From the NCBI RefSeq assembly GCF_024666525.1, contig NZ_CP088294.1:1612001-1676000 (forward strand): DNA of 64,000 nucleotides, in the 5' to 3' direction. A program made the position numbers and the translations under genes. Origin of the DNA: Pseudomonas sp. J452. Its GTDB lineage: Bacteria > Pseudomonadota > Gammaproteobacteria > Pseudomonadales > Pseudomonadaceae. Position 1 is the first letter of the stretch, and every line of letters begins with the position of its first letter. This document shows positions 1 through 64,000 of the stretch, piece by piece. The notes below the pieces were generated by a model. That model made no database searches. It saw only the letters and a program-made list of their open reading frames with translations, and was not told the origin of the DNA.

Positions 1-610
1 CGACGAACGGCCCCTTCTTGCGTGCAGAGAGGTCGTGCAGGGCGCGCGCCACCACTTCCTTGCCGGCGCCGGTCTCACCGAGGATCAGCACATCGCTGTT
101 GATCGCCGCCAGGGCGCCGACCTGTTCGCGCAGGCGCTGCATGGCCGGCGACTGGCCGAGCAGGCGCGCACCGAGCTGGTTACGGTCGGCCAGGGCCAGG
201 CGCAGGCTGCGGTTGTCCAGCACCAGGCGGCGCAGTTCCAGAGCGCGGCGCACGCTGTCGAGCAGCGCCTCGCTGGCGAAGGGCTTTTCCAGGAAGTCGT
301 AGGCGCCGGCGCGCATGGCCTGCACCGCCAGCGGCACATCGCCGTGACCGGTGATCAGCAGCACCGGCAGCTCGGCGTCCTGTTCATGCAGCTGTTGCAG
401 CAGCTGCAGGCCGTCGATGCCGGGCATGCGGATATCGCTGACCACCACGCCGGGCCAGTCGGCCGGGATGCGCTGGGCCACGTTCTGGGCATCAGCCAGG
501 GCTTCGACGTGGAAGCCGGCGAGGTCGAGGGTCTGCGCCAGCGCCTGGCGCAGGTGGGCATCGTCGTCGATCAGCAGGATCTGGATGCGGCTGTCGATGG
601 CACTGCTCAT
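1..610 (-). CDS. dctD: C4-dicarboxylate response regulator DctD (N-terminal part)
   Basis: NtrC-type response regulator that, when phosphorylated by DctB, activates sigma-54 promoters of C4-dicarboxylate transport genes. The 203 codons in the window hold a receiver domain (about residues 9-122, acidic pocket D15-D17, phospho-acceptor D59 in SDIRMPG, conserved K in FLEKPF) and a linker. After that the AAA+ domain begins, with Walker A GETGAGKE. The rest, including the AAA+ core and the Fis-type DNA-binding domain, is off the left edge; the family is usually about 450-460 residues. The start ATG at 610 overlaps the dctB stop (ATGA), so the two are translationally coupled. NtrC-family membership is certain. 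DctD rather than another paralogue is inferred from the DctB neighbour. Confidence 0.93.
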   Translation of the reverse strand, partial: MSSAIDSRIQILLIDDDAHLRQALAQTLDLAGFHVEALADAQNVAQRIPADWPGVVVSDIRMPGIDGLQLLQQLHEQDAELPVLLITGHGDVPLAVQAMRAGAYDFLEKPFASEALLDSVRRALELRRLVLDNRSLRLALADRNQLGARLLGQSPAMQRLREQVGALAAINSDVLILGETGAGKEVVARALHDLSARKKGPFV

Positions 611-2451
611 GAAAACTCCTCGGTTGCAGCCAGGTTGGCGCCGGGCGTGGCGTGGCGCAGTTGCAGGGTGATCTGCGCGCCGCCGTCGGGGTGGTTGGCC
701 AGCAACAGCTCGCCGCCCAGGGCGCGCATCAGTGTCTCGCAGATGGCCAGGCCGAGGCCGAGGCCCTGGGTGCTGGTCTTGGTGGTGAAGAACGGCTCGC
801 GCGCATGCTCCAGGGCCTGGGCGGAGAACCCCGGGCCATTGTCGCGCAGCAGCAGGTTGACGCCTTCGCCTGTGACTTCGGCACTCAGCCACAGGCGTCG
901 TGGCGGTGCCTTCTCGCTGAGGGCATCGAACGCGTTGGCCAGCAGATTGCCGAGTACCTGGCGCAGCCGCGTTTCGCCGGCCTGGACCCACAGCGTGGCG
1001 TCCGGCAGGTCACGGATCAGCTCCACGTCCAGCGCCCGCCGACGCTTGGCTAGCAGGGCCAGGGCATCATCCAGCGCCGGTTGCAGCGCCACGCTTTCCG
1101 GCGCGTGCCTATCGCGCCGGGCAAAGGCGCGCAGGTGGGCGATGATCGAAGCCATGCGCCCGGTCAGTTCGCTGATCAGCCCGAGGTTGCTGCGCGCGTC
1201 GTCGAGGCGCTGGTGGTCGAGCAGCACGCCGGCGTTGTCGGCATAGCTGCGGATCGCCGCCAGCGGCTGGTTGAGCTCGTGGCTGATGCTCGCGCTCATG
1301 GTGCCCAGCGCCGTCAGCTTGCCGGCCTGGACCAGTTCGTCCTGGGTGCGCAGCAGTTCCTGCTGAGCCTGCTCGCGCTCCAGCACTTCGTCCTTGAGGC
1401 GGTTGTTCAGGGTTTCCAGATCGCGGGTGCGCTCCAGTACACGGATCTCCAGCTCGCGCTTGGCGCGGGCGTCCAGGGCGATGCGCTCGATGTAGTGGCG
1501 GCGGCGCTGCAGCAGCAGGCCGAGCAGCAGCAGGCCGACGAGCAGCGCGGCAGCGCCGATGATCAGGGTGGTACGCACCTGGCGATCGACCAGCTGACGC
1601 GGGGCAAGGATGCTGGCGGTCAGTCCGGTCTCCTGCAGCTCGCGGCTCTGGATCAGCCAGGCACTGTCGTCCAGTTGCAGCGGCGTCGGCGCTTGGGTTG
1701 GGTAGGGTTGGTTGGCGGCGATGGCGGCGCGCTCGGCGTTATCCAGCGGCCGGGTGGCCCGGAAGCGCCAGTCGCTTTGCGAGGCGATGATCACCACGCC
1801 GTTGCTGTCGGTGACCATCAGCTGCTCCGGGGTGTTGCCCCACAGAGACTCGGCGTCGTCCAGGTCGACCTTGACCACCAGGATGCCGATCACCCGCTCG
1901 CCGTCGCGCACCGGGCTGGAGAAGAAGTAGCCGCGCTTGCGCGAGGTGGTGCCGAGGCCGAAGAAGCGTCCCTGCTTGCCGGCCAGGGCCTCGCGAAAGT
2001 ACGGGCGATAGGTGAAATCGCGGCCGATGAAGCTGTCCTGCTGGTCCCAGTTGGACGAGGTCAGGGTGATGCCCTGAGGGCTCATCAGGTAGATCACATC
2101 CGCGCCGGTCTCCTCGCGTACCTGGGTCAGCAGGCGGTTGGCCCGCTCCTGCTGGGCGCGGTCGTCCGGCGTGGCGAGCAGAGCGCGCAGTGGTGGCAGG
2201 TCGGCAAGGATATTCGGCAGCACCTCGAAGCGCCGCAGCGTGCCGAGCAGGTTGGCCACATAGAGGTCGAGGGTCTGGCGGTTCTGCTCGATCAGCTCGT
2301 CGCGGTAATAGCGCTCGGCCAGTTGCTGCAGCGGCCACAGCAAGGGCGCGAGCAGCAGGGCCAGCAGCGCCAGGCTGCGCCAGCGCGGGCGGCGGGGTGT
2401 CGGGGTTGGAGTCATGTTGCACTGCGCCTGAGAGACAGGCGCATTATGCAC
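607..2451 (-). CDS. dctB: C4-dicarboxylate sensor histidine kinase DctB
   Basis: Membrane sensor kinase that senses C4-dicarboxylates in the periplasm and phosphorylates DctD. The 614 residues begin with a membrane segment (about 25-45), then a periplasmic double-PAS (Cache) domain, a second membrane segment (about 297-317, followed by QRRRHY) and a coiled coil. The HisKA H-box (SISHELNQPLAAIRSYADNA) and an HATPase with N-box NLLANAFDAL, G1 box DNGPGFS and GLGLGLAICETL complete it. It ends in a four-base overlap with dctD. Start choice: the ATG at 2451 has an AAGGG five bases upstream. An internal ATG at 2415 lacks a ribosome-binding site but begins closer to the first membrane helix, so the first 12 residues are uncertain. 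The AAGGG lies at the edge of the inserted palindromic element. Confidence 0.93.
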   Translation of the reverse strand: MHNAPVSQAQCNMTPTPTPRRPRWRSLALLALLLAPLLWPLQQLAERYYRDELIEQNRQTLDLYVANLLGTLRRFEVLPNILADLPPLRALLATPDDRAQQERANRLLTQVREETGADVIYLMSPQGITLTSSNWDQQDSFIGRDFTYRPYFREALAGKQGRFFGLGTTSRKRGYFFSSPVRDGERVIGILVVKVDLDDAESLWGNTPEQLMVTDSNGVVIIASQSDWRFRATRPLDNAERAAIAANQPYPTQAPTPLQLDDSAWLIQSRELQETGLTASILAPRQLVDRQVRTTLIIGAAALLVGLLLLGLLLQRRRHYIERIALDARAKRELEIRVLERTRDLETLNNRLKDEVLEREQAQQELLRTQDELVQAGKLTALGTMSASISHELNQPLAAIRSYADNAGVLLDHQRLDDARSNLGLISELTGRMASIIAHLRAFARRDRHAPESVALQPALDDALALLAKRRRALDVELIRDLPDATLWVQAGETRLRQVLGNLLANAFDALSEKAPPRRLWLSAEVTGEGVNLLLRDNGPGFSAQALEHAREPFFTTKTSTQGLGLGLAICETLMRALGGELLLANHPDGGAQITLQLRHATPGANLAATEEFS

Positions 2452-2460
2452 CGCACACCC

Positions 2461-2606
2461 TTAGAACCTGTTTACGATCTTTTGGACTAGAGCCAGACAA
2501 GGCAAAAACAGCCGAGGAAGCGGAGTTTACGAGCTGTAAATGAGCATTCCGAGGCTGTTTTTAACGCCGTATGGCCGACGACCAAGAGATCGTAAGCAGG
2601 TTCTTA
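2461..2606. repeat. MITE-like palindromic element between rmlD and dctB
   Basis: A 146-bp non-coding block whose ends are imperfect inverted repeats: TTAGAACCTGTTTACGATCT on the left, and on the right AGATCGTAAGCAGGTTCTTA (2587-2606), the reverse complement with few mismatches. A second inverted pair lies inside (CAGCCGAGGAA near 2509 and TTCCGAGGCTG near 2547), so the whole block can fold. CTTAG occurs at both edges (2460-2464 and 2603-2607) and may be a target duplication, though it overlaps the repeat ends. There is no reading frame of note. I recall similar elements scattered in Pseudomonas genomes but cannot name the family. The right end supplies the TAA stop of rmlD. Confidence 0.75.
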
Positions 2607-3473
2607 GCGTGGACTGGCCAGGCATTCCAGCAGGGCGTCGTGCCAGTCCGGCAGGCGGATGTTCCATTCCTGTTGCAGGCGCGAACAGTCCAGGCGCGAG
2701 TTGAGCGGGCGCTGCGCTGGTGTCGGGTAGGCGCTCGAGGGGATCGGCTGCAGGCGTGCGCAGGGTTTGCCCTGCAGGCGCAGTTGCTCGCCGATGGCGC
2801 TGGCAAAACCGAACCAGGTGGTCTCGCCCAGGCCGCTGAGGTGATAGGTGCCCCAGGGGCCGGCCTGGCCATCCTGCCAGTGCTGGATCAGCTCGCCGGT
2901 GGCGCGGGCAATGCTGCCAGCCCAGGTCGGTGCACCGATCTGGTCGGCGACCACGCGCATCTCCTCGCGCTCCTGCAGCAGGCGCTGCATGGTCAGCAGG
3001 AAGTTCTTGCCATGCAGCGAGTAGACCCAGCTGGTGCGCAGGATCAGGTGCTGGCTGCCGACCTTGCGGATGGCGTCTTCGCCCGCCAGCTTGCTGCGCC
3101 CGTAGACGCCCAGCGGGCCGGTGGCGTCGTCTTCGCTGTAGGCGCCGTCCTTGCTGCCATCGAACACATAGTCGGTGGAGTAGTGGATCAGCGGCACAGC
3201 CAGCGCTGCCGCTTCCTCGGCCAGCACGCCGGGCGCCTGGGCGTTGATGGCGAAGGCCAGCTCCGGCTCGCTCTCGGCCTGGTCCACCGCGGTGTGCGCC
3301 GCGGCGTTGATGATCAGGTCCGGGCGCAGCGCGCGCACCTGGCGGCGGATCGCCTCGCTGTCGGCCAGGTTCAGCTGTTCCTGGCCGAGTACCAGCAGCT
3401 CGGCTTTATCGGCCAGGCTCAGTTGCAGCTCGCGGGAAACCTGGCCGTGGCGGCCTGTGATCAGCACTCTCAT
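2604..3473 (-). CDS. rmlD: dTDP-4-dehydrorhamnose reductase
   Basis: Last step of dTDP-L-rhamnose synthesis: NAD(P)H reduction of dTDP-4-dehydro-6-deoxy-L-mannose. A 289-residue extended SDR protein with an N-terminal nucleotide fold ([12 protein letters not shown], with R-H where many relatives have A-x), HYSTDYVFDG, and the YxxxK pair in YGRSKLAGE. The length is normal for the family. The start ATG overlaps the rmlC stop by four bases, so it is the fourth and last gene of the rmlB-A-C-D operon. The stop codon (TAA, 2604-2606) is formed by the right end of the palindromic element. The native C-terminus may therefore have been altered by a residue or a few; the end LLECLASPR looks normal. Confidence 0.96.
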   Translation of the reverse strand: MRVLITGRHGQVSRELQLSLADKAELLVLGQEQLNLADSEAIRRQVRALRPDLIINAAAHTAVDQAESEPELAFAINAQAPGVLAEEAAALAVPLIHYSTDYVFDGSKDGAYSEDDATGPLGVYGRSKLAGEDAIRKVGSQHLILRTSWVYSLHGKNFLLTMQRLLQEREEMRVVADQIGAPTWAGSIARATGELIQHWQDGQAGPWGTYHLSGLGETTWFGFASAIGEQLRLQGKPCARLQPIPSSAYPTPAQRPLNSRLDCSRLQQEWNIRLPDWHDALLECLASPR

Positions 3474-4015
3474 GGAAACAGCTCGGCGTCTTGCAGGCTC
3501 TTGCCGGCCAGGTCCTTGGCTGACAGTTGTGGCGTACCGTCGAACTGCCAGTCGATGGCCAGGCTCGGGTCATCCCAGCGAATCGAGCGCTCGTGGGCCG
3601 GGGCGTAGTAGTCGGTGGTCTTGTAGAGAAATTCGGCATGCTCGCTGAGCACCACGAAGCCGTGGGCGAAGCCTTCCGGCACCCAGAGCTGGCGCTTGTT
3701 CTCTGCCGACAGGCGCACGCCGACCCACTTACCGAAGTTGGCCGAACTGCGGCGGATATCCACCGCCACATCCAGCACTTCGCCGACGGTGACGCGCACC
3801 AGTTTGCCCTGGGCCTGCTCGATCTGATAATGCAGGCCACGCAACACGCCGCGCTGCGAGCGCGAGTGGTTGTCCTGGACGAACTCGCGCTGCAGGCCGG
3901 TGGCCTCGGCAAATGCCTTGGCATTGAAGCTTTCGTAGAAGAAGCCGCGCTCGTCGCCAAACACCTTGGGTTCAAGGATCAGCACTTCCGGCAGATCGGT
4001 TGGGATTACATTCAT
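3470..4015 (-). CDS. rmlC: dTDP-4-dehydrorhamnose 3,5-epimerase
   Basis: Converts dTDP-4-dehydro-6-deoxy-D-glucose to the L-manno epimer in dTDP-L-rhamnose synthesis. A 181-residue single-domain cupin of standard length. The recognisable signature is [15 protein letters not shown], then [18 protein letters not shown] with the catalytic histidine, KLVRV, and [10 protein letters not shown] near the C-terminus. It overlaps both neighbours by four bases (ATGA), with rmlA upstream and rmlD downstream, so the four genes are surely one transcript with coupled translation. The cupin fold and active-site residues are intact. Confidence 0.97.
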
Positions 4016-4884
4016 GCATGCTCTCCAGCCAGTTGATACAGATACTGGCCATAGCCGGTCTTGCCGAAGGCCTTGGCCTGGCTGAGCAGCTGCTCGCGGT
4101 CGATCCAGCCATGCTGGAAGGCGATTTCTTCCAGGCAGGCGACTTTCAGGCCCTGGCGGTGCTCGATGGTCTGCACGTATTGCGAGGCTTCCAGCAGGCT
4201 GTCATGGGTACCGGTGTCGAGCCAGGCGAAGCCGCGACCGAAGCGCTCCACGCGCAAATCGCCGCGCTGCAGGTAGGCGTTGTTGACGTCGGTGATCTCC
4301 AGCTCGCCGCGTGGTGATGGCTTGACCGCCTTGGCGATCTCGATGACGTCGTTGTCGTAGAAATACAGGCCGGTCACCGCATAGCTGGACTTGGGCTGCT
4401 TGGGCTTCTCCTCGATGGAGATGGCTTTGCCCAGGGCGTCGAACTCGACCACGCCGAAGCGCTCCGGGTCGCTGACCCAGTAGCCGAACACGGAGGCGCC
4501 ACTGGGCTCGGCTGCCGCGCGCAGGAGCATTTCGCTGAAGTGCTGGCCGTGGAAGATGTTGTCACCCAGGATCAGGCACACCGGATCCTTGCCAATGAAT
4601 TCTTCGCCGATCAGGAAGGCCTGGGCCAGGCCGTCCGGCGAGGGCTGCGCGGCGTAGCTGAAACGCACGCCGAACTGGCTGCCGTCGCCGAGCATCTTCT
4701 CGAATTGCGGCAGGTCGTGCGGGGTGGAGATGATCAGGATGTCGCGGATGCCGGCCAGCATCAGCACCGAGATCGGGTAATAGATCATCGGCTTGTCGTA
4801 GATCGGCAACAGTTGCTTGGATACGCCCAGGGTAATGGGGTGCAGGCGGGTGCCGGACCCGCCGGCGAGGATGATTCCTTTCAT
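4012..4884 (-). CDS. rmlA: Glucose-1-phosphate thymidylyltransferase
   Basis: First committed step of dTDP-sugar synthesis: dTTP plus glucose-1-phosphate gives dTDP-glucose. The 290 residues match the family length. The N-terminal nucleotide-binding signature is [11 protein letters not shown], with [16 protein letters not shown] following. LILGDNIF carries the metal-binding aspartate, and [19 protein letters not shown] and [14 protein letters not shown] close the active site. The start overlaps the rmlB stop by four bases. The enzyme is normally feedback-inhibited by dTDP-L-rhamnose in this family; nothing in the sequence suggests loss of that. Confidence 0.97.
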
Positions 4885-5945
4885 GCTGAGGCTCCAAGGC
4901 GTTCACGTTGATAGCTGCCGTCCTGTACGTGGCGGCACCATTCGAGGTTGTCCAAATACCACTGCACGGTCTTGCGCAGGCCACTGGCGAAGGTTTCCTG
5001 CGGCACCCAGCCGAGCTCGCGCTCGATCTTGCCAGCATCGATGGCGTAGCGCTGGTCGTGGCCGGGACGATCCTTGACGAAAGTAATCAGGTCTTCATAG
5101 CGCGCCAGGCCGGCTGGTTTGCTCGGTGCCAACTCTTCGAGCAGGGCGCAGATAGCACGCACCACGTCGATGTTCTTCTGTTCGTTGTGCCCGCCGATAT
5201 TGTAGGTCTCGCCAACCTGGCCTTCGCTCACCACCTTGAGCAGGGCGCGGGCGTGATCTTCGACGAACAACCAGTCGCGTACCTGCAACCCGTCGCCGTA
5301 AACGGGGAGGGGCTTACCATCCAGGGCGTTGAGAATTACCAATGGGATCAGTTTTTCCGGGAAATGGAACGGCCCGTAGTTGTTCGAGCAGTTGGTCAGC
5401 AATACCGGTAGGCCATAGGTGCGCTGCCAGGCACGCACCAGGTGGTCGGAGGCCGCCTTGCTGGCCGAGTAGGGCGAGCTGGGGGCGTAGGGCGTGGTTT
5501 CAGTGAACAGGTCGTCCACGCCATGCAGGTCGCCATACACCTCGTCGGTGGAAATATGGTGGAAGCGGAACGCCTGTTTGCGCGCTTCCGGGAGACTCGA
5601 CCAATAGGCGCGGGTGGCTTCCAGCAGCTGATAGGTGCCGACGATGTTGGTCTGGATGAACTCGCCAGGGCCGTCGATGGAGCGGTCGACGTGGGATTCG
5701 GCAGCCAGGTGCATGATCGCGTCCGGCTGGAACTCGCGCAGAACCCGACCGACGGTCTCGCGGTCGCCGATATCGGCCTGGACGAACTGGTAGCGCGGGT
5801 GGTTCTCGACTGAAGCGAGCGACTCGAGGTTGCCGGCATAGGTGAGTTTGTCCAGGTTGAGCAGCTCGTGCCCGCTGTCACCAGCTAGATGGCGTACGAG
5901 AGCAGAGCCGATAAAGCCTGCGCCGCCGGTAATCAGAATTCGCAT
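4881..5945 (-). CDS. rmlB: dTDP-glucose 4,6-dehydratase
   Basis: Second step of dTDP-L-rhamnose synthesis: NAD-dependent dehydration of dTDP-glucose to the 4-keto-6-deoxy sugar. It has 354 residues with [16 protein letters not shown] at the N-terminus, the catalytic [11 protein letters not shown] (D-E pair), and [12 protein letters not shown] with the Yxxx[16 protein letters not shown] and [18 protein letters not shown] complete a full-length extended SDR. It is the first gene of rmlB-A-C-D, so the promoter should lie in 5946-6016. That stretch is only about 70 bases and I see no clear hexamers in it; read-through from the O-polysaccharide locus upstream on the same strand is possible. Confidence 0.97.
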
Positions 5946-6016
5946 GTGAGGCCGGTTATCCTTTACGCAAAAAAATGTGCGGGCATAGGGTGAAGCTTAC
6001 TGCGTGGCTGTGCAAG

Positions 6017-7180
6017 TCACTGCTCATCCGGCTTCTGCCGGGCTTGCAAGGTTTCGTATAGCGCAGCCAACTCCGCTTTCTTCTGGTCGAAGGCTATCCG
6101 CAGCGCGGTATAGGCTGCAGTTGCATCATGTGCAGACTGATCAGCCCGTAGGCGTGATTGCTCCAATTCATCGAACGCATTGCGTAGTGCCATGTAGGCC
6201 TGCGAAGCATTTTCGAGAGCCGAGTCTTTTGCTTCCAGCAGGGTACTTAGCTCGGTGTTGCGCTGTGCTGATGGCGTGGGGAAATTCAGGCCTAGTATTG
6301 TGCCAGCAGCTGAGTCGCCGAGGATGCCCGCAATGTATTGGGGTTTGTGCAGCAGCAGCAGGGCAAGATCGTCATAGCTGTCAATGCGCGGCAGGTTGAG
6401 ACCGTGCAAGGTTTCTGCAAGCGCATCGACGGCCTGCATGGAAATAAGCAGTAGGCCAACTTCCCGGGCATTGCCGAATATATTGATCGGGGAATGCCGG
6501 TGGTTCTGTTCGTTGAACGCCGCCACGTTTATTCCATAGGCAAGGTAGCCATGCTGCGTTGCCCATTCGAGGAAACCCTGACTACCGTGCAGCGAGTTGA
6601 CCTCAAGGAAGATAATGGGCGCATGGGCGTTGATCGTTTGCTCCGCCCCCTGGAGAAGTTGCAGCTCCATACCTTCTACATCCACCTTCATGAAGTGGAT
6701 GGGCCCAATATCCAACTCGTCGAGCGCCTGCATTTGCACTGTGATCGATTGTGCCCCGGCTAGCTGAATGGAGCTCGCGCTCGCGCGATTATGGCTCTCT
6801 TCCGCGAGCTGCAGGGTCATCTCGGTCGTACTGGTACTCAGCCCGATATTGAACAGTGCAATGTTTGCCTGTGGCGCTGCCAGCACATTTTGCTGCAGGA
6901 TCTTGAATGTACTGGGCGTGGGTTCGAACGCGTAGACATTCCCGCTGGGACCCACTTTCTCGGAAAATGCGCGGGTATGCGTACCAATATAGGCCCCGGC
7001 ATCAATTATCCGGTCGCCGGGGTTGATGAATGCGCATAGCAGGTCGATTTCCTGCTGTGCCCACTCGCCATATTGCCGAATGGAGTTGCAAATCAGGTCA
7101 TCGTCCACGGTGATAAAGAAGTCGCCATAACGGGCTTCTATCTTGAGTGTGTCCGGAGGCGGCATTTGCTCTTCACGCAT
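6017..7180 (-). CDS. FkbM-family methyltransferase with C-terminal coiled coil
   Basis: Predicted SAM-dependent O-methyltransferase of a sugar. The 387 residues have the class I SAM motif IIDAGAYIGTHTRAF (about 60-75), an acidic post-motif (YAFEPTPSTFKILQQN) and the FkbM hallmark MKVDVEGMELQLLQGAE. A roughly 90-residue tail rich in A, E, Q and L follows, with repeats such as AKDSALENASQAYMALR and later AYTALRIAF, predicted coiled coil. The start chosen is the ATG at 7180, with GGAG seven bases upstream; a TTG four codons earlier is less likely. It is the last gene of the minus-strand polysaccharide locus. The tail resembles that of the second FkbM protein at 21285-22268. The acceptor sugar is unknown. 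Confidence 0.85.
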   Translation of the reverse strand: MREEQMPPPDTLKIEARYGDFFITVDDDLICNSIRQYGEWAQQEIDLLCAFINPGDRIIDAGAYIGTHTRAFSEKVGPSGNVYAFEPTPSTFKILQQNVLAAPQANIALFNIGLSTSTTEMTLQLAEESHNRASASSIQLAGAQSITVQMQALDELDIGPIHFMKVDVEGMELQLLQGAEQTINAHAPIIFLEVNSLHGSQGFLEWATQHGYLAYGINVAAFNEQNHRHSPINIFGNAREVGLLLISMQAVDALAETLHGLNLPRIDSYDDLALLLLHKPQYIAGILGDSAAGTILGLNFPTPSAQRNTELSTLLEAKDSALENASQAYMALRNAFDELEQSRLRADQSAHDATAAYTALRIAFDQKKAELAALYETLQARQKPDEQ

Positions 7181-7250
7181 AACGGGCTCCAAGGCCTATG
7201 GCGCCATTGCAGGCGGGAGTTGATGGGGTGCGGTTGCTGGTGTCGAAGAG

Positions 7251-8366
7251 TTAGCGAGAGTCCAGTACCTCTCGGTAGAGCAGCATGTACCTTTCGACCA
7301 TATGTTGACTGGTAAAGAGGGACTCATATCTCTGTTTTGCTTGCTGGCCCAGGGTTTCGCACAATTGTGGATCCGACCACAGCCTGTCCATGGCCGTACG
7401 CAAGGTTGCAGGAGCGCTAGGTGGGACCACAATGCCAGTCGTGCCGTCGATGTTGACGAAGGTTGTCCCTGTGCCAATTTCGCTGGAGATCAGTGCCTTC
7501 CCGTACATGGCGCCTTCCAGTAAGGAAATGCCGAAAGCTTCTGAACGCAGGTGCGAAGGAAACAGCACCGCATAGCAAAGCTGGAACAATGCCGCCTTGT
7601 CTTCCTCGCTCACTTCGCCGACCAGGCGCAAGTTGGTTAGACCAAGCTGTGCGGCCTGTTCGCGTAGCTCATTCTCAATTGGGCCTGCGCCGGCAATCAC
7701 CACCGGATACGGCGAGCCGGCCATGGCTTCGAGCAGGATGTGCAGCCCTTTGTAGTAGCGCAGTACGCCCATGAAAAGGAAGAATTTGCTGCCTATCCGT
7801 GACTGCCATTTGTCCAGGGTTTGCTGGCTGGGCGAGACGTAGGTACTCCTGTCCAGGCCATAGGGAATCACCCGGATTTTTTCCCGATAGCGCTGCAGTA
7901 CTTCGCTGGTGTCGACATAGTTCGGCGAGGAGGCAACTATTCTGTCCATGTGTGACAGAAAGCTGTGCATCAGGGGTTTATACAGCTGTAACAGGGTCTT
8001 TTGCTTGACGATGTCGGAGTGGTAGCTCACTACGCAGGGCTTGTTCAGCCTGCTGGCAAAGTGCACCAGATCCATGAATGGCCACGGAAAGTGGTAGTGC
8101 ACCAGGTCGGCTTCTCGTGCCAGCTCCTTGAAGTCGGAAAAAGCGCTGAGGGAAAACGCCGTCGAGGCAATCTGGAGGTCGCGCTTGGAGCAATGGCTAA
8201 GGTGTTTGCCTATCGGCCGGTTACGGGCTGCTCCCTGTGGGCTGAGGAACAGTACCTCGGTGTCTATGCCATTGGCCTGCGCGCCTTCGGCAAGCTGATA
8301 GATGACCTGCTCGACTCCGCCAAAGCTGTCGGGATAGTAGCTCTTGTAGAAGTGCAACACTTTCAT
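7251..8366 (-). CDS. Glycosyltransferase family 4 (WbpZ-like)
   Basis: Predicted GT-B retaining glycosyltransferase of 371 residues. The N-terminal half shows HFYKSYYPDSFGGVEQVIYQLAEG, typical of family 4 acceptor domains. The C-terminal half has FLFMGVLRYYKGLHILLEAM, PVVIAGAGP and the E-x7-E nucleotide-sugar site in SEAFGISLLEGAMYGKALISSEIGTG. Its ATG shares one base with the stop of the upstream glycosyltransferase (TGATG). In the P. aeruginosa common-antigen locus WbpZ adds the first D-rhamnose to the lipid-linked primer. Context and size fit that role here, but assignment to WbpZ rather than another mannosyl/rhamnosyl transferase is inference. Confidence 0.88.
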   Translation of the reverse strand: MKVLHFYKSYYPDSFGGVEQVIYQLAEGAQANGIDTEVLFLSPQGAARNRPIGKHLSHCSKRDLQIASTAFSLSAFSDFKELAREADLVHYHFPWPFMDLVHFASRLNKPCVVSYHSDIVKQKTLLQLYKPLMHSFLSHMDRIVASSPNYVDTSEVLQRYREKIRVIPYGLDRSTYVSPSQQTLDKWQSRIGSKFFLFMGVLRYYKGLHILLEAMAGSPYPVVIAGAGPIENELREQAAQLGLTNLRLVGEVSEEDKAALFQLCYAVLFPSHLRSEAFGISLLEGAMYGKALISSEIGTGTTFVNIDGTTGIVVPPSAPATLRTAMDRLWSDPQLCETLGQQAKQRYESLFTSQHMVERYMLLYREVLDSR

Positions 8367-9508
8367 CAAATCTGCTCCAAATACCTGTACGCCGCGAGAG
8401 TGTCTGCAGCGCAGCGCGTCCAGGAAAAGGTTTGGCTATGTCGTAGCCCCTCGTCCCGTGCGAATGCTTGCCAGTCGGCATCTTCAAGACCCTGCTGCAG
8501 TAGGCTCGAAAGCCCTTCCACATCCTGTGGATCACCCTGCAAGGCCGCTTTGCCGGCCACCTCAGGTAATGAGGAACTGTTGGAGCAGACCACGGGGACA
8601 CCGCTACTCATCGCCTCCAGAACGGGCAGGCCGAAGCCTTCATAGAGCGAGGGAAAGCAGAACAGACGTGCACCTGCGAACAGCGACGGCAGATCGTTGG
8701 CTGGGACAAACCCCAGATAACGAGCCCAGCCCTGCTGGCTCGCGCGCTCGATTGCCGTGTGAATGGCGTCGCTGCGCCAACCTTTGAACCCACTCAAAAC
8801 CAGTGGCCAACGCTGGCGTACCGATAGTGGCAAGCGTTCGTAAGCACTCAGCAGGTTGAGCAGGTTCTTGCGTGGCTCAATGGTGCCGACATACAGGCTA
8901 TAGCCACCGTGTGTCAGACCATAGTGATTGAGTGTCGTCCTAGTGGTATCGGCATTGCGCGGATGAAACTCAGCGCTGCTGGCCAGCGGCACGGCATGAA
9001 TCTTATCCAGGGGAAAGCCGAAGTAGTCTGCAAGTTCAAGGCGGGTGAACGCCGAGTCGGTGATCAAGGCATTGGCCCGCCTGAGGGTCAGTTCCAATTC
9101 TTTCTGCATGAAGCGGATGCGTTCTGGCGGAGCACAATCGACCCACTTGAAGGGGGATAGGTCGTGAAAGGTGGCAATGCTGCGGCCAGGAAATGGTGGC
9201 AGATAGAAATTCGTGCCGTGATAGATAAAACTCTCGCAATGGCGTAAGGCACGTCGTTTGATCAGCGGCATCAGGCGGCGGTAAACCTCGCTGGCCAGTC
9301 GGCTTTTCTGGATGCGCTCTTTCAGGCGCTGGCTGCTCATCGCCTGCTCACCGGCCATTGGCAGGTGGGGGACAAAGCCAGTCATACCGAACAGGCGCAG
9401 CTCATCGACCTGCGGGTTTTGCTGCAGTGCCTGCGCCAGCTCATAGGTATAGCGCCCAATGCCAGTGAGCGGAAAGCGCACCGGCTCTACAGACAGGATG
9501 ACTCTCAT
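8366..9508 (-). CDS. Glycosyltransferase family 4 (WbpY-like)
   Basis: Predicted GT-B glycosyltransferase of 380 residues. It begins MRVILSVEPVRFPLTGIGRYTYELAQAL, the glycine-rich acceptor-side loop of family 4. It continues with IATFHDLSPFKW, the donor-side YVGTIEPRKNLLNLLSAYE, and the E-x7-E motif in FPSLYEGFGLPVLEAMSSGVPVV. The start overlaps the rmd stop by four bases and the stop overlaps the next glycosyltransferase, so rmd and the two transferases form one tightly coupled block. By position and size it corresponds to WbpY, which extends the D-rhamnan primer in P. aeruginosa; linkage specificity cannot be read from the sequence. Confidence 0.88.
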   Translation of the reverse strand: MRVILSVEPVRFPLTGIGRYTYELAQALQQNPQVDELRLFGMTGFVPHLPMAGEQAMSSQRLKERIQKSRLASEVYRRLMPLIKRRALRHCESFIYHGTNFYLPPFPGRSIATFHDLSPFKWVDCAPPERIRFMQKELELTLRRANALITDSAFTRLELADYFGFPLDKIHAVPLASSAEFHPRNADTTRTTLNHYGLTHGGYSLYVGTIEPRKNLLNLLSAYERLPLSVRQRWPLVLSGFKGWRSDAIHTAIERASQQGWARYLGFVPANDLPSLFAGARLFCFPSLYEGFGLPVLEAMSSGVPVVCSNSSSLPEVAGKAALQGDPQDVEGLSSLLQQGLEDADWQAFARDEGLRHSQTFSWTRCAADTLAAYRYLEQI

Positions 9509-10404
9509 TGTCTTTCAGCCAGCATCCAGCGCAATGTGCTATCCAGTGATGGCGTGTCCCAGTCGCCAATCAGTTCGCGCAGGTGCGCGGCGCTCCCCCA
9601 GAGCGATCTGACCTCGTTGGCTCGGACAAAGGCCGGATTGACCCGAACCTCCAGTTGGTGCCCAGAGATGGTGGCGCACATCTCTATGACCTCGCGCAGC
9701 GAATGGCTGCGCTCCGAGCAAATATTCACCGTTGTGCCATTGACGCCGCACTCAAGCAGGCGCCGATAGGCGCTGACCAAGTTGCGTACATCGGTAAAGT
9801 CGCGCGAAACATCGAGGTTGCCGAGCTCGATGAGCGGTGCCTTGCGGCGGAAGTGAGAAACGATCTTTGGCAGCAGGAATTGCTCGGCCTGGCCTACTCC
9901 CGTGTAGTTGAATGGGCGAGCAATGACCAGCGGCAAGCGATCACACCACAGGCGCGCCATGGCCTCCATGGCCATCTTGCTGACGGCATAGTCATTGGCG
10001 GGGGCCAAGGCCGCGCTCTCACTGAGCATGCCGGGTGTGGCGTTGCCATACACATTGGCGCTACTGGCCAGCAGAACCCGCTCAGGCGCTTTACCCATAC
10101 TGGCGATGGCTTCCAGCAGGTTGCGAGTGCCTATCACATTGACCTGGTAGAAGGCATTGGCATCACCGTGCTGGACGAATGCCAGGGCTGCCAGGTGGAC
10201 AACATAGTCGGGTTGCAACTCCCCCAAGCAGGCCTGTAAGGCTTGCCCGTCGGTCAGATCCACTTGGCGGTAGTCCGGCTCCGGGCTGGCCTGCGAGCCG
10301 AGGCCAGTGACCCGGTAACCATGGCGGCGCAGTTCATCGACCATAAAGCGCCCGGTAAAGCCCAGGGCGCCGGTGATCAGGGCATGCTTGAGATGATTGT
10401 CCAT
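9505..10404 (-). CDS. rmd: GDP-6-deoxy-D-mannose reductase
   Basis: Reduces GDP-4-dehydro-6-deoxy-D-mannose, the product of Gmd, to GDP-D-rhamnose. The 299-residue extended SDR has ALITGALGFTGRFMVDELR at the N-terminus, VVHLAALAFVQH, the serine of LLASSANVYGN, the catalytic Tyr-Lys in NDYAVSKMAME, and RPFNYTGVGQAEQFLLPKIVSHF, typical of Rmd. It lies between an acyltransferase fragment (three-base gap) and a WbpY-like gene (four-base overlap). With gmd at 12390 and manC at 23730 it completes a GDP-D-rhamnose pathway. GDP-fucose synthases are related but carry different motifs, so D-rhamnose is the better call. Confidence 0.9.
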   Translation of the reverse strand: MDNHLKHALITGALGFTGRFMVDELRRHGYRVTGLGSQASPEPDYRQVDLTDGQALQACLGELQPDYVVHLAALAFVQHGDANAFYQVNVIGTRNLLEAIASMGKAPERVLLASSANVYGNATPGMLSESAALAPANDYAVSKMAMEAMARLWCDRLPLVIARPFNYTGVGQAEQFLLPKIVSHFRRKAPLIELGNLDVSRDFTDVRNLVSAYRRLLECGVNGTTVNICSERSHSLREVIEMCATISGHQLEVRVNPAFVRANEVRSLWGSAAHLRELIGDWDTPSLDSTLRWMLAERQ

Positions 10405-10407
10405 GAG

Positions 10408-11160
10408 TCACTGTTCCATTAGCGAGGTCGCAGTTGATCGATGATTAAGACCAGCCAGCCATGAGGCAAAGTGACGACCCATTAGTTCTGCCCCTTCAGG
10501 GGTAAGGTGATGCGTATCGTATGTAATGGGGCCGCCGCGACTGCCGACTACTTGGCAGCTTTGTGCTGTGGGGCAGAGCGCAGATAGAGAATTGAAAAAA
10601 AGAACGCCTTTCTGATTGGCAATAATTTCAATCTCTTTATTAATGGCGATAGTTTCGGGGTCGATAAAGCCTGCTGCGGCCTCTTCAATTCCGGCGAATG
10701 ATTTATGTTTTTGGTAAATGCCTGTGCTGCTTGCAAGCATGTGCTTCTGTCCGACGATAACTATCGTGGCTTTAGTTTCCTTCTGTATATGTGCGATAGT
10801 GTCCGGCAAGTACTTGGTCAAGTATTTGCTCCAATATGGGCTGATAATTATGAGATTGCTGCCCTTTAATGCGTTAGGAGAGAATGCAGTGTTTCTTTGT
10901 TTTTCGCACTGCTCTCGGTTTGACTTTGTTTTTATGAAGAGAATGTTCTCGTCATTGTAGAATTTATCCAGATTTTTTGTGGGTACTACCACCGCTCCGC
11001 AAGAATATTGCACGTGATGAACCCGTGGCGGAAAGTTCAGGCTTGGCGCGGTTTCTATTTGCGATATTGCATTTAGCATGTCTGCGGCTTGTGAATCACC
11101 AACTAGATATGTTTTAGAGTCGTTATTTTTTTGGCCTCTAGCTTGCGCCAGAGTGCCCAC
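10408..11160 (-). CDS. SGNH-domain half of a split OafA-type acyltransferase
   Basis: C-terminal part of an O-antigen acyltransferase. It contains the SGNH/GDSL-like hydrolase domain: TYLVGDSQAADMLNAI (nucleophile block), a central GSNLIIISPYWSKYL, and the C-terminal catalytic Asp-His pair in TYDTHHLTPEGAELMGRHFASWL. The only start is a GTG at 11160, without a good ribosome-binding site, lying in a different frame inside the end of the upstream half. Adding one A to the run of seven A (11128-11134 on the complementary strand) would join both halves into one protein of about 660 residues. It may be a genuine break, phase variation or a sequence error. The DNA is visibly AT-richer than neighbouring rmd. 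Confidence 0.7.
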   Translation of the reverse strand: MGTLAQARGQKNNDSKTYLVGDSQAADMLNAISQIETAPSLNFPPRVHHVQYSCGAVVVPTKNLDKFYNDENILFIKTKSNREQCEKQRNTAFSPNALKGSNLIIISPYWSKYLTKYLPDTIAHIQKETKATIVIVGQKHMLASSTGIYQKHKSFAGIEEAAAGFIDPETIAINKEIEIIANQKGVLFFNSLSALCPTAQSCQVVGSRGGPITYDTHHLTPEGAELMGRHFASWLAGLNHRSTATSLMEQ

Positions 11161-12341
11161 ACATAATCCTTGTCGTTGATGTCGTACTGTGCAAGGAACT
11201 TTGTCGCCTCCGAATAGCGCCAGGTCCAGCCTCGATTAGCCCAGGCGTCGGCAGCGGGGAGTGTCAACGCTAAGGCTGCAATAGTGCAGCAAAGTGCAAA
11301 TCCGGTATTTGATGATTCGTTAGTGTTTGGTTTGCTATATCGCAGAGGCTTTTCTATGAGTAGGTATAATAGGGTCGCCAAGATAAATGTGGCGGCAACC
11401 AATACTGCTTGTTGCAGCCCATTGAGGCTGTTGCTCTGGGTGTATTTAAAGAAAACTACTAGAGGCCAATGAACTAAATAAAGTGAGTAACTGAGCAGTC
11501 CTATAGTGGTTGCTGGGCGGGAAGATAGTAGCCTGCCTACAGGGTTGGATGGGCCTGCTTGTATCAGGCAGGCAGTACCAATACAGGGCAGCAGTGCAAG
11601 TAAACCCGGAAATCGCGATGTTTCGTCGAGTGAGAGTACGCTGTAGGCGATTAGTCCGAGTCCAATAAACGCGAGGGTCGAATTTCTGTAGGAATTTGGT
11701 CTGCTAAGGCTCTGAGTCCAATACAGAATTCCGCCTATAGCGAACTCGAAAATTCGCAGTGGCATCCAGTAAAATGCCGAGGATGGCGATTTTGAGAGCG
11801 TGTATTCGCAAAGAATTAGGCTGGCTAGCCCTAGTGCAATAAGGATATACGGAGTCGCTTTTTTTGCATTTCGAATGCAGATGTAAAGAAGAGCTGGCCA
11901 AATTAAATAGAATTGTTCTTCTACGCTGAGCGACCATGTGTGCAGTAAGGGTTTGAGGCTGGCCTCAGTATCGAAGTAGCCTGCCTGATTCCAGAAATAA
12001 ATATTTGAGACGGATGCTAGAGAGTAGACCAGCGATCCGGCTAGCTTTTCTAAGTCTTCAGGCGAGAACAATAATGTTGCGCTAATAAATGTGATGGCTA
12101 GCACGGTGAATAGTGCTGGAAATAGTCTTCGTGTTCTGCGTAGATAGAAGCTCTTAAAGCTAAATTTATTTCGGTTAATATCCTCAAGGACTAGTCGGGT
12201 AATCAAAAAGCCGCTGATCACAAAGAAAATATCAACCCCAACGAAACCTCCTGAAAAGAACGGTATGTCGAAGTGGAAAAATATTACAGAGAGAGCTGCT
12301 ATGGCTCTCAATCCGTCGATTTCTGGGTTGTATTTTTTCAT
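11103..12341 (-). CDS. Acyltransferase 3 membrane domain, frameshifted from its SGNH domain
   Basis: Integral membrane O-acetyl(acyl)transferase of the OafA/acyltransferase-3 family, expected to acetylate the polysaccharide at the inner membrane. It starts MKKYNPEIDGLRAIAALSVIFFHF, the conserved RxxAxxxVxxxH region with catalytic histidine. GGFVGVDIFFVISGFLI and LLHTWSLSVEEQFYLIWP follow, with about ten membrane segments. The frame ends after LEAKKITTLKHI, just past an A7 run; one more A would continue into the SGNH domain. I prefer the ATG at 12341, the usual family start, although a GTG at 12368 has a better ribosome-binding site. AT-rich, probably acquired separately from rmd and gmd. Confidence 0.82.
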   Translation of the reverse strand: MKKYNPEIDGLRAIAALSVIFFHFDIPFFSGGFVGVDIFFVISGFLITRLVLEDINRNKFSFKSFYLRRTRRLFPALFTVLAITFISATLLFSPEDLEKLAGSLVYSLASVSNIYFWNQAGYFDTEASLKPLLHTWSLSVEEQFYLIWPALLYICIRNAKKATPYILIALGLASLILCEYTLSKSPSSAFYWMPLRIFEFAIGGILYWTQSLSRPNSYRNSTLAFIGLGLIAYSVLSLDETSRFPGLLALLPCIGTACLIQAGPSNPVGRLLSSRPATTIGLLSYSLYLVHWPLVVFFKYTQSNSLNGLQQAVLVAATFILATLLYLLIEKPLRYSKPNTNESSNTGFALCCTIAALALTLPAADAWANRGWTWRYSEATKFLAQYDINDKDYVWALWRKLEAKKITTLKHI

Positions 12342-12389
12342 ATGTTCTATTGTGGGGTGTGCGGGCACAGTAACTGTCCCCGCATAAAG

Positions 12390-13493
<1,104 letters not shown>

Positions 13494-13609
13494 TTAGGGT
13501 AACTCCGAACAAGCCAATACCAATCCGGCTGTAGCTTGTTTAATGCGTTTCAGGCCAGCCTCAGCAGGCTGAGTCATCCGGAACCCCGGGCTCAGCCTGG
13601 GGGCTGCGT

Positions 13610-14385
13610 GTTACAGGCGCATTTCCCTGCATCGATCATCAAATGTCGGCGCGCCATCCACAGATTCGACAGAGCGAATAGCATCATAAGCTGTGCGTGC
13701 TTTTGGCCAGTCCATGGAAACGTACCTTGGCATAGCCGAACTGGCGCGTGATCACCCAGAACGGGTGTTCAACCTTGGCGCACACCTGCGCCTTGGCCTT
13801 CTCGATCTTGCGTTTAGCCTTGTACAGAGCTCTTCCGGTATAACCAGCGGCGGCACAGACCGCGTTTCCTTCGCAGTGCAGCAACGGGCTACCTGATTGA
13901 CATCAGACATGTTGGTCGCCGTATCTGTCACGCTATACACCAGGCCAGACTCAGGGGCGGCGCCAATGTGTGCCTTCATGCCGAAATAGTACTGGTTGTC
14001 CTTCTTGGTCTGGTGCATCTCAGGATCATGCTTGCTGCCCGCGTTTTTGGTCGAACCTAGCGCATAAATGAGGATGGTATCGACGATAGTGCCTGGCTCG
14101 ACGACAGCTGGGCGAGCTGGCGCTATACGAGATGAACTCCTATAGCGCCCCTTCCACCGCCCGGGTCGCTGAAAGCAAACCAGTTTTGTAGCAGGTGGAT
14201 ACGCATCATGGTTCCCAGCGGATACGGTGGATCGCCATTCCCGACATTGGGATAGAACGATTCGATCAGGGCCAGTATTTCTACCCACGGAGTCACCTGC
14301 TCCATCTCTGCGAGGAAGCGTTCACTTCGGGCCTGTTTGCGTTTACCAGCGTGCTCAGCATCGGAAAACTCATTTGGGGCATGCG
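13610..14385 (-). pseudogene. Degenerate IS5-family transposase
   Basis: Fragments in shifting frames read as an IS5-group transposase. They are FSDAEHAGKRKQARSE and QVTPWVEILALIESFYP (14300-14375), then IHLLQNWFAFSDP. IVDTILIYALGSTKN and DPEMHQTKKDNQYYFGMKAHIG come near 14000. ALYKAKRKIEKAKAQV, KVEHPFWVITRQFGYAKVRF and LFALSNLWMARRHL follow down to about 13630. At least three disruptions are visible: a missing T near 14367, an extra G and an in-frame stop near 14130-14160, and internal deletions near 14100 and 13860. I could not find convincing terminal inverted repeats, so the ends are approximate. It cannot make active transposase. It sits between gmd and an acyltransferase, marking a past rearrangement of the locus. 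Confidence 0.85.
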
Positions 14386-14411
14386 ACAGGACTAAGGTTC
14401 AGGGGTTGAAT

Positions 14412-16505
14412 TTAGAACGAGCGCTCGACTCTAACGATAACTATTAGGTCGGGCTTCCTTTCTGCTTTGTCAAGCTCTTCAGGCAGGCTGTTAAGCTTTT
14501 GTTCCCAGTGGCCGATATAGCGAACTTCCTTGAAAGTGGCATTGAAGTACGGTTTTAATGGTTGGGTAAAGGAATCCCCTACTATCCAAACATACTTGTT
14601 AGAAAGTGGCTTGTCATTGCTCACAAGTACAGCGAAGCCGAGCGAGGTTTCTTGCTCATTTGGAATATCCTTACTAGTCCATGCAGGCTTCTCTTTCCAA
14701 ATAACATCCCAATTATCCTGAGGGTGGAGTGGGAAGTTTTTCAACTTAGAAATGTCAATCAAGTCTCCGCTATGGGGTGAGCCCTGCTTGAAATCTATAT
14801 TGGGAGTTGGGAGATTAAGTAGCTTGGAAAAGCCCGCATATGTCAAATATGCACCTTTTGCGTTCCAATGTGTATCAGTCATCCAATACAGAATCCCCTC
14901 TGACTTTTTCGATAAAAGCAAATCATTGGTCGGATCGTAAACAATAAGATTGGGGATCTCTTGAAGCTTGCGAAAAAAGAAACTGCTGTACTTGGTAGAT
15001 GACGGAGTGAGCTTGTCAGGTAGGTACTCTGGATAGATGCTTGACTTGTCCGGGCCAATAATCAAAATGGTCTTGATGCCGTGCTTAGCACCAGCATCAG
15101 CAACTTTAGAAAAGCGCTGTCTAACCGCATTGACTTGCGCTTCAGTTGGAGTGATTGATAGCTTAATCTTAGCGACAGTATTTCCATGAGCATTGCCTAG
15201 GAAAAGCCAGTCGTTCTTTCCTCTATACCACGATAGGGAGGAGCCAAAAGCGTGTTCAAAGCCTTTGCGATTAATGGCTGATTTTTCATATCCATGCGTC
15301 TCGGTAAAATCTCTTTTACTGACAAAGATTCCGGTGCTGCCGAGGGCCAGCATTGCGCCACAAAGCGTTAGCAACTTGAGTCTGACTTTACTGTCGCCAA
15401 AGCGAAAGGGTTTTTCAAGGAATTTAACGGTAATCCAAGCAAGCACCACAGAAAGAACTACAGCAGCAATACGTATGTAGGGGCTTGGCACATCAGCTTC
15501 AATAATTTTAGCGAATGACAAGATAGGCCAGTGCCAAAGGTAGAGGGGGAAGCTGATTAAGCCGAACCAAACTGCTAATTTGCTAGATAGTATCTTGCGA
15601 TTAATCCATGTTTTGGGGCCGGCCCAGATAATCAAGGTGGCGCCTAAAATAGGGAGGATAGCCCGCCAGCCAGGAAAGCTTAAATCCTTATTAATGCTCC
15701 AAAAACCATACACTAAAAGTGAGAGGCCAAAAAATGAAATGACGTTAGAGAGAGTATTTCCGTCCGCTTCCACCTCATCCCGATAGCTGGCTTTGGTAAG
15801 CCAACTGCCAACCCTTGGATTGAAGCCAGTAAACGAATCTTTCTTGTAGAGCGCGAACCAAGCCAAAGCACTTCCACTCAGCAGCTCCCAGAATCTAGTT
15901 TGTGGTGAGTAGAAAGTGGCTACGGTGTCCTGCTGGATTCCTTTAAGATTTAGAGCGAATGAAGCCAGGGCAACACCAATAGTGACCATGAGCGTATTGA
16001 ACTTTCCCTTCCAGGCAATCCAGAGAGCGAGAGGCCAGACAATATAAAATTGCTCTTCAATGCCTAAGCTCCACAAGTGCAAGAGGGGTTTGGTCTCTGC
16101 CGAGTTGTCAAAATAGCCGGCCTCACTCCATAAGATAAAGTTAGAAATGAATCCGGCGCCTGCGGCAATGTGCTTGCCTAATTGATTGAGCTCGTCAGGA
16201 ATAAGGACAAGCCAGCCAAATATCAAGCAAGAGAATAAAACCAAAATAAGGGCTGGGAAAATGCGTCGAATACGCCTTGCGTAGAACTCAGAGAAGCTGA
16301 AAGTGCCTCTGTCTAAATTTTCAAAAATTATTGTAGAAATCAGAAAGCCAGAGATAACAAAGAAGATGTCAACGCCGATAAATCCGCCTTTCATCAAATC
16401 CGGAAATGCGTGGTAGGCCACTACAGATAACACGGCAACCGCTCTTAAGCCGTCAATGTCTGGCCGATACTTAGGATGTGAAAGATGCGAAGTCGGTGTC
16501 GTCAT
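14412..16505 (-). CDS. OafA-type acyltransferase with SGNH domain
   Basis: Full-length two-domain O-acyltransferase of 697 residues, an intact counterpart of the split gene at 10408-12341. The N-terminal acyltransferase-3 domain starts YRPDIDGLRAVAVLSVVAYHAF (catalytic His). GGFIGVDIFFVISGFLIST, LLHLWSLGIEEQFYIVWP and multiple membrane helices follow to about residue 380. The periplasmic SGNH domain has TILIIGPDKSSIYPEYLPDK, the MTDTHWNAKGAYLTYAGFSKLL Asp-His motif, and a VWIVGDSFTQPLKPYF nucleophile block. The ATG at 16505 gives the family-typical start; an upstream TTG at 16520 is possible. AT-rich relative to the core genes. Probably O-acetylates the exported glycan. Confidence 0.88.
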   Translation of the reverse strand: MTTPTSHLSHPKYRPDIDGLRAVAVLSVVAYHAFPDLMKGGFIGVDIFFVISGFLISTIIFENLDRGTFSFSEFYARRIRRIFPALILVLFSCLIFGWLVLIPDELNQLGKHIAAGAGFISNFILWSEAGYFDNSAETKPLLHLWSLGIEEQFYIVWPLALWIAWKGKFNTLMVTIGVALASFALNLKGIQQDTVATFYSPQTRFWELLSGSALAWFALYKKDSFTGFNPRVGSWLTKASYRDEVEADGNTLSNVISFFGLSLLVYGFWSINKDLSFPGWRAILPILGATLIIWAGPKTWINRKILSSKLAVWFGLISFPLYLWHWPILSFAKIIEADVPSPYIRIAAVVLSVVLAWITVKFLEKPFRFGDSKVRLKLLTLCGAMLALGSTGIFVSKRDFTETHGYEKSAINRKGFEHAFGSSLSWYRGKNDWLFLGNAHGNTVAKIKLSITPTEAQVNAVRQRFSKVADAGAKHGIKTILIIGPDKSSIYPEYLPDKLTPSSTKYSSFFFRKLQEIPNLIVYDPTNDLLLSKKSEGILYWMTDTHWNAKGAYLTYAGFSKLLNLPTPNIDFKQGSPHSGDLIDISKLKNFPLHPQDNWDVIWKEKPAWTSKDIPNEQETSLGFAVLVSNDKPLSNKYVWIVGDSFTQPLKPYFNATFKEVRYIGHWEQKLNSLPEELDKAERKPDLIVIVRVERSF

Positions 16506-16813
16506 TTCAAGTAGGCTCAATCTCTATGGCTCTTTGCAGCCTTGGTAATGGGAGAATCTTAATGTTATGGGCGGAGAAACTTGCATGCAAAGTCTGATCT
16601 TTCGGTACGCTGCTGCCCTAAATTTTGTATCGATCAAAATCGGCGTCCTAGTGCTGATAGCACTGTTGACGCCCAGGCCTTTGCTTTCAAAGCCCAGCTG
16701 CTACGTCGTTCCTGTGACCAGTAGCATGTAACATGCATGAGCCTGTGCACGCCTATATTGGAAAATTTTCTGAGTTGGTGCTCTCGGCAGGTCACGCTTT
16801 GAAGGTAATTAGG
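16506..16813. other. Intergenic stretch without a recognised gene
   Basis: About 308 bases between the sulfotransferase-like gene and the acyltransferase, both on the minus strand. I see no coding frame of useful length, no strong terminator and no clear promoter hexamers. It may be remnant DNA from a deletion or old insertion, since most other gaps in this locus are under 70 bases. Confidence 0.5.
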
Positions 16814-17515
16814 TCAGATATCCTGCTGATCGAAATTTCTTTCGGCCCACTCTAGCAATTGGAGATCTAAGTGATTCATTTCTTGCAGTATGCTTTTTGT
16901 TTTTTGGCTGATTTGTTTAGGGTGGATTGAGCTATTGACTCTCTGGACAAGCATGGGACGAAATAATCCAAATTTGAAGCACAGCATGTCAATGGACTCA
17001 TCAAGTCTTGAGTTTAGTGCAAAAAAATCTATGTTTCTGAGCGTGCTTATAGCCTTTTGCAGGTGCTTGCTGTCCAGCTTGGTTTCTTCTTCACTGGCGC
17101 CGCTAAGCAATCTGGTTTGTAGATTGCTGAACGGACCGCTAATAACAAAGTCCTCGACTGATATCAGATCTTCGAGGCTAAGTTGATGCGCCGCATGTAT
17201 CCTGGCTATTCCTTTGGGTCGCCACTGGTCATGGTTTGGATCTAGGCTGCGCCAAAAAGAATAGGTAGAGATGCAGCGCTCCACGGGATGGCGCAGAGAT
17301 GTTATTTTCTTGTAACTCTTTGTGTTGGCGGTTTGGCTGATGTTCAAGTGGCCATGTATGAAGTCAAAGCGCTCCAGTTCGGCTTGTGTATAGTTTGTAA
17401 GGTCGGCCGGATTCGTGATGTGCAGGATTCTGTGGGAATTAACAGCATTTTCAATAACGCTACGGAACGCCACACCCCCAGTTTTTGGGATGTGTAGGTA
17501 GAGTAATTTGTCCAT
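16814..17515 (-). CDS. Sulfotransferase-family protein
   Basis: Predicted PAPS-dependent sulfotransferase of 233 residues. The N-terminal YLHIPKTGGVAFRSVIENAV is the 5'-phosphosulfate loop of the Sulfotransfer_2 type. ITSLRHPVERCISTYSFWRS is the 3'-phosphate-binding segment with conserved R, P and S. The middle part carries LSLEDLISVEDFVISGPFSNLQTRLLSG. There is no signal peptide, so it acts in the cytoplasm, probably on lipid-linked glycan before export. It lies three bases after a longer relative (17519-18670) and was probably formed by duplication or co-acquired. The substrate is inferred from locus context only. AT-rich composition fits recent transfer. Confidence 0.75.
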   Translation of the reverse strand: MDKLLYLHIPKTGGVAFRSVIENAVNSHRILHITNPADLTNYTQAELERFDFIHGHLNISQTANTKSYKKITSLRHPVERCISTYSFWRSLDPNHDQWRPKGIARIHAAHQLSLEDLISVEDFVISGPFSNLQTRLLSGASEEETKLDSKHLQKAISTLRNIDFFALNSRLDESIDMLCFKFGLFRPMLVQRVNSSIHPKQISQKTKSILQEMNHLDLQLLEWAERNFDQQDI

Positions 17516-17518
17516 TGT

Positions 17519-18670
17519 TCAGCGAATCGTAATTGCAGAAAAGGCAATTCCAAGAAGCCTGTTGTCCAGTTCGGCAGGCTTGCATGGTGCAATGGATGAT
17601 ATTTCTATGTGCGTGTGTGTTTTATTGGTAATGGCGTGCTCTGGTATCTCGTACGTCAGTACATTTTCAAGCCTCGCCGGACTCTTTAATTTTTCACCAT
17701 TGTAGATGATGCTCATTGAGTCAATGTGGCTGGGTGTGATCGCGTGAAAGATGGTGAGTGATATGGTTTTCTCTCTAGGCGCTATTTTTCCAAAATAGAT
17801 ATTCGCTGTAGCGGATGGGCCAGTGAAGCGCCATTGCACTTCTGAGTTTTCTTCGCGTGTGTGCCAGCCATCGCCTGCCAGGGGTTGGTCGAATGTGTAA
17901 TAAAGTTCGCTTTGTTCGGGAGATTGCTCAAGGTCTTTTATAAATCGCTCACGGAGCATTTCTCGAAAAGCATTTTCGTAAGAAGAAAGCATTTTCTGTC
18001 TCGCGTATTCATAAATCATGTATTCGAACTTGTTTCTGTTTAAGAACTCATTCTTTGTGGCTTGCGCCACGTCGTAGTTGGTGCGCTGGGTTGAGTTTCT
18101 AATAACAGGGTTTTGAGGCGCGCTATTGGTTTTATAAGCAAGAAGCTGGAGGCTTTTCTCCATGTCTTCCACTATTCCTATATAGTGGAATTTGTCGAGA
18201 TTTTGGCAGGCCATTTCATAGCGCTGCTCAAGGCTATGGCTGGCGTTAAATACATCGCCGGATAGAAAGAACAGTTGATTGTTCTGTACTCTTCCGCGAA
18301 TGCCCCTCTCTTGGGAAAGAAGATACTCATCAAGAGATAGTGATTGTATTCTCTTTATGACGTCGGCTTGTTCTGGCGGCAAGCTGGAAAAATCATAGCT
18401 GCCTTTTTTGACGAAAAAATACTCCGATATCGATCTCTCAAAAGGGTCGCGTAGGAACGTGAATACTTTATCCCCTATGCAGGGGCGTCTCTCGATAAAT
18501 GAAATGTCGAAATGGCCGTGAATTAGTTTGGTCGTATTCTGTGCGTCAATATCCAGAATAAACCTGTTCGGATCCTCTACATGCACAACTTCATTCTTGT
18601 GGTGTTTCGCGGAAAGAATTTCTCTGACTGCTACGCCAGCGGTTTTTGGTATATGAAGAAATATCCACAT
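17519..18670 (-). CDS. Sulfotransferase-family protein with extra C-terminal domain
   Basis: A 383-residue protein whose first 230 or so residues have the sulfotransferase fold signature. It starts MWIFLHIPKTAGVAVREILS (5'-phosphosulfate loop), then KVFTFLRDPFERSISEYFFVKKG (3'-phosphate site) and NNQLFFLSGDVFN. From about residue 255 a second module begins: LYYTFDQPLAGDGWH, then VQWRFTGPSATANIYFG and a beta-rich run ending in LLGIAFSAITIR. This looks like a jelly-roll or carbohydrate-binding-like domain that I cannot assign. It precedes the shorter paralogue by three bases and follows the large glycosyltransferase by 14, so all three should be co-transcribed. Confidence 0.75.
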   Translation of the reverse strand: MWIFLHIPKTAGVAVREILSAKHHKNEVVHVEDPNRFILDIDAQNTTKLIHGHFDISFIERRPCIGDKVFTFLRDPFERSISEYFFVKKGSYDFSSLPPEQADVIKRIQSLSLDEYLLSQERGIRGRVQNNQLFFLSGDVFNASHSLEQRYEMACQNLDKFHYIGIVEDMEKSLQLLAYKTNSAPQNPVIRNSTQRTNYDVAQATKNEFLNRNKFEYMIYEYARQKMLSSYENAFREMLRERFIKDLEQSPEQSELYYTFDQPLAGDGWHTREENSEVQWRFTGPSATANIYFGKIAPREKTISLTIFHAITPSHIDSMSIIYNGEKLKSPARLENVLTYEIPEHAITNKTHTHIEISSIAPCKPAELDNRLLGIAFSAITIR

Positions 18671-18684
18671 TGGTAGTCGGCCTA

Positions 18685-21234
18685 TTAACGAGCCTGGCGA
18701 GCACGGATTTCAGTGCAGCGGCTTTTCTGCTGTGCGGAAACCTTTAATGCGGAGTTTGAGCTCATTATGTGTTGCGCTGCTAAGGAGCCAATGGTTTTGG
18801 CTCGGTCTTCTTGCTTATAGACTTCATACATTTTGGTCGCAGCGTCTTTCTGACTGGGCTCTGCCCAAAATTGTCCCTTCTTGTACGGGCCATAATCTTT
18901 CGTCAGTTCAACAAGTTCGTAGCTGACAGGCAACGAATTCTCTTCATTCATAAAGTCCACATTGCCAGACCAATTTGTCGCAATCACAGGTTTGCCCAGA
19001 TACATGGCTTCGGCAATCGGCAAGCCAAACCCTTCTGCGCGATGCAGGCTAACGTAGCAGTCGCAGGCATTGAGCAGGTTGTTGAGGGTATTGCGATCCA
19101 GGTATTCGTGGATGAGCTGAATGCGCGGCTCTTCGTCCATGGCGGCGAAGATGGCTTCCGATAGCTCCGGCTGGTGGTCGAGGTTGGACAGCTTGATGAT
19201 CAGCTTGACCTTGGCCTCTGGTTTATCGGCAAAGGCTAGGCGGAATGCCTCCACCACGCCCATGGGGTTCTTGCGCTGCGGAATGCTCAGCACGTCGGAC
19301 ATGTGCAGGAAGATGAAGTGGTCTTCCGGCAGATGTAGGTCTGCGCGGCTGAGGGGCTTCTCGATCTTCACCTCGATGGCGGGCGGGATCACGTGCACGG
19401 GTTTGTCGGTGTACTTGGAGATGGCCTGACGGTTGTATTCGGTAGAGACCCAGATTTCATCGACCTGCTCATAGGCGAAATGCAGGAAGTCCGGGAATTC
19501 GGGCATTTCCCAGTACCAGTAACCGATGGTGTAGCGCCCATCGAACAGTTCTTTACCCAGGTGCTCGCGGGCGACCCTGGTCTGGTCGGCGTTCACGTGC
19601 ATCAGGTTGATGGGGTACAGCGCTTCGTTCACATGTCCGTCGATGACTTCGCCCATTCGCGAGATATTGCCGAGGCGGTAGTCGATAAGGGAATAGGGCA
19701 GTTCGGAGCAGCGTAGAGCGCGTAACGAGGCGCGGGCGGCTTCGCCGACACCGCTCTCGGCGTGCAGATAACCAATCAGGTTGATGCCGGTTTCCAGGCT
19801 GCTGGGCAGTGCCGGTGCAGCTTCCTGTCCCGGCGCTGTCAATAGCGGACGAGGGTAGGCCTTGCGTAGTACCCAGCCCGCATAGGGATACAGGGCAATG
19901 CGCAGATTGAGCGGGATGCGCTTGCGCTGCTGCCAGGCCAGGCGGAACAGGCGGCTGCTGACATGGCTGACTGGCGAGGCGGGCTGTTGGGCGATCTGGC
20001 TGCGCCCCCGCTCGACTTCGGCGCGAATGGGTTGCAGGTAGATATCGTGCAGGCCTGCTTCGCGTGGCGCCGACTCCAGGAGCCAGTCTGCAAAGCGGAT
20101 GCTGTCGATGGTGTCTACGACCGGGAAGGCCGTGCGCAGATCCTCGCGGGACTCCCATAGGGCCAAGGCCAGTGCGGTCAGGGCAATACCGTCACGAGGC
20201 GAGGTGACTCGGCGGTTGAGCGCGGCATGAATATGCGGACACTGGCTGCTGTCGAAGAAGTCGATGTCGCCCAGTTTATTGCTCGTGCGTATCAGGCGCC
20301 TCGCAGCATCTGGCACCTTAACGCCATCGGCGAACAGGCTAAAGGCATAGGGGAGGCTGCTGAAGCGTTCGATCCCATTACGCTGCAGAGCCGTCTCATA
20401 AAGAGTACAAAGCGCTCGTAGAGCGCGGTTGGAGTTCTTATTGAAGCGATTCTGGTGCTTGCTCAGTGTGCTTGCATCAATCGAGAAGCCAGAGAAGTGG
20501 AAGAAGGTCAGTGGCTTGCCATCAACGGTGTAGCTGCCCTGGGAGTCCTGGCCGAGCTGGCGATGGTTGAGGTTCCAGTAGGCAATGTTCCAGCTGGTAT
20601 CGCGATTGATGTACACGCCATTGAACATGGACGGGACAAGGTCCATCCACTTTTGGTCGACGAATAGGTTGCGCGGTAAGTCGACCACGCACTCTTTGTA
20701 CAATTTGTCTTGCCACCACTTCACCAGTTTCAGGGTTTCTTCGCAGGTGCGCAGGGCGATATAGCCGAGGTTGTAAGAACCGGCCTGGAGTATTTGTAGT
20801 TCGGTCGGGGTTTTACCGTCGTCCAGAATATCGGTCAGGTGCGGGGTCAGCAGTACATTGTGCTGGTCGAGTAGACCCAGCATTTCGTCCAGTGGGCGGA
20901 ATACGCGAATGTCGGGGTCGAAATATATAACCTTACGATATCCCCGCTTCATCAGCAGTTCGATGATGTAAGGTTTGATTGCGGTATTCAGTTCAAGAAT
21001 CGAATACTGGTAGATGAAAGTGCCAAGTTGGGGAATTTCCAACTGATCAATCGAAACGATATCGTCCGCAGTCGGGCAGTCTGTATCAGCAGTCTTGAGA
21101 TCACACAGCCCTAGCACTAGATCAGCTGATGGGCAGTGTTCCTGGAGGCTTTCGAACAATGTATTGGCATAGTGCAAATAGTTGTTGGAGACAATCGTGA
21201 AAATGCAAATGTCGCGGTTCATCTCAGGTGACAT
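18685..21234 (-). CDS. Two-domain glycosyltransferase (WbpX-like C-terminal part)
   Basis: An 849-residue fusion. The N-terminal part (about 1-300) has CIFTIVSNNYLHYANTLFESLQ and VIYFDPDIRVFRPLDEML, the DxD-type metal site of a GT-A fold related to family 8. The middle is alpha-helical. The C-terminal part (about 480-830) is a GT-B family 4 domain with NLIGYLHAESGVGEAARASLRAL, TIGYWYWEMPEFP, FLHMSDVLSIPQRKNP and the E-x7-E site in HRAEGFGLPIAEAMYLGKPVIA. Two catalytic domains suggest a polymerase making two linkages of the repeat unit. In P. aeruginosa WbpX is the shorter single-domain counterpart. The start is either 21234 or the ATG at 21222; the first has GGAT upstream. Confidence 0.85.
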   Translation of the reverse strand: MSPEMNRDICIFTIVSNNYLHYANTLFESLQEHCPSADLVLGLCDLKTADTDCPTADDIVSIDQLEIPQLGTFIYQYSILELNTAIKPYIIELLMKRGYRKVIYFDPDIRVFRPLDEMLGLLDQHNVLLTPHLTDILDDGKTPTELQILQAGSYNLGYIALRTCEETLKLVKWWQDKLYKECVVDLPRNLFVDQKWMDLVPSMFNGVYINRDTSWNIAYWNLNHRQLGQDSQGSYTVDGKPLTFFHFSGFSIDASTLSKHQNRFNKNSNRALRALCTLYETALQRNGIERFSSLPYAFSLFADGVKVPDAARRLIRTSNKLGDIDFFDSSQCPHIHAALNRRVTSPRDGIALTALALALWESREDLRTAFPVVDTIDSIRFADWLLESAPREAGLHDIYLQPIRAEVERGRSQIAQQPASPVSHVSSRLFRLAWQQRKRIPLNLRIALYPYAGWVLRKAYPRPLLTAPGQEAAPALPSSLETGINLIGYLHAESGVGEAARASLRALRCSELPYSLIDYRLGNISRMGEVIDGHVNEALYPINLMHVNADQTRVAREHLGKELFDGRYTIGYWYWEMPEFPDFLHFAYEQVDEIWVSTEYNRQAISKYTDKPVHVIPPAIEVKIEKPLSRADLHLPEDHFIFLHMSDVLSIPQRKNPMGVVEAFRLAFADKPEAKVKLIIKLSNLDHQPELSEAIFAAMDEEPRIQLIHEYLDRNTLNNLLNACDCYVSLHRAEGFGLPIAEAMYLGKPVIATNWSGNVDFMNEENSLPVSYELVELTKDYGPYKKGQFWAEPSQKDAATKMYEVYKQEDRAKTIGSLAAQHIMSSNSALKVSAQQKSRCTEIRARQAR

Positions 21235-21284
21235 GTGATCCGTATTCCCTATCTGTCTAAACTTGGCTTGGACGCGGGGGCAGG

Positions 21285-22268
21285 CTAGGTTTTTACTTGC
21301 TGTCCTAGTCCGCTCTGCTGTTCGTCGAATTGGCGCCGTATCTCCTTGTAAGCCTCTGCGGCATCTTGCAACGCAGCGTCTTTCTGTTCGAGTAAGCTCT
21401 TGAAATTTTTTATTTCTCTCTGAAGCTCTTCGTAGGCATGTGCGGCGTGTTGTAATGCAGCGTCTTTCTGGCTGAGTAGTTGCTCAAAATTCGCTATCTG
21501 AAGATTATTGGCTTCAAGCTGCTGGGCTAAGTGTTTGCATGCTTGCTCGGCAAGATGCTCGTGGTAGCTTTTGAAGCGATCGAAGACATTGGGTGGTGTG
21601 CTGCACTCGGGTAGGCTCAGCGGAAAGTCTTTGCGGTAGTAGAACCGATTGAGGCCGTCGCAATAGAAAAGGCAGTAATGCTTTGCTATCAGTGGCTCCC
21701 AGTCTTGGTGCGTGGGCTTCAGAGATTCAGGGTGAACAGCCTCTATCAACAGAATACTGGGGTTCACCACGGCAAAGTTTGCGCCAAGTAGTACCTCTTT
21801 CTCGAAGCCTTCCACATCGATCTTGAGGAAGTCGACGCGCTGCGTGCCTACGTATTTCAGCCAGATTTCGTTGAGCGAGACGACCTCTACATCGATTTCC
21901 TGGATGACTCGCCCTGTGCTCTGATAATGGCTTGCCAGTCCGTTTTCCAGCGTGGATGTGCCTTGATCCTCGGTGATGTAAAGCGTCTGGCGGCCCGACT
22001 GACGCCCCACGCACAGGTTCAGGTTGGTGTCGCGAGTACGCTCTCGCTGTAGTTCTGCGAACAGTAGCGGTTGTGGTTCGATGTTGATGCCGTGCCAACC
22101 ACGCAGGTAGAAGTGCTGGGTCACTGAATCGTAGATGGGGTGGCATGCACCAATATCTACGTAGAACCCCTTAGCTTCATTCGCGAATATGCGGCTGAGG
22201 ATGATGTCCTCGCGGTTTTGTGCATAGCTGATCCGCTCGTCGCATGGTTCTGTTGAGGCAATGCTCAT
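21285..22268 (-). CDS. FkbM-family methyltransferase with repeated coiled-coil tail
   Basis: Predicted SAM-dependent methyltransferase of 327 residues. Motif I is FYVDIGACHPIYDSVT, followed by INIEPQPLLFAELQ and the FkbM hallmark VDFLKIDVEGFEKEVLLGAN. From about residue 255 the chain is heptad-like and includes a near-duplicate: LLSQKDAALQHAAHAYEEL and then LLEQKDAALQDAAEAYKEI. The same motif occurs in the FkbM protein at 6017-7180. The ATG at 22268 follows AGGAG by seven bases and shares one base with the wzt stop (TGATG). Placement directly after wzm-wzt fits a role in finishing the chain before export, but the methylated position is unknown. Confidence 0.86.
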   Translation of the reverse strand: MSIASTEPCDERISYAQNREDIILSRIFANEAKGFYVDIGACHPIYDSVTQHFYLRGWHGINIEPQPLLFAELQRERTRDTNLNLCVGRQSGRQTLYITEDQGTSTLENGLASHYQSTGRVIQEIDVEVVSLNEIWLKYVGTQRVDFLKIDVEGFEKEVLLGANFAVVNPSILLIEAVHPESLKPTHQDWEPLIAKHYCLFYCDGLNRFYYRKDFPLSLPECSTPPNVFDRFKSYHEHLAEQACKHLAQQLEANNLQIANFEQLLSQKDAALQHAAHAYEELQREIKNFKSLLEQKDAALQDAAEAYKEIRRQFDEQQSGLGQQVKT

Positions 22269-22918
22269 CAAGTACTCCTGATCCTGCCGCCCTCGAAAGT
22301 TACGACGCTATCGGTCCAGTTTTTGAGTTTCACCGGTGAGTGGGAAACCAGTACGAGCGCGCAGCCATTTTCGATTGTGTGCATGACGGCTTGCTCACAT
22401 TTCTTCTGGAAGTCTTGATCGCCCACTGACAGTACTTCGTCAATCAGCAAAAGGTCGACATCCATGGCCAGGGCTACTGCGAAACCAAGGCGTGCACGCA
22501 TCCCGGAGGAGTATGTGCCGAGAGGATCATTCATCTGCTCGCCCAGCTCACAGAACTCATGGATATACGCCAGTCTCGAGCGTGCATCGCGCGCGCTCAT
22601 ACCCATGAGCATGCCGCTGAGCAAGGCGTTATCCCAGCCATTGAGTCGTGGATCAAAGCCAGCTTGTAGAGAAAGCATCAACACTCGGGCGCCATGATTG
22701 ACAACCTTGCCCCGGTCGGGGGTATAGATACCGGCCATAAGGCGCAGCAGCGTCGATTTGCCTGCGCCGTTGTGTCCCATGATCCCAAGGCGTTGGCCGG
22801 CGTGGATATCTAGGGTGACTCCGTTGATTACCGGGTGGTCGCTGGTTCGAAACGCGGAGCGCCGCACGCGGTAGCTTAGATGCACGTCGTGCAGCTTGAG
22901 CAGCAGTGGTGTGCTCAT
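22268..22918 (-). CDS. wzt: O-polysaccharide ABC exporter ATP-binding subunit Wzt
   Basis: ATPase of the Wzm-Wzt exporter that moves lipid-linked O-polysaccharide across the inner membrane. The 216 residues contain Walker A GHNGAGKSTLL, Q-loop region LSLQAGFDPRLNGWDN (the unusual Q-loop of polysaccharide exporters), ABC signature YSSGMRARLGFAVAL, Walker B LLLIDEVLSVGD and the switch histidine in LVSHS. It stops after the ATPase domain. The C-terminal carbohydrate-binding domain found in long Wzt proteins such as that of the P. aeruginosa common antigen (about 420 residues) is missing. One base separates it from wzm and its stop overlaps the FkbM start. Confidence 0.94.
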   Translation of the reverse strand: MSTPLLLKLHDVHLSYRVRRSAFRTSDHPVINGVTLDIHAGQRLGIMGHNGAGKSTLLRLMAGIYTPDRGKVVNHGARVLMLSLQAGFDPRLNGWDNALLSGMLMGMSARDARSRLAYIHEFCELGEQMNDPLGTYSSGMRARLGFAVALAMDVDLLLIDEVLSVGDQDFQKKCEQAVMHTIENGCALVLVSHSPVKLKNWTDSVVTFEGGRIRST

Positions 22919-22919
22919 G

Positions 22920-23714
22920 TCATTCCTGGATAATTCGTGCGTACTGTTGGTTGAAGCGGCTCAGCATAGCAAGTACCAATGTGCTGCTCAGTAACGTGGC
23001 TGCGGCGATGATGCCGAGTAATTGCCAGTCAGGTTGATTGCCGCGAATCAGAATTTCCCGGTAGCTCTCCAGTAGCACATAGACGGGGTTCAGGTTGAGT
23101 AGCCATTGAAGGTGTGCGGGGATGATGTCTCGCGTAAAGAAAACACCTGAAAGAAACATGCCAAGTTGTAGGCAGGCCGGCACTATGACCCGTAGGTCTG
23201 GAAGGAAGGGCATCAGCGTGGCAACAAGGCCTGCCAGCGAGATAGTCAGCAGCAGCTGAATCAGGAATATGACAGGGTAGATCAGCAGCAACTTGCCCGG
23301 TTGGTAGCCGAGTAGCCAGAGCACGACAAGGAGGATAAGCGTGACTATCAGTTGTTTTGCCGTGTCTCGGAAAATCTCTGCAAGGGGGAAGATTGCCACA
23401 TGCAGCGGGAGCTGCAGGATTAGCCCGCGTCCAACCATGATTGATGCACTGGCGTTCATTACTGACTTGGACAGCCATAGCCAATGGACAATGCCTACCA
23501 GCAGGTAGGCTACATAGTCGTCTCCGCCATGGCGCAATAGCACACCGAACGCTAGATAATAGACGATTAGGTGCATGGCTGGTTCGATCAGCCACCAAAG
23601 GTACCCTAGGCGGGTGCCTTTGGACTCCGATTTGAGCCCCATTAGAGCGCGATACCATGCGAGACGGAGGTCGTCGATAACGATGCCTCTGCGCATGCTT
23701 GTTGAACCAAGCAT
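22920..23714 (-). CDS. wzm: O-polysaccharide ABC exporter permease Wzm
   Basis: Membrane subunit of the O-polysaccharide exporter, ABC-2 type. The 264 residues carry an amphipathic N-terminal segment (LRLAWYRALMGLKSESKGTRLGYLWWLIEP) typical of the gate helix region. About six membrane helices follow, including HLIVYYLAFGVLL, LIVTLILLVVLWLLGY, LLIYPVIFLIQLLLTISLAGLVA and LLGIIAAATLLSSTLVLAML. The LPDLRVIVPACLQLGMFLSGVFF segment is characteristic of the family. It lies 15 bases after manC and one base before wzt, so the three are one operon unit. Confidence 0.93.
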   Translation of the reverse strand: MLGSTSMRRGIVIDDLRLAWYRALMGLKSESKGTRLGYLWWLIEPAMHLIVYYLAFGVLLRHGGDDYVAYLLVGIVHWLWLSKSVMNASASIMVGRGLILQLPLHVAIFPLAEIFRDTAKQLIVTLILLVVLWLLGYQPGKLLLIYPVIFLIQLLLTISLAGLVATLMPFLPDLRVIVPACLQLGMFLSGVFFTRDIIPAHLQWLLNLNPVYVLLESYREILIRGNQPDWQLLGIIAAATLLSSTLVLAMLSRFNQQYARIIQE

Positions 23715-23729
23715 CTAGGTTTCCTTGGG

Positions 23730-25157
23730 TCAGAGCCGGCCGTAGTTGTCTTCGAAGCGTACTATGTCGTCTTCGCCCAAATAATCGCCGCTCTGAACCT
23801 CGATGAGTACTAGATCGATGACACCCGGATTGGCGAGTCGGTGTTTGTTGCCTGCCGGGATGAAGGTGGATTCATTGCTGTTGAGTATCAGCTCGTTATC
23901 GCCGTTGACGACCTTTGCGACACCGCTGACGACAATCCAGTGTTCACTGCGATGGTGATGCATTTGTAATGAGAGGGAGGCTCCGGGGCGAACCACTATT
24001 CGCTTTATCTTGAAGCGATCACCTTCCTCAAGCGTGGTGTAAGTGCCCCAAGGGCGATGCACGGTTCGATGCAAGATATGGGCATCATGGCCGTTGCTTT
24101 TAAGCTGGCTAACAATGCTTTTTACATCTTGTGCATGTTCCTTGTGGGCAACCAGGATGGCGTCTGGAGTGTCCACTATCACCAGATCGTTAACACCCAC
24201 GAGAGCGGTCAAGCGTTCGGGGCTGTGAACAAAATTATTGTGCGCAGTGTGCGAGAGCACTTCTCCGATGCACCGGTTGCCGTTCGCGTCCGGCGCGGTG
24301 AGTTCACTCATTGCATTCCATGAGCCAATATCGCTCCAGCCCAGATCGCAGGGCACGGTTGCAACGTTGGCGGAGCGCTCCATCAGGGCGTAATCGATAG
24401 AGATATCTTCTGCCAGGCTAAATGCATCGGCATTCAATGTCAGGCGGCGTCCACTCTCATTAGTGCGGCCAGTTTCGACTGCAGCCAGCACGGGAGTCAG
24501 TACATTGGGCGCATGGCTAGCCATTTCTTCCAAGAGGCGGCTGACCTTGAAGCAGAACATGCCGGAGTTCCAATAGTAGTTCCCGGCAGAGCAGTAGCTT
24601 TCTGCGGTCACCAAATCGGGTTTCTCGACAAATCGATGAACCTTGAAGCCTTCAGGCCATTCTTGCGTACGGTCCGCTTCGATGTAGCCGAAGCCTGTTT
24701 CCGGATATAGCGGCTTGATACCGAAAGTCACCAGCCAACCGTTTTCGGCCAGGTTGCGGGCTTTGGCGACAGCTTGTGCAAAGGCTTCTTCGTTCTGAAT
24801 CAGATGGTCGGCTGGTAGCACCAGCATGAGGGCGTCCGGCCCATAGAGTTGCTGCAACTGAACGGCGGCACTGGCAATGGCTGCGGCAGTATTGCGGCCG
24901 AAAGGTTCAAGGACGTAAGTCAGGTTGCACTGTTGGGTGCTGACGGCGGCATAGACATCTTCTGTTGCAAAGAACAGCTCTCGATTGGTCACCGTCATGA
25001 CGTTGAGGGTGCCATCTAGGGCTAATGCGCGCAGCAGGGTCTTCTGGAGGAGATTCTGCCCATCAGGGAGTGGAAGAAAGGGCTTCGGATGAGACTCTCG
25101 GGAAACTGGCCACAGGCGACTTCCTGCTCCGCCGCAAATGATCACTGGGTACAACAT
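23730..25157 (-). CDS. manC: Mannose-1-phosphate guanylyltransferase / mannose-6-phosphate isomerase
   Basis: Bifunctional type II enzyme that supplies GDP-D-mannose. The N-terminal guanylyltransferase (about 1-340) starts MLYPVIICGGAGSRLWPVSR with ESHPKPFL, the pyrophosphorylase signature, and has FVEKPD and NSGMFCFK. The C-terminal cupin isomerase (about 350-475) has RPWGTYTTLEEGDRFKIKRI, metal-binding histidines in QMHHHRSEHWIVVSG, and NKHRLANPG. The 475 residues are standard. It is the first gene of the minus-strand locus and corresponds to wbpW of the common-antigen cluster. The locus promoter should therefore lie in 25158-25375, where I cannot pick out convincing hexamers. An AAGGA precedes the ATG. 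Confidence 0.96.
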   Translation of the reverse strand: MLYPVIICGGAGSRLWPVSRESHPKPFLPLPDGQNLLQKTLLRALALDGTLNVMTVTNRELFFATEDVYAAVSTQQCNLTYVLEPFGRNTAAAIASAAVQLQQLYGPDALMLVLPADHLIQNEEAFAQAVAKARNLAENGWLVTFGIKPLYPETGFGYIEADRTQEWPEGFKVHRFVEKPDLVTAESYCSAGNYYWNSGMFCFKVSRLLEEMASHAPNVLTPVLAAVETGRTNESGRRLTLNADAFSLAEDISIDYALMERSANVATVPCDLGWSDIGSWNAMSELTAPDANGNRCIGEVLSHTAHNNFVHSPERLTALVGVNDLVIVDTPDAILVAHKEHAQDVKSIVSQLKSNGHDAHILHRTVHRPWGTYTTLEEGDRFKIKRIVVRPGASLSLQMHHHRSEHWIVVSGVAKVVNGDNELILNSNESTFIPAGNKHRLANPGVIDLVLIEVQSGDYLGEDDIVRFEDNYGRL

Positions 25158-25375
25158 CGATCAACGTTCCTTCTCTATGCGCTCAAGCCAGCACCTGACC
25201 AGCTGGTCAGGCATTTTCCCCTCCCCAGGGGATTCGGTTCAAGTGGGAGTCTCAAAAGACGTCGCCTCTGAAGAGTGGTTCCTAAGTTTTCCGACGAGCT
25301 GCAATGCGGCGAAAGCCTTTACCAAGCCCTAATTTAGCGTAGACCGAGTCGAGGATAGGGGCTGTTGCGCAAATG

Positions 25376-25404
25376 AAAAAGCCCACCGTTAAGTGGGCTT
25401 TTTT
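25376..25404 (-). terminator. Rho-independent terminator of tRNA-Thr
   Basis: Inverted repeat AAAAAGCCCAC, loop CGTTAA, GTGGGCTTTTTT. Read on the minus strand it is a seven-base GC-rich stem followed by a T run, placed five bases past the 3' end of the tRNA. It also isolates the tRNA from the manC promoter region. Confidence 0.85.
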
Positions 25405-25408
25405 ATTT

Positions 25409-25484
<76 letters not shown>

Positions 25485-25494
25485 AAGGGCGGCC

Positions 25495-25522
25495 ATTATA
25501 GCCATTGGCGCCACGGAGTAAA
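25495..25522 (-). promoter_or_regulatory. Sigma-70 promoter of tRNA-Thr
   Basis: On the minus strand TTTACT (25522-25517), a 16-base spacer and a perfect TATAAT (25500-25495), ending ten bases before the tRNA. The spacer and distance fit transcription starting a few bases upstream of the mature 5' end, with a GC-rich discriminator. Confidence 0.65.
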
Positions 25523-25775
25523 CCCGTTGCGATACAGAAGAAATGAGGGCTGGGTATCAGCAGCAATTTGCTTATGCACAATGACGAGGCGTGTCTGCCG
25601 CGCTTGGGCGAATTTTGTGCGGCAGATCGCAGATGGCTATAACGCGCTGTTTTTTATCGACTTTTAATTTTGATCAAGAAAGCGGCAGCTGCCTGAGAGG
25701 CTGAATCCGTGGGCTCTGGGGCGAGTTCTGCAGAATCTACTCACAGAGTTATCCACAGCTTTTGTGGATGGATTG

Positions 25776-27011
25776 TCAGTGGCGTTCGGCAAGCAGCAGC
25801 AGATTGCGTGGGCTGAGCTGGTAGCTGCAGAAACTGCCCAGCCTGACGCGGTAGCCCTGTTCTTCGAGGTACAGGGCGCGATCGAGCAGCAGCCAGAGTT
25901 CGAGGGGGCGGCGGAACAGGTTGCGCAGCAGCTCGAGGTTGCGCACCTGGGCCAGGCGTTGCCAGCCTTGGGCTTCGAGATGCAGCCAGTCGCGCGGCGC
26001 GGGGGCGGGCAGCTCCTTGAGCGCGGCCAGGTCGCGGCAGTAGTCGGCGAAGTCCTTGGCCAGCCAGCTGACCGGCAGTGAGGGGGTTGGCAGGTACTGG
26101 TCGCTGCCGCGCAGTTGTCGCTGCAGCAGGTCGAACGCCAGACGCCGGGCCATCGACTGGTCGCGCTGGCGGCGCACGCGCTGACCGGCAGTCACGGTTT
26201 CACTGAGCGGCAGGCCCAGGTCGTCGCGTGACAGCTGCAAGGTTGAGCTCTGCGCGGGATGGGAGAGCGGTTGGTAGTGCGTAGCCTGGATACGGTTGTA
26301 GCAGCACGGCGCCACCGCCAGCTGCCGGCAGCCCTTGGCGCTGGCCAGTTGCAGCAGGCGCACATGCAGGTCGCCGCAGGCGTGCAGGGCCACTGGTGTG
26401 TGTTCGGCCAGCAGTTTGTCTGCGGCATCGGCGGCCAGCACATCCTGCTGCTGGTGCAGCACCGGCAGATGAAGGCGTGTGCTCAGTTGCTGGCCGGCGG
26501 CGACCAGTTGCGGGTCGTATTCCAGGCAGGTCAGTGCGCTGCCGTCGTGGGCTAGCAGGCGGCCGAGGTGGCCTTTGCCGGCACACCAGTCGAGCCAGTG
26601 GCTGGGTGGCTGGCGAAAGTGCAGGCGGCTGGCGAAGGCCTCGATCTGCTGCCATTTGCGCCCCGGCACATCGACCGAGTAGCGCGCCGGCAGGCTTGCC
26701 GGTGTTGTGCCAGGAAACTCGTCGAGTTCGCTCAACTGCTGTGCTGTGCGCGCTAGTTGCGGGAAAGGCGCGGGGGCGTCGAGCCGGTGTGGCTGATTGT
26801 GGCTGGCTTCGGCCTGCTCCAGGCTGCGCGCACGCAGCCATTGGGCTAATTCTGGGTGGTCGAGTTCCCAGGGCAGACTCAGGCTGGTGAAGGGTTTCGG
26901 GCGCCACAAAGCCTGGTGGGCGACGAGAAAATCGTCCAGGGCCTGGAAACGGGGCAGCAGGTCGGAACCGGTCAGCGGCATGGTGTGGGCGCAGGCAGGA
27001 GGTGTGGCCAT
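25776..27011 (-). CDS. Class I SAM-dependent methyltransferase (Methyltransf_32-like)
   Basis: A 411-residue protein with a central Rossmann domain. It has LDWCAGKGHLGRLLAHD (motif I), LTCLEYDPQLVAAGQQL (acidic motif II), and VALHACGDLHVRLLQLA followed by LAVAPCCYNRI. These resemble the methyltransferase-domain family that includes METTL25-like proteins. An alpha-helical N-terminal region (about 1-140) precedes it and a mixed C-terminal segment follows. It stands alone between tRNA-Thr and the amino-acid transporter. The substrate is unknown to me; family relatives are annotated only as methyltransferases. Start ATG 27011 with AGG nearby; an internal ATG at 26981 is possible. Confidence 0.8.
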   Translation of the reverse strand: MATPPACAHTMPLTGSDLLPRFQALDDFLVAHQALWRPKPFTSLSLPWELDHPELAQWLRARSLEQAEASHNQPHRLDAPAPFPQLARTAQQLSELDEFPGTTPASLPARYSVDVPGRKWQQIEAFASRLHFRQPPSHWLDWCAGKGHLGRLLAHDGSALTCLEYDPQLVAAGQQLSTRLHLPVLHQQQDVLAADAADKLLAEHTPVALHACGDLHVRLLQLASAKGCRQLAVAPCCYNRIQATHYQPLSHPAQSSTLQLSRDDLGLPLSETVTAGQRVRRQRDQSMARRLAFDLLQRQLRGSDQYLPTPSLPVSWLAKDFADYCRDLAALKELPAPAPRDWLHLEAQGWQRLAQVRNLELLRNLFRRPLELWLLLDRALYLEEQGYRVRLGSFCSYQLSPRNLLLLAERH

Positions 27012-27050
27012 TCTACCTGCTGCCCTCCCGGCCGGGAGGGCGTACAGGAT

Positions 27051-27740
27051 TTAGCGGCCCTGGCAGGCATCCACCCGCAAACGGCGCTCCAGCAGCTTGA
27101 AGCCGCGTACCAGGACGTAGGCGATGACCAGGTAGAACATCCCGGCGGCGAAGAAGATCTCCACCGGCAGGTAGGTGCGGGCGATGATGGTGCGTGCCAT
27201 GCCGGTCAGCTCGAGCAGGGTCACCGTACTGGCCAGGGCGCTGGCCTTGAGCATCAGGATCACTTCGTTGCTGTAGGCCGGCAGGCCGATGCGCGCGGCG
27301 CGCGGCAGGATGATGTAGAACATCGCCTGCGCCCGCGACATGCCCAAGGCGCGGGCGGCTTCGATCTCGCCCGGTGGCACTGCCTGGATCGCGCCGCGCA
27401 GGATTTCGGCGATATAGGCGGCGGTGTGCATGGTCATGGTCAGGATTGCGCACCAGTAAGGATCGCGCAGATAGGGCCAGAGCGGGCCGTTGCGCACGAT
27501 ATCGAACTGCGCCACGCCGTAGTAGACGAGAAACAGCTGCACCAGCAGCGGCGTACCACGGAAGAAGAAGATATAGCCGTAGGGCAGGGCGCGCACATAC
27601 CAGTGCCGCGAGGCGCGGGCGATGCCCATGGGCAGGGCGAGGATCAGCCCGGCGATAACGGCGATGCCGACCAGTTCGAGGGTCAGCCAGGCACCTTCGA
27701 GCAGCTTGGGCAGGTATTTGACGATGACTTCCCAGTTCAC
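27051..27740 (-). CDS. Polar amino-acid ABC transporter permease (HisM type)
   Basis: Inner-membrane permease of 229 residues from the His/Glu/Gln/Arg/opine family. It has membrane helices near GAWLTLELVGIAVIAGLILAL and FFAAGMFYLVIAYVLVRGF. The EAA loop EIEAARALGMSRAQAMFYIILPRAARIGLP contacts the ATPase. I chose the GTG at 27740 because it overlaps the stop of the upstream permease (GTGA). The reading frame stays open far upstream, but that extension lies over the other permease and is not coding. The partners are the permease at 27737, the binding protein at 28488 and the ATPase at 29255. Confidence 0.93.
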   Translation of the reverse strand: MNWEVIVKYLPKLLEGAWLTLELVGIAVIAGLILALPMGIARASRHWYVRALPYGYIFFFRGTPLLVQLFLVYYGVAQFDIVRNGPLWPYLRDPYWCAILTMTMHTAAYIAEILRGAIQAVPPGEIEAARALGMSRAQAMFYIILPRAARIGLPAYSNEVILMLKASALASTVTLLELTGMARTIIARTYLPVEIFFAAGMFYLVIAYVLVRGFKLLERRLRVDACQGR

Positions 27741-28432
27741 GACGCGCTCCTGACAAAACCACGGCTGGAGCGTTTCTCGAGGAAATGCATGCCGATCATG
27801 GCGAGGACGGTCAGCCCCAGGTAGATGAAGGCGGCGACCAGGAAGAAGGTGAAGGGTTCCTTGCTGGCGGTCACGGCGATCTGCGCGCGGCGCATGAGTT
27901 CTTCCAGGCCGATGACCGAGACCAGCGCGGTGTCCTTCATCAGGATCATGAAGAGGTTGCCCAGGCCGGGCAGAGCGATGCGCCACATCTGCGGCAGGAT
28001 CAGCCGCCAGAAGATCCGTGGACTGGACAGGCCGAGAGCCTGGCCGGCTTCGCGGTGGCCCTTGGGGATGGCCAGGATGGCGCCGCGGAACACCTCGGTG
28101 GCGTAGGCGCCGAAGCACAGGCCGAGGGCGATGGTGCCGGCGGCGAAGGCATTCAGTTCGAGGTCGGGTTTGCCCAGGGCTTCACCGATGCTGCGCATCA
28201 GGTTGACCGTGCCGAAGTAGATCAGCAGGACCCAGAGCAGTTCGGGCACGCCGCGAACGATGGTCGAGTAGCTGCCACCAAGCCATTGCAGCGGCTTGTG
28301 CGGCGAAGTCTTGGCCAGGGCGCCGAGCAGGCCGAGCACGAGGCCTAGGCACAGCGCGGACAGCGCCAACTGGATGGTCATCAGCGCGCCAGCCAGCAGG
28401 GCCGGGCCGAATCCGTGGAGGTCGAAGATCAT
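27737..28432 (-). CDS. Polar amino-acid ABC transporter permease (HisQ type)
   Basis: Second membrane subunit, 231 residues. It starts MIFDLHGFGPALLAGALMTIQLALSAL and has the conserved YSTIVRGVPELLWVLLIYFGT region. The EAA loop is HREAGQALGLSSPRIFWRLILPQMWRIALPG. The family is the His/Glu/Gln/Arg permease type, where HisQ and HisM form a heterodimer. Its stop overlaps the GTG of the following permease. It follows the binding protein by 55 bases, consistent with one operon ordered ATPase, binding protein, HisQ, HisM. Confidence 0.93.
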   Translation of the reverse strand: MIFDLHGFGPALLAGALMTIQLALSALCLGLVLGLLGALAKTSPHKPLQWLGGSYSTIVRGVPELLWVLLIYFGTVNLMRSIGEALGKPDLELNAFAAGTIALGLCFGAYATEVFRGAILAIPKGHREAGQALGLSSPRIFWRLILPQMWRIALPGLGNLFMILMKDTALVSVIGLEELMRRAQIAVTASKEPFTFFLVAAFIYLGLTVLAMIGMHFLEKRSSRGFVRSAS

Positions 28433-28487
28433 CGGAGGACTACTGCGAGGAATGACCGCCGCCCGGTTGGACGGCGGTCAGGCGGCA

Positions 28488-29240
28488 TCAATAGATGCTG
28501 AACGGGAAGTACTTGTCGTTGATCTGCTTGTAGGTACCGTCGGCGACGATTTCCTTCAGGGCAGCGTTCAGCTTCTCGCGCAGCGGGTCGCCCTTGCGCA
28601 CGGCGATGGCGATCTTGTCGTTGTCGAAGACCGGCTCGCCCTTGAACTCGAAGTCCTTGCCGGCGTCGCTCTTCAGCCATTCCCAGTTGACGAACTTGTC
28701 AGCCAGCACGCCGTCGAGGCGGCCAGAGGACAGGTCGAGGTAGGCGTTTTCCTGGGTGTCGTAGAGTTTGATCTCGACCACGCCGTCCAGGTTGTCTTCC
28801 AGCCAGGTGCCGGCGATGGTGGCGCGCTGGGCACCGATGACCTTGCCTTTCAGGCTGACTTTGTCAGCTTTGAGGTCGGAGGTTTTCGGGGCGATGAACT
28901 GCAGCTTGTTGGTGTAGTAGGCGTCGGTGAAGTCGACCGCTGCCTTGCGCTCTTCGGTGATCGACATGGAGGCGGCGAGGAAGTCGAACTTCTTCGCGTT
29001 CAGGGCCGGGATGATGCCGTCCCAGTCGGAGGTGACCACTTCGCACTCGGCTGCCATCTTGGCGCACAGGGCCTTGGCGATTTCCACGTCGAAGCCGCCG
29101 ACCTGGCCGCTGGCGTCGATCAGGTTGAAGGGCGGGTAGGCGCCTTCGGTGCCGATTTTCAGTTTGTCCGCGGCGATTGCACTGGTGCCGAAGGCCAGGG
29201 TGGCGACTGCGGCAAACAGGATCTTCTTATAGTTCTGCAT
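28488..29240 (-). CDS. Polar amino-acid ABC transporter substrate-binding protein
   Basis: Periplasmic binding protein of 250 residues. The signal peptide MQNYKKILFAAVATLAFGTSAIAA is followed by KLKIGTEGAYPPFNLIDASG, GFDVEIAKALCAKM and DWDGIIPALNAKKFDFLAASMSITEERKAAVDFTDAYY. This is the family 3 binding-protein pattern of lysine/arginine/ornithine or histidine binders. A GGAG lies eight bases before the ATG. By motif the ligand is probably a basic amino acid, but the exact ligand cannot be fixed from sequence. It follows the ATPase gene by 14 bases. Confidence 0.93.
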   Translation of the reverse strand: MQNYKKILFAAVATLAFGTSAIAADKLKIGTEGAYPPFNLIDASGQVGGFDVEIAKALCAKMAAECEVVTSDWDGIIPALNAKKFDFLAASMSITEERKAAVDFTDAYYTNKLQFIAPKTSDLKADKVSLKGKVIGAQRATIAGTWLEDNLDGVVEIKLYDTQENAYLDLSSGRLDGVLADKFVNWEWLKSDAGKDFEFKGEPVFDNDKIAIAVRKGDPLREKLNAALKEIVADGTYKQINDKYFPFSIY

Positions 29241-29254
29241 CGTATTGCTCCGTG

Positions 29255-30028
29255 TTAGCGATTGCTGGACATGAATTGTTTACAGCGTGCCGATTGCGGG
29301 TTGTCAAACACCTGGTCGGGCGGCCCCTGTTCTTCTACCAGGCCCTGGTGGAGGAATACCACCTCACTGGAGACCTGGCGGGCGAAGTTCATCTCGTGGG
29401 TAACCAGCAGCATGGTGCGACCTTCATCGGCAAGCGCGCGGATGACGTTAAGCACTTCCTGTACCATTTCCGGGTCGAGGGCCGAAGTCGGCTCGTCGAA
29501 CAGTATCACTTTAGGCTGCATGGCCAGGGTGCGCGCAATCGCTGCGCGTTGCTGCTGACCGCCGGAAAGCTGGTTGGGGTAGGCATGGCGCTTGTCGGCG
29601 ATGCCGACCTTGGCCAGCAGGGCTTCAGCTACCTCGGTGGCTTCGGCGCGGCTCTGGCCGAGTACGCGGCGCGGCGCCTCGATGATGTTGTCGAGCACGC
29701 TCATGTGCGGCCACAGGTTGAAATTCTGGAAGACGAAGCCGATCTCGCTGCGCAGGCGGTTGATCTGCTTGTTGTCGGCGGCGACCAGGTCGCCGTTCTT
29801 CGCGGGCTTGAGCTTGAGCTCCTCGCCGGCCACCAGGATCTGGCCCTGGTGCGGGTTTTCCAGCAGGTTGATGCAGCGCAGGAAGGTCGACTTGCCCGAG
29901 CCGGATGAGCCTAGGATGGAGATGACATCGCCGTCGCGGGCCGTCAGCGAGATGCCCTTGAGTACTTCAAGGTCGCCGTAGCGTTTATGCAGATTGCGGA
30001 TTTCCAGCGCGGGCGTTGCCTCGGCCAT
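29255..30028 (-). CDS. Polar amino-acid ABC transporter ATP-binding protein
   Basis: ATPase of 257 residues powering the adjacent importer (HisP type). Walker A is GSSGSGKSTFLRCINLLE, Q-loop FVFQNFNLWPHMSVLDN, signature LSGGQQQRAAIARTLAM, Walker B VILFDEPTSALDPEMV, switch LLVTHEMNFA. I chose the ATG at 30028 because AGAGGA lies six bases upstream and the protein then starts MAEATPALEIRNLHKRYG, as in the family; the frame is open a further 21 codons upstream with no such support. First gene of the four-gene transporter operon. Confidence 0.94.
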   Translation of the reverse strand: MAEATPALEIRNLHKRYGDLEVLKGISLTARDGDVISILGSSGSGKSTFLRCINLLENPHQGQILVAGEELKLKPAKNGDLVAADNKQINRLRSEIGFVFQNFNLWPHMSVLDNIIEAPRRVLGQSRAEATEVAEALLAKVGIADKRHAYPNQLSGGQQQRAAIARTLAMQPKVILFDEPTSALDPEMVQEVLNVIRALADEGRTMLLVTHEMNFARQVSSEVVFLHQGLVEEQGPPDQVFDNPQSARCKQFMSSNR

Positions 30029-30413
30029 GGGGGGTCCTCTTGGGTACGGAGTGCGCTCCGGCGGCTGGCCGCCATCCTGGCGTGGCGCCAAGCTAGCATA
30101 GCGCCAACTGGGGCGCCAAGCGGGTAGGGGCGGCTAGTGCTGCGCGGATCGGCATCGGTGTCGCATCGTCGCAGTTGCTTGTCGCGCAGGAACAAAAAAG
30201 ACCGCAGGGGTGGTCGGCGATTGCGCGATTACGTTAGCGGGCTCGGCACGTGCGGCGCCTTGGATGCGGCTTGCGTAAAGGTCGCGCAGTTTACGGTAGG
30301 CGTTCGCCAGGGTGAAGTCGGGAACCCGCAGGTCACGGGGCTTGGCGCTCTGCTAAAGTGTGTCCAGCCCGTCCGCAAAGACGGGCATTGGCGCGGAACT
30401 GCCGGGGGACGTC
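30029..30413. other. Divergent intergenic region upstream of transporter and cyclase operons
   Basis: 385 bases between two divergently transcribed operons, so both promoters are expected here. No coding frame or repeat is convincing. A hairpin GCCCGTC-CGCAAA-GACGGGC (30367-30386) lies in the leader just upstream of the cyclase ribosome-binding site and could affect its translation. I could not assign -10/-35 hexamers with confidence. Confidence 0.45.
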
Positions 30414-32252
30414 ATGCAGCAGGCGCAGCAGTCATCACGATCCTTTCGCTCGGCTTTATGGCTGGTGTGCGCCCTGGTGGTGCTGCTGGTGCCGGTGCTG
30501 CACCTGTGGGCACCGCTGCAGCGCTGGAGCAACAGCCACGGCGACTGGCTGATTCGCCAGCGTGCCGCCCAGCAGGTACCGGACCCGCGCCTGGTGGTGA
30601 TCGATATCGACGACACCAGTTTGCAGGTGCTGGCCGGCGAGGCGGGCAAGTGGCCCTGGCCGCGCTCGCTGCATGCCGAGCTGCTCGAGCACCTGCTGGC
30701 GCAGCAGGCCGAGGCGGTGGTGTTCGATGTGCTGTTCAGCGAGGCGGATCGCTTCCATCCGGACGCCGATGCCTATTTCGCCGAAATCCTGGCGCAAACC
30801 GACAAGGTTTACCTGGCCGCCTTGCAGCAGCAGGCGGTCGACCCCGGCAAAGCCCCACTACTAAGCAGTTACCCGGCGCAGACCGGTCTGCGCGCTGGCG
30901 ATCCACAGCAGCGCGGCCTGCTGCTGTTGCCGCAGGCGTTGCCGGCGACGCTGTGGAAGACCGGCACCATCAATTTCACCCCGGATGGCGACGGCGTCGG
31001 TCGCCGCTATGACCTCTACCGGCGCTTCGGCGACTGGCGCATGCCCTCGCTGCCGACGCGCCTGGCGCAGGATCGATCCGTGCAGTTGCCGGCGCAGAAC
31101 AGCTTCCTGCTCGATTGGCAGGGCGCCAGCCGTGTGCCCTATCCGCGCATCCCTTTTGCCGAGGCCCTGGCCCAGGCGCGGGGTGAGGCGGGCAAGCTGC
31201 CGGCTGACTACTTCAGCGGCAAGATCATCGTCATCGGCACCACCGCGGCCGGGCTCTACGACCTGCGCCGCACGCCGCTGGATGACCTGTACCCGGCGGT
31301 GTTCATCCTCACCACCGCCATCGACAACCTGCTCAATGGCGAGCAGTTGCACGCTGCCCCCGGCTGGCTGATGCCGCTGCTCTGCGTGGCGCTGGTGCTG
31401 CTGCTCCAGTTGCTGTTGCTGCGTGAGCGTCTGCTGCTGGTCAGCCTGCTGACTGCCGGGCTGAGCCTGGGGCTGTTCGGCGGCGCCTATCTGCTGGCGC
31501 GCAACGGCCTGCTGGTCAGCGTGCTGCCCAGCCTGCTGGCGCTGTGGCTGCTGCTCGCCCTGGCCCTGGCGGTGTTCTACCGGCGCCGCCGGCAGCAGCT
31601 GAATACCACCATCAGTATGTTCAGCCGCTTCCTCGATCCGCAGGTGGTGGCCCAACTGGTCGCCCGTGAAGACCCACAGGCCTTGCTGGCCAGTCGCGAT
31701 TGCCAGCTGACCGTGCTGTTCTCCGATATTCGCAACTTCACCACCATGTCCGAGCGGCACAGTGCCCAGGAAATCATGCAGATCCTGGAGAACTACTTCG
31801 CCGGTCAGGTGGATGTGCTGTTCAAGCACCGTGCGACCCTCGACAAGTTCATCGGCGACGCCATCATGGCCTTCTGGGGTGCCCCGCAGGACAACCCCAA
31901 TCAGGCGGTGGATGCGGTGAGTGCGGCGCTGGAGATGGTCGACAACGTCGAGCGTTACCGTCGCGACTTCAATCACCCGGACTTCGACATCGGCATCGGC
32001 CTGCATACCGGTCCGGCGGTGGTTGGCATGGTCGGTACCAGCAAGCGCTACGACTACACTGCCATTGGTGACACGGTGAATCTGGCCAGCCGCATCGAGG
32101 GCCTGACCAAGGGCCGCGCGCGCCTGCTGGTGTCGGCCGCGACTATGCAGGCCTGTGGCGATGCCTTCGATTTCTTGCCCCACGGCGACTTCCAGGTCAA
32201 GGGCCGTAACGAGCCGGTGACCCTCTTCGAACCCAGGAGAAAACCATCATGA
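30414..32252 (+). CDS. CHASE2-domain class III adenylate cyclase
   Basis: Membrane sensor cyclase of 612 residues. A helix near the N-terminus (LWLVCALVVLLVPVLHLW) is followed by an extracytoplasmic CHASE2 domain (about 40-310, VVIDIDDTSLQVL through YPAVFILTTAIDNLLNG). Three membrane helices (about 320-400) come next, and a class III cyclase domain (about 420-600). Both metal aspartates are present (LFSDIRNFT and FIGDAIMAFWG). The adenine-recognition lysine is in LDKFIGD, and YTAIGDTVNLASRIE supplies the N and R of the transition-state site, so it should be active. The ATG at 30414 has GGGGGA upstream; a GTG at 30360 is less likely. Its stop overlaps the SH3 gene. Confidence 0.93.
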   Translation: MQQAQQSSRSFRSALWLVCALVVLLVPVLHLWAPLQRWSNSHGDWLIRQRAAQQVPDPRLVVIDIDDTSLQVLAGEAGKWPWPRSLHAELLEHLLAQQAEAVVFDVLFSEADRFHPDADAYFAEILAQTDKVYLAALQQQAVDPGKAPLLSSYPAQTGLRAGDPQQRGLLLLPQALPATLWKTGTINFTPDGDGVGRRYDLYRRFGDWRMPSLPTRLAQDRSVQLPAQNSFLLDWQGASRVPYPRIPFAEALAQARGEAGKLPADYFSGKIIVIGTTAAGLYDLRRTPLDDLYPAVFILTTAIDNLLNGEQLHAAPGWLMPLLCVALVLLLQLLLLRERLLLVSLLTAGLSLGLFGGAYLLARNGLLVSVLPSLLALWLLLALALAVFYRRRRQQLNTTISMFSRFLDPQVVAQLVAREDPQALLASRDCQLTVLFSDIRNFTTMSERHSAQEIMQILENYFAGQVDVLFKHRATLDKFIGDAIMAFWGAPQDNPNQAVDAVSAALEMVDNVERYRRDFNHPDFDIGIGLHTGPAVVGMVGTSKRYDYTAIGDTVNLASRIEGLTKGRARLLVSAATMQACGDAFDFLPHGDFQVKGRNEPVTLFEPRRKPS

Positions 32253-32743
32253 TCAGAGCGTTGACTGCTGTTCTGCTGCTGACGGGCTGGCTGTTCAGCA
32301 CCGTCGTGCAGGCCGAAGTGCGCAGCGGTATTACCGTGGAGGCCACCGCCCTGCGTGAAGCGGCAGGTGCGGCTGCGCCAGTGCTGCAGCAACTGCCGGC
32401 ACAGAGCAGGTTGAGCATCCTCAAGCGTCAGGGCGGCTGGTATCAGGTGCAGACCAGCGCCGGCCAGCAGGGATGGGTGGCGTTGCTGGCGGTGCGCTTC
32501 GACAAGAGTGCAGCAGCCAAGGGCGGCAACATTGGCGCCCTGCTGGAAAGCAGCACGGCCGTGGCCCCGGCGACCGGCGTGGCCACCGGTGTGCGTGGGG
32601 TCAGCGATGACCAGCTGGAGGCGGGCGGTGCCGGCAGCCAGTCACTGCAGGAGCTCGATCGCTACGCGGTGACACCCGGCAGCGCGCGGGCCTTCGCCCA
32701 ATCCGGCGGGCTGCGTAGCCAGACCATCGCCTACCCCAACTGA
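32249..32743 (+). CDS. SH3-domain periplasmic protein
   Basis: Small exported protein of 164 residues. A signal peptide (RALTAVLLLTGWLFSTVVQA) is followed by a bacterial SH3 domain (about 25-85) with TALREAAGAAAPVLQQLP, RLSILKRQGGWYQVQ and GQQGWVALLAVRF. A low-complexity tail ends in SQTIAYPN. SH3b domains often bind peptidoglycan or proteins; the partner here is unknown. The start overlaps the cyclase stop (ATGA), with AGGAG upstream, and the M48 lipoprotein follows by 15 bases. The three genes form an operon. Confidence 0.87.
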   Translation: MIRALTAVLLLTGWLFSTVVQAEVRSGITVEATALREAAGAAAPVLQQLPAQSRLSILKRQGGWYQVQTSAGQQGWVALLAVRFDKSAAAKGGNIGALLESSTAVAPATGVATGVRGVSDDQLEAGGAGSQSLQELDRYAVTPGSARAFAQSGGLRSQTIAYPN

Positions 32744-32758
32744 GCAGGAGCCGAGAGC

Positions 32759-33655
32759 ATGCAAGACTTTCTATGCCGTGCCGTACTACTCGCCCTGGTC
32801 GCCAGCCTCACGGCCTGTCAGGGTCTGGAGTCCCTCGAGGGCGTGAATATCCAGGGTGTCGACCTGGGCGTACTGTCCAGCGCCAGCAAGAACCTCAGCG
32901 CCATGGCCGACAAGACCGAGGACGAGGAGCAGGTCATCGGTAGCAGCACCGCCGCCCTGTTACTCCAGCAGGCGTCGCTGCTGGATAACCCGGCGCTGCA
33001 GGCCTACGTCAACCGGGTGGGCCGCTGGGTAGCGTTGAACAGTGAGCGCCCCGATCTACCCTGGCGCTTCGGCGTGTTGAACAACTCGGCGGTGGGCGCC
33101 TACGCCGCGCCTGGCGGCTATGTGTTCATCACCAGCGGCCTGCTGGCGCGGATGGACAGCGAGGCCGAGTTGGCTGGCGTACTGGCCCATGAAGTAGCCC
33201 ACGTTGTGCGCCAGCATCACCTCGACGCGATCAAGCAGCAGGCCGGCGCCGGCTTGCTGGCCAATGTCACGCGCCTGGCGGTGCAGGCCCACCAGGCCAG
33301 CTCGGGTAGCGTCGGCAGCAACGATGCGCTGACCAATACGAAATTCGATCAGGTGGTGACCAACCTCTACACCCGTGGCCTGGATCGCGGTGACGAGTAC
33401 GAGGCCGATGCCATGGGCGCGGTGATCGCCGCCCGCGCCGGCTACGATCCCTACGGCCTGGCCACCGTGCTGCAAGGCATGGCGACCATGAAGCAGGACG
33501 ATGCCGCCCTGGTGACCTTCCTCAAGGTGCACCCGAATATCGGCGATCGCCTGACTCGCCTGGAACCGACCTATCTGTATCTGGAGCGTTTCAGCGGCAA
33601 TGGCAGCCAGCTGACCCTGGAGCAGCGCTATCAGCAGGAGCTGTCCGGCAGGTAA
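32759..33655 (+). CDS. M48-family metalloprotease lipoprotein
   Basis: Zinc peptidase of 298 residues attached to a membrane by lipid. The signal peptide ends in the lipobox SLTAC (Cys20), followed by a linker. The M48 domain has the HExxH zinc site in VLAHEVAHVVRQHHLDAI and the distal glutamate in GDEYEADAMGAVIAARAGY, plus HPNIGDRLTRLE. It resembles the LoiP/YggG and BepA-like periplasmic peptidases that degrade misfolded outer-membrane proteins, but lacks a TPR tail. Third gene of the cyclase operon. No sorting-signal Asp follows the Cys (it is Q-G), so the outer membrane is likely. Confidence 0.92.
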   Translation: MQDFLCRAVLLALVASLTACQGLESLEGVNIQGVDLGVLSSASKNLSAMADKTEDEEQVIGSSTAALLLQQASLLDNPALQAYVNRVGRWVALNSERPDLPWRFGVLNNSAVGAYAAPGGYVFITSGLLARMDSEAELAGVLAHEVAHVVRQHHLDAIKQQAGAGLLANVTRLAVQAHQASSGSVGSNDALTNTKFDQVVTNLYTRGLDRGDEYEADAMGAVIAARAGYDPYGLATVLQGMATMKQDDAALVTFLKVHPNIGDRLTRLEPTYLYLERFSGNGSQLTLEQRYQQELSGR

Positions 33656-33676
33656 TGCATGCGGCAAACGGCACCA

Positions 33677-33708
33677 CAAAACCCGCCGATTTGGCGGGTT
33701 TTGTTTTG
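33677..33708 (+). terminator. Terminator after the M48 gene
   Basis: Inverted repeat CAAAACCCGCC / GGCGGGTTTTG with a short loop, followed by TTTTGG. It begins 22 bases after the M48 stop and can work in both directions for the convergent HD-GYP gene. Confidence 0.8.
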
Positions 33709-33735
33709 GTGATGAGCAGGCGCAAGCCGCTTTTG

Positions 33736-33761
33736 CCCCCTCTCCCGTTTACGGGAGAGGG
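33736..33761. repeat. CTCTCCC palindrome
   Basis: Short palindrome CCCTCTCCCGTTTACGGGAG followed by AGGG. Related copies occur at 46871-46899 and 51664-51701, each within 60 bases of a REP doublet. Confidence 0.6.
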
Positions 33762-33782
33762 TGAGTTGCCCAGTGCAGCGTG

Positions 33783-33841
33783 GTAGCCCGGATGCAATCC
33801 GGGAGCGGAGCTGCCTGCTTCCCGGATTGCATCCGGGCTAC
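33783..33841. repeat. REP doublet (GTAGCCCGGATGCAATCCGG type)
   Basis: Two inverted REP units: GTAGCCCGGATGCAATCCGG, a 17-base spacer, then the reverse complement ending CCGGGCTAC. This is one of five such doublets in the window, all intergenic, lying between convergent M48 and HD-GYP genes. Confidence 0.85.
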
Positions 33842-33903
33842 GGCGAGGTGTTTTCGGACACGTTGGCAGGCGTTGAAGCACGGGGGAGCTAGAGCTAACC
33901 CGT

Positions 33904-35859
33904 TCAATGGCTGTGCTTGCCGCCCGGCTCGAAGTCGCAGACATGATGGGCGTAGGGTGGCGCGCCGGGCGTTGTCAGGGCCGTGCTCGGTGCCGGTAGC
34001 GGCATGCTCTGCCCCGGATTGATATAGCAGCGCGATTCGATGAACACCCGCACCAAATCGCCATCCAGCAGGCCGCTCTTGACCTCGGACTGGAGGATGT
34101 CGAGGGCGTGATCGGTGGGCACCGCCGGCTTGTACGGGCGGTCGGCGGCGGTCAGTGCGTCATAGATGTCGCAGATGGTCATGATCCGCGAAGCGCAGGG
34201 AATGGCATCACCGGCCAGGCCCTTGGGGTAACCGCTGCCGTCGAGCTTTTCATGGTGCGCCGCGGCGATTTCCGGGATGCGTTGCAGGGCCGGGGTCCAG
34301 GGGATCAGTTGGAGGAAGTCGCGGGTGTGCACCACGTGCCGCTCGATCTCGGCGCGCTCCTCCTGGGTCAGGCTGCCGCGGCGAATGGCCAGGGCGCAGA
34401 ACTCGCTGTCCGAGAGCAGGCCGATCAGGCTGTCGTCGTGGTTCTTCACCACCTGGCCCTGGATCTCCTGCAGGTGATGGAAGTCACCCTCGGTCAGCAC
34501 GCTCGGCTCGTTGGCCTTGAGAATGTCGCGCAGGTAATGATCGAGACGCTCGCACTCCAGAGCCAGTTCGCTTTCCCACTGCAGGCGCTGCTCCTCGGCC
34601 AGGCCGCCGTGCTGGCGATAGGCGTGCAGCATGCGCTTGAGCATCTGGTTCTGCAGGCTCTCCTTGGCCAGTGCCACCCGGTAACGCAGGTTGTCGACTG
34701 CCGATTCGGGCAGCTTCTTCGCCTTGGTCAGCACATGCTCGCGCACCCCGACCTTGCCGAAGTCATGCAGCAGCGCGGCATAGCGCAGCTCGCGCAGGCC
34801 CTCGTCATTGAACGCCTGCTGGCGGATATGCGACTGCGGCGCCTGCGGCAGCTGGCGGGCGAGGGCGATGCACAGGTCGGCGACGCGGAACGAGTGGCCG
34901 CTGGAGGTGGGGTCGCGCTGCTCGATGGCGAATACCGAAGCCTGCACGAAGCCGTCAAACAGCTGGCTGATGTCGTCCAGCAGCTGGCGGTTCTCGATTG
35001 CCACCGCCGCCTGGCTGGCCAGGGCGCGCAACGAGGTGGCCATCACCGCATCGAACGGAATCGCCTCGCCAGCTGCGTTCTGACAGTTGATGAACTCCAG
35101 CACGCCGACCACGTCGCGGCGGTGGTTGAGCATGGGGATCGCCAGCAGCGACATGGTGCGGTAGCCCACCTGCATGTCGAACGAGCGGTTGAAGCGGTAC
35201 GGCGCCTCGGACGGGATGGCATAGGCATCGGCAATATCCAGCTCGGTGCTGGTCAGCGCCACGTAGCCGGCAATCGAGGCCTTGGTCAGCGGCATGCGCT
35301 GCTCCTGAAAGCGCGTCGGCATCGAACTGTTCTGCGTCAGCTTGAAGATCAGCTGGGCCTGCTCGCCCTTCTTGTCGACCAGAAACAGCGAGGCGGCATC
35401 GCTGTTGGACAGCCGCCGGCCCTCGGTGAGGATCTTGCTCAGCAGGCGCTCCAGATCCTTCTCGGCAGACAGCGCCAGGCCGACATCGACCAGCTTCTGC
35501 AGATCGCCATCCTTGCTCTGCAGGGCATTGGCCAGTTGCGTGGTCTTCTGCTTCAGGCGGAACTGCTCGGCAGCGAAGCCGAGCAGGGCCAGCAGTTCCT
35601 CTTCACTGGCCTTGGCCGGTAGCGGCAGCACACCGTCCATTGCCGCGAAGGCCACCAGGGTGGCGCCGCCGGCCTGCCAGTCGGCCAGGGCATGGCTGGT
35701 CAGCAATCCCTCATCGAGCAGCAACACCTCGGCGCCGCTGCTCTCCAGTTCGTTCGGTTGGCTGATGGTCTTGAGGCTGACGCCCTCGCGCTGCAAGCGT
35801 GCGTACAGGCTGGACTCGGCAAAGAGTGGGCTATGCCCCACTGTGCAGCTGGCTGTCAT
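33904..35859 (-). CDS. HD-GYP phosphodiesterase with GAF and degenerate receiver-like domain
   Basis: Predicted cyclic-di-GMP phosphodiesterase of 651 residues. The N-terminal 100 or so residues resemble a receiver fold that has lost its phosphorylation pocket (VLLLDEGLL). A helix (KQKTTQLANALQSK) links to a GAF domain (about 125-300, GRRLSNSDAASLFLVDKK, then TMSLLAIPMLNHRRDVVGVLEFIN). The HD-GYP domain (about 310-590) has the metal-binding HD in LLHDFGKVGV, HHEKLDGSGYPKGL and CDIYDALTAADRPYK. I start at the ATG 35859 because GAGG precedes it and the upstream extension is non-conserved in look. It stands alone and converges on the M48 operon. Confidence 0.9.
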   Translation of the reverse strand: MTASCTVGHSPLFAESSLYARLQREGVSLKTISQPNELESSGAEVLLLDEGLLTSHALADWQAGGATLVAFAAMDGVLPLPAKASEEELLALLGFAAEQFRLKQKTTQLANALQSKDGDLQKLVDVGLALSAEKDLERLLSKILTEGRRLSNSDAASLFLVDKKGEQAQLIFKLTQNSSMPTRFQEQRMPLTKASIAGYVALTSTELDIADAYAIPSEAPYRFNRSFDMQVGYRTMSLLAIPMLNHRRDVVGVLEFINCQNAAGEAIPFDAVMATSLRALASQAAVAIENRQLLDDISQLFDGFVQASVFAIEQRDPTSSGHSFRVADLCIALARQLPQAPQSHIRQQAFNDEGLRELRYAALLHDFGKVGVREHVLTKAKKLPESAVDNLRYRVALAKESLQNQMLKRMLHAYRQHGGLAEEQRLQWESELALECERLDHYLRDILKANEPSVLTEGDFHHLQEIQGQVVKNHDDSLIGLLSDSEFCALAIRRGSLTQEERAEIERHVVHTRDFLQLIPWTPALQRIPEIAAAHHEKLDGSGYPKGLAGDAIPCASRIMTICDIYDALTAADRPYKPAVPTDHALDILQSEVKSGLLDGDLVRVFIESRCYINPGQSMPLPAPSTALTTPGAPPYAHHVCDFEPGGKHSH

Positions 35860-36036
35860 CACTGGAACCCTCGGCGGCGCAGGGGGAGTAACGCTCGCCT
35901 GAGTATTGCACCAGTACCTGCACCCTTCCATGCCGTTCGGCTTGTGAGGGGCAGGCTGTGTTGGGGGCAGTTAGCTGTTGGGCGGTCACGCAACCTTTGC
36001 TGAGGTGCAAGGGGTAGAGGCCCCTTCTGTGCGTTG

Positions 36037-39000
36037 TCAGGCGATGAAGTCCGCTAGTGAGATGCTGGATACGCCAATCAGCTGGATGGCGAACTCGGCA
36101 GTGCTATCGGCGTCGGTATTGCCGTAGAGCACGCCATTGGAAACCTTCAGCTGGCCGGCGGCAGTGAAGGCGGCGGCACCATCAATAATTGTGTTGAAGG
36201 CGTTGTCACCGCTTGCGGCAGTATTGGCATCCAGCTTGGACAGATCGATCATGTCGGCGCCGCGCACAAAGTCGCTGATGCTATCCCACGTGTCGCTGGT
36301 CAAGCCCATCTCGGATAGCGAGCTAAAGGCAAAAGCATCGTTACCGGCCCCACCAATCAGAACATCACTGCCTCCTGCTCCGTTTAGCGTGTCGTTGCCT
36401 GTTCCGCCCTCCAGCCTGTTGCTGAAAAAATTGCCGGATAGCTTGTCGTTGTAATCGGAGCCAGTGACATTTTCTATGTCTTGGAGCGTGTCTGAACCTG
36501 AGCCGCCAGTCGCTTGAGGGCTGCTGTAGTCCAAATTGACAGTTATTGCGCTGCTGGCATAGAGGTATGAGACGGTATCGCTACCGCCATTACCATGTAG
36601 CCAGTTATCACCAGTGCTGGCGTAGAGAATATTGTCCAGGCTGTTGCCGTTTAATGAGCCTTCGCTATGGAGAAGGCGGCCGTTTTCCACATAGCTGGCC
36701 AACGTGTAAATGGTGAACAGATGGCTGTAGACCGTGTCGATACCGCCATTGACGCTGGTTTCGGTCACCACATCGAAGTCGTTATCTACATAGTAAATAT
36801 CTGCGCCGTCACCTCCGATCATAGTGTCAGCCCCTACCCCACCGTTTAGGATGTTGCCTGAGCTGTTACCGGTAAGCTTGTCGTTGTAGTTGGAGCCTGT
36901 GAGATTCTCGATGGCGGTCAGCGTGTCCGAGCCGGAGCCACCAGTCGTTTGAGCGCTGGTGCTGGCCAGGCTGGCAGTGATGGCGCTGGCGGCATAGAGG
37001 TAGGACGCCGTATCGATGCCGCTACCACCATTCAGGATGTTATTGCCACTGCCTGCATAGAGCACATTGTTCAGGCTGTTGCCGGTGAGGTTGGCGCTGC
37101 CGCTGGCAAGGATACGGCCATTCTCGATGTTGTTGCCTAGGGTGTAGCCGGTCAGGTAGCTGTAGACGCTATCGGTGCCGCCCGTGCTGACTGTGGCATT
37201 GGTCTCACTGACCACGTCGCTGGCGTTGTCCACGTAATAGGTATCGGAGCCATCGCCGCCGATCATAGTGTCCGCGCCTGCGCCACCATTCAGTATGTCG
37301 TTACCCAGGCCACCATTGAGCGTGTTATCAGCGGTGTTGCCGGTGAGTGTGTCGTTGTAGTTGGAGCCGGTGAGATTTTCGATGGCGGTCAGTGTGTCCG
37401 AACCGGAGCCCCCAGTTGTTTGAGCGCTGGTGCTGGCCAGGCTGGCAGTGATGGCGCTGCTGGCATAGAGGTAGGACGCGGTGTCAGCGCCGTTGCCGCC
37501 GTTCAGAATGTTATTGCCACTGCCTGCGTAGAGCACATTGTTCAGGCTGTTACCGGTGAGGTTGGAGCTGCCGCTGGCAAGGATGCGGCCATTCTCGATG
37601 TTGTTGCCTAGGGTGTAGCTGGTCAGGTAGCTGTGGACGAAATCGATGCCGCCAGTGCTGACTGTGGCATTGGTCTCACTGACCACATCGCTGGCGCTGT
37701 CCACGTAATAGGCATCGGAACCATCGCCGCCGATCAGGGTGTCCGCGCCTGCGCCACCATTCAGTATGTCGTTACCCAGGCCGCCATTGAGCGTGTTATT
37801 AGCGGTGTTGCCGGTGAGCGTGTCCTTGTAGCTGGAGCCGGTGAGATTCTCGATGGCGGTCAGTGTGTCCGAACCGGAGCCCCCAGTTGTTTGAGCGCTG
37901 GTGCTGGCCAGGCTGGCAGTAATGGCGCTGCTGGCATAGAGGTAGGACGCGGTGTCAGCGCCGTTGCCGCCGTTCAGGATGTTATTGCCACTGCCTGCGT
38001 AGAGCACATTGTTCAGGCTGTTACCGGTGAGGTTGGCGCTACCGCTGGCAAGGATGCGGCCATTCTCGATGTTGTTGCCCAGGGTGTAGCTGGTCAGGTA
38101 GCTGTAGACGAGATCGGTGCCGCCAGTGCTTGCCGAGGCATTGGTCTCACTGACCACATCGCTGACGCTGTCTACATAATAAGTATCGGAGCCATCCCCG
38201 CCGATCAGGGTGTCTGCGCCTGCGCCACCATTCAGGATGTTGCCTGAACTGTTGCCGGTAAGCTTGTCGTTGTAGTTGGAGCCGGTGAGGTTCTCGATGG
38301 CGGAGAAGGTGTCAGAGCCAGATCCACCGGTTGCTTGTGCGCTGGTGCTGGCCAGGCTGGCGGTGATGGCGCTGCTGGCATAGAGGTAGGACACGCTGTC
38401 AGCGCCGTTGCCGCCGTTCAGGATGTTATTGCCACTGCCTGCGTAGAGCACATTGTTCAGGCTGTTGCCGGTGAGGTTGGCGCTACCGCTGGCAAGAATG
38501 CGCCCATTCTCAATGTTGTTACCCAGGGTGTAGCTGGTCAGGTAGCTGTGGACGGTATCGGTGCCGCCAGTGCTGGCTGTGGCATTGGTCTCACTGACCA
38601 CGTCGCTGGCGCTGTCCACATAATAGGTGTCGGAGCCATCGCCGCCGATCATAGTGTCCGTGCCTTCACCACCATCCAGGATATTGCTCATGGTGTTGCC
38701 AGTGAGCTTGTCGTTGTAGTTGGAGCCGGTGAGATTCTCGATGGCGGTGAAGGTGTCAGAGCCTGAGCCGCCGGTGGCTTGTGCGCTGGTGCTGGCCAGG
38801 CTGGCAGTGATGGAGCTAGCGGCATAGAGGTAGGACACCGTATCAATGCCGCTACCACCATTCAGAATGTTATTGCCACTGCCTGCGTAGAGCACATTGT
38901 TCAGGCTGTTACCGGTGAGGTTGGCGCTACCGCTGGCAAGGATGCGGCCATTCTCGATGTTGTTGCCCAGGGTGTAGCTGGTCAGGTAGCTGTAGACGAG

Positions 39001-41397
39001 ATCGGTGCCGCCAGTGCTTGCCGAGGCATTGGTCTCACTGACCACATCGCTGACGCTGTCTACATAATAAGTATCGGAGCCATCCCCGCCGATCAGGGTG
39101 TCTGCGCCTGCGCCACCATTCAGGATGTTGCCTGAACTGTTGCCGGTAAGCTTGTCGTTGTAGTTGGAGCCGGTGAGGTTCTCGATGGCGGAGAAGGTGT
39201 CAGAGCCAGATCCACCGGTTGCTTGTGCGCTGGTGCTGGCCAGGCTGGCAGTGATGGCGCTGGCGGCATAGAGGTAGGACGCCGTATCGATGCCGCTACC
39301 GCCATTCAGGATGTTATTGCCGCTGCCTGCGTAGAGCACATTATTCAGGCTGTTGCCGGTGAGGTTGGCGCTGTCGCTGGCAAGGATGCGGCCATTCTCG
39401 ATGCTGTTACCCAAGGTGTGGCTGGCGAGGTAGCTATAAACGATGTCTGTGCCGCCACTTGCCCCGCCGTTGGTTTCGGTGACGACATCACCGACGTTGT
39501 CCACGTAGTAAGTATCGGAACCATCCCCGCCAATCATCTTGTCTGCACCCAGGCCGCCATTGATCACGTTGTTGGCGAGATCCCCTGCGAGGTTGTCGTT
39601 AAAGTCGGAGCCTGTCAGGTTCTCTATGTCGTTAAGCGAGTTATATGCCGGGTTGATGACGTTGGCGGGGAAGTTTATCTGGGCTGTCACGGCTATCTTC
39701 GAATAGGCGAAGGAGGCGGTATCTATCCCCGTACCGCCATTCAATACGTAGCCATATCCACTTTCGCCAGTGCCCGCGTACAGCACATTGTTGAGCTCAT
39801 TCCCCGTAATGGCGGCCGGACCGGCGGCCAGTATCCGTCCGTTCTCGATGTTCTTGGCCAGGGTATATGAGCTCAGGTAGCTATATACGGTGTCGATGCC
39901 CTCGCCGGAATTTTCGCGTATGGCTGCCGCTGCTGTTTCGATGATGTAGATGTCGTCGCCTGCCCCCCCGGAGAGCGCCAGGGGTGATTGCCCGCTTAGA
40001 ACGTCGTTCTGGTCTGTGCCGTGTATTTCATAAAGTTGCGCCACGCCCTCGGCATCGTAGCGCTGGGAGAAAATCCCTGTGTAGTCATCGTCGACTGCCT
40101 CCCAGGTCACCAGCCAGCCGCCATCAGGCAAGGGGATTGTCACGGCTGGGGTTGTTTGCAAGTCACTCTTGTCACCGCTAGATATGACGGCTACTTGTTG
40201 CCCCGATGCGTCGAAGCGAGTCGATATGGTTTCTGAATAGTCATACTCAGACCAGGTGTCGTAGGTTGACGAAGTGATCAGCCAGCCGCCATCGGCAAGA
40301 CCGATGGCGCTAACATTCCCTCCAGATGTTGGAATCTGGGTTATTGGGCCGGTTGAGGCGTTCGATGCGTCATATCGACTCACATAAATCGCATCGTAAC
40401 CTCTCCAGGCCACTAACCAGCCGCCATCTTCCAATGTGGTAACGGAGGGATGGGTGTCGTACGCAAAGTTTCCGAACGACAGGCGCTCACCGGCGGGTTC
40501 GCCATCGGCGTCATATCTCTGTAAGACTGTGCGGCCGATGTAATTCGCTTGTGCGTCGACTTCGTACCAGGAAACTACCCAGCCCCCATCGGACAGGGCC
40601 GTAGTGGAAGAGCTGTGTTGCCTGCAGGTCTGGCTGACTAAGACTTCGCTTCCTGTCGGATTGTTGTCTGCGTCATAACGCTGAGAGAAAAGTTGTCCAT
40701 TGCTTTCCCAGCTGGCAACCCACCCACCATCGGACAGACCGGTTACTGAAGGATATATCTCATCCTCCGTCGAGCTGATGACTTGGGTCTCTGTCCCCAT
40801 TGGAGTGCCAGTAGCATCGTAGCGCTGAGTGAAGATGCCATGACTGTCGTTTGCACCATTGCCTGTCCAGGCCACCAGCCAGCCGCCATCGCTCATGGCT
40901 GCCACTGATGGCATGGCCTGGTGTTGTTCTGTGGTGCTATTGACTGCGGTCTCTCCGCCGACAGGATTTCCGAATTTGTCGTAGCGTTGACAGAAAATGC
41001 CCTGCCCATCGCCGGCCCCTGTTCCTGTCCAGGTGACCACCCATCCGCCGTCGGAAAGTGTGGTCACCGCAGGGGCGTATTGGGAGTTGTTCGTGGTGGT
41101 GTTGATTTGGCTGATTCCGCCGGGAGTCACTTCGAAAGTGCGATCGGCAAATTGCAGTTGCTCGATATCGAAGAGAGAGTCCGCGCCCTCGTCACCATCG
41201 GTGATGTTGGTGTCGGTAATAGTCAGGTGACCACTGCTCCAGCCGAAGCGATAGTCATAAGAGTTGCCTGAATATGTCGCTGTATCCAGGCCGGAACCGC
41301 CTAAAAGAATGTCATTGCCCGAGTCGCCTGCGAGGCTGTCATTGTCTGCAGTGCCATTCAGGGTTTCACTGCCAGAGGTTCCGTTGATGACTGCCAT
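36037..41397 (-). CDS. Large RTX-repeat protein with N-terminal propeller-like repeats
   Basis: A 1786-residue acidic protein without a classical signal peptide and of the type I secreted kind. A first RTX block (residues about 1-45, GSETLNGTADNDSLAGDSGNDILLGGSG) is followed by seven repeats of 45-55 residues. Each has a DGGWVVTW core and most have a QRYDA strand (about 85-450), suggesting a seven-bladed propeller. After that come eight blocks of about 148-157 residues (NIENGRILASGSANLTGNSL, LNGGSGIDTASYLYAASAI, IGGDGSDTYYVD, DVVSETNA), carrying calcium-binding GGxGxDxxx nonapeptides. The C-terminal 100 residues, ending SLADFIA, fit a type I secretion signal. The start is the ATG at 41397, where AGGA has proper spacing. 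No secretion genes are nearby. Role unknown, perhaps adhesin or S-layer-like. Confidence 0.9.
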   Translation of the reverse strand: MAVINGTSGSETLNGTADNDSLAGDSGNDILLGGSGLDTATYSGNSYDYRFGWSSGHLTITDTNITDGDEGADSLFDIEQLQFADRTFEVTPGGISQINTTTNNSQYAPAVTTLSDGGWVVTWTGTGAGDGQGIFCQRYDKFGNPVGGETAVNSTTEQHQAMPSVAAMSDGGWLVAWTGNGANDSHGIFTQRYDATGTPMGTETQVISSTEDEIYPSVTGLSDGGWVASWESNGQLFSQRYDADNNPTGSEVLVSQTCRQHSSSTTALSDGGWVVSWYEVDAQANYIGRTVLQRYDADGEPAGERLSFGNFAYDTHPSVTTLEDGGWLVAWRGYDAIYVSRYDASNASTGPITQIPTSGGNVSAIGLADGGWLITSSTYDTWSEYDYSETISTRFDASGQQVAVISSGDKSDLQTTPAVTIPLPDGGWLVTWEAVDDDYTGIFSQRYDAEGVAQLYEIHGTDQNDVLSGQSPLALSGGAGDDIYIIETAAAAIRENSGEGIDTVYSYLSSYTLAKNIENGRILAAGPAAITGNELNNVLYAGTGESGYGYVLNGGTGIDTASFAYSKIAVTAQINFPANVINPAYNSLNDIENLTGSDFNDNLAGDLANNVINGGLGADKMIGGDGSDTYYVDNVGDVVTETNGGASGGTDIVYSYLASHTLGNSIENGRILASDSANLTGNSLNNVLYAGSGNNILNGGSGIDTASYLYAASAITASLASTSAQATGGSGSDTFSAIENLTGSNYNDKLTGNSSGNILNGGAGADTLIGGDGSDTYYVDSVSDVVSETNASASTGGTDLVYSYLTSYTLGNNIENGRILASGSANLTGNSLNNVLYAGSGNNILNGGSGIDTVSYLYAASSITASLASTSAQATGGSGSDTFTAIENLTGSNYNDKLTGNTMSNILDGGEGTDTMIGGDGSDTYYVDSASDVVSETNATASTGGTDTVHSYLTSYTLGNNIENGRILASGSANLTGNSLNNVLYAGSGNNILNGGNGADSVSYLYASSAITASLASTSAQATGGSGSDTFSAIENLTGSNYNDKLTGNSSGNILNGGAGADTLIGGDGSDTYYVDSVSDVVSETNASASTGGTDLVYSYLTSYTLGNNIENGRILASGSANLTGNSLNNVLYAGSGNNILNGGNGADTASYLYASSAITASLASTSAQTTGGSGSDTLTAIENLTGSSYKDTLTGNTANNTLNGGLGNDILNGGAGADTLIGGDGSDAYYVDSASDVVSETNATVSTGGIDFVHSYLTSYTLGNNIENGRILASGSSNLTGNSLNNVLYAGSGNNILNGGNGADTASYLYASSAITASLASTSAQTTGGSGSDTLTAIENLTGSNYNDTLTGNTADNTLNGGLGNDILNGGAGADTMIGGDGSDTYYVDNASDVVSETNATVSTGGTDSVYSYLTGYTLGNNIENGRILASGSANLTGNSLNNVLYAGSGNNILNGGSGIDTASYLYAASAITASLASTSAQTTGGSGSDTLTAIENLTGSNYNDKLTGNSSGNILNGGVGADTMIGGDGADIYYVDNDFDVVTETSVNGGIDTVYSHLFTIYTLASYVENGRLLHSEGSLNGNSLDNILYASTGDNWLHGNGGSDTVSYLYASSAITVNLDYSSPQATGGSGSDTLQDIENVTGSDYNDKLSGNFFSNRLEGGTGNDTLNGAGGSDVLIGGAGNDAFAFSSLSEMGLTSDTWDSISDFVRGADMIDLSKLDANTAASGDNAFNTIIDGAAAFTAAGQLKVSNGVLYGNTDADSTAEFAIQLIGVSSISLADFIA
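36951..39668. repeat. Tandem 444/471-bp DNA repeats inside the RTX gene
   Basis: An anchor sequence around GCGCTGGTGCTGGCC recurs at 36951, 37422, 37893, 38337, 38781 and 39225. The periods are exactly 471, 471, 444, 444 and 444 bases. The 27-base difference is one extra RTX nonapeptide (NTLNGGLGNDILNGG region). Units two apart share a stretch of roughly 380 bases that reads identical (about 37980-38358 against 38868-39246). Confidence 0.9.
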
Positions 41398-41471
41398 GGA
41401 GTCCATTCCTAGTTACTGACTTAAAGGAGAGCAATGCCCGATGATGGCATTTTGCTTTTATCGCGGACAAT

Positions 41472-41508
41472 AAAAAACCCCAAGGAATTTAACTTCGCTT
41501 GGGGTTTC
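41472..41508 (-). terminator. Rho-independent terminator of tRNA-Phe
   Basis: On the minus strand AAACCCCAAG, a loop of about 12 bases and CTTGGGGTTT followed by TTTATTG. It lies ten bases past the tRNA 3' end. Confidence 0.8.
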
Positions 41509-41518
41509 TCGGTATTAG

Positions 41519-41594
41519 TGGTGCCCAGGGACGGAATCGAACCGCCGACACGGGGATTTTCAATCCCCTGCTCTACCGACTGAGCTACCTGGGC
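41519..41594 (-). tRNA. tRNA-Phe (anticodon GAA)
   Basis: 76 bases with encoded CCA. The acceptor stem GCCCAGG pairs with CCTGGGC, the D arm has AGCTCAGTCGGTAGAGC, and the anticodon stem GGGGA/TCCCC closes the loop TTGAAAA with anticodon GAA. The T arm has GGTTCGATTCC. It lies between the RTX gene and yggX with its own promoter and terminator. Confidence 0.97.
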
Positions 41595-41605
41595 AACGGG
41601 GCGCT

Positions 41606-41634
41606 ATTAAACGGATTTGGCTTTGCAGTGTCAA
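41606..41634 (-). promoter_or_regulatory. Sigma-70 promoter of tRNA-Phe
   Basis: On the minus strand a perfect TTGACA (41634-41629), a 17-base spacer and TTTAAT (41611-41606), 11 bases before the tRNA. The GC-rich discriminator (AGCGCCCC) fits a stringently controlled stable-RNA promoter. Confidence 0.78.
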
Positions 41635-41713
41635 GCCGGGGAAAGAAAAAATTTCAGTAAAGACGGGCGCTTACGAAATTTACGGGTGTTGCGGGGGCGC
41701 TGTGCTTGCTTCT

Positions 41714-41772
41714 GTAGCCGGATGCAATCCAGGGGGATTGGCGGGGGAGGTCCCGGATTGCATCCGGGCTAC
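41714..41772. repeat. REP doublet
   Basis: GTAGCCGGATGCAATCC and the inverted CCCGGATTGCATCCGGGCTA separated by a 20-base spacer. It lies immediately downstream of yggX (its stop is at 41778), so it ends that transcript. The left arm lacks one C. Confidence 0.8.
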
Positions 41773-41777
41773 AGGGG

Positions 41778-42050
41778 TTATGCGCTCGGTGGCACGTAGC
41801 CGTCGGCCTGGGCGTATTCCTCGCCGGAGAGGAACTTGTCCATCTCGGCCTGGAGGAACTTGCGGTCTTCGGCGTTCATCATGTTCAGGCGGCGTTCGTT
41901 GATCAGCATGGTCTGGTGCGCCTGCCATTCGTCCCAGGCCTGCTTGGACACGTTGTTGAAGATGTCTTCGCCTTTTGGGCCCGGGTAGGGCTGGCGGTCG
42001 AGGCCGGGGAGGTCTTGCTTGTGCTTGCGGCAGTGGACGGTGCGGCTCAT
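41778..42050 (-). CDS. yggX: Oxidative damage protection / Fe(II)-trafficking protein YggX
   Basis: Small cytoplasmic protein of 90 residues linked to iron handling and protection of Fe-S clusters. The sequence is characteristic: [18 protein letters not shown] with the conserved Cys7, [19 protein letters not shown], then [18 protein letters not shown]. Its ATG overlaps the mutY stop by four bases and has GGAGA upstream. The pairing mutY-yggX is widely conserved; MutY carries an Fe-S cluster, which fits the functional link. Confidence 0.96.
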
Positions 42051-43114
42051 GACTTTTCTCCTGCATTCAGTTCTTGCGCGGCTCGCTTGAGGAGCTTCTT
42101 CACCGGGGCGGCCAGGCCCAGGCGTGGCGGGGTGGCGAGGTTATACCAGAGCCAGTCGCCCTCGGCCACGCCAGGGGCGGTCGCCTCGACCTGGATCAGC
42201 CAGGGTTCGATGCTCAGCTGGAAGTGGCTGAAGGTGTGGATCAGTCCGCTTAGCTCGCGGCGCTCGCCCAGCTGCAGGGCGTGTTGGCTGGCCAGGGGCT
42301 CGAGGGCATCCAGGTCGTCCAGCTCGGGCAGGCTCCACAGGCCGCCCCAGAGGCCGGTCGACGGACGGCGATAGAGCAGGATGGCACCGTCGCGGTTGGC
42401 CAGGAGCGGCATCAGGGTGCGCTTCTGTGGCAGCTCCTTGCGCGGCTTGGCGATCGGGTAGCGGATCTCCAGGCCCAGCAGGTGCGCCTGGCAGCCGCTC
42501 TGCAGCGGGCAGATCAGGCAGCTTGGCTTGCTCCGGGTACAGAGTGTGGCGCCCAGGTCCATCATCGCCTGGGTGTAGTGGTTGACCCGCTCCTCGGGGA
42601 GGAAGCGCTCGGCCACTGCCCACAGCTGCTTGGCCACTTTCGGTTCGCCCGGATAGCCTTCCTGGGCGACGTAGCGGGCCAGCACACGTTTGACGTTGCC
42701 GTCGAGAATCGGCGCGCGCAGGCCCATGCTCAGGCTGGCGATGGCGCCGGCGGTGGAGCGGCCGATGCCGGGCAGCGCGGTGAGCTGCTCGACGTCGCGG
42801 GGGAATTCGCCGCCGTGCTCGGCCATGACGATCTGCGCGGTCTTCTGCAGGTTGCGCGCGCGGGTGTAGTAGCCGAGGCCGGTCCACAGGTGCAGCACTT
42901 CGTCTTCCGGGGCCTCGGCCAGGGCTTGCACGGTCGGCAGGGCATGCATGAAGCGGTCGAAGTAGCCGAGTACGGTGCTGACCTGGGTCTGCTGCAGCAT
43001 GATTTCCGAGACCCAGACCCGGTAGGGGTTGATGTCCTGCTGCCAGGGCAGGTCCTTGCGTCCGTGCTGGTCATACCAGGCCAGCACGGCGCCGTTGAAT
43101 TGCGCGGGCGTCAT
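42047..43114 (-). CDS. mutY: A/G-specific adenine glycosylase MutY
   Basis: Removes adenine mispaired with 8-oxoguanine. The 355 residues begin [25 protein letters not shown]. The catalytic glutamate region is [16 protein letters not shown]. The helix-hairpin-helix is [18 protein letters not shown]. The Fe-S cluster cysteines are spaced C-x6-C-x2-C-x5-C in [17 protein letters not shown]. The C-terminal NUDIX-like domain (about 230-355) recognises 8-oxoguanine. The frame is open 61 codons further upstream, but that lies over asmA; the ATG at 43114 overlaps the asmA stop by four bases and gives the family start. Confidence 0.96.
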
Positions 43115-45339
43115 CGGTTGAATAGGCCCTTGAGCGCGTCCTTGAGTTCCGGGCTGACCTTGTCGCCGAGCTTTTCTTCGATCTTCTGTTCGAGCTTGTT
43201 GCCGGCCAGCTTGGCGGCGACCTTGCCCAGGCCGTCCTTGTCCAGGCGGCAGGCCTTGGCGCCCAGCTCCAGCGGGCCGCGGCAGAGCAGGGGCCATTCG
43301 ATGTCGGCGTAGCGCTCGTTGACCTGGCAGGCCGGGTCGGGCATGGCGCTCTTGTCGCCTTCGATGACGATGCCGATGCGGTAGTCGAGGCCGAGTACGC
43401 GCAGGTCGACATCGCCCTTACCCTTGAGCGCCAGGCCAGGCAGGCGGGCCTTGAGGTCGGGATTGCTGGCCACGCCGTTGCGCAAGGTCAGGTTGCCGTC
43501 GAGTTCCTCGAAAGGGGTGTCCTTGCCGCGCGGCTCACCGGAGAGCGACTTGCGATTGAGGGTGGCGATGCCCTGGCACAGCTGCTGCTCCAGGTTGGCC
43601 TCGATCAGCACGCCGTCGCTGAGGCTGAAACCGGCCTTGCCGTTCAGCGCGTCGATCCAGGCCTTCTGGCTATTGCCCTGGGTGCGCACGTCGGCGTTCA
43701 GGTCGAGCAGGCCCTTGATCGGGGCTTTCTCGCCCTGGGCTTCGATGAGTTTTTCCACCGGGATGCGCGTCAGCTGTTTCTGCGCGGTGAGCAGCGGTAC
43801 GGCCGGGCGCACGTCGAGTTGCGAGGTGACGGCGAAGTTGCCGCCATACAGGTCGCCACGCAGCTCTTGCAGGTTGAGTACGCCGCCCTTGGCCTTGGCC
43901 TTGAGCAGGGCGCTTTCGATGGGCAGCTTGTTCAGGCTCAGCTGGCCGAGACTGATGTCGGCCTCTAGGTCGAGCTTGCGCAGCTGTTCGAGCGGTAGTA
44001 GCTGCTCGTTGCTCCAGGCCTGCTGGGTCGGCGCGTTCGGCAGTGGCGTGGTGCCGCTCTTGCCGGCGGCGGCCACGGCGCCCTTGATCTCGTTCTTGCG
44101 CGCGACGCCGGCGCTGGCGTCCTGATCCTTGGGCGGCAGGTAGCGGTCGAGGTCGAGCTTGTCGCCCTTGAGCTGCAGGCGCAGGGCCTGCTTGGCGAAG
44201 TCGCTGACGGCCAGGCTGCCGCTGAAGCTGCTGTCGTCCAGTTTCAGGCTCAGTTCGTTGAAGTTGATGCTGGTCGGCGTGCCGGCCAGGCGGGTCGACA
44301 GCTCGAACTGCTGCAGGGTGTTGGCGTCACGCATGGGCGGCAGCTCGACGCCGAGGCCACCGAGGAATTCGCGCAGGTTGACCTGGGCGATGGACAGGCC
44401 GCCTTGCAGCTGGGCGGTCTTGTCCAGGTCGCGCAGTTTCAGCTCGCCGATGGCGCGCAGCTGGTTGGCGGTGAGCTTGAGGCTGTTCCACTCGGCGACC
44501 TGAGCGGCCTGGTCGAGCAGCAGCTGGCCCTGGGTGGCAAAGGTCAGGGTCTTGCCCTGGAACGGCTCGCCGGAGGCCTCGCCGGCCAGCTTGAAGTCTT
44601 CCAGCTGGTAGCGCTTGAGGGCGCGGTCGAAGCGCAGCGCGGTCTGCAGCTCGGTCTTGGCGCGCAGCAGTGGCTGGTTGGTGCCGAAGAAAGCGGTCAG
44701 TTTCAGCGGGATGCTGGCGCCTTCGCGGATCGCCCCGGTGCTCAGCTCGATGCCTTCGGCGCTGAACTGGCGGCCGCTGGCTGCGTCCTGGTAGTCGATG
44801 CGCGAGCTGCTGATGGTCAGGCTGTCGATATCCAGCTTGATCGGTTGGCTGTCGGCCGTTTCGACGGTGGCGGGCTCGCTGCTGGCGGGCGCCGTGCTGT
44901 TGCTGGCGGTGGTGGGCGGCGTGGCGGCGGTTTGCGCCGGCTTGCCCACGCCCTCCCAGTTGCCGCGGCCTTTGGCGTCGCGTTGCAGGGTCAGGTTGAG
45001 GCCGTCGACGCGGATGTCGCTCATCTGCACTTCCTTGCGCAGCAGCGGCAGCACGCGCACGGAGAGGCCGAGCAGGCGCAGGTCGGCGAAGGGTTTGTCC
45101 GGGGTCTCGGCGCTGGCCAGGGTGGCGTCGGTCAGCTCCAGGCCGAGCCAGGGGAACAGGCTCCAGCCGATATCGCCGTTGAGCTTGAGTTCCAGATTGG
45201 CTTTGTCGCGGGCCAGTTGCTGGATCTCGTCCTTGTAGTCGTTGGGGTCGAACAGGTGGGTCAGGGCGAAGCCGAGGCCGACGATGATCAGCAACAGTCC
45301 GAGGAAGACCAGACCTAGGATCTTGCCGATAGATTTCAT
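43111..45339 (-). CDS. asmA: AsmA-family envelope protein
   Basis: A 742-residue protein anchored by one N-terminal helix ([23 protein letters not shown]), with the rest in the periplasm. N-terminal AsmA signature [41 protein letters not shown] long beta-rich repeat region follows, interrupted by a low-complexity A/T/P/S stretch (about residues 130-155). The C-terminal AsmA_2 region has [32 protein letters not shown] and [12 protein letters not shown]. Family members influence outer-membrane lipid transport and biogenesis. First gene of asmA-mutY-yggX, with four-base overlaps throughout. Confidence 0.93.
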
Positions 45340-45556
45340 GGACGCGTCCTTGTTTGGATGACTTTTCTGGGTGGCGAGTATAGCGCCAGCTTATAAGGGC
45401 ATAGTGAGCCGCAAGTGCTTGGAGGGCGCTCGTGTCGTGCGGTTCCCCGCCATGGCTGGTGCTGGCGCCAATGGCGGCTGTAATTGGCGGCTCGGGTGGT
45501 GTCGTTCCGGGCGGGGGCGGTTAGGCTGGCAGCATAACAACAACCCGGAGGCGCCC

Positions 45557-46774
45557 ATGAATGTCGCCGTAATGGCCGTGCCGCTGTATATCGCGCTGAT
45601 CCTGCTGGAGCTGGCCTACGAGCGCTACAGCGGGCGCCATACCTATCGCCTGGCGGATGCCGCCACCAGCATGAATACCGCCGTGCTGCGTGTATTGCTG
45701 GAAGGACCGCTGCGCCTGCTGCTGGTGATTCCCTATGCCTGGCTGTACGAGCACGCGCGGCTACTGGAGCTGGATGCGAGCTCGCCCTGGGTCTGGCTGC
45801 TCGGTTTCATCGCCGTGGACTTCTGCTTCTATTGGGCGCATCGCAGCCTGCACCACTACAACCTGCTGTGGGGCGCGCACCAGCCGCATCACTCCAGCGA
45901 GGACTTCAACCTGTCCACCGCGCTGCGCAAGGGCGCCTTGCAGACTGCTTTCGACTGGCCGTTCTACCTGCCGCTGGCGTTGCTGGGAGTTCCGCTGCCG
46001 CTGTTCCTGGTTCTGCTCGGTGTGCAGCTGGTCTATCAGTTCTGGATCCACAGCCAGCATGTCGGCCGGCTCGGCGTGCTGGAGTGGTTCATGGTCACGC
46101 CGAGCAATCATCGGGTGCACCACGGGCAGAACGACTGCTACATCGACAAGAACCATGGCGGCGTATTCATTATCTGGGATCGCCTGTTCTGCACCTTCGC
46201 CGACGAGGGTGAGCCGGTGCGCTACGGGGTGACCACACCGGTGCGCACCTTCGACCCGATCCGCCTGCAGTTCTCCTGGTGGCGCCTGCTGTGGGCCGAT
46301 GCGCGCGCGACCCGCTCCTGGTGGGACAAGCTACGCCTGTGGTGGATGCCCACTGGCTGGCGCCCGGCGGATGTACAGGCGCGGCCCTGGCCGAAGATGG
46401 GGGTGGACAAGTTCGAGCGGCCTTATCCGGCCAGCCTGAAGTGGTATGCCTTCCTGCAGTTCGTGGCCATCAACGCCATGGCCCTGTGCTTCCTGGCCAG
46501 CGTCAAGCGCGCCGCCGTGTGGGAGCCCTGGCTGCTGGTGCTGGCGATTCTTAGCGGTTGCATCAGCCTCGGCCTGCTGTTCGAGGGCAAACGCCGGCTG
46601 TGGTCGCTCGAGGTCGTGCGGCTGCTGGCGCTGGCCGGTTTGGCGCTGGGCTGGGGCTTGTGGCTGGTGCCGGCGCAGTGGCTGCTCGGCGTGCTGCTGG
46701 CAGGGTTGTGTCTTGCCAGCCTGCTATGGCTGGTGTGGCTGGCGGCGCGGCCGCAGGTGGTGGCTTCGTCGTAG
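45557..46774 (+). CDS. Sterol desaturase / fatty acid hydroxylase family protein
   Basis: Membrane di-iron oxygenase of 405 residues. Membrane helices cover VAVMAVPLYIALILLEL, LRLLLVIPYAWLYEH and a hydrophobic C-terminal third. The histidine boxes are HRSLHHYN, HQPHHSSEDFN and NHRVHHGQND, as expected for the FA_hydroxylase superfamily. I begin at the ATG 45557 (GGAG six bases upstream); the frame is open upstream but non-coding in look. Divergent from asmA. The substrate is unknown; bacterial homologues act on lipids, sterol-like molecules or ether lipids. The C-terminal extra helices (about 300-400) lengthen it beyond the minimal family. Confidence 0.88.
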   Translation: MNVAVMAVPLYIALILLELAYERYSGRHTYRLADAATSMNTAVLRVLLEGPLRLLLVIPYAWLYEHARLLELDASSPWVWLLGFIAVDFCFYWAHRSLHHYNLLWGAHQPHHSSEDFNLSTALRKGALQTAFDWPFYLPLALLGVPLPLFLVLLGVQLVYQFWIHSQHVGRLGVLEWFMVTPSNHRVHHGQNDCYIDKNHGGVFIIWDRLFCTFADEGEPVRYGVTTPVRTFDPIRLQFSWWRLLWADARATRSWWDKLRLWWMPTGWRPADVQARPWPKMGVDKFERPYPASLKWYAFLQFVAINAMALCFLASVKRAAVWEPWLLVLAILSGCISLGLLFEGKRRLWSLEVVRLLALAGLALGWGLWLVPAQWLLGVLLAGLCLASLLWLVWLAARPQVVASS

Positions 46775-46821
46775 CCCGGATGCAATCCGCGGCGGGACTT
46801 TCCCGGATTATGTCCGGCTAC
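46771..46821. repeat. REP doublet
   Basis: GTAGCCCGGATGCAATCCG with a diverged partner TCCCGGATTATGTCCGGCTA. The first unit overlaps the stop codon of the desaturase-family gene (46772-46774). Confidence 0.75.
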
Positions 46822-46870
46822 GTGCTGTTAGCGATTTTTTAGCGGTGTGTAAGGTAGGCTCGGTGCGCTC

Positions 46871-46899
46871 TGCTCCCTCTACCGTTCACGGGAGAGGGG
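46871..46899. repeat. CTCTCCC-type palindrome
   Basis: CTCCCTCTACCGTTCACGGG followed by AGAGGGGAG, an imperfect copy of the palindrome at 33736. It lies between two REP doublets. Confidence 0.5.
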
Positions 46900-46913
46900 A
46901 GACAAGCGGGCCG

Positions 46914-46977
46914 GTAGCCCGGATGTAATCCGGGAGCCGGGTATGTGCCCATTTCCCCCGGATTACATCCGGGCTAC
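46914..46977. repeat. REP doublet
   Basis: GTAGCCCGGATGTAATCCGG, spacer, then CCGGATTACATCCGGGCTAC, a perfect inverted match using TAA in place of GCAA in both arms. The matching change in both arms is compensatory, so the stem is preserved. Confidence 0.83.
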
Positions 46978-47050
46978 GCGTGTGGGGTGGATGACGTTTT
47001 TCATCCACCAAAGCGCCGCTCGGTGGATCGATGGAATGCATGCCGCTTTC

Positions 47051-47068
47051 GTAGGAGCTTGCTCCTAC
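47051..47068. repeat. Short GTAGGAGC palindrome
   Basis: GTAGGAGCTTGCTCCTAC, a perfect eight-base stem with a two-base loop. The core matches the other REP type seen at 57462. It abuts the 3' end of the acetyltransferase gene and overlaps its stop by a few bases. Confidence 0.6.
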
Positions 47069-47463
47069 AGGCTATCCAGTGGCAGGCCGCTGCGAGCGGC
47101 CAGGGCCTGGCTTTCCAGATGATCTTTCGGCGCGGCCAGGTGCAGCGGCTTGCCGGCTTCGCGGGCCATGCGCTGGGCTTCGTCGAGGATGCGCCGGGCC
47201 ACGCCGCGCTTGCGCGTGACCTTGCGCACGCACAGGTGCGACAGGCGCCAGCAGTCGGCGCCACGGGTCAGCAGGGCGGCGCCGAGCAGGCGGTCGTTGA
47301 AGCGCCCGGCGATCAACCGGCCCTCGCCAATCCCGCTGGCGATCAGCGCGTCGGCGCTGGCATAGGGCGTCAGCAACCAGTCCGGGGCGTCGGCGTAGAC
47401 CTTGGTCAGGTCGGTGTGATCCTGAGCCGATGGACGGGTGACGATCTCGACAAACACGGGCAT
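47065..47463 (-). CDS. PanZ/PanM-type GNAT acetyl-CoA-binding protein
   Basis: Small GNAT-fold protein of 132 residues. It starts MPVFVEIVTRPSAQDHTDLTKVYADAPDWLL, then has EGRLIAGRFNDRLLGAALL and the acetyl-CoA loop VRKVTRKRGVARRILDEAQRMA. The pattern matches the PanZ (PanM) acetyl-CoA sensor family, which in enterics promotes maturation and feedback control of PanD in pantothenate synthesis. No pan genes are adjacent, so the role is by family only. An ordinary GNAT acetyltransferase is the alternative. GAGGA lies eight bases before the ATG. Divergent from hisB. Confidence 0.78.
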   Translation of the reverse strand: MPVFVEIVTRPSAQDHTDLTKVYADAPDWLLTPYASADALIASGIGEGRLIAGRFNDRLLGAALLTRGADCWRLSHLCVRKVTRKRGVARRILDEAQRMAREAGKPLHLAAPKDHLESQALAARSGLPLDSL

Positions 47464-47566
47464 CGCGGCTTCCTCGCAGGCAGGTGGCGCAGTGTAAAGT
47501 CAGCTCAATCGCGCCGATAGCCCTGGTGCGATAGCAACGCGGTAGCCGTGCAGGCCGCGCGCCGCC

Positions 47567-47572
47567 TATAAT
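47567..47572 (+). promoter_or_regulatory. -10 element upstream of hisB
   Basis: A perfect TATAAT 36 bases before the hisB ATG at 47609. No good -35 is visible at the proper distance, so it may need an activator or be a weak match by chance. Confidence 0.4.
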
Positions 47573-47608
47573 GCCCGCCTTTTCCGCAAGCATTTTCGGG
47601 AGCTGGTG

Positions 47609-48202
47609 ATGGCCGAACGTACGGCATCCGTCGAGCGCAACACCCTGGAGACCCAGATCAAGGTCTCGATCAACCTGGATGGTACTGGCAAGGCCAAGTT
47701 CGATATTGGCGTGCCGTTCCTCGAGCACATGCTCGATCAGATCGCCCGTCACGGGCTGATCGACCTGGACATCCAGTGCAAGGGCGACCTGCATATCGAC
47801 GACCACCACACCGTGGAAGACGTCGGTATCACCCTCGGCCAGGCCTTCACCAAGGCCATCGGCGACAAGAAGGGCATGACCCGCTACGGCCATTCCTATG
47901 TGCCGCTGGACGAGGCGCTGTCGCGCGTGGTGATCGACTTCTCCGGTCGTCCGGGCCTGCAGATGCACGTGCCGTTCACCCGCGCGGTGGTCGGTGGCTT
48001 CGACGTGGACCTGTTCCAGGAATTCTTCCAGGGCTTCGTCAACCACGCCCTGGTCAGCCTGCACATCGACAACCTGCGTGGCACCAACACCCACCACCAG
48101 ATCGAGACGGTGTTCAAGGCCTTCGGTCGCGCCCTGCGCATGGCCGTCGAGCTGGACCCGCGCATGGCCGGGCAGATGCCGTCGACCAAGGGCTGCCTAT
48201 AA
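47609..48202 (+). CDS. hisB: Imidazoleglycerol-phosphate dehydratase
   Basis: Sixth step of histidine synthesis: dehydration of imidazoleglycerol phosphate. The 197 residues form a single-function HisB without the phosphatase domain of enteric bacteria. Metal-binding histidine motifs are [29 protein letters not shown] and [17 protein letters not shown]. The ATG at 47609 is preceded by GGGAG at seven bases; the GTG immediately before it is less well spaced. The stop TAA abuts the hisH ATG. First gene of hisB-hisH-DUF2164-hisA-hisF. Confidence 0.97.
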
Positions 48203-48841
48203 ATGCAGACGGTTGCAGTAATCGACTACGGCATGGGCAACCTGCACTCGGTGGCCAAGGCCCTCGAGCACGTCGGTGCCGGCAAGGTGCTGGTGACCAG
48301 CGATGCCGCGGTGATTCGCGAAGCCGACCGCGTGGTGTTTCCCGGCGTCGGTGCGATCCGCGACTGCATGGCCGAGATCAAGCGTCTGGGCTTCGACAGC
48401 CTGGTGCGCGAGGTCAGCCAGGACCGGCCGTTCCTCGGTATCTGCGTCGGCATGCAGGCCCTGCTCGAGCGCAGCGAGGAGAACGACGGGGTCGATTGCA
48501 TCGGCCTGTTCCCCGGCCAGGTGCGTTTCTTCGGCAAGGATCTGTATGAAGGCGGCGAGCACCTGAAGGTGCCGCACATGGGCTGGAATCAGGTGGCGCA
48601 GGTGGTCGAACACCCGCTGTGGCACGAGATTCCCGACCCGGCGCGTTTCTACTTCGTGCACAGCTACTACATCGAGGCCGGCAACCCGGCCCAGGTGGTC
48701 GGTGGCGGGCACTACGGCAAGGACTTCGCCGCGGCGCTGGCCGAGGGTTCGAAGTTCGCCGTGCAGTTCCACCCGGAGAAGAGCCATACCCATGGCCTGC
48801 AGCTGCTGCAGAACTTCGTCGGCTGGGATGGCCGCGCCTGA
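48203..48841 (+). CDS. hisH: Imidazole glycerol phosphate synthase glutaminase subunit
   Basis: Class I glutamine amidotransferase that provides ammonia to HisF. The 212 residues start [25 protein letters not shown]. The nucleophile cysteine lies in [17 protein letters not shown] and the catalytic His-Glu pair in [19 protein letters not shown]. It abuts hisB upstream and the DUF2164 gene downstream with no intergenic base in either case. Confidence 0.97.
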
Positions 48842-49099
48842 ATGAGCCGGGGCAAGAAAGTCCCGCTGCTGGAGCTCGAAGGGCCCCAGCAGCAGGTCGC
48901 GCTGCAGGTGCTGGGGCGTTTCCTCGAGGACCGCTTCGAGCTCGAGCTGGGCTCGTTCGAAGTGCAGGAAGTGCTCGACCTGATCAGCCGCGACATCGCT
49001 CCGCATTACTACAACAAGGCGATCTCCGATGTGCAGGCGGTGCTGTCCGACCGCTTCGCCAGCCTGGAGAGCGACCTGTGGGCGCTCGAGAAGAGCTGA
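48842..49099 (+). CDS. DUF2164 family protein
   Basis: Small acidic protein of 85 residues: [55 protein letters not shown] and [19 protein letters not shown]. The IAPHYYNKA stretch is typical of DUF2164. The ATG directly follows the hisH stop. It lies inside the histidine operon between hisH and hisA; no enzymatic role in the pathway is known for this family. The size and charge suggest a small helical protein. Confidence 0.88.
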
Positions 49100-49136
49100 C
49101 CCTTCACCGAATTCACGACTTGAGCAGGTTCAACCG

Positions 49137-49874
49137 ATGCTGATTATCCCCGCTATCGATCTCAAGGACGGCGCCTGCGTGCGTCTGCGCCAGGGCCGCA
49201 TGGAAGACTCCACGGTGTTCTCCGATGACCCGGTGAGCATGGCTGCCAAGTGGGTCGAAGGCGGCTGCCGCCGTCTGCACCTGGTTGACCTGAACGGCGC
49301 CTTCGAAGGCCAGCCGGTCAATGGCGAAGTGGTCACCGCCATCGCCAAGCGCTATCCGCACCTGCCGATCCAGATCGGCGGCGGCATCCGCTCGCTGGAA
49401 ACCATCGAGGCCTACGTCAAGGCCGGCGTCAGCTACGTGATCATCGGCACCAAGGCGGTGAAAGATCCGCAGTTCGTCACCGATGCCTGCAAGGCCTTCC
49501 CGGGCAAGGTTATCGTCGGCCTGGACGCCAAAGACGGTTTCGTCGCCACCGACGGCTGGGCTGAGGTGTCGACCGTGCAGGCCACCGACCTGGCCAAGCG
49601 CTTCGAGGCCGACGGCGTGTCCGCCATCGTTTATACCGACATCGCCAAAGACGGCATGATGCAGGGCTGCAACGTCGAGGCCACCGCGGCCCTGGCCGCC
49701 GCCAGCAAGATCCCGGTGATCGCCTCCGGCGGCATCCACAACCTCGGTGATATCGAGAAGCTGCTGCTGGCTCGCGCGCCGGGCATCATCGGCGCCATCA
49801 CCGGCCGCGCGATCTACGAAGGCACCCTGGATGTCGCCGAGGCGCAAGCCTTCTGCGACGCCTATAAAGGCTGA
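49137..49874 (+). CDS. hisA: Phosphoribosylformimino-5-aminoimidazole carboxamide ribotide isomerase
   Basis: Fourth step of histidine synthesis, an Amadori rearrangement on a TIM barrel. The 245 residues start [20 protein letters not shown] with catalytic Asp8. [36 protein letters not shown] with the second acid, and [19 protein letters not shown] with the phosphate-binding loop follow. The ATG at 49137 gives the family start; upstream codons in frame lie over the DUF2164 gene. HisF begins ten bases after its stop. Confidence 0.97.
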
Positions 49875-49884
49875 GGATTTCGAC

Positions 49885-50655
49885 ATGGCGCTGGCCAAAC
49901 GCATCATCCCCTGCCTCGACGTCGACAACGGTCGCGTAGTGAAGGGCGTGCAGTTCGAGAACATCCGTGATGCCGGCGACCCGGTGGAAATCGCCCGTCG
50001 CTACGATGAGCAGGGTGCCGACGAGATCACCTTCCTCGACATCACCGCCAGCGTCGATGGTCGCGACACCACCCTGCACACGGTGGAGCGCATGGCCAGC
50101 CAGGTGTTTATCCCGCTGACTGTTGGTGGCGGCGTGCGTACCGTGCAGGACATTCGCAACCTGCTGAATGCCGGCGCGGATAAGGTCTCGATCAACACGG
50201 CGGCGGTGTTCACCCCTGAATTCGTCGGCGAAGCGGCGGCACGTTTCGGCTCGCAGTGCATCGTCGTGGCCATCGACGCCAAAAAGGTCTCGCTGCCCGG
50301 CGAAACCCCGCGCTGGGAAATCTTCACTCATGGCGGGCGCAAGCCGACCGGCCTGGACGCCGTGCTCTGGGCGAAGAAGATGGAAGACCTCGGCGCGGGC
50401 GAAATCCTCCTGACCAGCATGGATCAGGATGGCGTGAAAAGCGGCTACGACCTCGGCGTCACCCGCGCCATCAGCGAGAGCGTAGGCATCCCGGTGATCG
50501 CTTCCGGCGGCGTCGGCAACCTCGAGCACCTGGCGGCCGGCATCCTCGAAGGCAAGGCCGATGCGGTGCTGGCGGCCAGCATCTTCCACTTCGGCGAATA
50601 CACTGTGCCGGAAGCCAAGGCCTATCTGGCCAGTCGTGGCATAGTGGTGCGCTAG
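49885..50655 (+). CDS. hisF: Imidazole glycerol phosphate synthase cyclase subunit
   Basis: TIM-barrel cyclase that uses ammonia from HisH to form imidazoleglycerol phosphate and AICAR. The 256 residues begin [21 protein letters not shown] with catalytic Asp11. Other motifs are [43 protein letters not shown] with the second aspartate, and [14 protein letters not shown]. An AGGATT precedes the ATG. Last gene of this histidine cluster; no clear terminator follows. Confidence 0.97.
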
Positions 50656-50762
50656 GCTGTGAAGTGACCTGGGTCGCAGCCCGCACCGTCTGTGCTTGGC
50701 AGTGCGCCAGGCTTGGTTAAGCTCGGCGCTTTCCTGATTCTCCTTTATTGCAAGGAATGGTT

Positions 50763-51521
50763 ATGTTGAAACGCCTGTTGTTGGTATCAGCTGCTGCTTG
50801 CCTGCTGTTGTCTCCATTGGCTCGCGCCGAAGTGGACGAGAACTACTCGGTGATTCTGATGACCGAGAACTTCCCGCCTTACAACATGGCGACCAACGAC
50901 AAGAACTACGCCCGCGAGGAGAACCTCAAAGGCATCGCCGTGGAAGTAGTGCGCGAGATGTTCAAGCGTGCCGGGATCACCTACCACATGACCCTGCGCT
51001 TCCCCTGGGCGCGGATCTACAAGCTGGCGCTGGAAAAGCCCAACCACGGCGTGTTCGTCGCTGCCCGCCTGCCGGAGCGCGAGAAGCTGTTCAAGTGGGT
51101 CGGTCCGATCGGTCCGGATGACTGGGTGATGCTGGCCAAGGCCGATAGCACCATCACCATCAATAGCCTGGAGCAGGCCAAGCAGTACCGAATCGGTGCC
51201 TACAAAGGTGACGCGATCGCCGAGCATCTGGTTGCCCAGGGGCTGGACCCGCAGACGGCATTCCGTGACCAGGACAACGTGGAGAAGCTGCAGGCTGGCA
51301 AGATCGACCTGTGGGCCACCGGTGATCCTGCTGGTCGTTATCTGGCCAAGCAGGCGGGTGTGACGGGCTTGAAGAATGTGCTGCGTTTTGACAGTGCCGA
51401 ACTGTTCCTCGCCCTCAACCCGGAAACCCCGGATGAAGTGGTGAACAAGCTGCAGGCCGAGTTGGACAAGATGCGTGCCGAGGGCTTCATCGACAAGGTG
51501 GTCAACAGCTACCTGGAGTGA
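50763..51521 (+). CDS. Periplasmic solute-binding protein, family 3
   Basis: Exported binding protein of 252 residues without adjacent transporter genes. Signal peptide MLKRLLLVSAAACLLLSPLARA, then NYSVILMTENFPPYNMATND, GIAVEVVREMFKRAGITYHM, PWARIYKLALEKPNHGVFVAARLPEREKLFKWVGP and LEQAKQYRIGAYKGDAIAEHLVAQGL. This is the orphan SBP_bac_3 branch common in Pseudomonas, whose ligands are mostly unknown. The ATG at 50763 has AAGGA six bases upstream; an earlier ATG at 50757 is too close. Its own terminator follows. Confidence 0.88.
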   Translation: MLKRLLLVSAAACLLLSPLARAEVDENYSVILMTENFPPYNMATNDKNYAREENLKGIAVEVVREMFKRAGITYHMTLRFPWARIYKLALEKPNHGVFVAARLPEREKLFKWVGPIGPDDWVMLAKADSTITINSLEQAKQYRIGAYKGDAIAEHLVAQGLDPQTAFRDQDNVEKLQAGKIDLWATGDPAGRYLAKQAGVTGLKNVLRFDSAELFLALNPETPDEVVNKLQAELDKMRAEGFIDKVVNSYLE

Positions 51522-51537
51522 TACCAGCCGCTAAAGG

Positions 51538-51563
51538 AAAACCCGGGCATGCCCGGGTTTTTT
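51538..51563 (+). terminator. Terminator after the solute-binding protein gene
   Basis: AAAACCCGGGC-AT-GCCCGGGTTTTTT, a near-perfect eleven-base stem with a T run, 16 bases after the stop. Confidence 0.9.
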
Positions 51564-51587
51564 GTGCGCGCCGATTGGCTCAGCCTT

Positions 51588-51645
51588 GTAGCCGGATGCA
51601 ATCCGGGAGCGGAGTGGTCTGTTTCCCGGATTGCATCCGGGCTAC
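51588..51645. repeat. REP doublet
   Basis: GTAGCCGGATGCAATCCGGG, spacer, then CCCGGATTGCATCCGGGCTA. The left arm again lacks one C. It lies between the convergent solute-binding protein and ctpA genes. Confidence 0.83.
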
Positions 51646-51663
51646 GACTGGCAACACGGACAG

Positions 51664-51701
51664 TCCCCTCTCCCACTTGTGGGAGGGTTAGGGAGAGGGG
51701 A
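51664..51701. repeat. CTCTCCC-type palindrome
   Basis: TCCCCTCTCCCACTTGTGGG, then AGGGTTAGGGAGAGGGGA. This longer form pairs the outer CCCCTCTCCC with GGGAGAGGGG and includes an inner CCCACTTGTGGG hairpin. It sits 18 bases past the REP doublet and ends 14 bases before the ctpA stop. Confidence 0.6.
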
Positions 51702-51715
51702 GCAAAGCGCTTGGC

Positions 51716-53023
51716 TCAGTCGCCGCGCGTCACGCTCAGGCCTTTCAGCAGGTTGAGCGCCTGGCTGAGCTGGTAGTCGTCGTCCTGCGGGCGGGTCGGT
51801 TTCTCGCCCTTCTTGCCGCTGGGTTTGTCCGCGCCGCCATTACCGTTGCCCAGGTGGCCGGCCAGATCGGCTTCCTTGATGCTCTCGCCATCCTGCTCGC
51901 GGGTCAGCTTGGCGCGTGCCACTTCGATGTCCGGGACGATGCCCTGGGCCTGGATCGAGCGGCCTTTTGGGGTGTAGTACAGGGCCGTGGTCAGTTTCAA
52001 TGCGCGGTCGTTGTTCAGCGGCAGCACGGTCTGCACCGAGCCCTTGCCGAAACTGTCGGTGCCCATCAGCACGCCACGCTTGTGGTCCTGCAGGGCGCCG
52101 GCGACGATCTCCGAGGCCGAGGCGCTGCCGCCGTTGATCAGCACCACCAGCGGTACACCTTCGCTGGCGTCGGCCGGGTCGGCGTTGAAGCGCAGCTCGG
52201 AGTTGGCGATGCGCCCCTCGGTGTAGACGATCAGGCCTTTCTTGAGGAAGTGGTCGGTGACTTCCACCGCCGCCTGCAGCACGCCGCCGGGGTTGTTGCG
52301 CAGGTCGAGGACGATGCCGCGCAGCTTGCCCTTGTTGTCTTTGCGCAGCTTGGCCAGGGCCTTGCCGACTTCTTCACCGGTGTTGATCTGGAACTGCGAG
52401 ATGCGTACCAGGCCATAGCCGTCGTCGAGCAGCTGGCTCTTCACGCTCTTGACCTTGATCACCGCGCGGGTCAGCTCCACGTCGAACGGCTGGCCGCCTT
52501 CGCGCAGCAGGGTCAGGTTGATCTTGCTGCCGGCCTTGCCGCGCATCTTGTCCACTGCTTCCATCAGCGACAGGCCCTTGGTCGGCTGGCCGTCGATCTT
52601 GACGATCAGGTCGCCGGGCTGGATGCCGGCGCGCGAGGCGGGTGTGTCGTCGATCGGCGAGACCACCTTGAGGAAGCTGTCTTCCATGCCGACTTCGATG
52701 CCCAGGCCGCCGAACTCGCCGCTGGTGCTTTCCTGCAGTTCGGCGAAGTCTTCCGGCTCCAGGTAGGCGGAGTGCGGGTCGAGGTTGCTGAGCATGCCTT
52801 TGATCGCATTCTCCAGCAGGGTCTTGTCGTCCACCGGCTCGACATAGGCCGACTTGATGCGATCCATCACCTCGGCAAAGGTGCGCAGCTCATCCAGCGG
52901 CAATGGTGCCTTGGCGTTTTCCACGGGCGCCGCCACTGGCTCGGGGGCAGCCTGCAGGGCAGAACTGCCGACCAGCAGGCCAAGGGCCAGGGCGAGAGGG
53001 GTGAGACGGTGGAAATGCGACAT
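51716..53023 (-). CDS. ctpA: Carboxyl-terminal processing protease (S41)
   Basis: Periplasmic serine protease of 435 residues. Signal peptide HFHRLTPLALALGLLVGSSALQAA, then an N-terminal helical region (TFAEVMDRIKSAYVEPVDDK). A PDZ domain follows (about 105-190, GGLGIEVGMEDSFLKVV). The S41 core has the serine in LVVLINGGSASASEIVAGALQD and lysine in TDSFGKGSVQTVLPL. The Ser-Lys dyad is complete. A charged, gapped tail (GKKGEKPTRPQDDD) ends it. I use the ATG at 53023 with GGGAG seven bases upstream. It follows envC by 41 bases; the CtpA/EnvC pair is conserved in Pseudomonas and both act in cell-wall hydrolase control. Confidence 0.94.
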   Translation of the reverse strand: MSHFHRLTPLALALGLLVGSSALQAAPEPVAAPVENAKAPLPLDELRTFAEVMDRIKSAYVEPVDDKTLLENAIKGMLSNLDPHSAYLEPEDFAELQESTSGEFGGLGIEVGMEDSFLKVVSPIDDTPASRAGIQPGDLIVKIDGQPTKGLSLMEAVDKMRGKAGSKINLTLLREGGQPFDVELTRAVIKVKSVKSQLLDDGYGLVRISQFQINTGEEVGKALAKLRKDNKGKLRGIVLDLRNNPGGVLQAAVEVTDHFLKKGLIVYTEGRIANSELRFNADPADASEGVPLVVLINGGSASASEIVAGALQDHKRGVLMGTDSFGKGSVQTVLPLNNDRALKLTTALYYTPKGRSIQAQGIVPDIEVARAKLTREQDGESIKEADLAGHLGNGNGGADKPSGKKGEKPTRPQDDDYQLSQALNLLKGLSVTRGD

Positions 53024-53064
53024 GTGAGCTCCCAGGAATAATTGCCAATGCCAGCCTCGGGCTG

Positions 53065-54305
53065 TCATCCGCGACACCATTGCGCCGGGTCGCTCGGGCG
53101 GCCCTGCTGGCGAATGGCGAAATACAGTGCGGGCGTATCCTGCCCGCCACTGGTGCCGACGGTGGCGATCGACTCGCCAGCCTTGACGATATCGCCGGCC
53201 TCTTTCAGCAGGCTCTGGTTATGGCCATACAGGCTCAGATAACCATTGCCATGGTCGAGAATGACCAGAAGCCCGGCGCCACGCAACCAGTCGGCGAACA
53301 CCACGCGGCCGCCATGCACAGCATGCACCTGGCTGCCGGCGCTGGCGCCGATCAGCACGCCGTCCCACTTGGTGCGTGAGTCACCGCCGCGCGGCGAGCC
53401 ATAGCGGGCCACCAGGCGCCCATCGACCGGCCACGGCAGCTTGCCTTTGGCCTTGGCAAAGGGGCCGCCATAGCTGGCGCCGGAGCTGGTGACGCTGGGG
53501 CCGAGGGGTAGTGGTTTGCTAGCCGGGTCGCGTGCCTGCTGCTGTTCGAGCAGGGCCAGGCGTTGCGCTTCTGCTGCTTCGCGAGCCTGGCGGGCGAGGG
53601 TTTCCTCGATGGTCTTGAGTACGCGGGTCAGCTCGGCCTGTTCCTGCTGGCGGGCCTTGAGCTTGCTGTCGCGCGCACTGTATTCCTTGTTCAGCTTGGC
53701 CAGGGTCAGCTGGCGCTCCTTGCGCACGCTGGCGAGTTGTTCGCGCTGGCTGTCCAGGGCGCTCTTCTGTTCGACCAGGCGGGTCTGCTGGGTGGTGATA
53801 TCGGTCTCGATATTGGCCAGCTGGCGCAGGGTTTCGTTGAAGGCAGCCAACTGCTCCAGGCGTGCTTTGCCGAGGTAGTCGTAATAGGTGAGGGTGCGCG
53901 AGAATTTTTCCGGCTGCTGCTGGTTGAGCAGCAAGCGCAGCGGCTCCTGCTGGCCGCCCTGGTAGGCCGCACGGGCCTGGATGCCGATCAGTCGTTGCTG
54001 TTCAAGGCGCGATTGCTGGAGTTTTTTTTCTCCTGATCGAGGCGCTGCAGCTCCTGCTCGCTCTTGTTCATTTCCTGTTGCAGGCCCTTGACCTGCTTCT
54101 CCAGGGTGCCCATCTCGCTTTCGGTGCGCTTGAGGTCCTTCTGCACGCCGGATTTTTCTTTCTGCAGTTTTTCCAGCAGCTTCTTCAGCTCGGCGACATC
54201 GGCGCGCGCGGCTTCCAGCTGTTTTTGGGCGTCGGCTTTCTCGTCGGCAAAAGCGACAGGGGCGAGCAGGCTGGTCAGGATTATCAGGGCGAGGGCGCGA
54301 AACAT
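53065..54305 (-). pseudogene. envC: EnvC murein hydrolase activator, interrupted by a one-base frameshift
   Basis: EnvC controls the division amidases AmiA/AmiB at the septum. The first frame (54305 down to 53988, 105 residues) has a signal peptide MFRALALIILTSLLAPVAFA and a coiled coil (ADVAELKKLLEKLQKEKSGV). It then hits QEKKNSSNRALNSND and stops. The second frame resumes as LQQSRLEQQRLIGIQARAAYQ and runs to 53065 with further coiled coil and a C-terminal LytM domain. The break is at a run of eight A; nine A would give a 413-residue intact protein of normal length. The LytM domain has YFAIR where active enzymes have HxH, as in true EnvC. Essentially certain identity. Whether the break is real or a sequence error is open. 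Confidence 0.88.
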
Positions 54306-54359
54306 GGGCTGAGCAGCACCTGGGACAGGGGACGGCCTAGTATGCCCGTCGCGCCGCGC

Positions 54360-54396
54360 AAAAAAAACGCCCGCCGACGAGAGCCGGCAGGCGTTT
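54360..54396 (-). terminator. Terminator after gpmI
   Basis: On the minus strand AAACGCCTGCCGGC-TCTC-GTCGGCGGGCGTTT followed by eight T, 17 bases after the gpmI stop. It separates gpmI from envC-ctpA, so the latter need another promoter in 54306-54359. Confidence 0.88.
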
Positions 54397-54412
54397 CGCG
54401 ACGTGGAGCGCT

Positions 54413-55948
54413 TTATTGCAGCTGGATGATGCTGGTGCCGGTCATTTCCGCCGGTACCGGCAGGCCCATCAGGGTCAGCAGGGTCGGCGCCACGTCGGCC
54501 AGTACGCCGCCTTCGCGGATCGTCGCCGGGCGTTTGCCGACATAGATGAACGGCACCGGCTCGCAGGTGTGCGCGGTGTGCGCCTGGCCGGTGCACTCGT
54601 CTTCCATCTGCTCGACGTTGCCGTGGTCGGCGGTGATCAGCGCTTCGCCGCCGACCTTGTCCAGCGCCGCGACGATGCGCCCGACGCAGGCGTCCAGGCA
54701 TTCCACTGCAGCCACGGCGGCAGAGAACACGCCGGTGTGGCCGACCATGTCGCCGTTGGCGTAGTTGACGATGATCACATCAAAACGCTGGTTCTCGATG
54801 GCATCGACGATGCGGTCGGTGACTTCCGGCGCGCTCATCTGCGGCTGCAGGTCATAGGTAGCGACGTTCGGCGACGGAATCAGGATGCGCTCTTCGCCGG
54901 CGAACGGCTCTTCGCGGCCGCCGGAGAAGAAGAAGGTGACGTGGGCGTACTTCTCGGTCTCGGCGATGCGCAGCTGGGTCTTGCCGTTATTGGCCAGGTA
55001 TTCGCCGAGCACGTTGGTCAGCGCTTCCGGTTTGTAGGCGCTGGGCGTCGGGATGCTCGCCGCATACTGGGTGAGCATGATGAAGCCGGCCAGTTGCGGC
55101 ACGCGTGTGCGCTCGAATTCCTTGAAACCGGGTTCGACGAAGGCGCGGGTCAGCTCGCGGGCGCGGTCGGCGCGGAAGTTCATGAACACCACGGCGTCGC
55201 CGTCTTCCACTTTCACCGGCGCACCGATGGTGGTGGCCTTGACGAATTCATCGCTCTCGCCGCGCTCGTAGGCGGCGGCCAGGCCTTCTGCGGCGCTGGC
55301 GGCATTGAACTGGCCGCGGCCTTCGACGATCAGGTGGTAGGCCTGCTCGACGCGGTCCCAGCGGTTGTCGCGGTCCATGGCGAAGTAGCGCCCTGTGAGG
55401 CTGGCGATGCGACCCTTGCCGAGCTTGGCGAAGGTGGCGTCGAGCAGCTCGATCGACGGCTGGGCACTCTTGGGCGGAGTGTCGCGGCCGTCGAGAAAGG
55501 CGTGCAGGTAGATCTTCTCGGCGCCGCGCTGGGCGGCCAGCTCGGCCATGGCCACCAGGTGATCCTGGTGGCTGTGCACGCCGCCATCGGAGAGCAGGCC
55601 GAGGATATGCACGGCCTTGCCGGCGCTGACTGCTTTATCCACGGCGCCAGTGATCTCGGCGTTGGCGAAGAACTCGCCGTCGCGGATCGCCTTGGTCACT
55701 CGGGTGAAGTCCTGGTACACCACGCGGCCTGCGCCGAGGTTCATGTGGCCGACCTCGGAGTTGCCCATCTGCCCGTCCGGCAGGCCGACGTCCATGCCTG
55801 AGCCTGAGATCAGGCCATGCGGCTGGGTGGCACGCAGGCGATCGTAGACCGGCGTGTTGGCCGCATGGATGGCGTTGTACTCGGGATTGTCGCTGTGGCC
55901 GAAGCCGTCGAGGATGATCAGGACCAGGGGTTTGGGCGTGGCGCTCAT
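54413..55948 (-). CDS. gpmI: 2,3-bisphosphoglycerate-independent phosphoglycerate mutase
   Basis: Glycolytic enzyme interconverting 3- and 2-phosphoglycerate, metal-dependent, 511 residues. Metal site [20 protein letters not shown], the nucleophilic serine in [34 protein letters not shown], and the C-terminal metal site [12 protein letters not shown] followed by [11 protein letters not shown]. All expected motifs are intact. I start at the ATG 55948, giving [15 protein letters not shown]; the frame is open upstream without support. Divergent from the rhodanese gene. Confidence 0.96.
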
Positions 55949-56030
55949 AAAAGCTGGCTCGCTGTGCATGGGTCGAAAAAGGTCGCACATTCTACGGTCA
56001 ACGGCCCGCGCCGTCACCGCCGGGCGGGGC

Positions 56031-56058
56031 TTGGCCGACCAGTGTGGCTGTGTATACT
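56031..56058 (+). promoter_or_regulatory. Candidate sigma-70 promoter for rhodanese-grxC-secB
   Basis: TTGGCC (56031-56036), a 16-base spacer and TATACT (56053-56058), 31 bases before the rhodanese ATG. The -35 matches TTGACA at four of six positions. Confidence 0.45.
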
Positions 56059-56089
56059 GGCCGGCATTTTAACGCCCTGGAACCGCGCA

Positions 56090-56503
56090 ATGTTGGCCCA
56101 CCTGATTGAATTTGCCACTAACCACTATGTATTGACCGCCTGCTTCGCCTTCCTGCTGGCGCTGCTGATCGTCACCGAGCTGCGCAAGGGTGGCAAAAGC
56201 CTGTCCAGCCGTGAGCTGACTGCACTGGTCAACAGCGAGCAGGGCGTGGTGCTGGATGTGCGCAACAACAAGGATTTCGCCAGCGGCCATATCGTTGGCG
56301 CCATCAACATTCCCTTCGACAAGCTGGCCGGCCGCATGGTCGAACTGGACAAGCACAAGGCCAAGACCGTGATCGTGGTCGACGCCATGGGCCAGCATGC
56401 CGGCAGCGTCGCCCGCGATCTGCAGAAAGCCGGTTTCACCGCTGCCAAGCTCGGCGGCGGCATCGCCAGCTGGCGTGGCGACAACCTGCCTGTGGTCAAG
56501 TGA
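56090..56503 (+). CDS. Membrane-anchored rhodanese-like protein lacking the catalytic cysteine
   Basis: A 137-residue protein with one N-terminal membrane helix (YVLTACFAFLLALLIVTEL) and a rhodanese domain: LSSRELTALVNSEQGVVLDVRNNKDFASGHIVGAINIPFDKL. Where active sulfurtransferases have a Cys-containing loop, the sequence reads VIVVDAMGQHAGSVARDLQKAGF with no Cys. It is therefore probably a binding or regulatory domain rather than a sulfurtransferase. grxC begins one base after its stop and secB follows, an order conserved in Pseudomonas. Confidence 0.9.
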   Translation: MLAHLIEFATNHYVLTACFAFLLALLIVTELRKGGKSLSSRELTALVNSEQGVVLDVRNNKDFASGHIVGAINIPFDKLAGRMVELDKHKAKTVIVVDAMGQHAGSVARDLQKAGFTAAKLGGGIASWRGDNLPVVK

Positions 56504-56504
56504 T

Positions 56505-56759
56505 ATGCCCGAGGTCGTGGTTTACTCCAGCGCCTGGTGCCCTTACTGCGTTCGCGCCAAGCAGTTGCTGAGCAGCAAGGGTGTGGCTTTCCAGGAAATC
56601 AGCGTCGACGGTAAGCCCGAGGCGCGCGCCGAGATGACGCGCAAGGCCGGGCGTACCTCGGTACCGCAGATCTGGATCGGCAGTGCCCACGTTGGTGGCT
56701 GCGACGACCTCTATGCCTTGGAGCGCGCTGGCAAGCTGGACGCGCTGCTACAGGCCTGA
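56505..56759 (+). CDS. grxC: Glutaredoxin 3
   Basis: Glutathione-dependent thiol-disulfide reductant of 84 residues. Redox site YSSAWCPYCVRAKQLL (CPYC), the cis-proline segment TSVPQIWIG and the glutathione-binding GGCDDLYALE are all present. The extra Cys in GGCDD is common in GrxC of Pseudomonas. The ATG at 56505 begins just after the rhodanese stop. The same frame is open upstream but lies over the rhodanese gene. Confidence 0.96.
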   Translation: MPEVVVYSSAWCPYCVRAKQLLSSKGVAFQEISVDGKPEARAEMTRKAGRTSVPQIWIGSAHVGGCDDLYALERAGKLDALLQA

Positions 56760-56795
56760 ACCCTTTCCGAAACCCGTAAACAAGAAGACTTCGTC

Positions 56796-57281
56796 ATGAC
56801 CGAGCAAGTTACCAACGGCGCCGCCCAAGCCGAACAAGGCCCTCAGTTTTCCCTGCAGCGTATCTATGTGAAGGACCTGTCCTTCGAAGCGCCGAAGAGC
56901 CCGGAAATCTTCCGCCAGGAGTGGGCGCCGAGCGTCGCGCTGGATCTGAACACCCGCCAGAAGGGCCTGGACGGCGACTTCCACGAAGTGGTGCTGACCC
57001 TCTCGGTCACCGTCAAGACCGGCGAAGAAACCGCCTTCATCGCCGAAGTGCAGCAGGCTGGCATCTTCCTGATCAAGGGTCTGGACGCTGCGTCCATGAG
57101 CCACACCCTCGGCGCGTTCTGCCCGAACCTGCTGTTCCCCTACGCCCGTGAAGCGTTGGACAACCTGGTGGTGCGTGGCTCCTTCCCGGCGCTGATGCTG
57201 GCGCCGGTGAACTTCGACGCCCTGTATGCCCAGGAACTGCAGCGCATGCAGACCGCTGGCGCGGAAACCGCTCAGGCCTGA
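56796..57281 (+). CDS. secB: Protein-export chaperone SecB
   Basis: Cytoplasmic tetrameric chaperone that keeps preproteins unfolded and passes them to SecA. The 161 residues carry [62 protein letters not shown], and [42 protein letters not shown]. Full length and all signature residues are present. It follows grxC by 36 bases. A strong terminator lies 17 bases past the stop. Confidence 0.98.
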
Positions 57282-57297
57282 AGCCTGCAGTAATGAA

Positions 57298-57323
57298 AGA
57301 AGCGCCCTGCGGGGCGCTTTTTT
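57298..57323 (+). terminator. Terminator after secB
   Basis: AAGCGCCC-TGC-GGGGCGCTTTTTT, an eight-base GC-rich stem with a T run. Confidence 0.9.
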
Positions 57324-57340
57324 CTGCCTAGATTTACTGG

Positions 57341-57366
57341 GTAGGAGCGAGCTCTGCTCGCGAAGC
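57341..57366. repeat. Single REP unit (GTAGGAGCGAGC type)
   Basis: GTAGGAGCGAGCTCTGCTCG followed by CGAAGC, a half-palindrome of the GTAGGAGC class frequent in Pseudomonas. It is unpaired, unlike the doublet at 57462. Confidence 0.55.
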
Positions 57367-57461
57367 TTTTGCCTAGCCTGGGTTCTCGAGTACAGCTCAC
57401 TCTTATCAAGCTAGAAATAACTCGTTGTTTTACATGTGAAAATTAAATCTGCATGAAGACT

Positions 57462-57526
57462 TGTAGGAGCCAGCTTGCTGGCGATCTTGGCAGGCCAAAA
57501 GCATCGCCAGCAAGCTGGCTCCTACA
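57462..57526. repeat. REP doublet of the GTAGGAGC class
   Basis: TGTAGGAGCCAGCTTGCTGG followed by CGAT, a 17-base spacer, and its exact reverse complement. The perfect 24-base inverted repeat lies between convergent secB and trmL. It is a different family from the GTAGCCCGGATG doublets elsewhere in the window. Confidence 0.8.
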
Positions 57527-57571
57527 GAGCTTGCTGCGCGACAGCGCGGCGTCTGGACGACGGGGGATCTC

Positions 57572-58033
57572 CTACTGCATGGCGAAGTCATGCTGGCGCC
57601 AGGCCTCGTACGTCACCACGGCCACGGCGTTGGACAGGTTGAGGCTGCGGCACTCCGGACGCATGGGCATGCGCAGGCGCTGCGGGTCGGGAATCTGCTC
57701 CAGTATGTCTGCCGGCAGGCCGCGGCTTTCCGGGCCGAACAACAGCATATCGCCGCGCCGATACTGCATTTGCGCGTAGCTGTGGCTGGCTTTTGTGGTG
57801 AATGCCAATATCCTGTCGCTACCGGTAACTGTGATACAGTCGCTCAATGATTGATGGCGTTTTAATGTCGCGTATTCGTGGTAATCCAGCCCGGCGCGAC
57901 GCAGGCGCTTGTCGTCCAGTTCGAAGCCCAGCGGCTCGATCAGATGCAGCTGGCAGCCGGTGTTGGCACAGAGGCGAATGATGTTGCCGGTGTTCGGCGG
58001 AATTTCGGGCTGGAACAGAACGACATGGAACAT
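57572..58033 (-). CDS. trmL: tRNA (cytidine(34)-2'-O)-methyltransferase
   Basis: SPOUT methyltransferase of 153 residues that 2'-O-methylates the wobble base of tRNA-Leu. Signature: MFHVVLFQPEIPPNTGNIIRLCANTGC, LGFELDDKRLRRAGLDYHEY, LLFGPESRGLP (motif 2) and MRPECRSLNLSNAVAVVTYEAWRQ (motif 3, the SAM-binding trefoil knot). Length and motifs are standard. It converges on secB and diverges from the MSHA operon. Confidence 0.96.
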   Translation of the reverse strand: MFHVVLFQPEIPPNTGNIIRLCANTGCQLHLIEPLGFELDDKRLRRAGLDYHEYATLKRHQSLSDCITVTGSDRILAFTTKASHSYAQMQYRRGDMLLFGPESRGLPADILEQIPDPQRLRMPMRPECRSLNLSNAVAVVTYEAWRQHDFAMQ

Positions 58034-58135
58034 TGATCGGGCTCAGGGACAGGGCAGATGGCATGCATTCTACTGCGTGTCGTCATCCATCGTCGGCCTT
58101 GGTGGCGGATGATGTGCACTGGGTAAGTAGGGGGC

Positions 58136-59059
58136 ATGCAGTTGGTGTGGTTCGCGAGAAAGAAAATAACAGCGGACGGTTTGCTCGGTATCGAAACCGG
58201 GCCTGAGGGAATTGCCCTGGCGCGCGTCCTGCGCGTAGCCGGTGAAACCCCACGCTTGCTTGACTGCCAATTCCGCCAGGCTGCACCGGCTGAACAGCCC
58301 GCCATGCTGAAGAAGATGGTCGCCGAGCTGAACCTGCAAGACATGCCGGTCAACCTGGTGCTGCACCCCGCCACTTACCAGATGCTCCTGCTTGACAGCC
58401 CCGACGTGCCGGCCGAAGAGCTGCGCGCCGCCATGCGCTGGCGCATCAAGGATCTGATCGCCGAACCGCTGGAACAGGTAGTGGTCGATGCCTTCGCCCT
58501 GCCTGATGATGCCTACCGTGGCCGCTCGCGCATGGCCTATTGCGCGGTACTGAGCAAGGCGCGCATGCAGGCCTGGGCCGACTTGTGCGAGCAGGCCGGA
58601 CTGCGGTTGCAGAGTATCGATGTCACCGAAATGGCCTTCCGCAACCTCGGTCTGTTGGCCGGGGCCGAGGGCATGAACCTGGCGTTGCTGCGCCTGCGCT
58701 CCAGCGAGGGGCTGATCAGCGTGCAGCATGCCGCCGACCTGTATATGGCGCGGCGTATCGAGCAGGGCCTGGATCACGCCGGTGATGATTTCGGCGCAGT
58801 GACCCTGGAGATCCAGCGCTCGCTCGACTATTTCGAGAGCCAGCTGGGCAAGGGCTACATCAACCGCCTGCTGCTGTTGCCGATGAAGCGCAATGGCGCG
58901 GCCGTCCTGCAAACCCTGTCTACCGGGCTGGCGGTCAAGCTGCAGGCCCTCGACCTGCGCGAGCTGTTCCCCGGCCAGGCCACTGCCGCTCTTGGTGAAG
59001 CCGAGCAGGCCTACTGCATGGCTGCGGTGGGCGCTGCGCTGCGCCAGGAGGCCGGTTGA
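58136..59059 (+). CDS. mshI: MSHA biogenesis protein MshI (PilM-like)
   Basis: Cytoplasmic actin-fold protein of the pilus platform, 307 residues. LLGIETGPEGIALARVLR begins the fold. LRAAMRWRIKDLIAEPLEQVVVDAFALPDD and LCEQAGLRLQSIDVTEMAFRNLGLLAG follow, and DFGAVTLEIQRSLDYFESQLGKGYINRLLLLP gives the C-terminal half. It is a PilM-type protein that nucleates the platform beneath PilN/PilO equivalents. First gene of a tightly overlapping run; the next ATG shares one base with its TGA. Confidence 0.82.
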   Translation: MQLVWFARKKITADGLLGIETGPEGIALARVLRVAGETPRLLDCQFRQAAPAEQPAMLKKMVAELNLQDMPVNLVLHPATYQMLLLDSPDVPAEELRAAMRWRIKDLIAEPLEQVVVDAFALPDDAYRGRSRMAYCAVLSKARMQAWADLCEQAGLRLQSIDVTEMAFRNLGLLAGAEGMNLALLRLRSSEGLISVQHAADLYMARRIEQGLDHAGDDFGAVTLEIQRSLDYFESQLGKGYINRLLLLPMKRNGAAVLQTLSTGLAVKLQALDLRELFPGQATAALGEAEQAYCMAAVGAALRQEAG

Positions 59060-59667
59060 TGCAGAACCTCAACCTCTATCAGATTGAAAAACAGCAGCGC
59101 AGCGGCCCGCAAAAAGCCCAGATGCTGGCCCTGCTGGGCGTGCTGGTGCTGCTGTGCCTGGCCCATGCGGCCTGGCAAGGCTGGCAGCTGCGCCAGGGCG
59201 CTGCGCAGCTGAGCCAGGCCGAAGTGGCGGCGCAGGAGCAGGAGACCCTGCTGGCTGCGGCCAAGGCCAGCTTCGTCGAACCACAGCTGGACAGCGGCCT
59301 GCCGCTCGAACTGGCGGCGCGTGAGGCGGACAACCAGCAGCTGCAACGCCTGATCGGCTACCTGCAGGTGCTGGCCAGCCAGCGCAATGCGGGCTTCGTC
59401 GCGCCATTGCAGGCGCTGGCCGAGCATCATCCGGCGAGCGGCCTGTGGCTCAGCGGCATTGGCTTGAGTGCCGGCGGCACTCATATGCGTTTGCAGGGCA
59501 GCAGCCAGGAGCAGGAGCTACTGCCGCAATACCTGCAGCGCCTCGGCCAGAGCCCGGTCTTCCAGGGTCGCGAATTCGCCCGTTTCGAACTGCAGCGCGG
59601 CGACGACCAGTTGCTGCACTTCGACCTGTCCTCCCAGGCTGGCGACAAGGAGTCGGGCAATGAATAA
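59059..59667 (+). CDS. PilN-like pilus assembly protein of the MSHA locus
   Basis: Bitopic inner-membrane protein of 202 residues. A short cytoplasmic N-terminus (MQNLNLYQIEKQQRSGP, the PilM-binding INLL-like motif) is followed by one helix (MLALLGVLVLLCLAHAAWQGW). A coiled coil and a ferredoxin-like domain follow in the periplasm. The start TGATG overlaps the mshI stop. In Vibrio the second small platform gene is given as part of the mshI/mshJ set; here it matches PilN by shape. Its stop overlaps the next gene by eight bases. Confidence 0.8.
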   Translation: MQNLNLYQIEKQQRSGPQKAQMLALLGVLVLLCLAHAAWQGWQLRQGAAQLSQAEVAAQEQETLLAAAKASFVEPQLDSGLPLELAAREADNQQLQRLIGYLQVLASQRNAGFVAPLQALAEHHPASGLWLSGIGLSAGGTHMRLQGSSQEQELLPQYLQRLGQSPVFQGREFARFELQRGDDQLLHFDLSSQAGDKESGNE

Positions 59668-60328
59668 CTGGTTGCAACGCTGGCACGGCATGGCGCCGCG
59701 CGAGCAGTGGCTGGCCTTAAGTGTCGGCCTGGTGGTCTGTGCGCTGCTCTACATGCTGCTGCTCGGCGACCCGCTGAGTGCGCGCCTGGCCAAGCAGCAG
59801 GCCAGTTTCAAGGTGACCGAGGCGCGGCGCCTGGAGGCCCAGTCCGGTCTGGCCGACTTGCAGGCCAAGCTGGCGGCCGACCCCAATATCCCCTACCGCA
59901 GCGCCCTGCTGGCGGCCTCGGCCAGCCGCGAGGAGCTGATCCGCCAGATCGACCAGAACACTGCCGAGCTGGTCACGCCGCAGAAGATGAAGGCCGTGCT
60001 GGCTGAGCTGCTGCGTTCCCAGCCGCGCCTGCAGCTGGTTGGCCTGGAAAGCTTCAGCGAGCCCATGCAGTTGCCCGGCGCTGCGCCGGTCAAGCTTGAA
60101 CCTGGTGCCGAGCCGGCTCCGGTCACCCTCTATCGGCATGGCCTGCATCTGCAGCTGCAGGGCGGCTATTTTGACCTGCTGGCCTATCTGCAGGCGGTCC
60201 AGGCCAGCGGCTGGAAGCTCAACTGGGACAGCCTGGATTACCAGGTCGGTGATGGTGGGCCGTCCCAGGCCAAGATCAGCCTGAAGTTGTATACCTTGAG
60301 TCGCCAGGCGGGGTGGGTCGGTGTCTAG
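59660..60328 (+). CDS. mshJ: MSHA biogenesis protein MshJ (PilO-like)
   Basis: Bitopic protein of 222 residues: MNNWLQRWHGMAPREQWLALSVGLVVCALLYMLLLGDPL (helix about 20-38). A coiled coil (LAKQQASFKVTEARRLEAQSG) and a periplasmic domain ending in GYFDLLAYLQAVQASGWKLNWDSLDYQV follow. This last element is the PilO/GspM fold signature. It pairs with the preceding PilN-like protein. Start at 59660 overlaps the upstream stop by eight bases; the same frame is open upstream without support. Confidence 0.85.
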   Translation: MNNWLQRWHGMAPREQWLALSVGLVVCALLYMLLLGDPLSARLAKQQASFKVTEARRLEAQSGLADLQAKLAADPNIPYRSALLAASASREELIRQIDQNTAELVTPQKMKAVLAELLRSQPRLQLVGLESFSEPMQLPGAAPVKLEPGAEPAPVTLYRHGLHLQLQGGYFDLLAYLQAVQASGWKLNWDSLDYQVGDGGPSQAKISLKLYTLSRQAGWVGV

Positions 60329-60656
60329 AGTGTTGCTGCTGAAGCTGTTGCTACTGAACCTGCTGCTGGCGGCTGGCCTGGCCCATGCCGCGCCCGCCAT
60401 CGACCCGACACAGCCGCCGGCCAACCTGTTGCCGGTCGTGAGTGCTGGCGAGGTACAGGCACCGCTGGTGCTGCAGGCGATTCTGCGCGGCGCCCAGGGC
60501 AGCCGTGCGGTGATCGGCGGCAACACCCTGCGGATCGGCGACGAGCATGCCGGCATCCGCGTGCTGGCCATCCACACGCACAGCGTATTGATTGAACGCC
60601 AGGGCCAACAGCAGTTGCTGCGCCTGGCCGAACCCGTATTGAAACCGAGCCGATGA
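60321..60656 (+). CDS. mshK: MSHA biogenesis protein MshK (PilP-like)
   Basis: Small exported protein of 111 residues with GTG start. Signal peptide LLLKLLLLNLLLAAGLAHAA, then IDPTQPPANLLPVV, LQAILRGAQGSRAVIGGNTLRIGDEHAGIRVLAI and a short end. The beta-rich core is the HR domain found in PilP/GspC proteins that link the inner-membrane platform to the secretin. It overlaps mshJ by eight bases and mshL by four. Confidence 0.82.
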   Translation: MSRVLLLKLLLLNLLLAAGLAHAAPAIDPTQPPANLLPVVSAGEVQAPLVLQAILRGAQGSRAVIGGNTLRIGDEHAGIRVLAIHTHSVLIERQGQQQLLRLAEPVLKPSR

Positions 60657-62257
60657 AGCCTATGAACACATTCCTGCCGCGTCTCGGCCTGCTGAGCCTG
60701 GCCTGCCTGCTGAGTGCCTGCCAGACCTTCATTGATGGCGACACGCAACTCTATGAACAGAGCGGCAAGCTGCTCGACGAGAGCCTGCAGCAGGCCCAGG
60801 CGCAGAACAAGGTCATGCCGCCAGCAGCGGTACAGGCCTCGTTGATCCCGCCGCTGAGCAGCTCCTTGAGTGTCGGCAGCGGCCCGCGCTTCGATGTCTC
60901 GGCCAAGGACATGCCGGCCCGCGAGTTCTTCCTCAGTCTGATGGAAGGCGCCGGGCAGAACCTGGTGGTGCACCCGGAAGTGACCGGCAACATCACCTTC
61001 AGCCTGCGCCGGGTCACCCTGGAAGAAGTGCTGGCGGCGGTGCGCGACAGCTATGGCTATGACTTCCGCCGCAGCACCTATGGCTACCAGATCCTGCCGA
61101 ATCGGGCGATCACCCGTAGCTACGACCTCAATTACCTCAACCTGCAGCGGATTGGTGTGTCCGACACCCGCGTCAGCTCCGGTCAGGTGGTGAGTGACGA
61201 GAGCGAAAGCAGTAACAGCGAGGACGGCAGCAGCTCCAGCGACAGCTCGGTCAGCACGCTCAACGCCAGCCAGGTGACCACCAGCAGCGATGTCGACTTC
61301 TGGCGTGAAGTGCGCGAAGTGGTGGCGATGATCGTCGGTGGCGAGGAGGGCAACAGCGTGGTGGTCAACCCGCAGGCCAGCCTGCTGGTGGTGCGCGCCA
61401 ACAGTGCCGATCAGGAGAACGTCGCGCGTTTCCTCGAACAGGCACAACGCAACCTGCAGCGTCAGGTGGTGCTGGAAACCAAGATCCTCGAAGTGCAGCT
61501 CAATGATGGCTTCCAGGCCGGTATCAGCTGGGAACAGCTGGGCAGCGATGTCAGCGCCGGGCTTGCCGGGGAAACCATTGACGGGCCGACCGGTATCGGC
61601 GGCGTGTTCAGCAGCGTGCTGAGCCTGGGCGACTTCACCGGGCTGATCCAGTTGCTGCAGACCCAGGGCGAGGTGCGGGTGCTGTCCAGTCCGCGCATCT
61701 CCACGCTGAATAATCAAAAGGCGGTGATCAAGGTCGGCACCGACGAGTTCTTCGTCACCGAGGTGTCGTCGAGCAGCACCACGACCACGGCGGCCGGGGT
61801 CACCGAGCCGACCCAGGACATCACCCTGACGCCGTTCTTCTCCGGCATCTCGCTGGACGTCACCCCGCAGATCGACCAGAACGATGTGGTCACCCTGCAC
61901 GTGCGTCCGACGGTGAGCCGCGTCCAGGACCAGAACAAGACCATCGTGCTGGGCGAGGACAATGTCTTCAACCTGCCACTGGCCCTGTCCACCTCGCGCC
62001 AGTCCGACTCCATCGTGCGAGCGCGCAGTGGCCAGGTGGTGGTGATCGGTGGCCTGCTGCAGAGCACCAACGAGAACGAGGATGCCGAAGTGCCGTGGGC
62101 TAGCACCCTGCCTATCGTCGGTAACCTGTTCAAGCAGCAGCGCAAGGCCCTGCAGAAGAGCGAGCTGGTAATCCTCATGCGCCCGCAGGTGGTCAGCGAC
62201 GAAGTCTGGCTGGATGAACTGCGCAAGAGTGCGGAAACCTTCAAGGAACTGAGATAA
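60653..62257 (+). CDS. mshL: MSHA secretin lipoprotein MshL
   Basis: Outer-membrane secretin of 534 residues. Signal peptide with lipobox LLSACQTF (Cys at about 23). The N-terminal secretin/TonB short domain is FDVSAKDMPAREFFLSLMEGAGQNLVVHPEVTGNITF. A serine-rich linker follows (about 183-205). The N1-like domain is VVNPQASLLVVRANSADQENVARFLEQAQ. The secretin barrel has VLSSPRISTLNNQKAVIKVG and VVVIGGLLQSTNENEDAEVPWASTLPIVGNLFKQ. All landmarks of a type IV pilus secretin are present. Four bases separate it from mshM. Confidence 0.92.
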   Translation: MKPMNTFLPRLGLLSLACLLSACQTFIDGDTQLYEQSGKLLDESLQQAQAQNKVMPPAAVQASLIPPLSSSLSVGSGPRFDVSAKDMPAREFFLSLMEGAGQNLVVHPEVTGNITFSLRRVTLEEVLAAVRDSYGYDFRRSTYGYQILPNRAITRSYDLNYLNLQRIGVSDTRVSSGQVVSDESESSNSEDGSSSSDSSVSTLNASQVTTSSDVDFWREVREVVAMIVGGEEGNSVVVNPQASLLVVRANSADQENVARFLEQAQRNLQRQVVLETKILEVQLNDGFQAGISWEQLGSDVSAGLAGETIDGPTGIGGVFSSVLSLGDFTGLIQLLQTQGEVRVLSSPRISTLNNQKAVIKVGTDEFFVTEVSSSSTTTTAAGVTEPTQDITLTPFFSGISLDVTPQIDQNDVVTLHVRPTVSRVQDQNKTIVLGEDNVFNLPLALSTSRQSDSIVRARSGQVVVIGGLLQSTNENEDAEVPWASTLPIVGNLFKQQRKALQKSELVILMRPQVVSDEVWLDELRKSAETFKELR

Positions 62258-62261
62258 GGCG

Positions 62262-63194
62262 ATGTACGAAGCCTTCTTCGGCCTGCGCGAAAAGCCGTTC
62301 GCGCTGACCCCCAACACCGGGTTCCTGGTGCAGCTGGCGCCTTATCAGGCCTGCCTCAATCTGCTGCGCGTGGCACTCGGTGAAGGTGAAGGCTTTATCA
62401 AGGTCACCGGCGAGGTCGGCACCGGCAAGACCCTGCTCTGCCGCGCGCTGCTCAATCTGCTGGATGACCAGCGCTACCAGCTGGCCTATCTGCCCAATCC
62501 CGGCATGAGCCCGGTTGGCTTGCGCCAGGCGCTGGCCCGCGAGTTGGGCATCGAGGGCATCGAGGAGCTGGATGCCCAGGGCGTGCTCGAAGCCCTGCAC
62601 CGGCGCCTGATCGAACTGGCTGCCGCCGGCAAGAGCACCGTGGTGCTGCTCGACGAGGCCCAGGCCCTGCCGACCGCGACCCTGGAAGCCCTGCGCCTGC
62701 TGACCAATCTGGAGACCGAGCAGGCCAAGCTGCTGCAGGTGGTGCTGTTCGGCCAGCCGGAGCTGGATGCCACCCTGGAGCGCAACGAGTTTCGCCAGTT
62801 GCGCCAGCGCATCACTTTTTCCTACCGCCTGCGCCCGCTGGATGTGAAGGACACCGCCCGCTACCTCAACGAGCGCCTGGCCGTGGCCGGTTATCGCGGT
62901 GAACCCTTGTTCTCCGCCGCCGCGATTCGTCGCCTGGTGCGCGGCAGCGGCGGTATTCCGCGGCTGCTCAACATCCTCGCGCACAAGGCGCTGATGGTGG
63001 CCTATGGCGAAGGCCGGCGGCAGATCGGCGTCAGCCATATACGCCGCGCCCAGCTGGATACCGAAGGGGCCCAGCCGTTTCTGCGCAGCACCACGCCCTG
63101 GCTGGGCTGGGGGCTGGCGGCGGCCAGCCTGTCGCTGCTGCTGGTGATCGGCGCCTGGCCCTGGCTGGCGCAGTGGCGGGAGTGGCTGCCATGA
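62262..63194 (+). CDS. mshM: MSHA ATPase MshM (ExeA-like AAA protein)
   Basis: AAA ATPase of 310 residues: MYEAFFGLREKPFALTPNTGFLV, Walker A KVTGEVGTGKTLLCRALL, Walker B STVVLLDEAQALPT, sensor region LLQVVLFGQPELDATL, then a C-terminal helical part and one membrane helix (LGWGLAAASLSLLLVIGAWPWL). The ExeA/GspA class helps place secretins through the peptidoglycan. Its stop overlaps the mshN start (ATGA). Confidence 0.92.
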   Translation: MYEAFFGLREKPFALTPNTGFLVQLAPYQACLNLLRVALGEGEGFIKVTGEVGTGKTLLCRALLNLLDDQRYQLAYLPNPGMSPVGLRQALARELGIEGIEELDAQGVLEALHRRLIELAAAGKSTVVLLDEAQALPTATLEALRLLTNLETEQAKLLQVVLFGQPELDATLERNEFRQLRQRITFSYRLRPLDVKDTARYLNERLAVAGYRGEPLFSAAAIRRLVRGSGGIPRLLNILAHKALMVAYGEGRRQIGVSHIRRAQLDTEGAQPFLRSTTPWLGWGLAAASLSLLLVIGAWPWLAQWREWLP

Positions 63195-64000
63195 GCCTGG
63201 TCAACGACATGCTGCGCGACCTCGAAGAGCGCCGCGCCGCCCCCGCCGAGCGTCTGCAGCTGGATGGCCTGCAGGCCGTGGATGAAGCGGCCGCAGGTCG
63301 CCGCGAGCGCGCCGAACGGATCCGCCGTGGTTCGATCTGGATGGCCGCGGTGATCCTGCTCGGCTTGCTGGTCGGCCTGATGATCGGTCGGGTGGTCAAG
63401 GACGTGCCCACCCTGGGCAGCGTCACCCCACCTGCCGCGGTGGTCGTGGCGCCGTCCACGCAGGTGCTCGACGTGCTGCCGCAGCACGATGCGCGTGGGC
63501 TGGTATTGCAGATTCTGCTGGATCGCTCGGTGCCCTATCAGCGCACCGAGGAGAGCGGGGCGGTGAGCCTGCGCCTGCCGGGTGTGGCGCTGCCGGGCGA
63601 AGCGCAGCGCGGCCGCGTGCAGCGTGATGGGCGCAGTCTGTCCTGGCGCGTCGAGGCGCAGGGCGCGGATGTGCAGGTGCTGCTGGTTGGGCTGGGCGAG
63701 GGGCTGGAAGTGCGTGACCGCCTGGAACCGGCCGGTGATCGCTGGGTGCTGTGGCTGGAAGTGCCGCTGACGGCGGCGCCAGTAGAGCCCGAGGCCGTGG
63801 TGGAGCTGGATCAGCTACCCGCCGCCGAACCGCCTGCCGTGCAGGCCGAACCGGCCTTGCCGGCCTGGGCCAATGCCCCGCTGCCGACTGATGCGCCTGC
63901 GCCGCCAGTCGCCGCCGAACCAGCGGCCGTTGTGCCCCCCAGCGGTCCGCCGCAGGTCAGCGTCACCCCCTATCGCCCGGATGCCCTGGCCCAGGCCCGC
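63191..64000 (+). CDS. mshN: MSHA biogenesis protein MshN (N-terminal part)
   Basis: 270 codons are present, with no stop before the right edge. It begins MSLVNDMLRDLEERRAAPAE, typical of MshN, then a membrane helix (IWMAAVILLGLLVGLMIG). A periplasmic AMIN-like beta domain follows (about 95-195, VLDVLPQHDARGLVLQILLDRSVPYQ) and a proline/alanine-rich linker. The family normally ends in TPR repeats, which would lie beyond the window. The start overlaps mshM by four bases. Confidence 0.85.
   Translation, partial: MSLVNDMLRDLEERRAAPAERLQLDGLQAVDEAAAGRRERAERIRRGSIWMAAVILLGLLVGLMIGRVVKDVPTLGSVTPPAAVVVAPSTQVLDVLPQHDARGLVLQILLDRSVPYQRTEESGAVSLRLPGVALPGEAQRGRVQRDGRSLSWRVEAQGADVQVLLVGLGEGLEVRDRLEPAGDRWVLWLEVPLTAAPVEPEAVVELDQLPAAEPPAVQAEPALPAWANAPLPTDAPAPPVAAEPAAVVPPSGPPQVSVTPYRPDALAQAR

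Follow-up and report, generated by a model that had tools for sequence, protein, structure and literature searches.

The presence of two sulfotransferase-fold genes inside an O-polysaccharide gene cluster of Pseudomonas sp. J452 raises the question of whether the exported chain is sulfated, bacterial sulfated glycans being known chiefly from rhizobia and from the capsules of marine bacteria. The cluster was analysed within a 64,000-nucleotide stretch of the genome (the window). The results argue, with a probability of roughly 0.68, that it makes a D-rhamnose-containing O-polysaccharide that would be sulfated in the cytoplasm prior to export.

Organization of the gene cluster

Open reading frames annotated with Pfam and NCBIfam placed every named gene on the minus strand (Table 1), as the initial annotation had it. 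That annotation had also listed a GDP-D-rhamnose pathway (manC, gmd and rmd), Wzm/Wzt with three glycosyltransferases, and two FkbM methyltransferases. The pathway is borne out by matches to TIGR01479, GDP_Man_Dehyd and structural relatives, the transporter and glycosyltransferase genes are present by Pfam in support of ABC-dependent export, and both methyltransferases match PF05050. The GC content of cluster genes is 44-61% compared with 61-68% in four measured flanking genes, the lowest values (44-46%) belonging to the decorating ORFs ST1, ST2, AT3, SGNH and AT3-AlgX. A tRNA-Thr island with a flanking repeat was rejected, no direct repeat of ≥20 nt involving the tRNA being found in window positions 1-26500; the absence of a tRNA from all 25 other loci scanned also counts against it. 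A scan of the genome gave a single partial match to the capsule-type family PF05159 (profile positions 145-284), 88 kb beyond the window; we take this family to be that of both KpsC and KpsS.

Table 1. Features of the cluster (window positions 6017-25157) and its flank.
Feature	Position	Strand	Description and evidence
manC	23730..25157	-	mannose-1-phosphate guanylyltransferase / mannose-6-phosphate isomerase, GDP-mannose supply; TIGR01479 584.9 bits, cut-off 372.95
wzm	22920..23714	-	ABC-2 membrane subunit, O-polysaccharide exporter; PF01061
wzt	22268..22918	-	216-aa ATP-binding subunit; ABC_tran present, no Wzt_C
FkbM methyltransferase 1 (FkbM1)	21285..22271	-	PF05050 95.4 bits; heptad-repeat (coiled-coil-like) C-terminal tail
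GT849	18685..21234	-	849-aa glycosyltransferase, candidate polymerase; GT4-type C-terminal domain, PF00534
ST2	17519..18670	-	sulfotransferase domain (~1-249) and predicted C-terminal CBM-like beta-sandwich (254-383)
ST1	16814..17515	-	sulfotransferase, one domain
AT3-AlgX	14412..16520	-	AT3 membrane O-acyltransferase fused to AlgX-like SGNH domain; PF01757 107.1 bits, PF16822 54.7 bits
IS transposase fragment	13752..14288	-	DDE_Tnp_1, between acyltransferase and gmd; PF01609 24.0 bits, cut-off 23
gmd	12390..13430	-	GDP-mannose 4,6-dehydratase; PF16363 (GDP_Man_Dehyd) 468 bits
AT3	11103..12368	-	acyltransferase half of frame-split OafA-type gene; PF01757 120.5 bits
SGNH	10408..11160	-	SGNH half of frame-split OafA-type gene; PF19040 'SGNH domain (fused to AT3 domains)' 56.9 bits
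rmd-like	9505..10404	-	GDP-4-keto-6-deoxy-D-mannose reductase; 4lw8 E 1.6e-98
GTb	8366..9508	-	GT4 glycosyltransferase, WbpY-position-like; 39% identity to CPA-ordered-locus GT
GTa	7251..8369	-	GT4 glycosyltransferase, WbpZ-position-like; 56-60% identity to CPA-ordered-locus GT
FkbM methyltransferase 2 (FkbM2)	6017..7192	-	PF05050 74.5 bits; heptad-repeat tail
rmlB, rmlA, rmlC	3470..5945	-	dTDP-L-rhamnose genes, cluster flank, membership uncertain; PF16363/PF01370, PF00483, PF00908

D-rhamnose pathway, glycosyltransferases and exporter

The best solved relative of the rmd-like reductase is annotated as a 'putative epimerase' (4lw8), and the named GDP-6-deoxy sugar reductases match at E 1.9e-38 (6x3b) and 5.6e-38 (2pk3). 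The protein is 71% identical to the rmd product of genome G315, where the gene adjoins gmd and manC, and 35% identical to that of Pseudomonas sp. PDM16. No close paralogue of gmd was found in the genome, the next match having 26% identity. The genome also encodes a 351-aa PF00953 protein of the initiator type, in addition to one of 360 aa that is taken for MraY.

In sequence GTa and GTb are WbpZ- and WbpY-like, as judged against the loci of PDM16 and genome G432 that have the gene order of the P. aeruginosa common polysaccharide antigen (CPA), not against PAO1 sequences. GTa matches the last glycosyltransferase of these loci over 369 aa and GTb the penultimate one over ~375 aa, the pairs being reciprocal best matches within the sets compared. 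With the third glycosyltransferase of the same loci as query, no full-length WbpX-like enzyme was found in the cluster; the partial matches were to GTb (32-34% over ~160 aa) and, for G432 only, to GT849 (28% over 134 aa). Wzm and Wzt are 70% and 74% identical to the wzm2 and wzt2 products of PDM16 versus 22% and 39% to its CPA-type Wzm and Wzt. The profile search found no Wzt_C carbohydrate-binding domain (PF14524) in the cluster Wzt; the domain is present in the CPA-type Wzt of PDM16 and G432. PAO1 Wzt is taken to have it at its C-terminus as well. The transporter and GT849 are assigned to a second, non-CPA system; two other Pseudomonas genomes carry this system apart from a locus of CPA order. 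Near-full-length homologues of GT849 (66-70% identity) were found in 3 of 398 Pseudomonas genomes, its own counted, when the two best candidates per genome were scored. Their co-occurrence with GTa in all three was discounted because GTa matches at E≤1e-60 occur in 140 of the 398.

The cluster had been described as having a core like CPA. The GDP-D-rhamnose genes (rmd, gmd, manC/wbpW) and the two glycosyltransferases in WbpZ and WbpY positions are shared with the P. aeruginosa locus (rmd to wbpZ), but a full-length WbpX-like enzyme and Wzt_C are missing, the gene order is different, and the 849-aa glycosyltransferase, two sulfotransferases and AT3 enzymes are additional. With its second-system transporter, the cluster was rejected as a CPA locus. 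Since only part of it is CPA-type, a homopolymeric D-rhamnan is not established; the product is probably a D-rhamnose-containing surface chain.

The sulfotransferases

Both ST1 and ST2 pass the Sulfotransfer_2 profile PF03567 (42.1 and 27.6 bits, cut-off 22, ST2 by a mere 5.6 bits) and contain the LHIPKTGG/LHIPKTAG and LRHP/LRDP motifs previously noted. Heparan sulfate 2-O- and 6-O-sulfotransferases were the top structural matches for both, well clear of the next group, with VIA alignment scores of 17.2/16.8 against 12.5 for ST1 and 18.6/18.2 against 11.3 for ST2; the candidates were Foldseek's own matches re-examined, and absence from this list excludes nothing. The second histidine of the HGH motif aligned with His142 of HS2ST, as counted by hand on the alignment, and the H142A variant of HS2ST is described as retaining <1% activity (PMC6094399). 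Roles for Lys, Ser and His in sulfotransferases have been reported (PMC11625862, PMC6094399). The PAPS-loop lysine, the arginine and serine of the 3'-phosphate site and the catalytic histidine were checked in alignments of 12 of the 15 ST1 matches and 14 of the 86 ST2 matches, window sequences counted. Residues K11, H56, R75 and S83 of ST1 are conserved in all 12 rows; R74 and S82 of ST2 are present in all 14, H53 in 13 and K9 in 12 (one row starts later and one has G). The AF2 alignments were shallow (12 rows for ST1, 14 for ST2), and the PAPS loop of ST1 (residues 9-14) has pLDDT <50, the five models varying from 80 to 43.

The initial annotation had proposed structure prediction as a check and had named, as the result against it, a grouping with non-catalytic sulfotransferase-fold proteins lacking PAPS-binding residues. 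Such a fold was looked for and rejected, because the PAPS-site and catalytic residues are intact and the models match catalytic glycan sulfotransferases. As modelled, ST1 and ST2 look able to attach sulfate to a glycan chain. ST1 and the N-terminal domain of ST2 share the predicted fold and active-site residues of the heparan sulfate enzymes, which differ in being animal Golgi proteins with heparan sulfate as substrate (~20% identity) and in having no counterpart of the CBM-like domain of ST2. Scanned by itself against Pfam, this C-terminal domain gave no match, and the only sequences retrieved with it as query were ST2 relatives. Neither protein has a strongly hydrophobic stretch (best 19-residue means of 0.90 and 1.01), consistent with cytosolic enzymes.

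Contigs of identical length among the matches suggest that relatives of ST1 and ST2 lie on a common contig in at least four cases. Scanning genome contigs with ST2 confirmed no relative; scanning with the ST1 alignment gave four loci, among which PDM16 was the sole close relative. There the ST1 relative adjoins a piece matching the C-terminal domain of ST2, in an ORF that retains this domain only.

The genome encodes two CysNC proteins as a supply of PAPS, its APS-kinase matches being at 373.6 kb and 4709.5 kb only. The second cysD-cysNC was rejected as a dedicated supply for the cluster: close copies (86-97%) occur in six genomes, and five of these (G173, G249, G028, G054 and G432) have no PF03567 match, so this cysNC is not evidently dedicated.

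Methyltransferase tails and possible chain termination

The tail of FkbM1 shows a periodicity at 3.5 residues that was reached in 2 of 2000 shuffles, versus 1418 of 2000 for residues 1-200, and that of FkbM2 in 15 of 2000, versus 1697 of 2000 for residues 60-260; the heptad tails were judged by this shuffled periodicity. The PDM16 homologue of FkbM1 (510 aa) has a longer tail with 6 motif units, compared with 2 in FkbM1 and 1 in FkbM2. WbdD-type terminators described for E. coli O9a and Klebsiella (PMC11231755, PMC3482155) likewise belong to ABC-dependent clusters and carry a heptad-repeat tail behind the methyltransferase domain, but here the enzymes are of the FkbM family with short tails and no kinase domain found, and Wzt has no CBM.

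These tails, together with the CBM-like domain of ST2 and a protein fusing PF03567 to Wzt_C in a MAG labelled Rudaea (P0070), would fit a reading in which ST1 and ST2 cap or end the chain and do not modify every repeat, ST2 placing a single sulfate or a few at the non-reducing end as a finishing signal, much as WbdD of E. coli O9a adds phosphate/methyl; coiled-coil rulers are described as marking terminators (PMC11231755). We consider it unlikely, in that the terminator systems described in the same source have a CBM on Wzt that reads the cap, which the cluster Wzt lacks, and a single cap would need fewer than two sulfotransferases.

Sulfotransferase genes beside Pseudomonas LPS genes

A census of 398 Pseudomonas genomes, with score cut-offs of our own choice, gave 111 PF03567 matches in 98 genomes, the two of the window and the one of PDM16 counted. 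Seventy-three lie beside msbA and hldE in the core region (72 between the two genes, one beside them) and are probably one homologous family rather than independent events. Twenty are near wzm/wzt, 11 of them with rmlA within 10 kb. An APS-kinase gene lies within 10 kb of 85 matches, a lower bound because the loci other than the window span 11.6-19.9 kb and some are ended by contig ends; the present cluster, in contrast, has none inside it or within 10 kb, a point against its making a sulfated chain. All but one of these 85 loci (the exception being G314) are without the CysN part. Linkage by chance is put at <1%, a rough estimate that assumes two such genes per ~6 Mb.

The initial annotation knew of no sulfated O-polysaccharide from Pseudomonas; the idea that such a polymer would be alien to the genus is weakened, because sulfotransferase genes adjoin LPS genes in many species. 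Judging from the genes, sulfated sugars may be a common feature of the cell surface in the genus. No report of sulfotransferase genes beside Pseudomonas LPS genes was found among the best-ranked matches in the open-licence literature.

Because most of the matches are beside msbA and hldE, core sulfation is perhaps the commoner use of the family, and the sulfate of ST1 and ST2 could be destined for a different component of the envelope (the core of the LPS, a glycolipid or an exopolysaccharide distinct from the O-chain), the genes merely being located in an O-antigen cluster. This is less probable still: the two genes lie within the operon with a glycosyltransferase on one side and an acyltransferase on the other, the PDM16 relatives are again near wzm-wzt-fkbM-GT849, and the genome has no PF03567 match beyond the cluster.

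Acyltransferases and integrity of the cluster

Two OafA-like acyltransferases had been listed. Both AT3 genes are present, but one is frame-split as sequenced: its AT3 and SGNH ORFs overlap in different frames, the overlap contains an A7 run, and the two look like one split AT3-SGNH gene. The five other matches of the SGNH ORF in the genome (19-23% identity) are all in open frames of 621-756 aa. Because of this split and the IS fragment that interrupts the operon, the cluster may be partly decaying. That it is non-functional and yields no sulfated polymer, as these two features and the reduced PDM16 ORF might indicate, is the least probable of the alternatives, since the remaining genes are each one single-frame domain match, all ST1 and ST2 active-site residues checked are kept, and the homopolymer run makes slippage or a sequencing error possible.

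Proposed pathway and relation to known systems

For a D-rhamnose-containing chain sulfated before export, ManC, Gmd and Rmd would produce GDP-D-rhamnose, a WecA/WbpL-type enzyme encoded elsewhere would start the lipid-linked chain, GTa and GTb would add the first D-rhamnoses, and GT849 would extend the chain with a sugar left unspecified. With PAPS as donor, ST1 and ST2 would sulfate hydroxyls of the lipid-linked glycan, and the CBM-like domain of ST2 would probably grip the chain. The FkbM enzymes would methylate the chain, possibly ending it, Wzm/Wzt would export it, and periplasmic AT3 enzymes would O-acylate it.

In the clusters described for the sulfated capsules of Cobetia marina KMM 1449 and Vibrio sp. 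KMM 8419, too, sulfotransferase genes adjoin genes for rhamnose and for glycosyltransferases, export is of the ABC type, and the Vibrio polysaccharide is O-acylated on rhamnose, a likeness to the AT3-bearing cluster (PMC11766843, PMC11641403). They are, however, of the kps capsule type with L-rhamnose and their own PAPS-synthesis genes, whereas Wzm/Wzt and D-rhamnose genes are found here. The joint presence of sulfotransferase and PAPS-synthesis genes, described as a hallmark of marine sulfated-polysaccharide clusters (PMC11641403), is not seen, the APS-kinase matches lying only at the two sites given above.

We tentatively propose, at slightly less than even odds, that LPS sulfation is widespread and unrecognised in Pseudomonas. 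In many species the core would be sulfated by a sulfotransferase that is encoded between msbA and hldE along with a dedicated APS kinase, and in others the O-chain would be sulfated. The window would represent two sulfotransferases, one gripping the chain by a CBM-like domain, acting on a D-rhamnose-containing chain with a CBM-less ABC exporter. The census makes it a testable question whether sulfated LPS is common in the genus. ST2, a predicted natural sulfotransferase-CBM fusion, is possibly useful in making defined sulfated glycans. Sulfate, if present, would lend the bacterial surface fixed, strongly negative charges together with a heparin-like motif, and could alter how the cell is recognised by plant or animal hosts as well as by phages, bacteriocins and antibodies.

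Organization of the Cluster

The cluster lies in a genome of 4.86 Mb on one contig, and its genes were all confirmed on one strand, the minus strand, as the initial annotation had stated. The GC content of cluster genes is 44-61% versus 61-68% in flanking genes (n = 4 measured). The lowest values, 44-46%, belong to the five sulfotransferase and acyltransferase ORFs, from which we infer acquisition of the decorating genes separately from the polymer-building genes. A DDE transposase fragment interrupts the gene order, and a tRNA-Thr gene lies nearby with its 3' end pointing toward the cluster. No flanking repeat was found at the tRNA-Thr gene in a search for direct repeats of at least 20 nt in window positions 1-26500.

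Locations of the features. Cluster genes are in minus-strand order; L coordinates refer to extracted genomic loci and G000 coordinates to the window's own genome.
Feature	Location	Remark
manC, wzm, wzt		
fkbM1	21285-22271	FkbM methyltransferase
GT849		849-aa glycosyltransferase, candidate polymerase
ST2	17519-18670	Sulfotransfer_2, CBM-like C-terminal domain
ST1	16814-17515	Sulfotransfer_2
AT3-AlgX		acyltransferase
IS fragment	13752-14288	DDE transposase
gmd		
AT3	11103-12368	acyltransferase part
SGNH	10408-11160	acyltransferase part
A7 run	11126-11132	in AT3/SGNH overlap
rmd		
GTb, GTa		GT4 family, like the enzymes in the WbpY and WbpZ positions
fkbM2	6017-7192	FkbM methyltransferase
rmlB, rmlA, rmlC		after fkbM2
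tRNA-Thr	25409-25484	
Second cysD-cysNC	G000:C1:4707240-4710061 (L129:5241-8062)	at 4.71 Mb
PDM16 FkbM1 homologue	L012:6678-8210	
PDM16 ST2 C-terminal ORF	L012:13879-14376	
msbA-hldE example	L099:7457-12268	Sulfotransfer_2
Fusion protein	L086:5424-10409	1661 aa

The AT3 and SGNH ORFs overlap in different frames, with a run of seven adenines in the overlap. The SGNH ORF has five further matches in the genome, at 19-23% identity, each contained in an open frame of 621-756 aa; thus, unsplit relatives exist. The split of this OafA-type gene possibly reflects slippage or phase switching, mutation or a sequencing error.

Two Modules in One Cluster

The related strain PDM16 and another Pseudomonas genome, G432, contain a separate locus ordered rmd, gmd, manC, wzm, wzt and three glycosyltransferase genes, the ORF in the wzm position of G432 being a putative wzm. 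This is the inner gene order of the P. aeruginosa common polysaccharide antigen (CPA) cluster. Passages of PMC6804347 describe a main CPA cluster that comprises eight genes and spans rmd to wbpZ. Within the sets compared, GTa and GTb are reciprocal best matches to one (56-60%) and the other (39%) of the last two glycosyltransferases in these loci; no protein of the window matches the third over its full length. The Wzt proteins of the CPA-ordered loci contain Wzt_C whereas that of the window, with 216 aa, does not. The CPA-type wzm and wzt of PDM16 are only 22% and 39% identical to those of the window, but wzm, wzt and GT849 of the window are 70-74% identical to those of a second, separate PDM16 locus. 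G432 also contains wzm-wzt-GT849 (64-72%), in a 20-kb stretch where none of the sugar-nucleotide or sulfotransferase genes of the window were identified. The rmd of the window is only 35% identical to that of PDM16. Elsewhere in the genome, gmd lacks a close paralogue. Thus, the core "like CPA" of the initial annotation held for gmd, rmd, manC, GTa and GTb and failed for the third glycosyltransferase, Wzt_C and the transporter. As judged from these protein identities, the cluster is a union of CPA-type sugar and priming genes with another transporter/polymerase module. The chain likely contains D-rhamnose; a pure D-rhamnan goes beyond this reading.

Sulfotransferases, Sulfate Donor and Proposed Mechanism

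Relatives of ST1 are rare, numbering 15 at E≤1e-3 with the window counted, in a database of ∼5.8 billion sequences that returned 86 relatives of ST2. Contigs of equal size (17651, 16760, 17665 and 93762 bases, the fourth partner being P0029) occur in both match lists, suggesting that ST1 and ST2 travel together as judged from equal sizes rather than from the contigs themselves. The search for homologous loci was successful in PDM16, where an ST1 homologue (56%) near wzm-wzt-fkbM-GT849 (53-74% identical to those of the window) adjoins an ORF whose similarity to ST2 is confined to the C-terminal domain. The locus also encodes a Sulfotransfer_3/1 protein and a second ST1-like protein. The ORF lies directly before the ST1 homologue and beside an aceF-like ORF (translation inspected by eye), an arrangement suggestive of loss of the sulfotransferase portion at the edge of the locus.

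The sulfate donor PAPS is cytosolic and neither ST1 nor ST2 contains a strongly hydrophobic stretch; therefore, sulfation should precede export. O-acylation by the AT3-SGNH and AT3-AlgX enzymes would occur on the periplasmic side, where these families presumably act. A search for cysDNC supply identified two CysNC proteins in the genome, each beside a CysD-sized ORF (49% and 70% identity between sets, the former for CysNC), both sets far from the cluster. Close copies (86-97%) of the second set occur in six other Pseudomonas genomes. Since this paralogue is common to relatives without PF03567 (Sulfotransfer_2) matches, it is not called dedicated to the sulfotransferases.

Both FkbM proteins have heptad-repeat tails, with periodicity reached by 2 (FkbM1) and 15 (FkbM2) of 2000 shuffles for tail limits set by the analyst, and in the PDM16 homologue of FkbM1 the tail is longer and includes more repeat units. 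Passages of PMC11231755 describe coiled-coil rulers in chain-terminator systems in which the cap is read by the Wzt CBM, whereas the Wzt of the window has no CBM. By analogy, the FkbM proteins could set chain length, a lead only.

Sulfotransferase Genes beside LPS Genes in Pseudomonas

The surroundings of all 111 PF03567 matches, found in 98 of 398 Pseudomonas genomes, were included in the census. Linkage to msbA and hldE was found for 73 matches, 72 between the two genes and one beside them, which suggests sulfation of the LPS core. A separate APS-kinase gene accompanies 63 of the 73, in each case on the side of the sulfotransferase that faces hldE. A further 20 matches (19 genomes) are no more than 10 kb from wzm and wzt, including two from the window and one from PDM16, and 18 are at other places. 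Overall, an APS-kinase gene is within 10 kb of 85 matches (82 genomes), and for 84 of the 85 the locus lacks a CysN part. The window is unlike most matches in having no APS-kinase gene within this distance. Sulfotransferase, wzm/wzt and gmd occur together for four matches, the two of the window and those of G156 and G315. The G156 sulfotransferase has a 178-aa APS kinase immediately before it and a GTa-like gene after it, and in G315 a 203-aa APS kinase, Sulfotransfer_3/1 and Sulfotransfer_2 proteins, rmd, gmd and manC are within ∼18 kb. Separately, an rml-linked locus (L086) encodes a protein with Sulfotransfer_2, WbsX-like, GT2 and GT4 domains; open frames of 1626-1668 aa around matches in six other genomes suggest, by their size, the same fusion.

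Sulfated polysaccharide clusters are described for capsules of marine Cobetia and Vibrio in passages of PMC11766843 and PMC11641403, the reference lists of which name a sulfated polysaccharide from a marine Pseudomonas species, and O-antigen sulfation was proposed from a sulfotransferase gene in the Vibrio paper (PMC11641403). No report of sulfated Pseudomonas LPS was among the matches listed in open-licence literature searched by title and abstract opening. The strongest sign, albeit indirect, that the LPS-linked genes function in sulfation is their linkage to PAPS-making enzymes, and the genus-wide sulfotransferase pattern is of greater interest than the single cluster.
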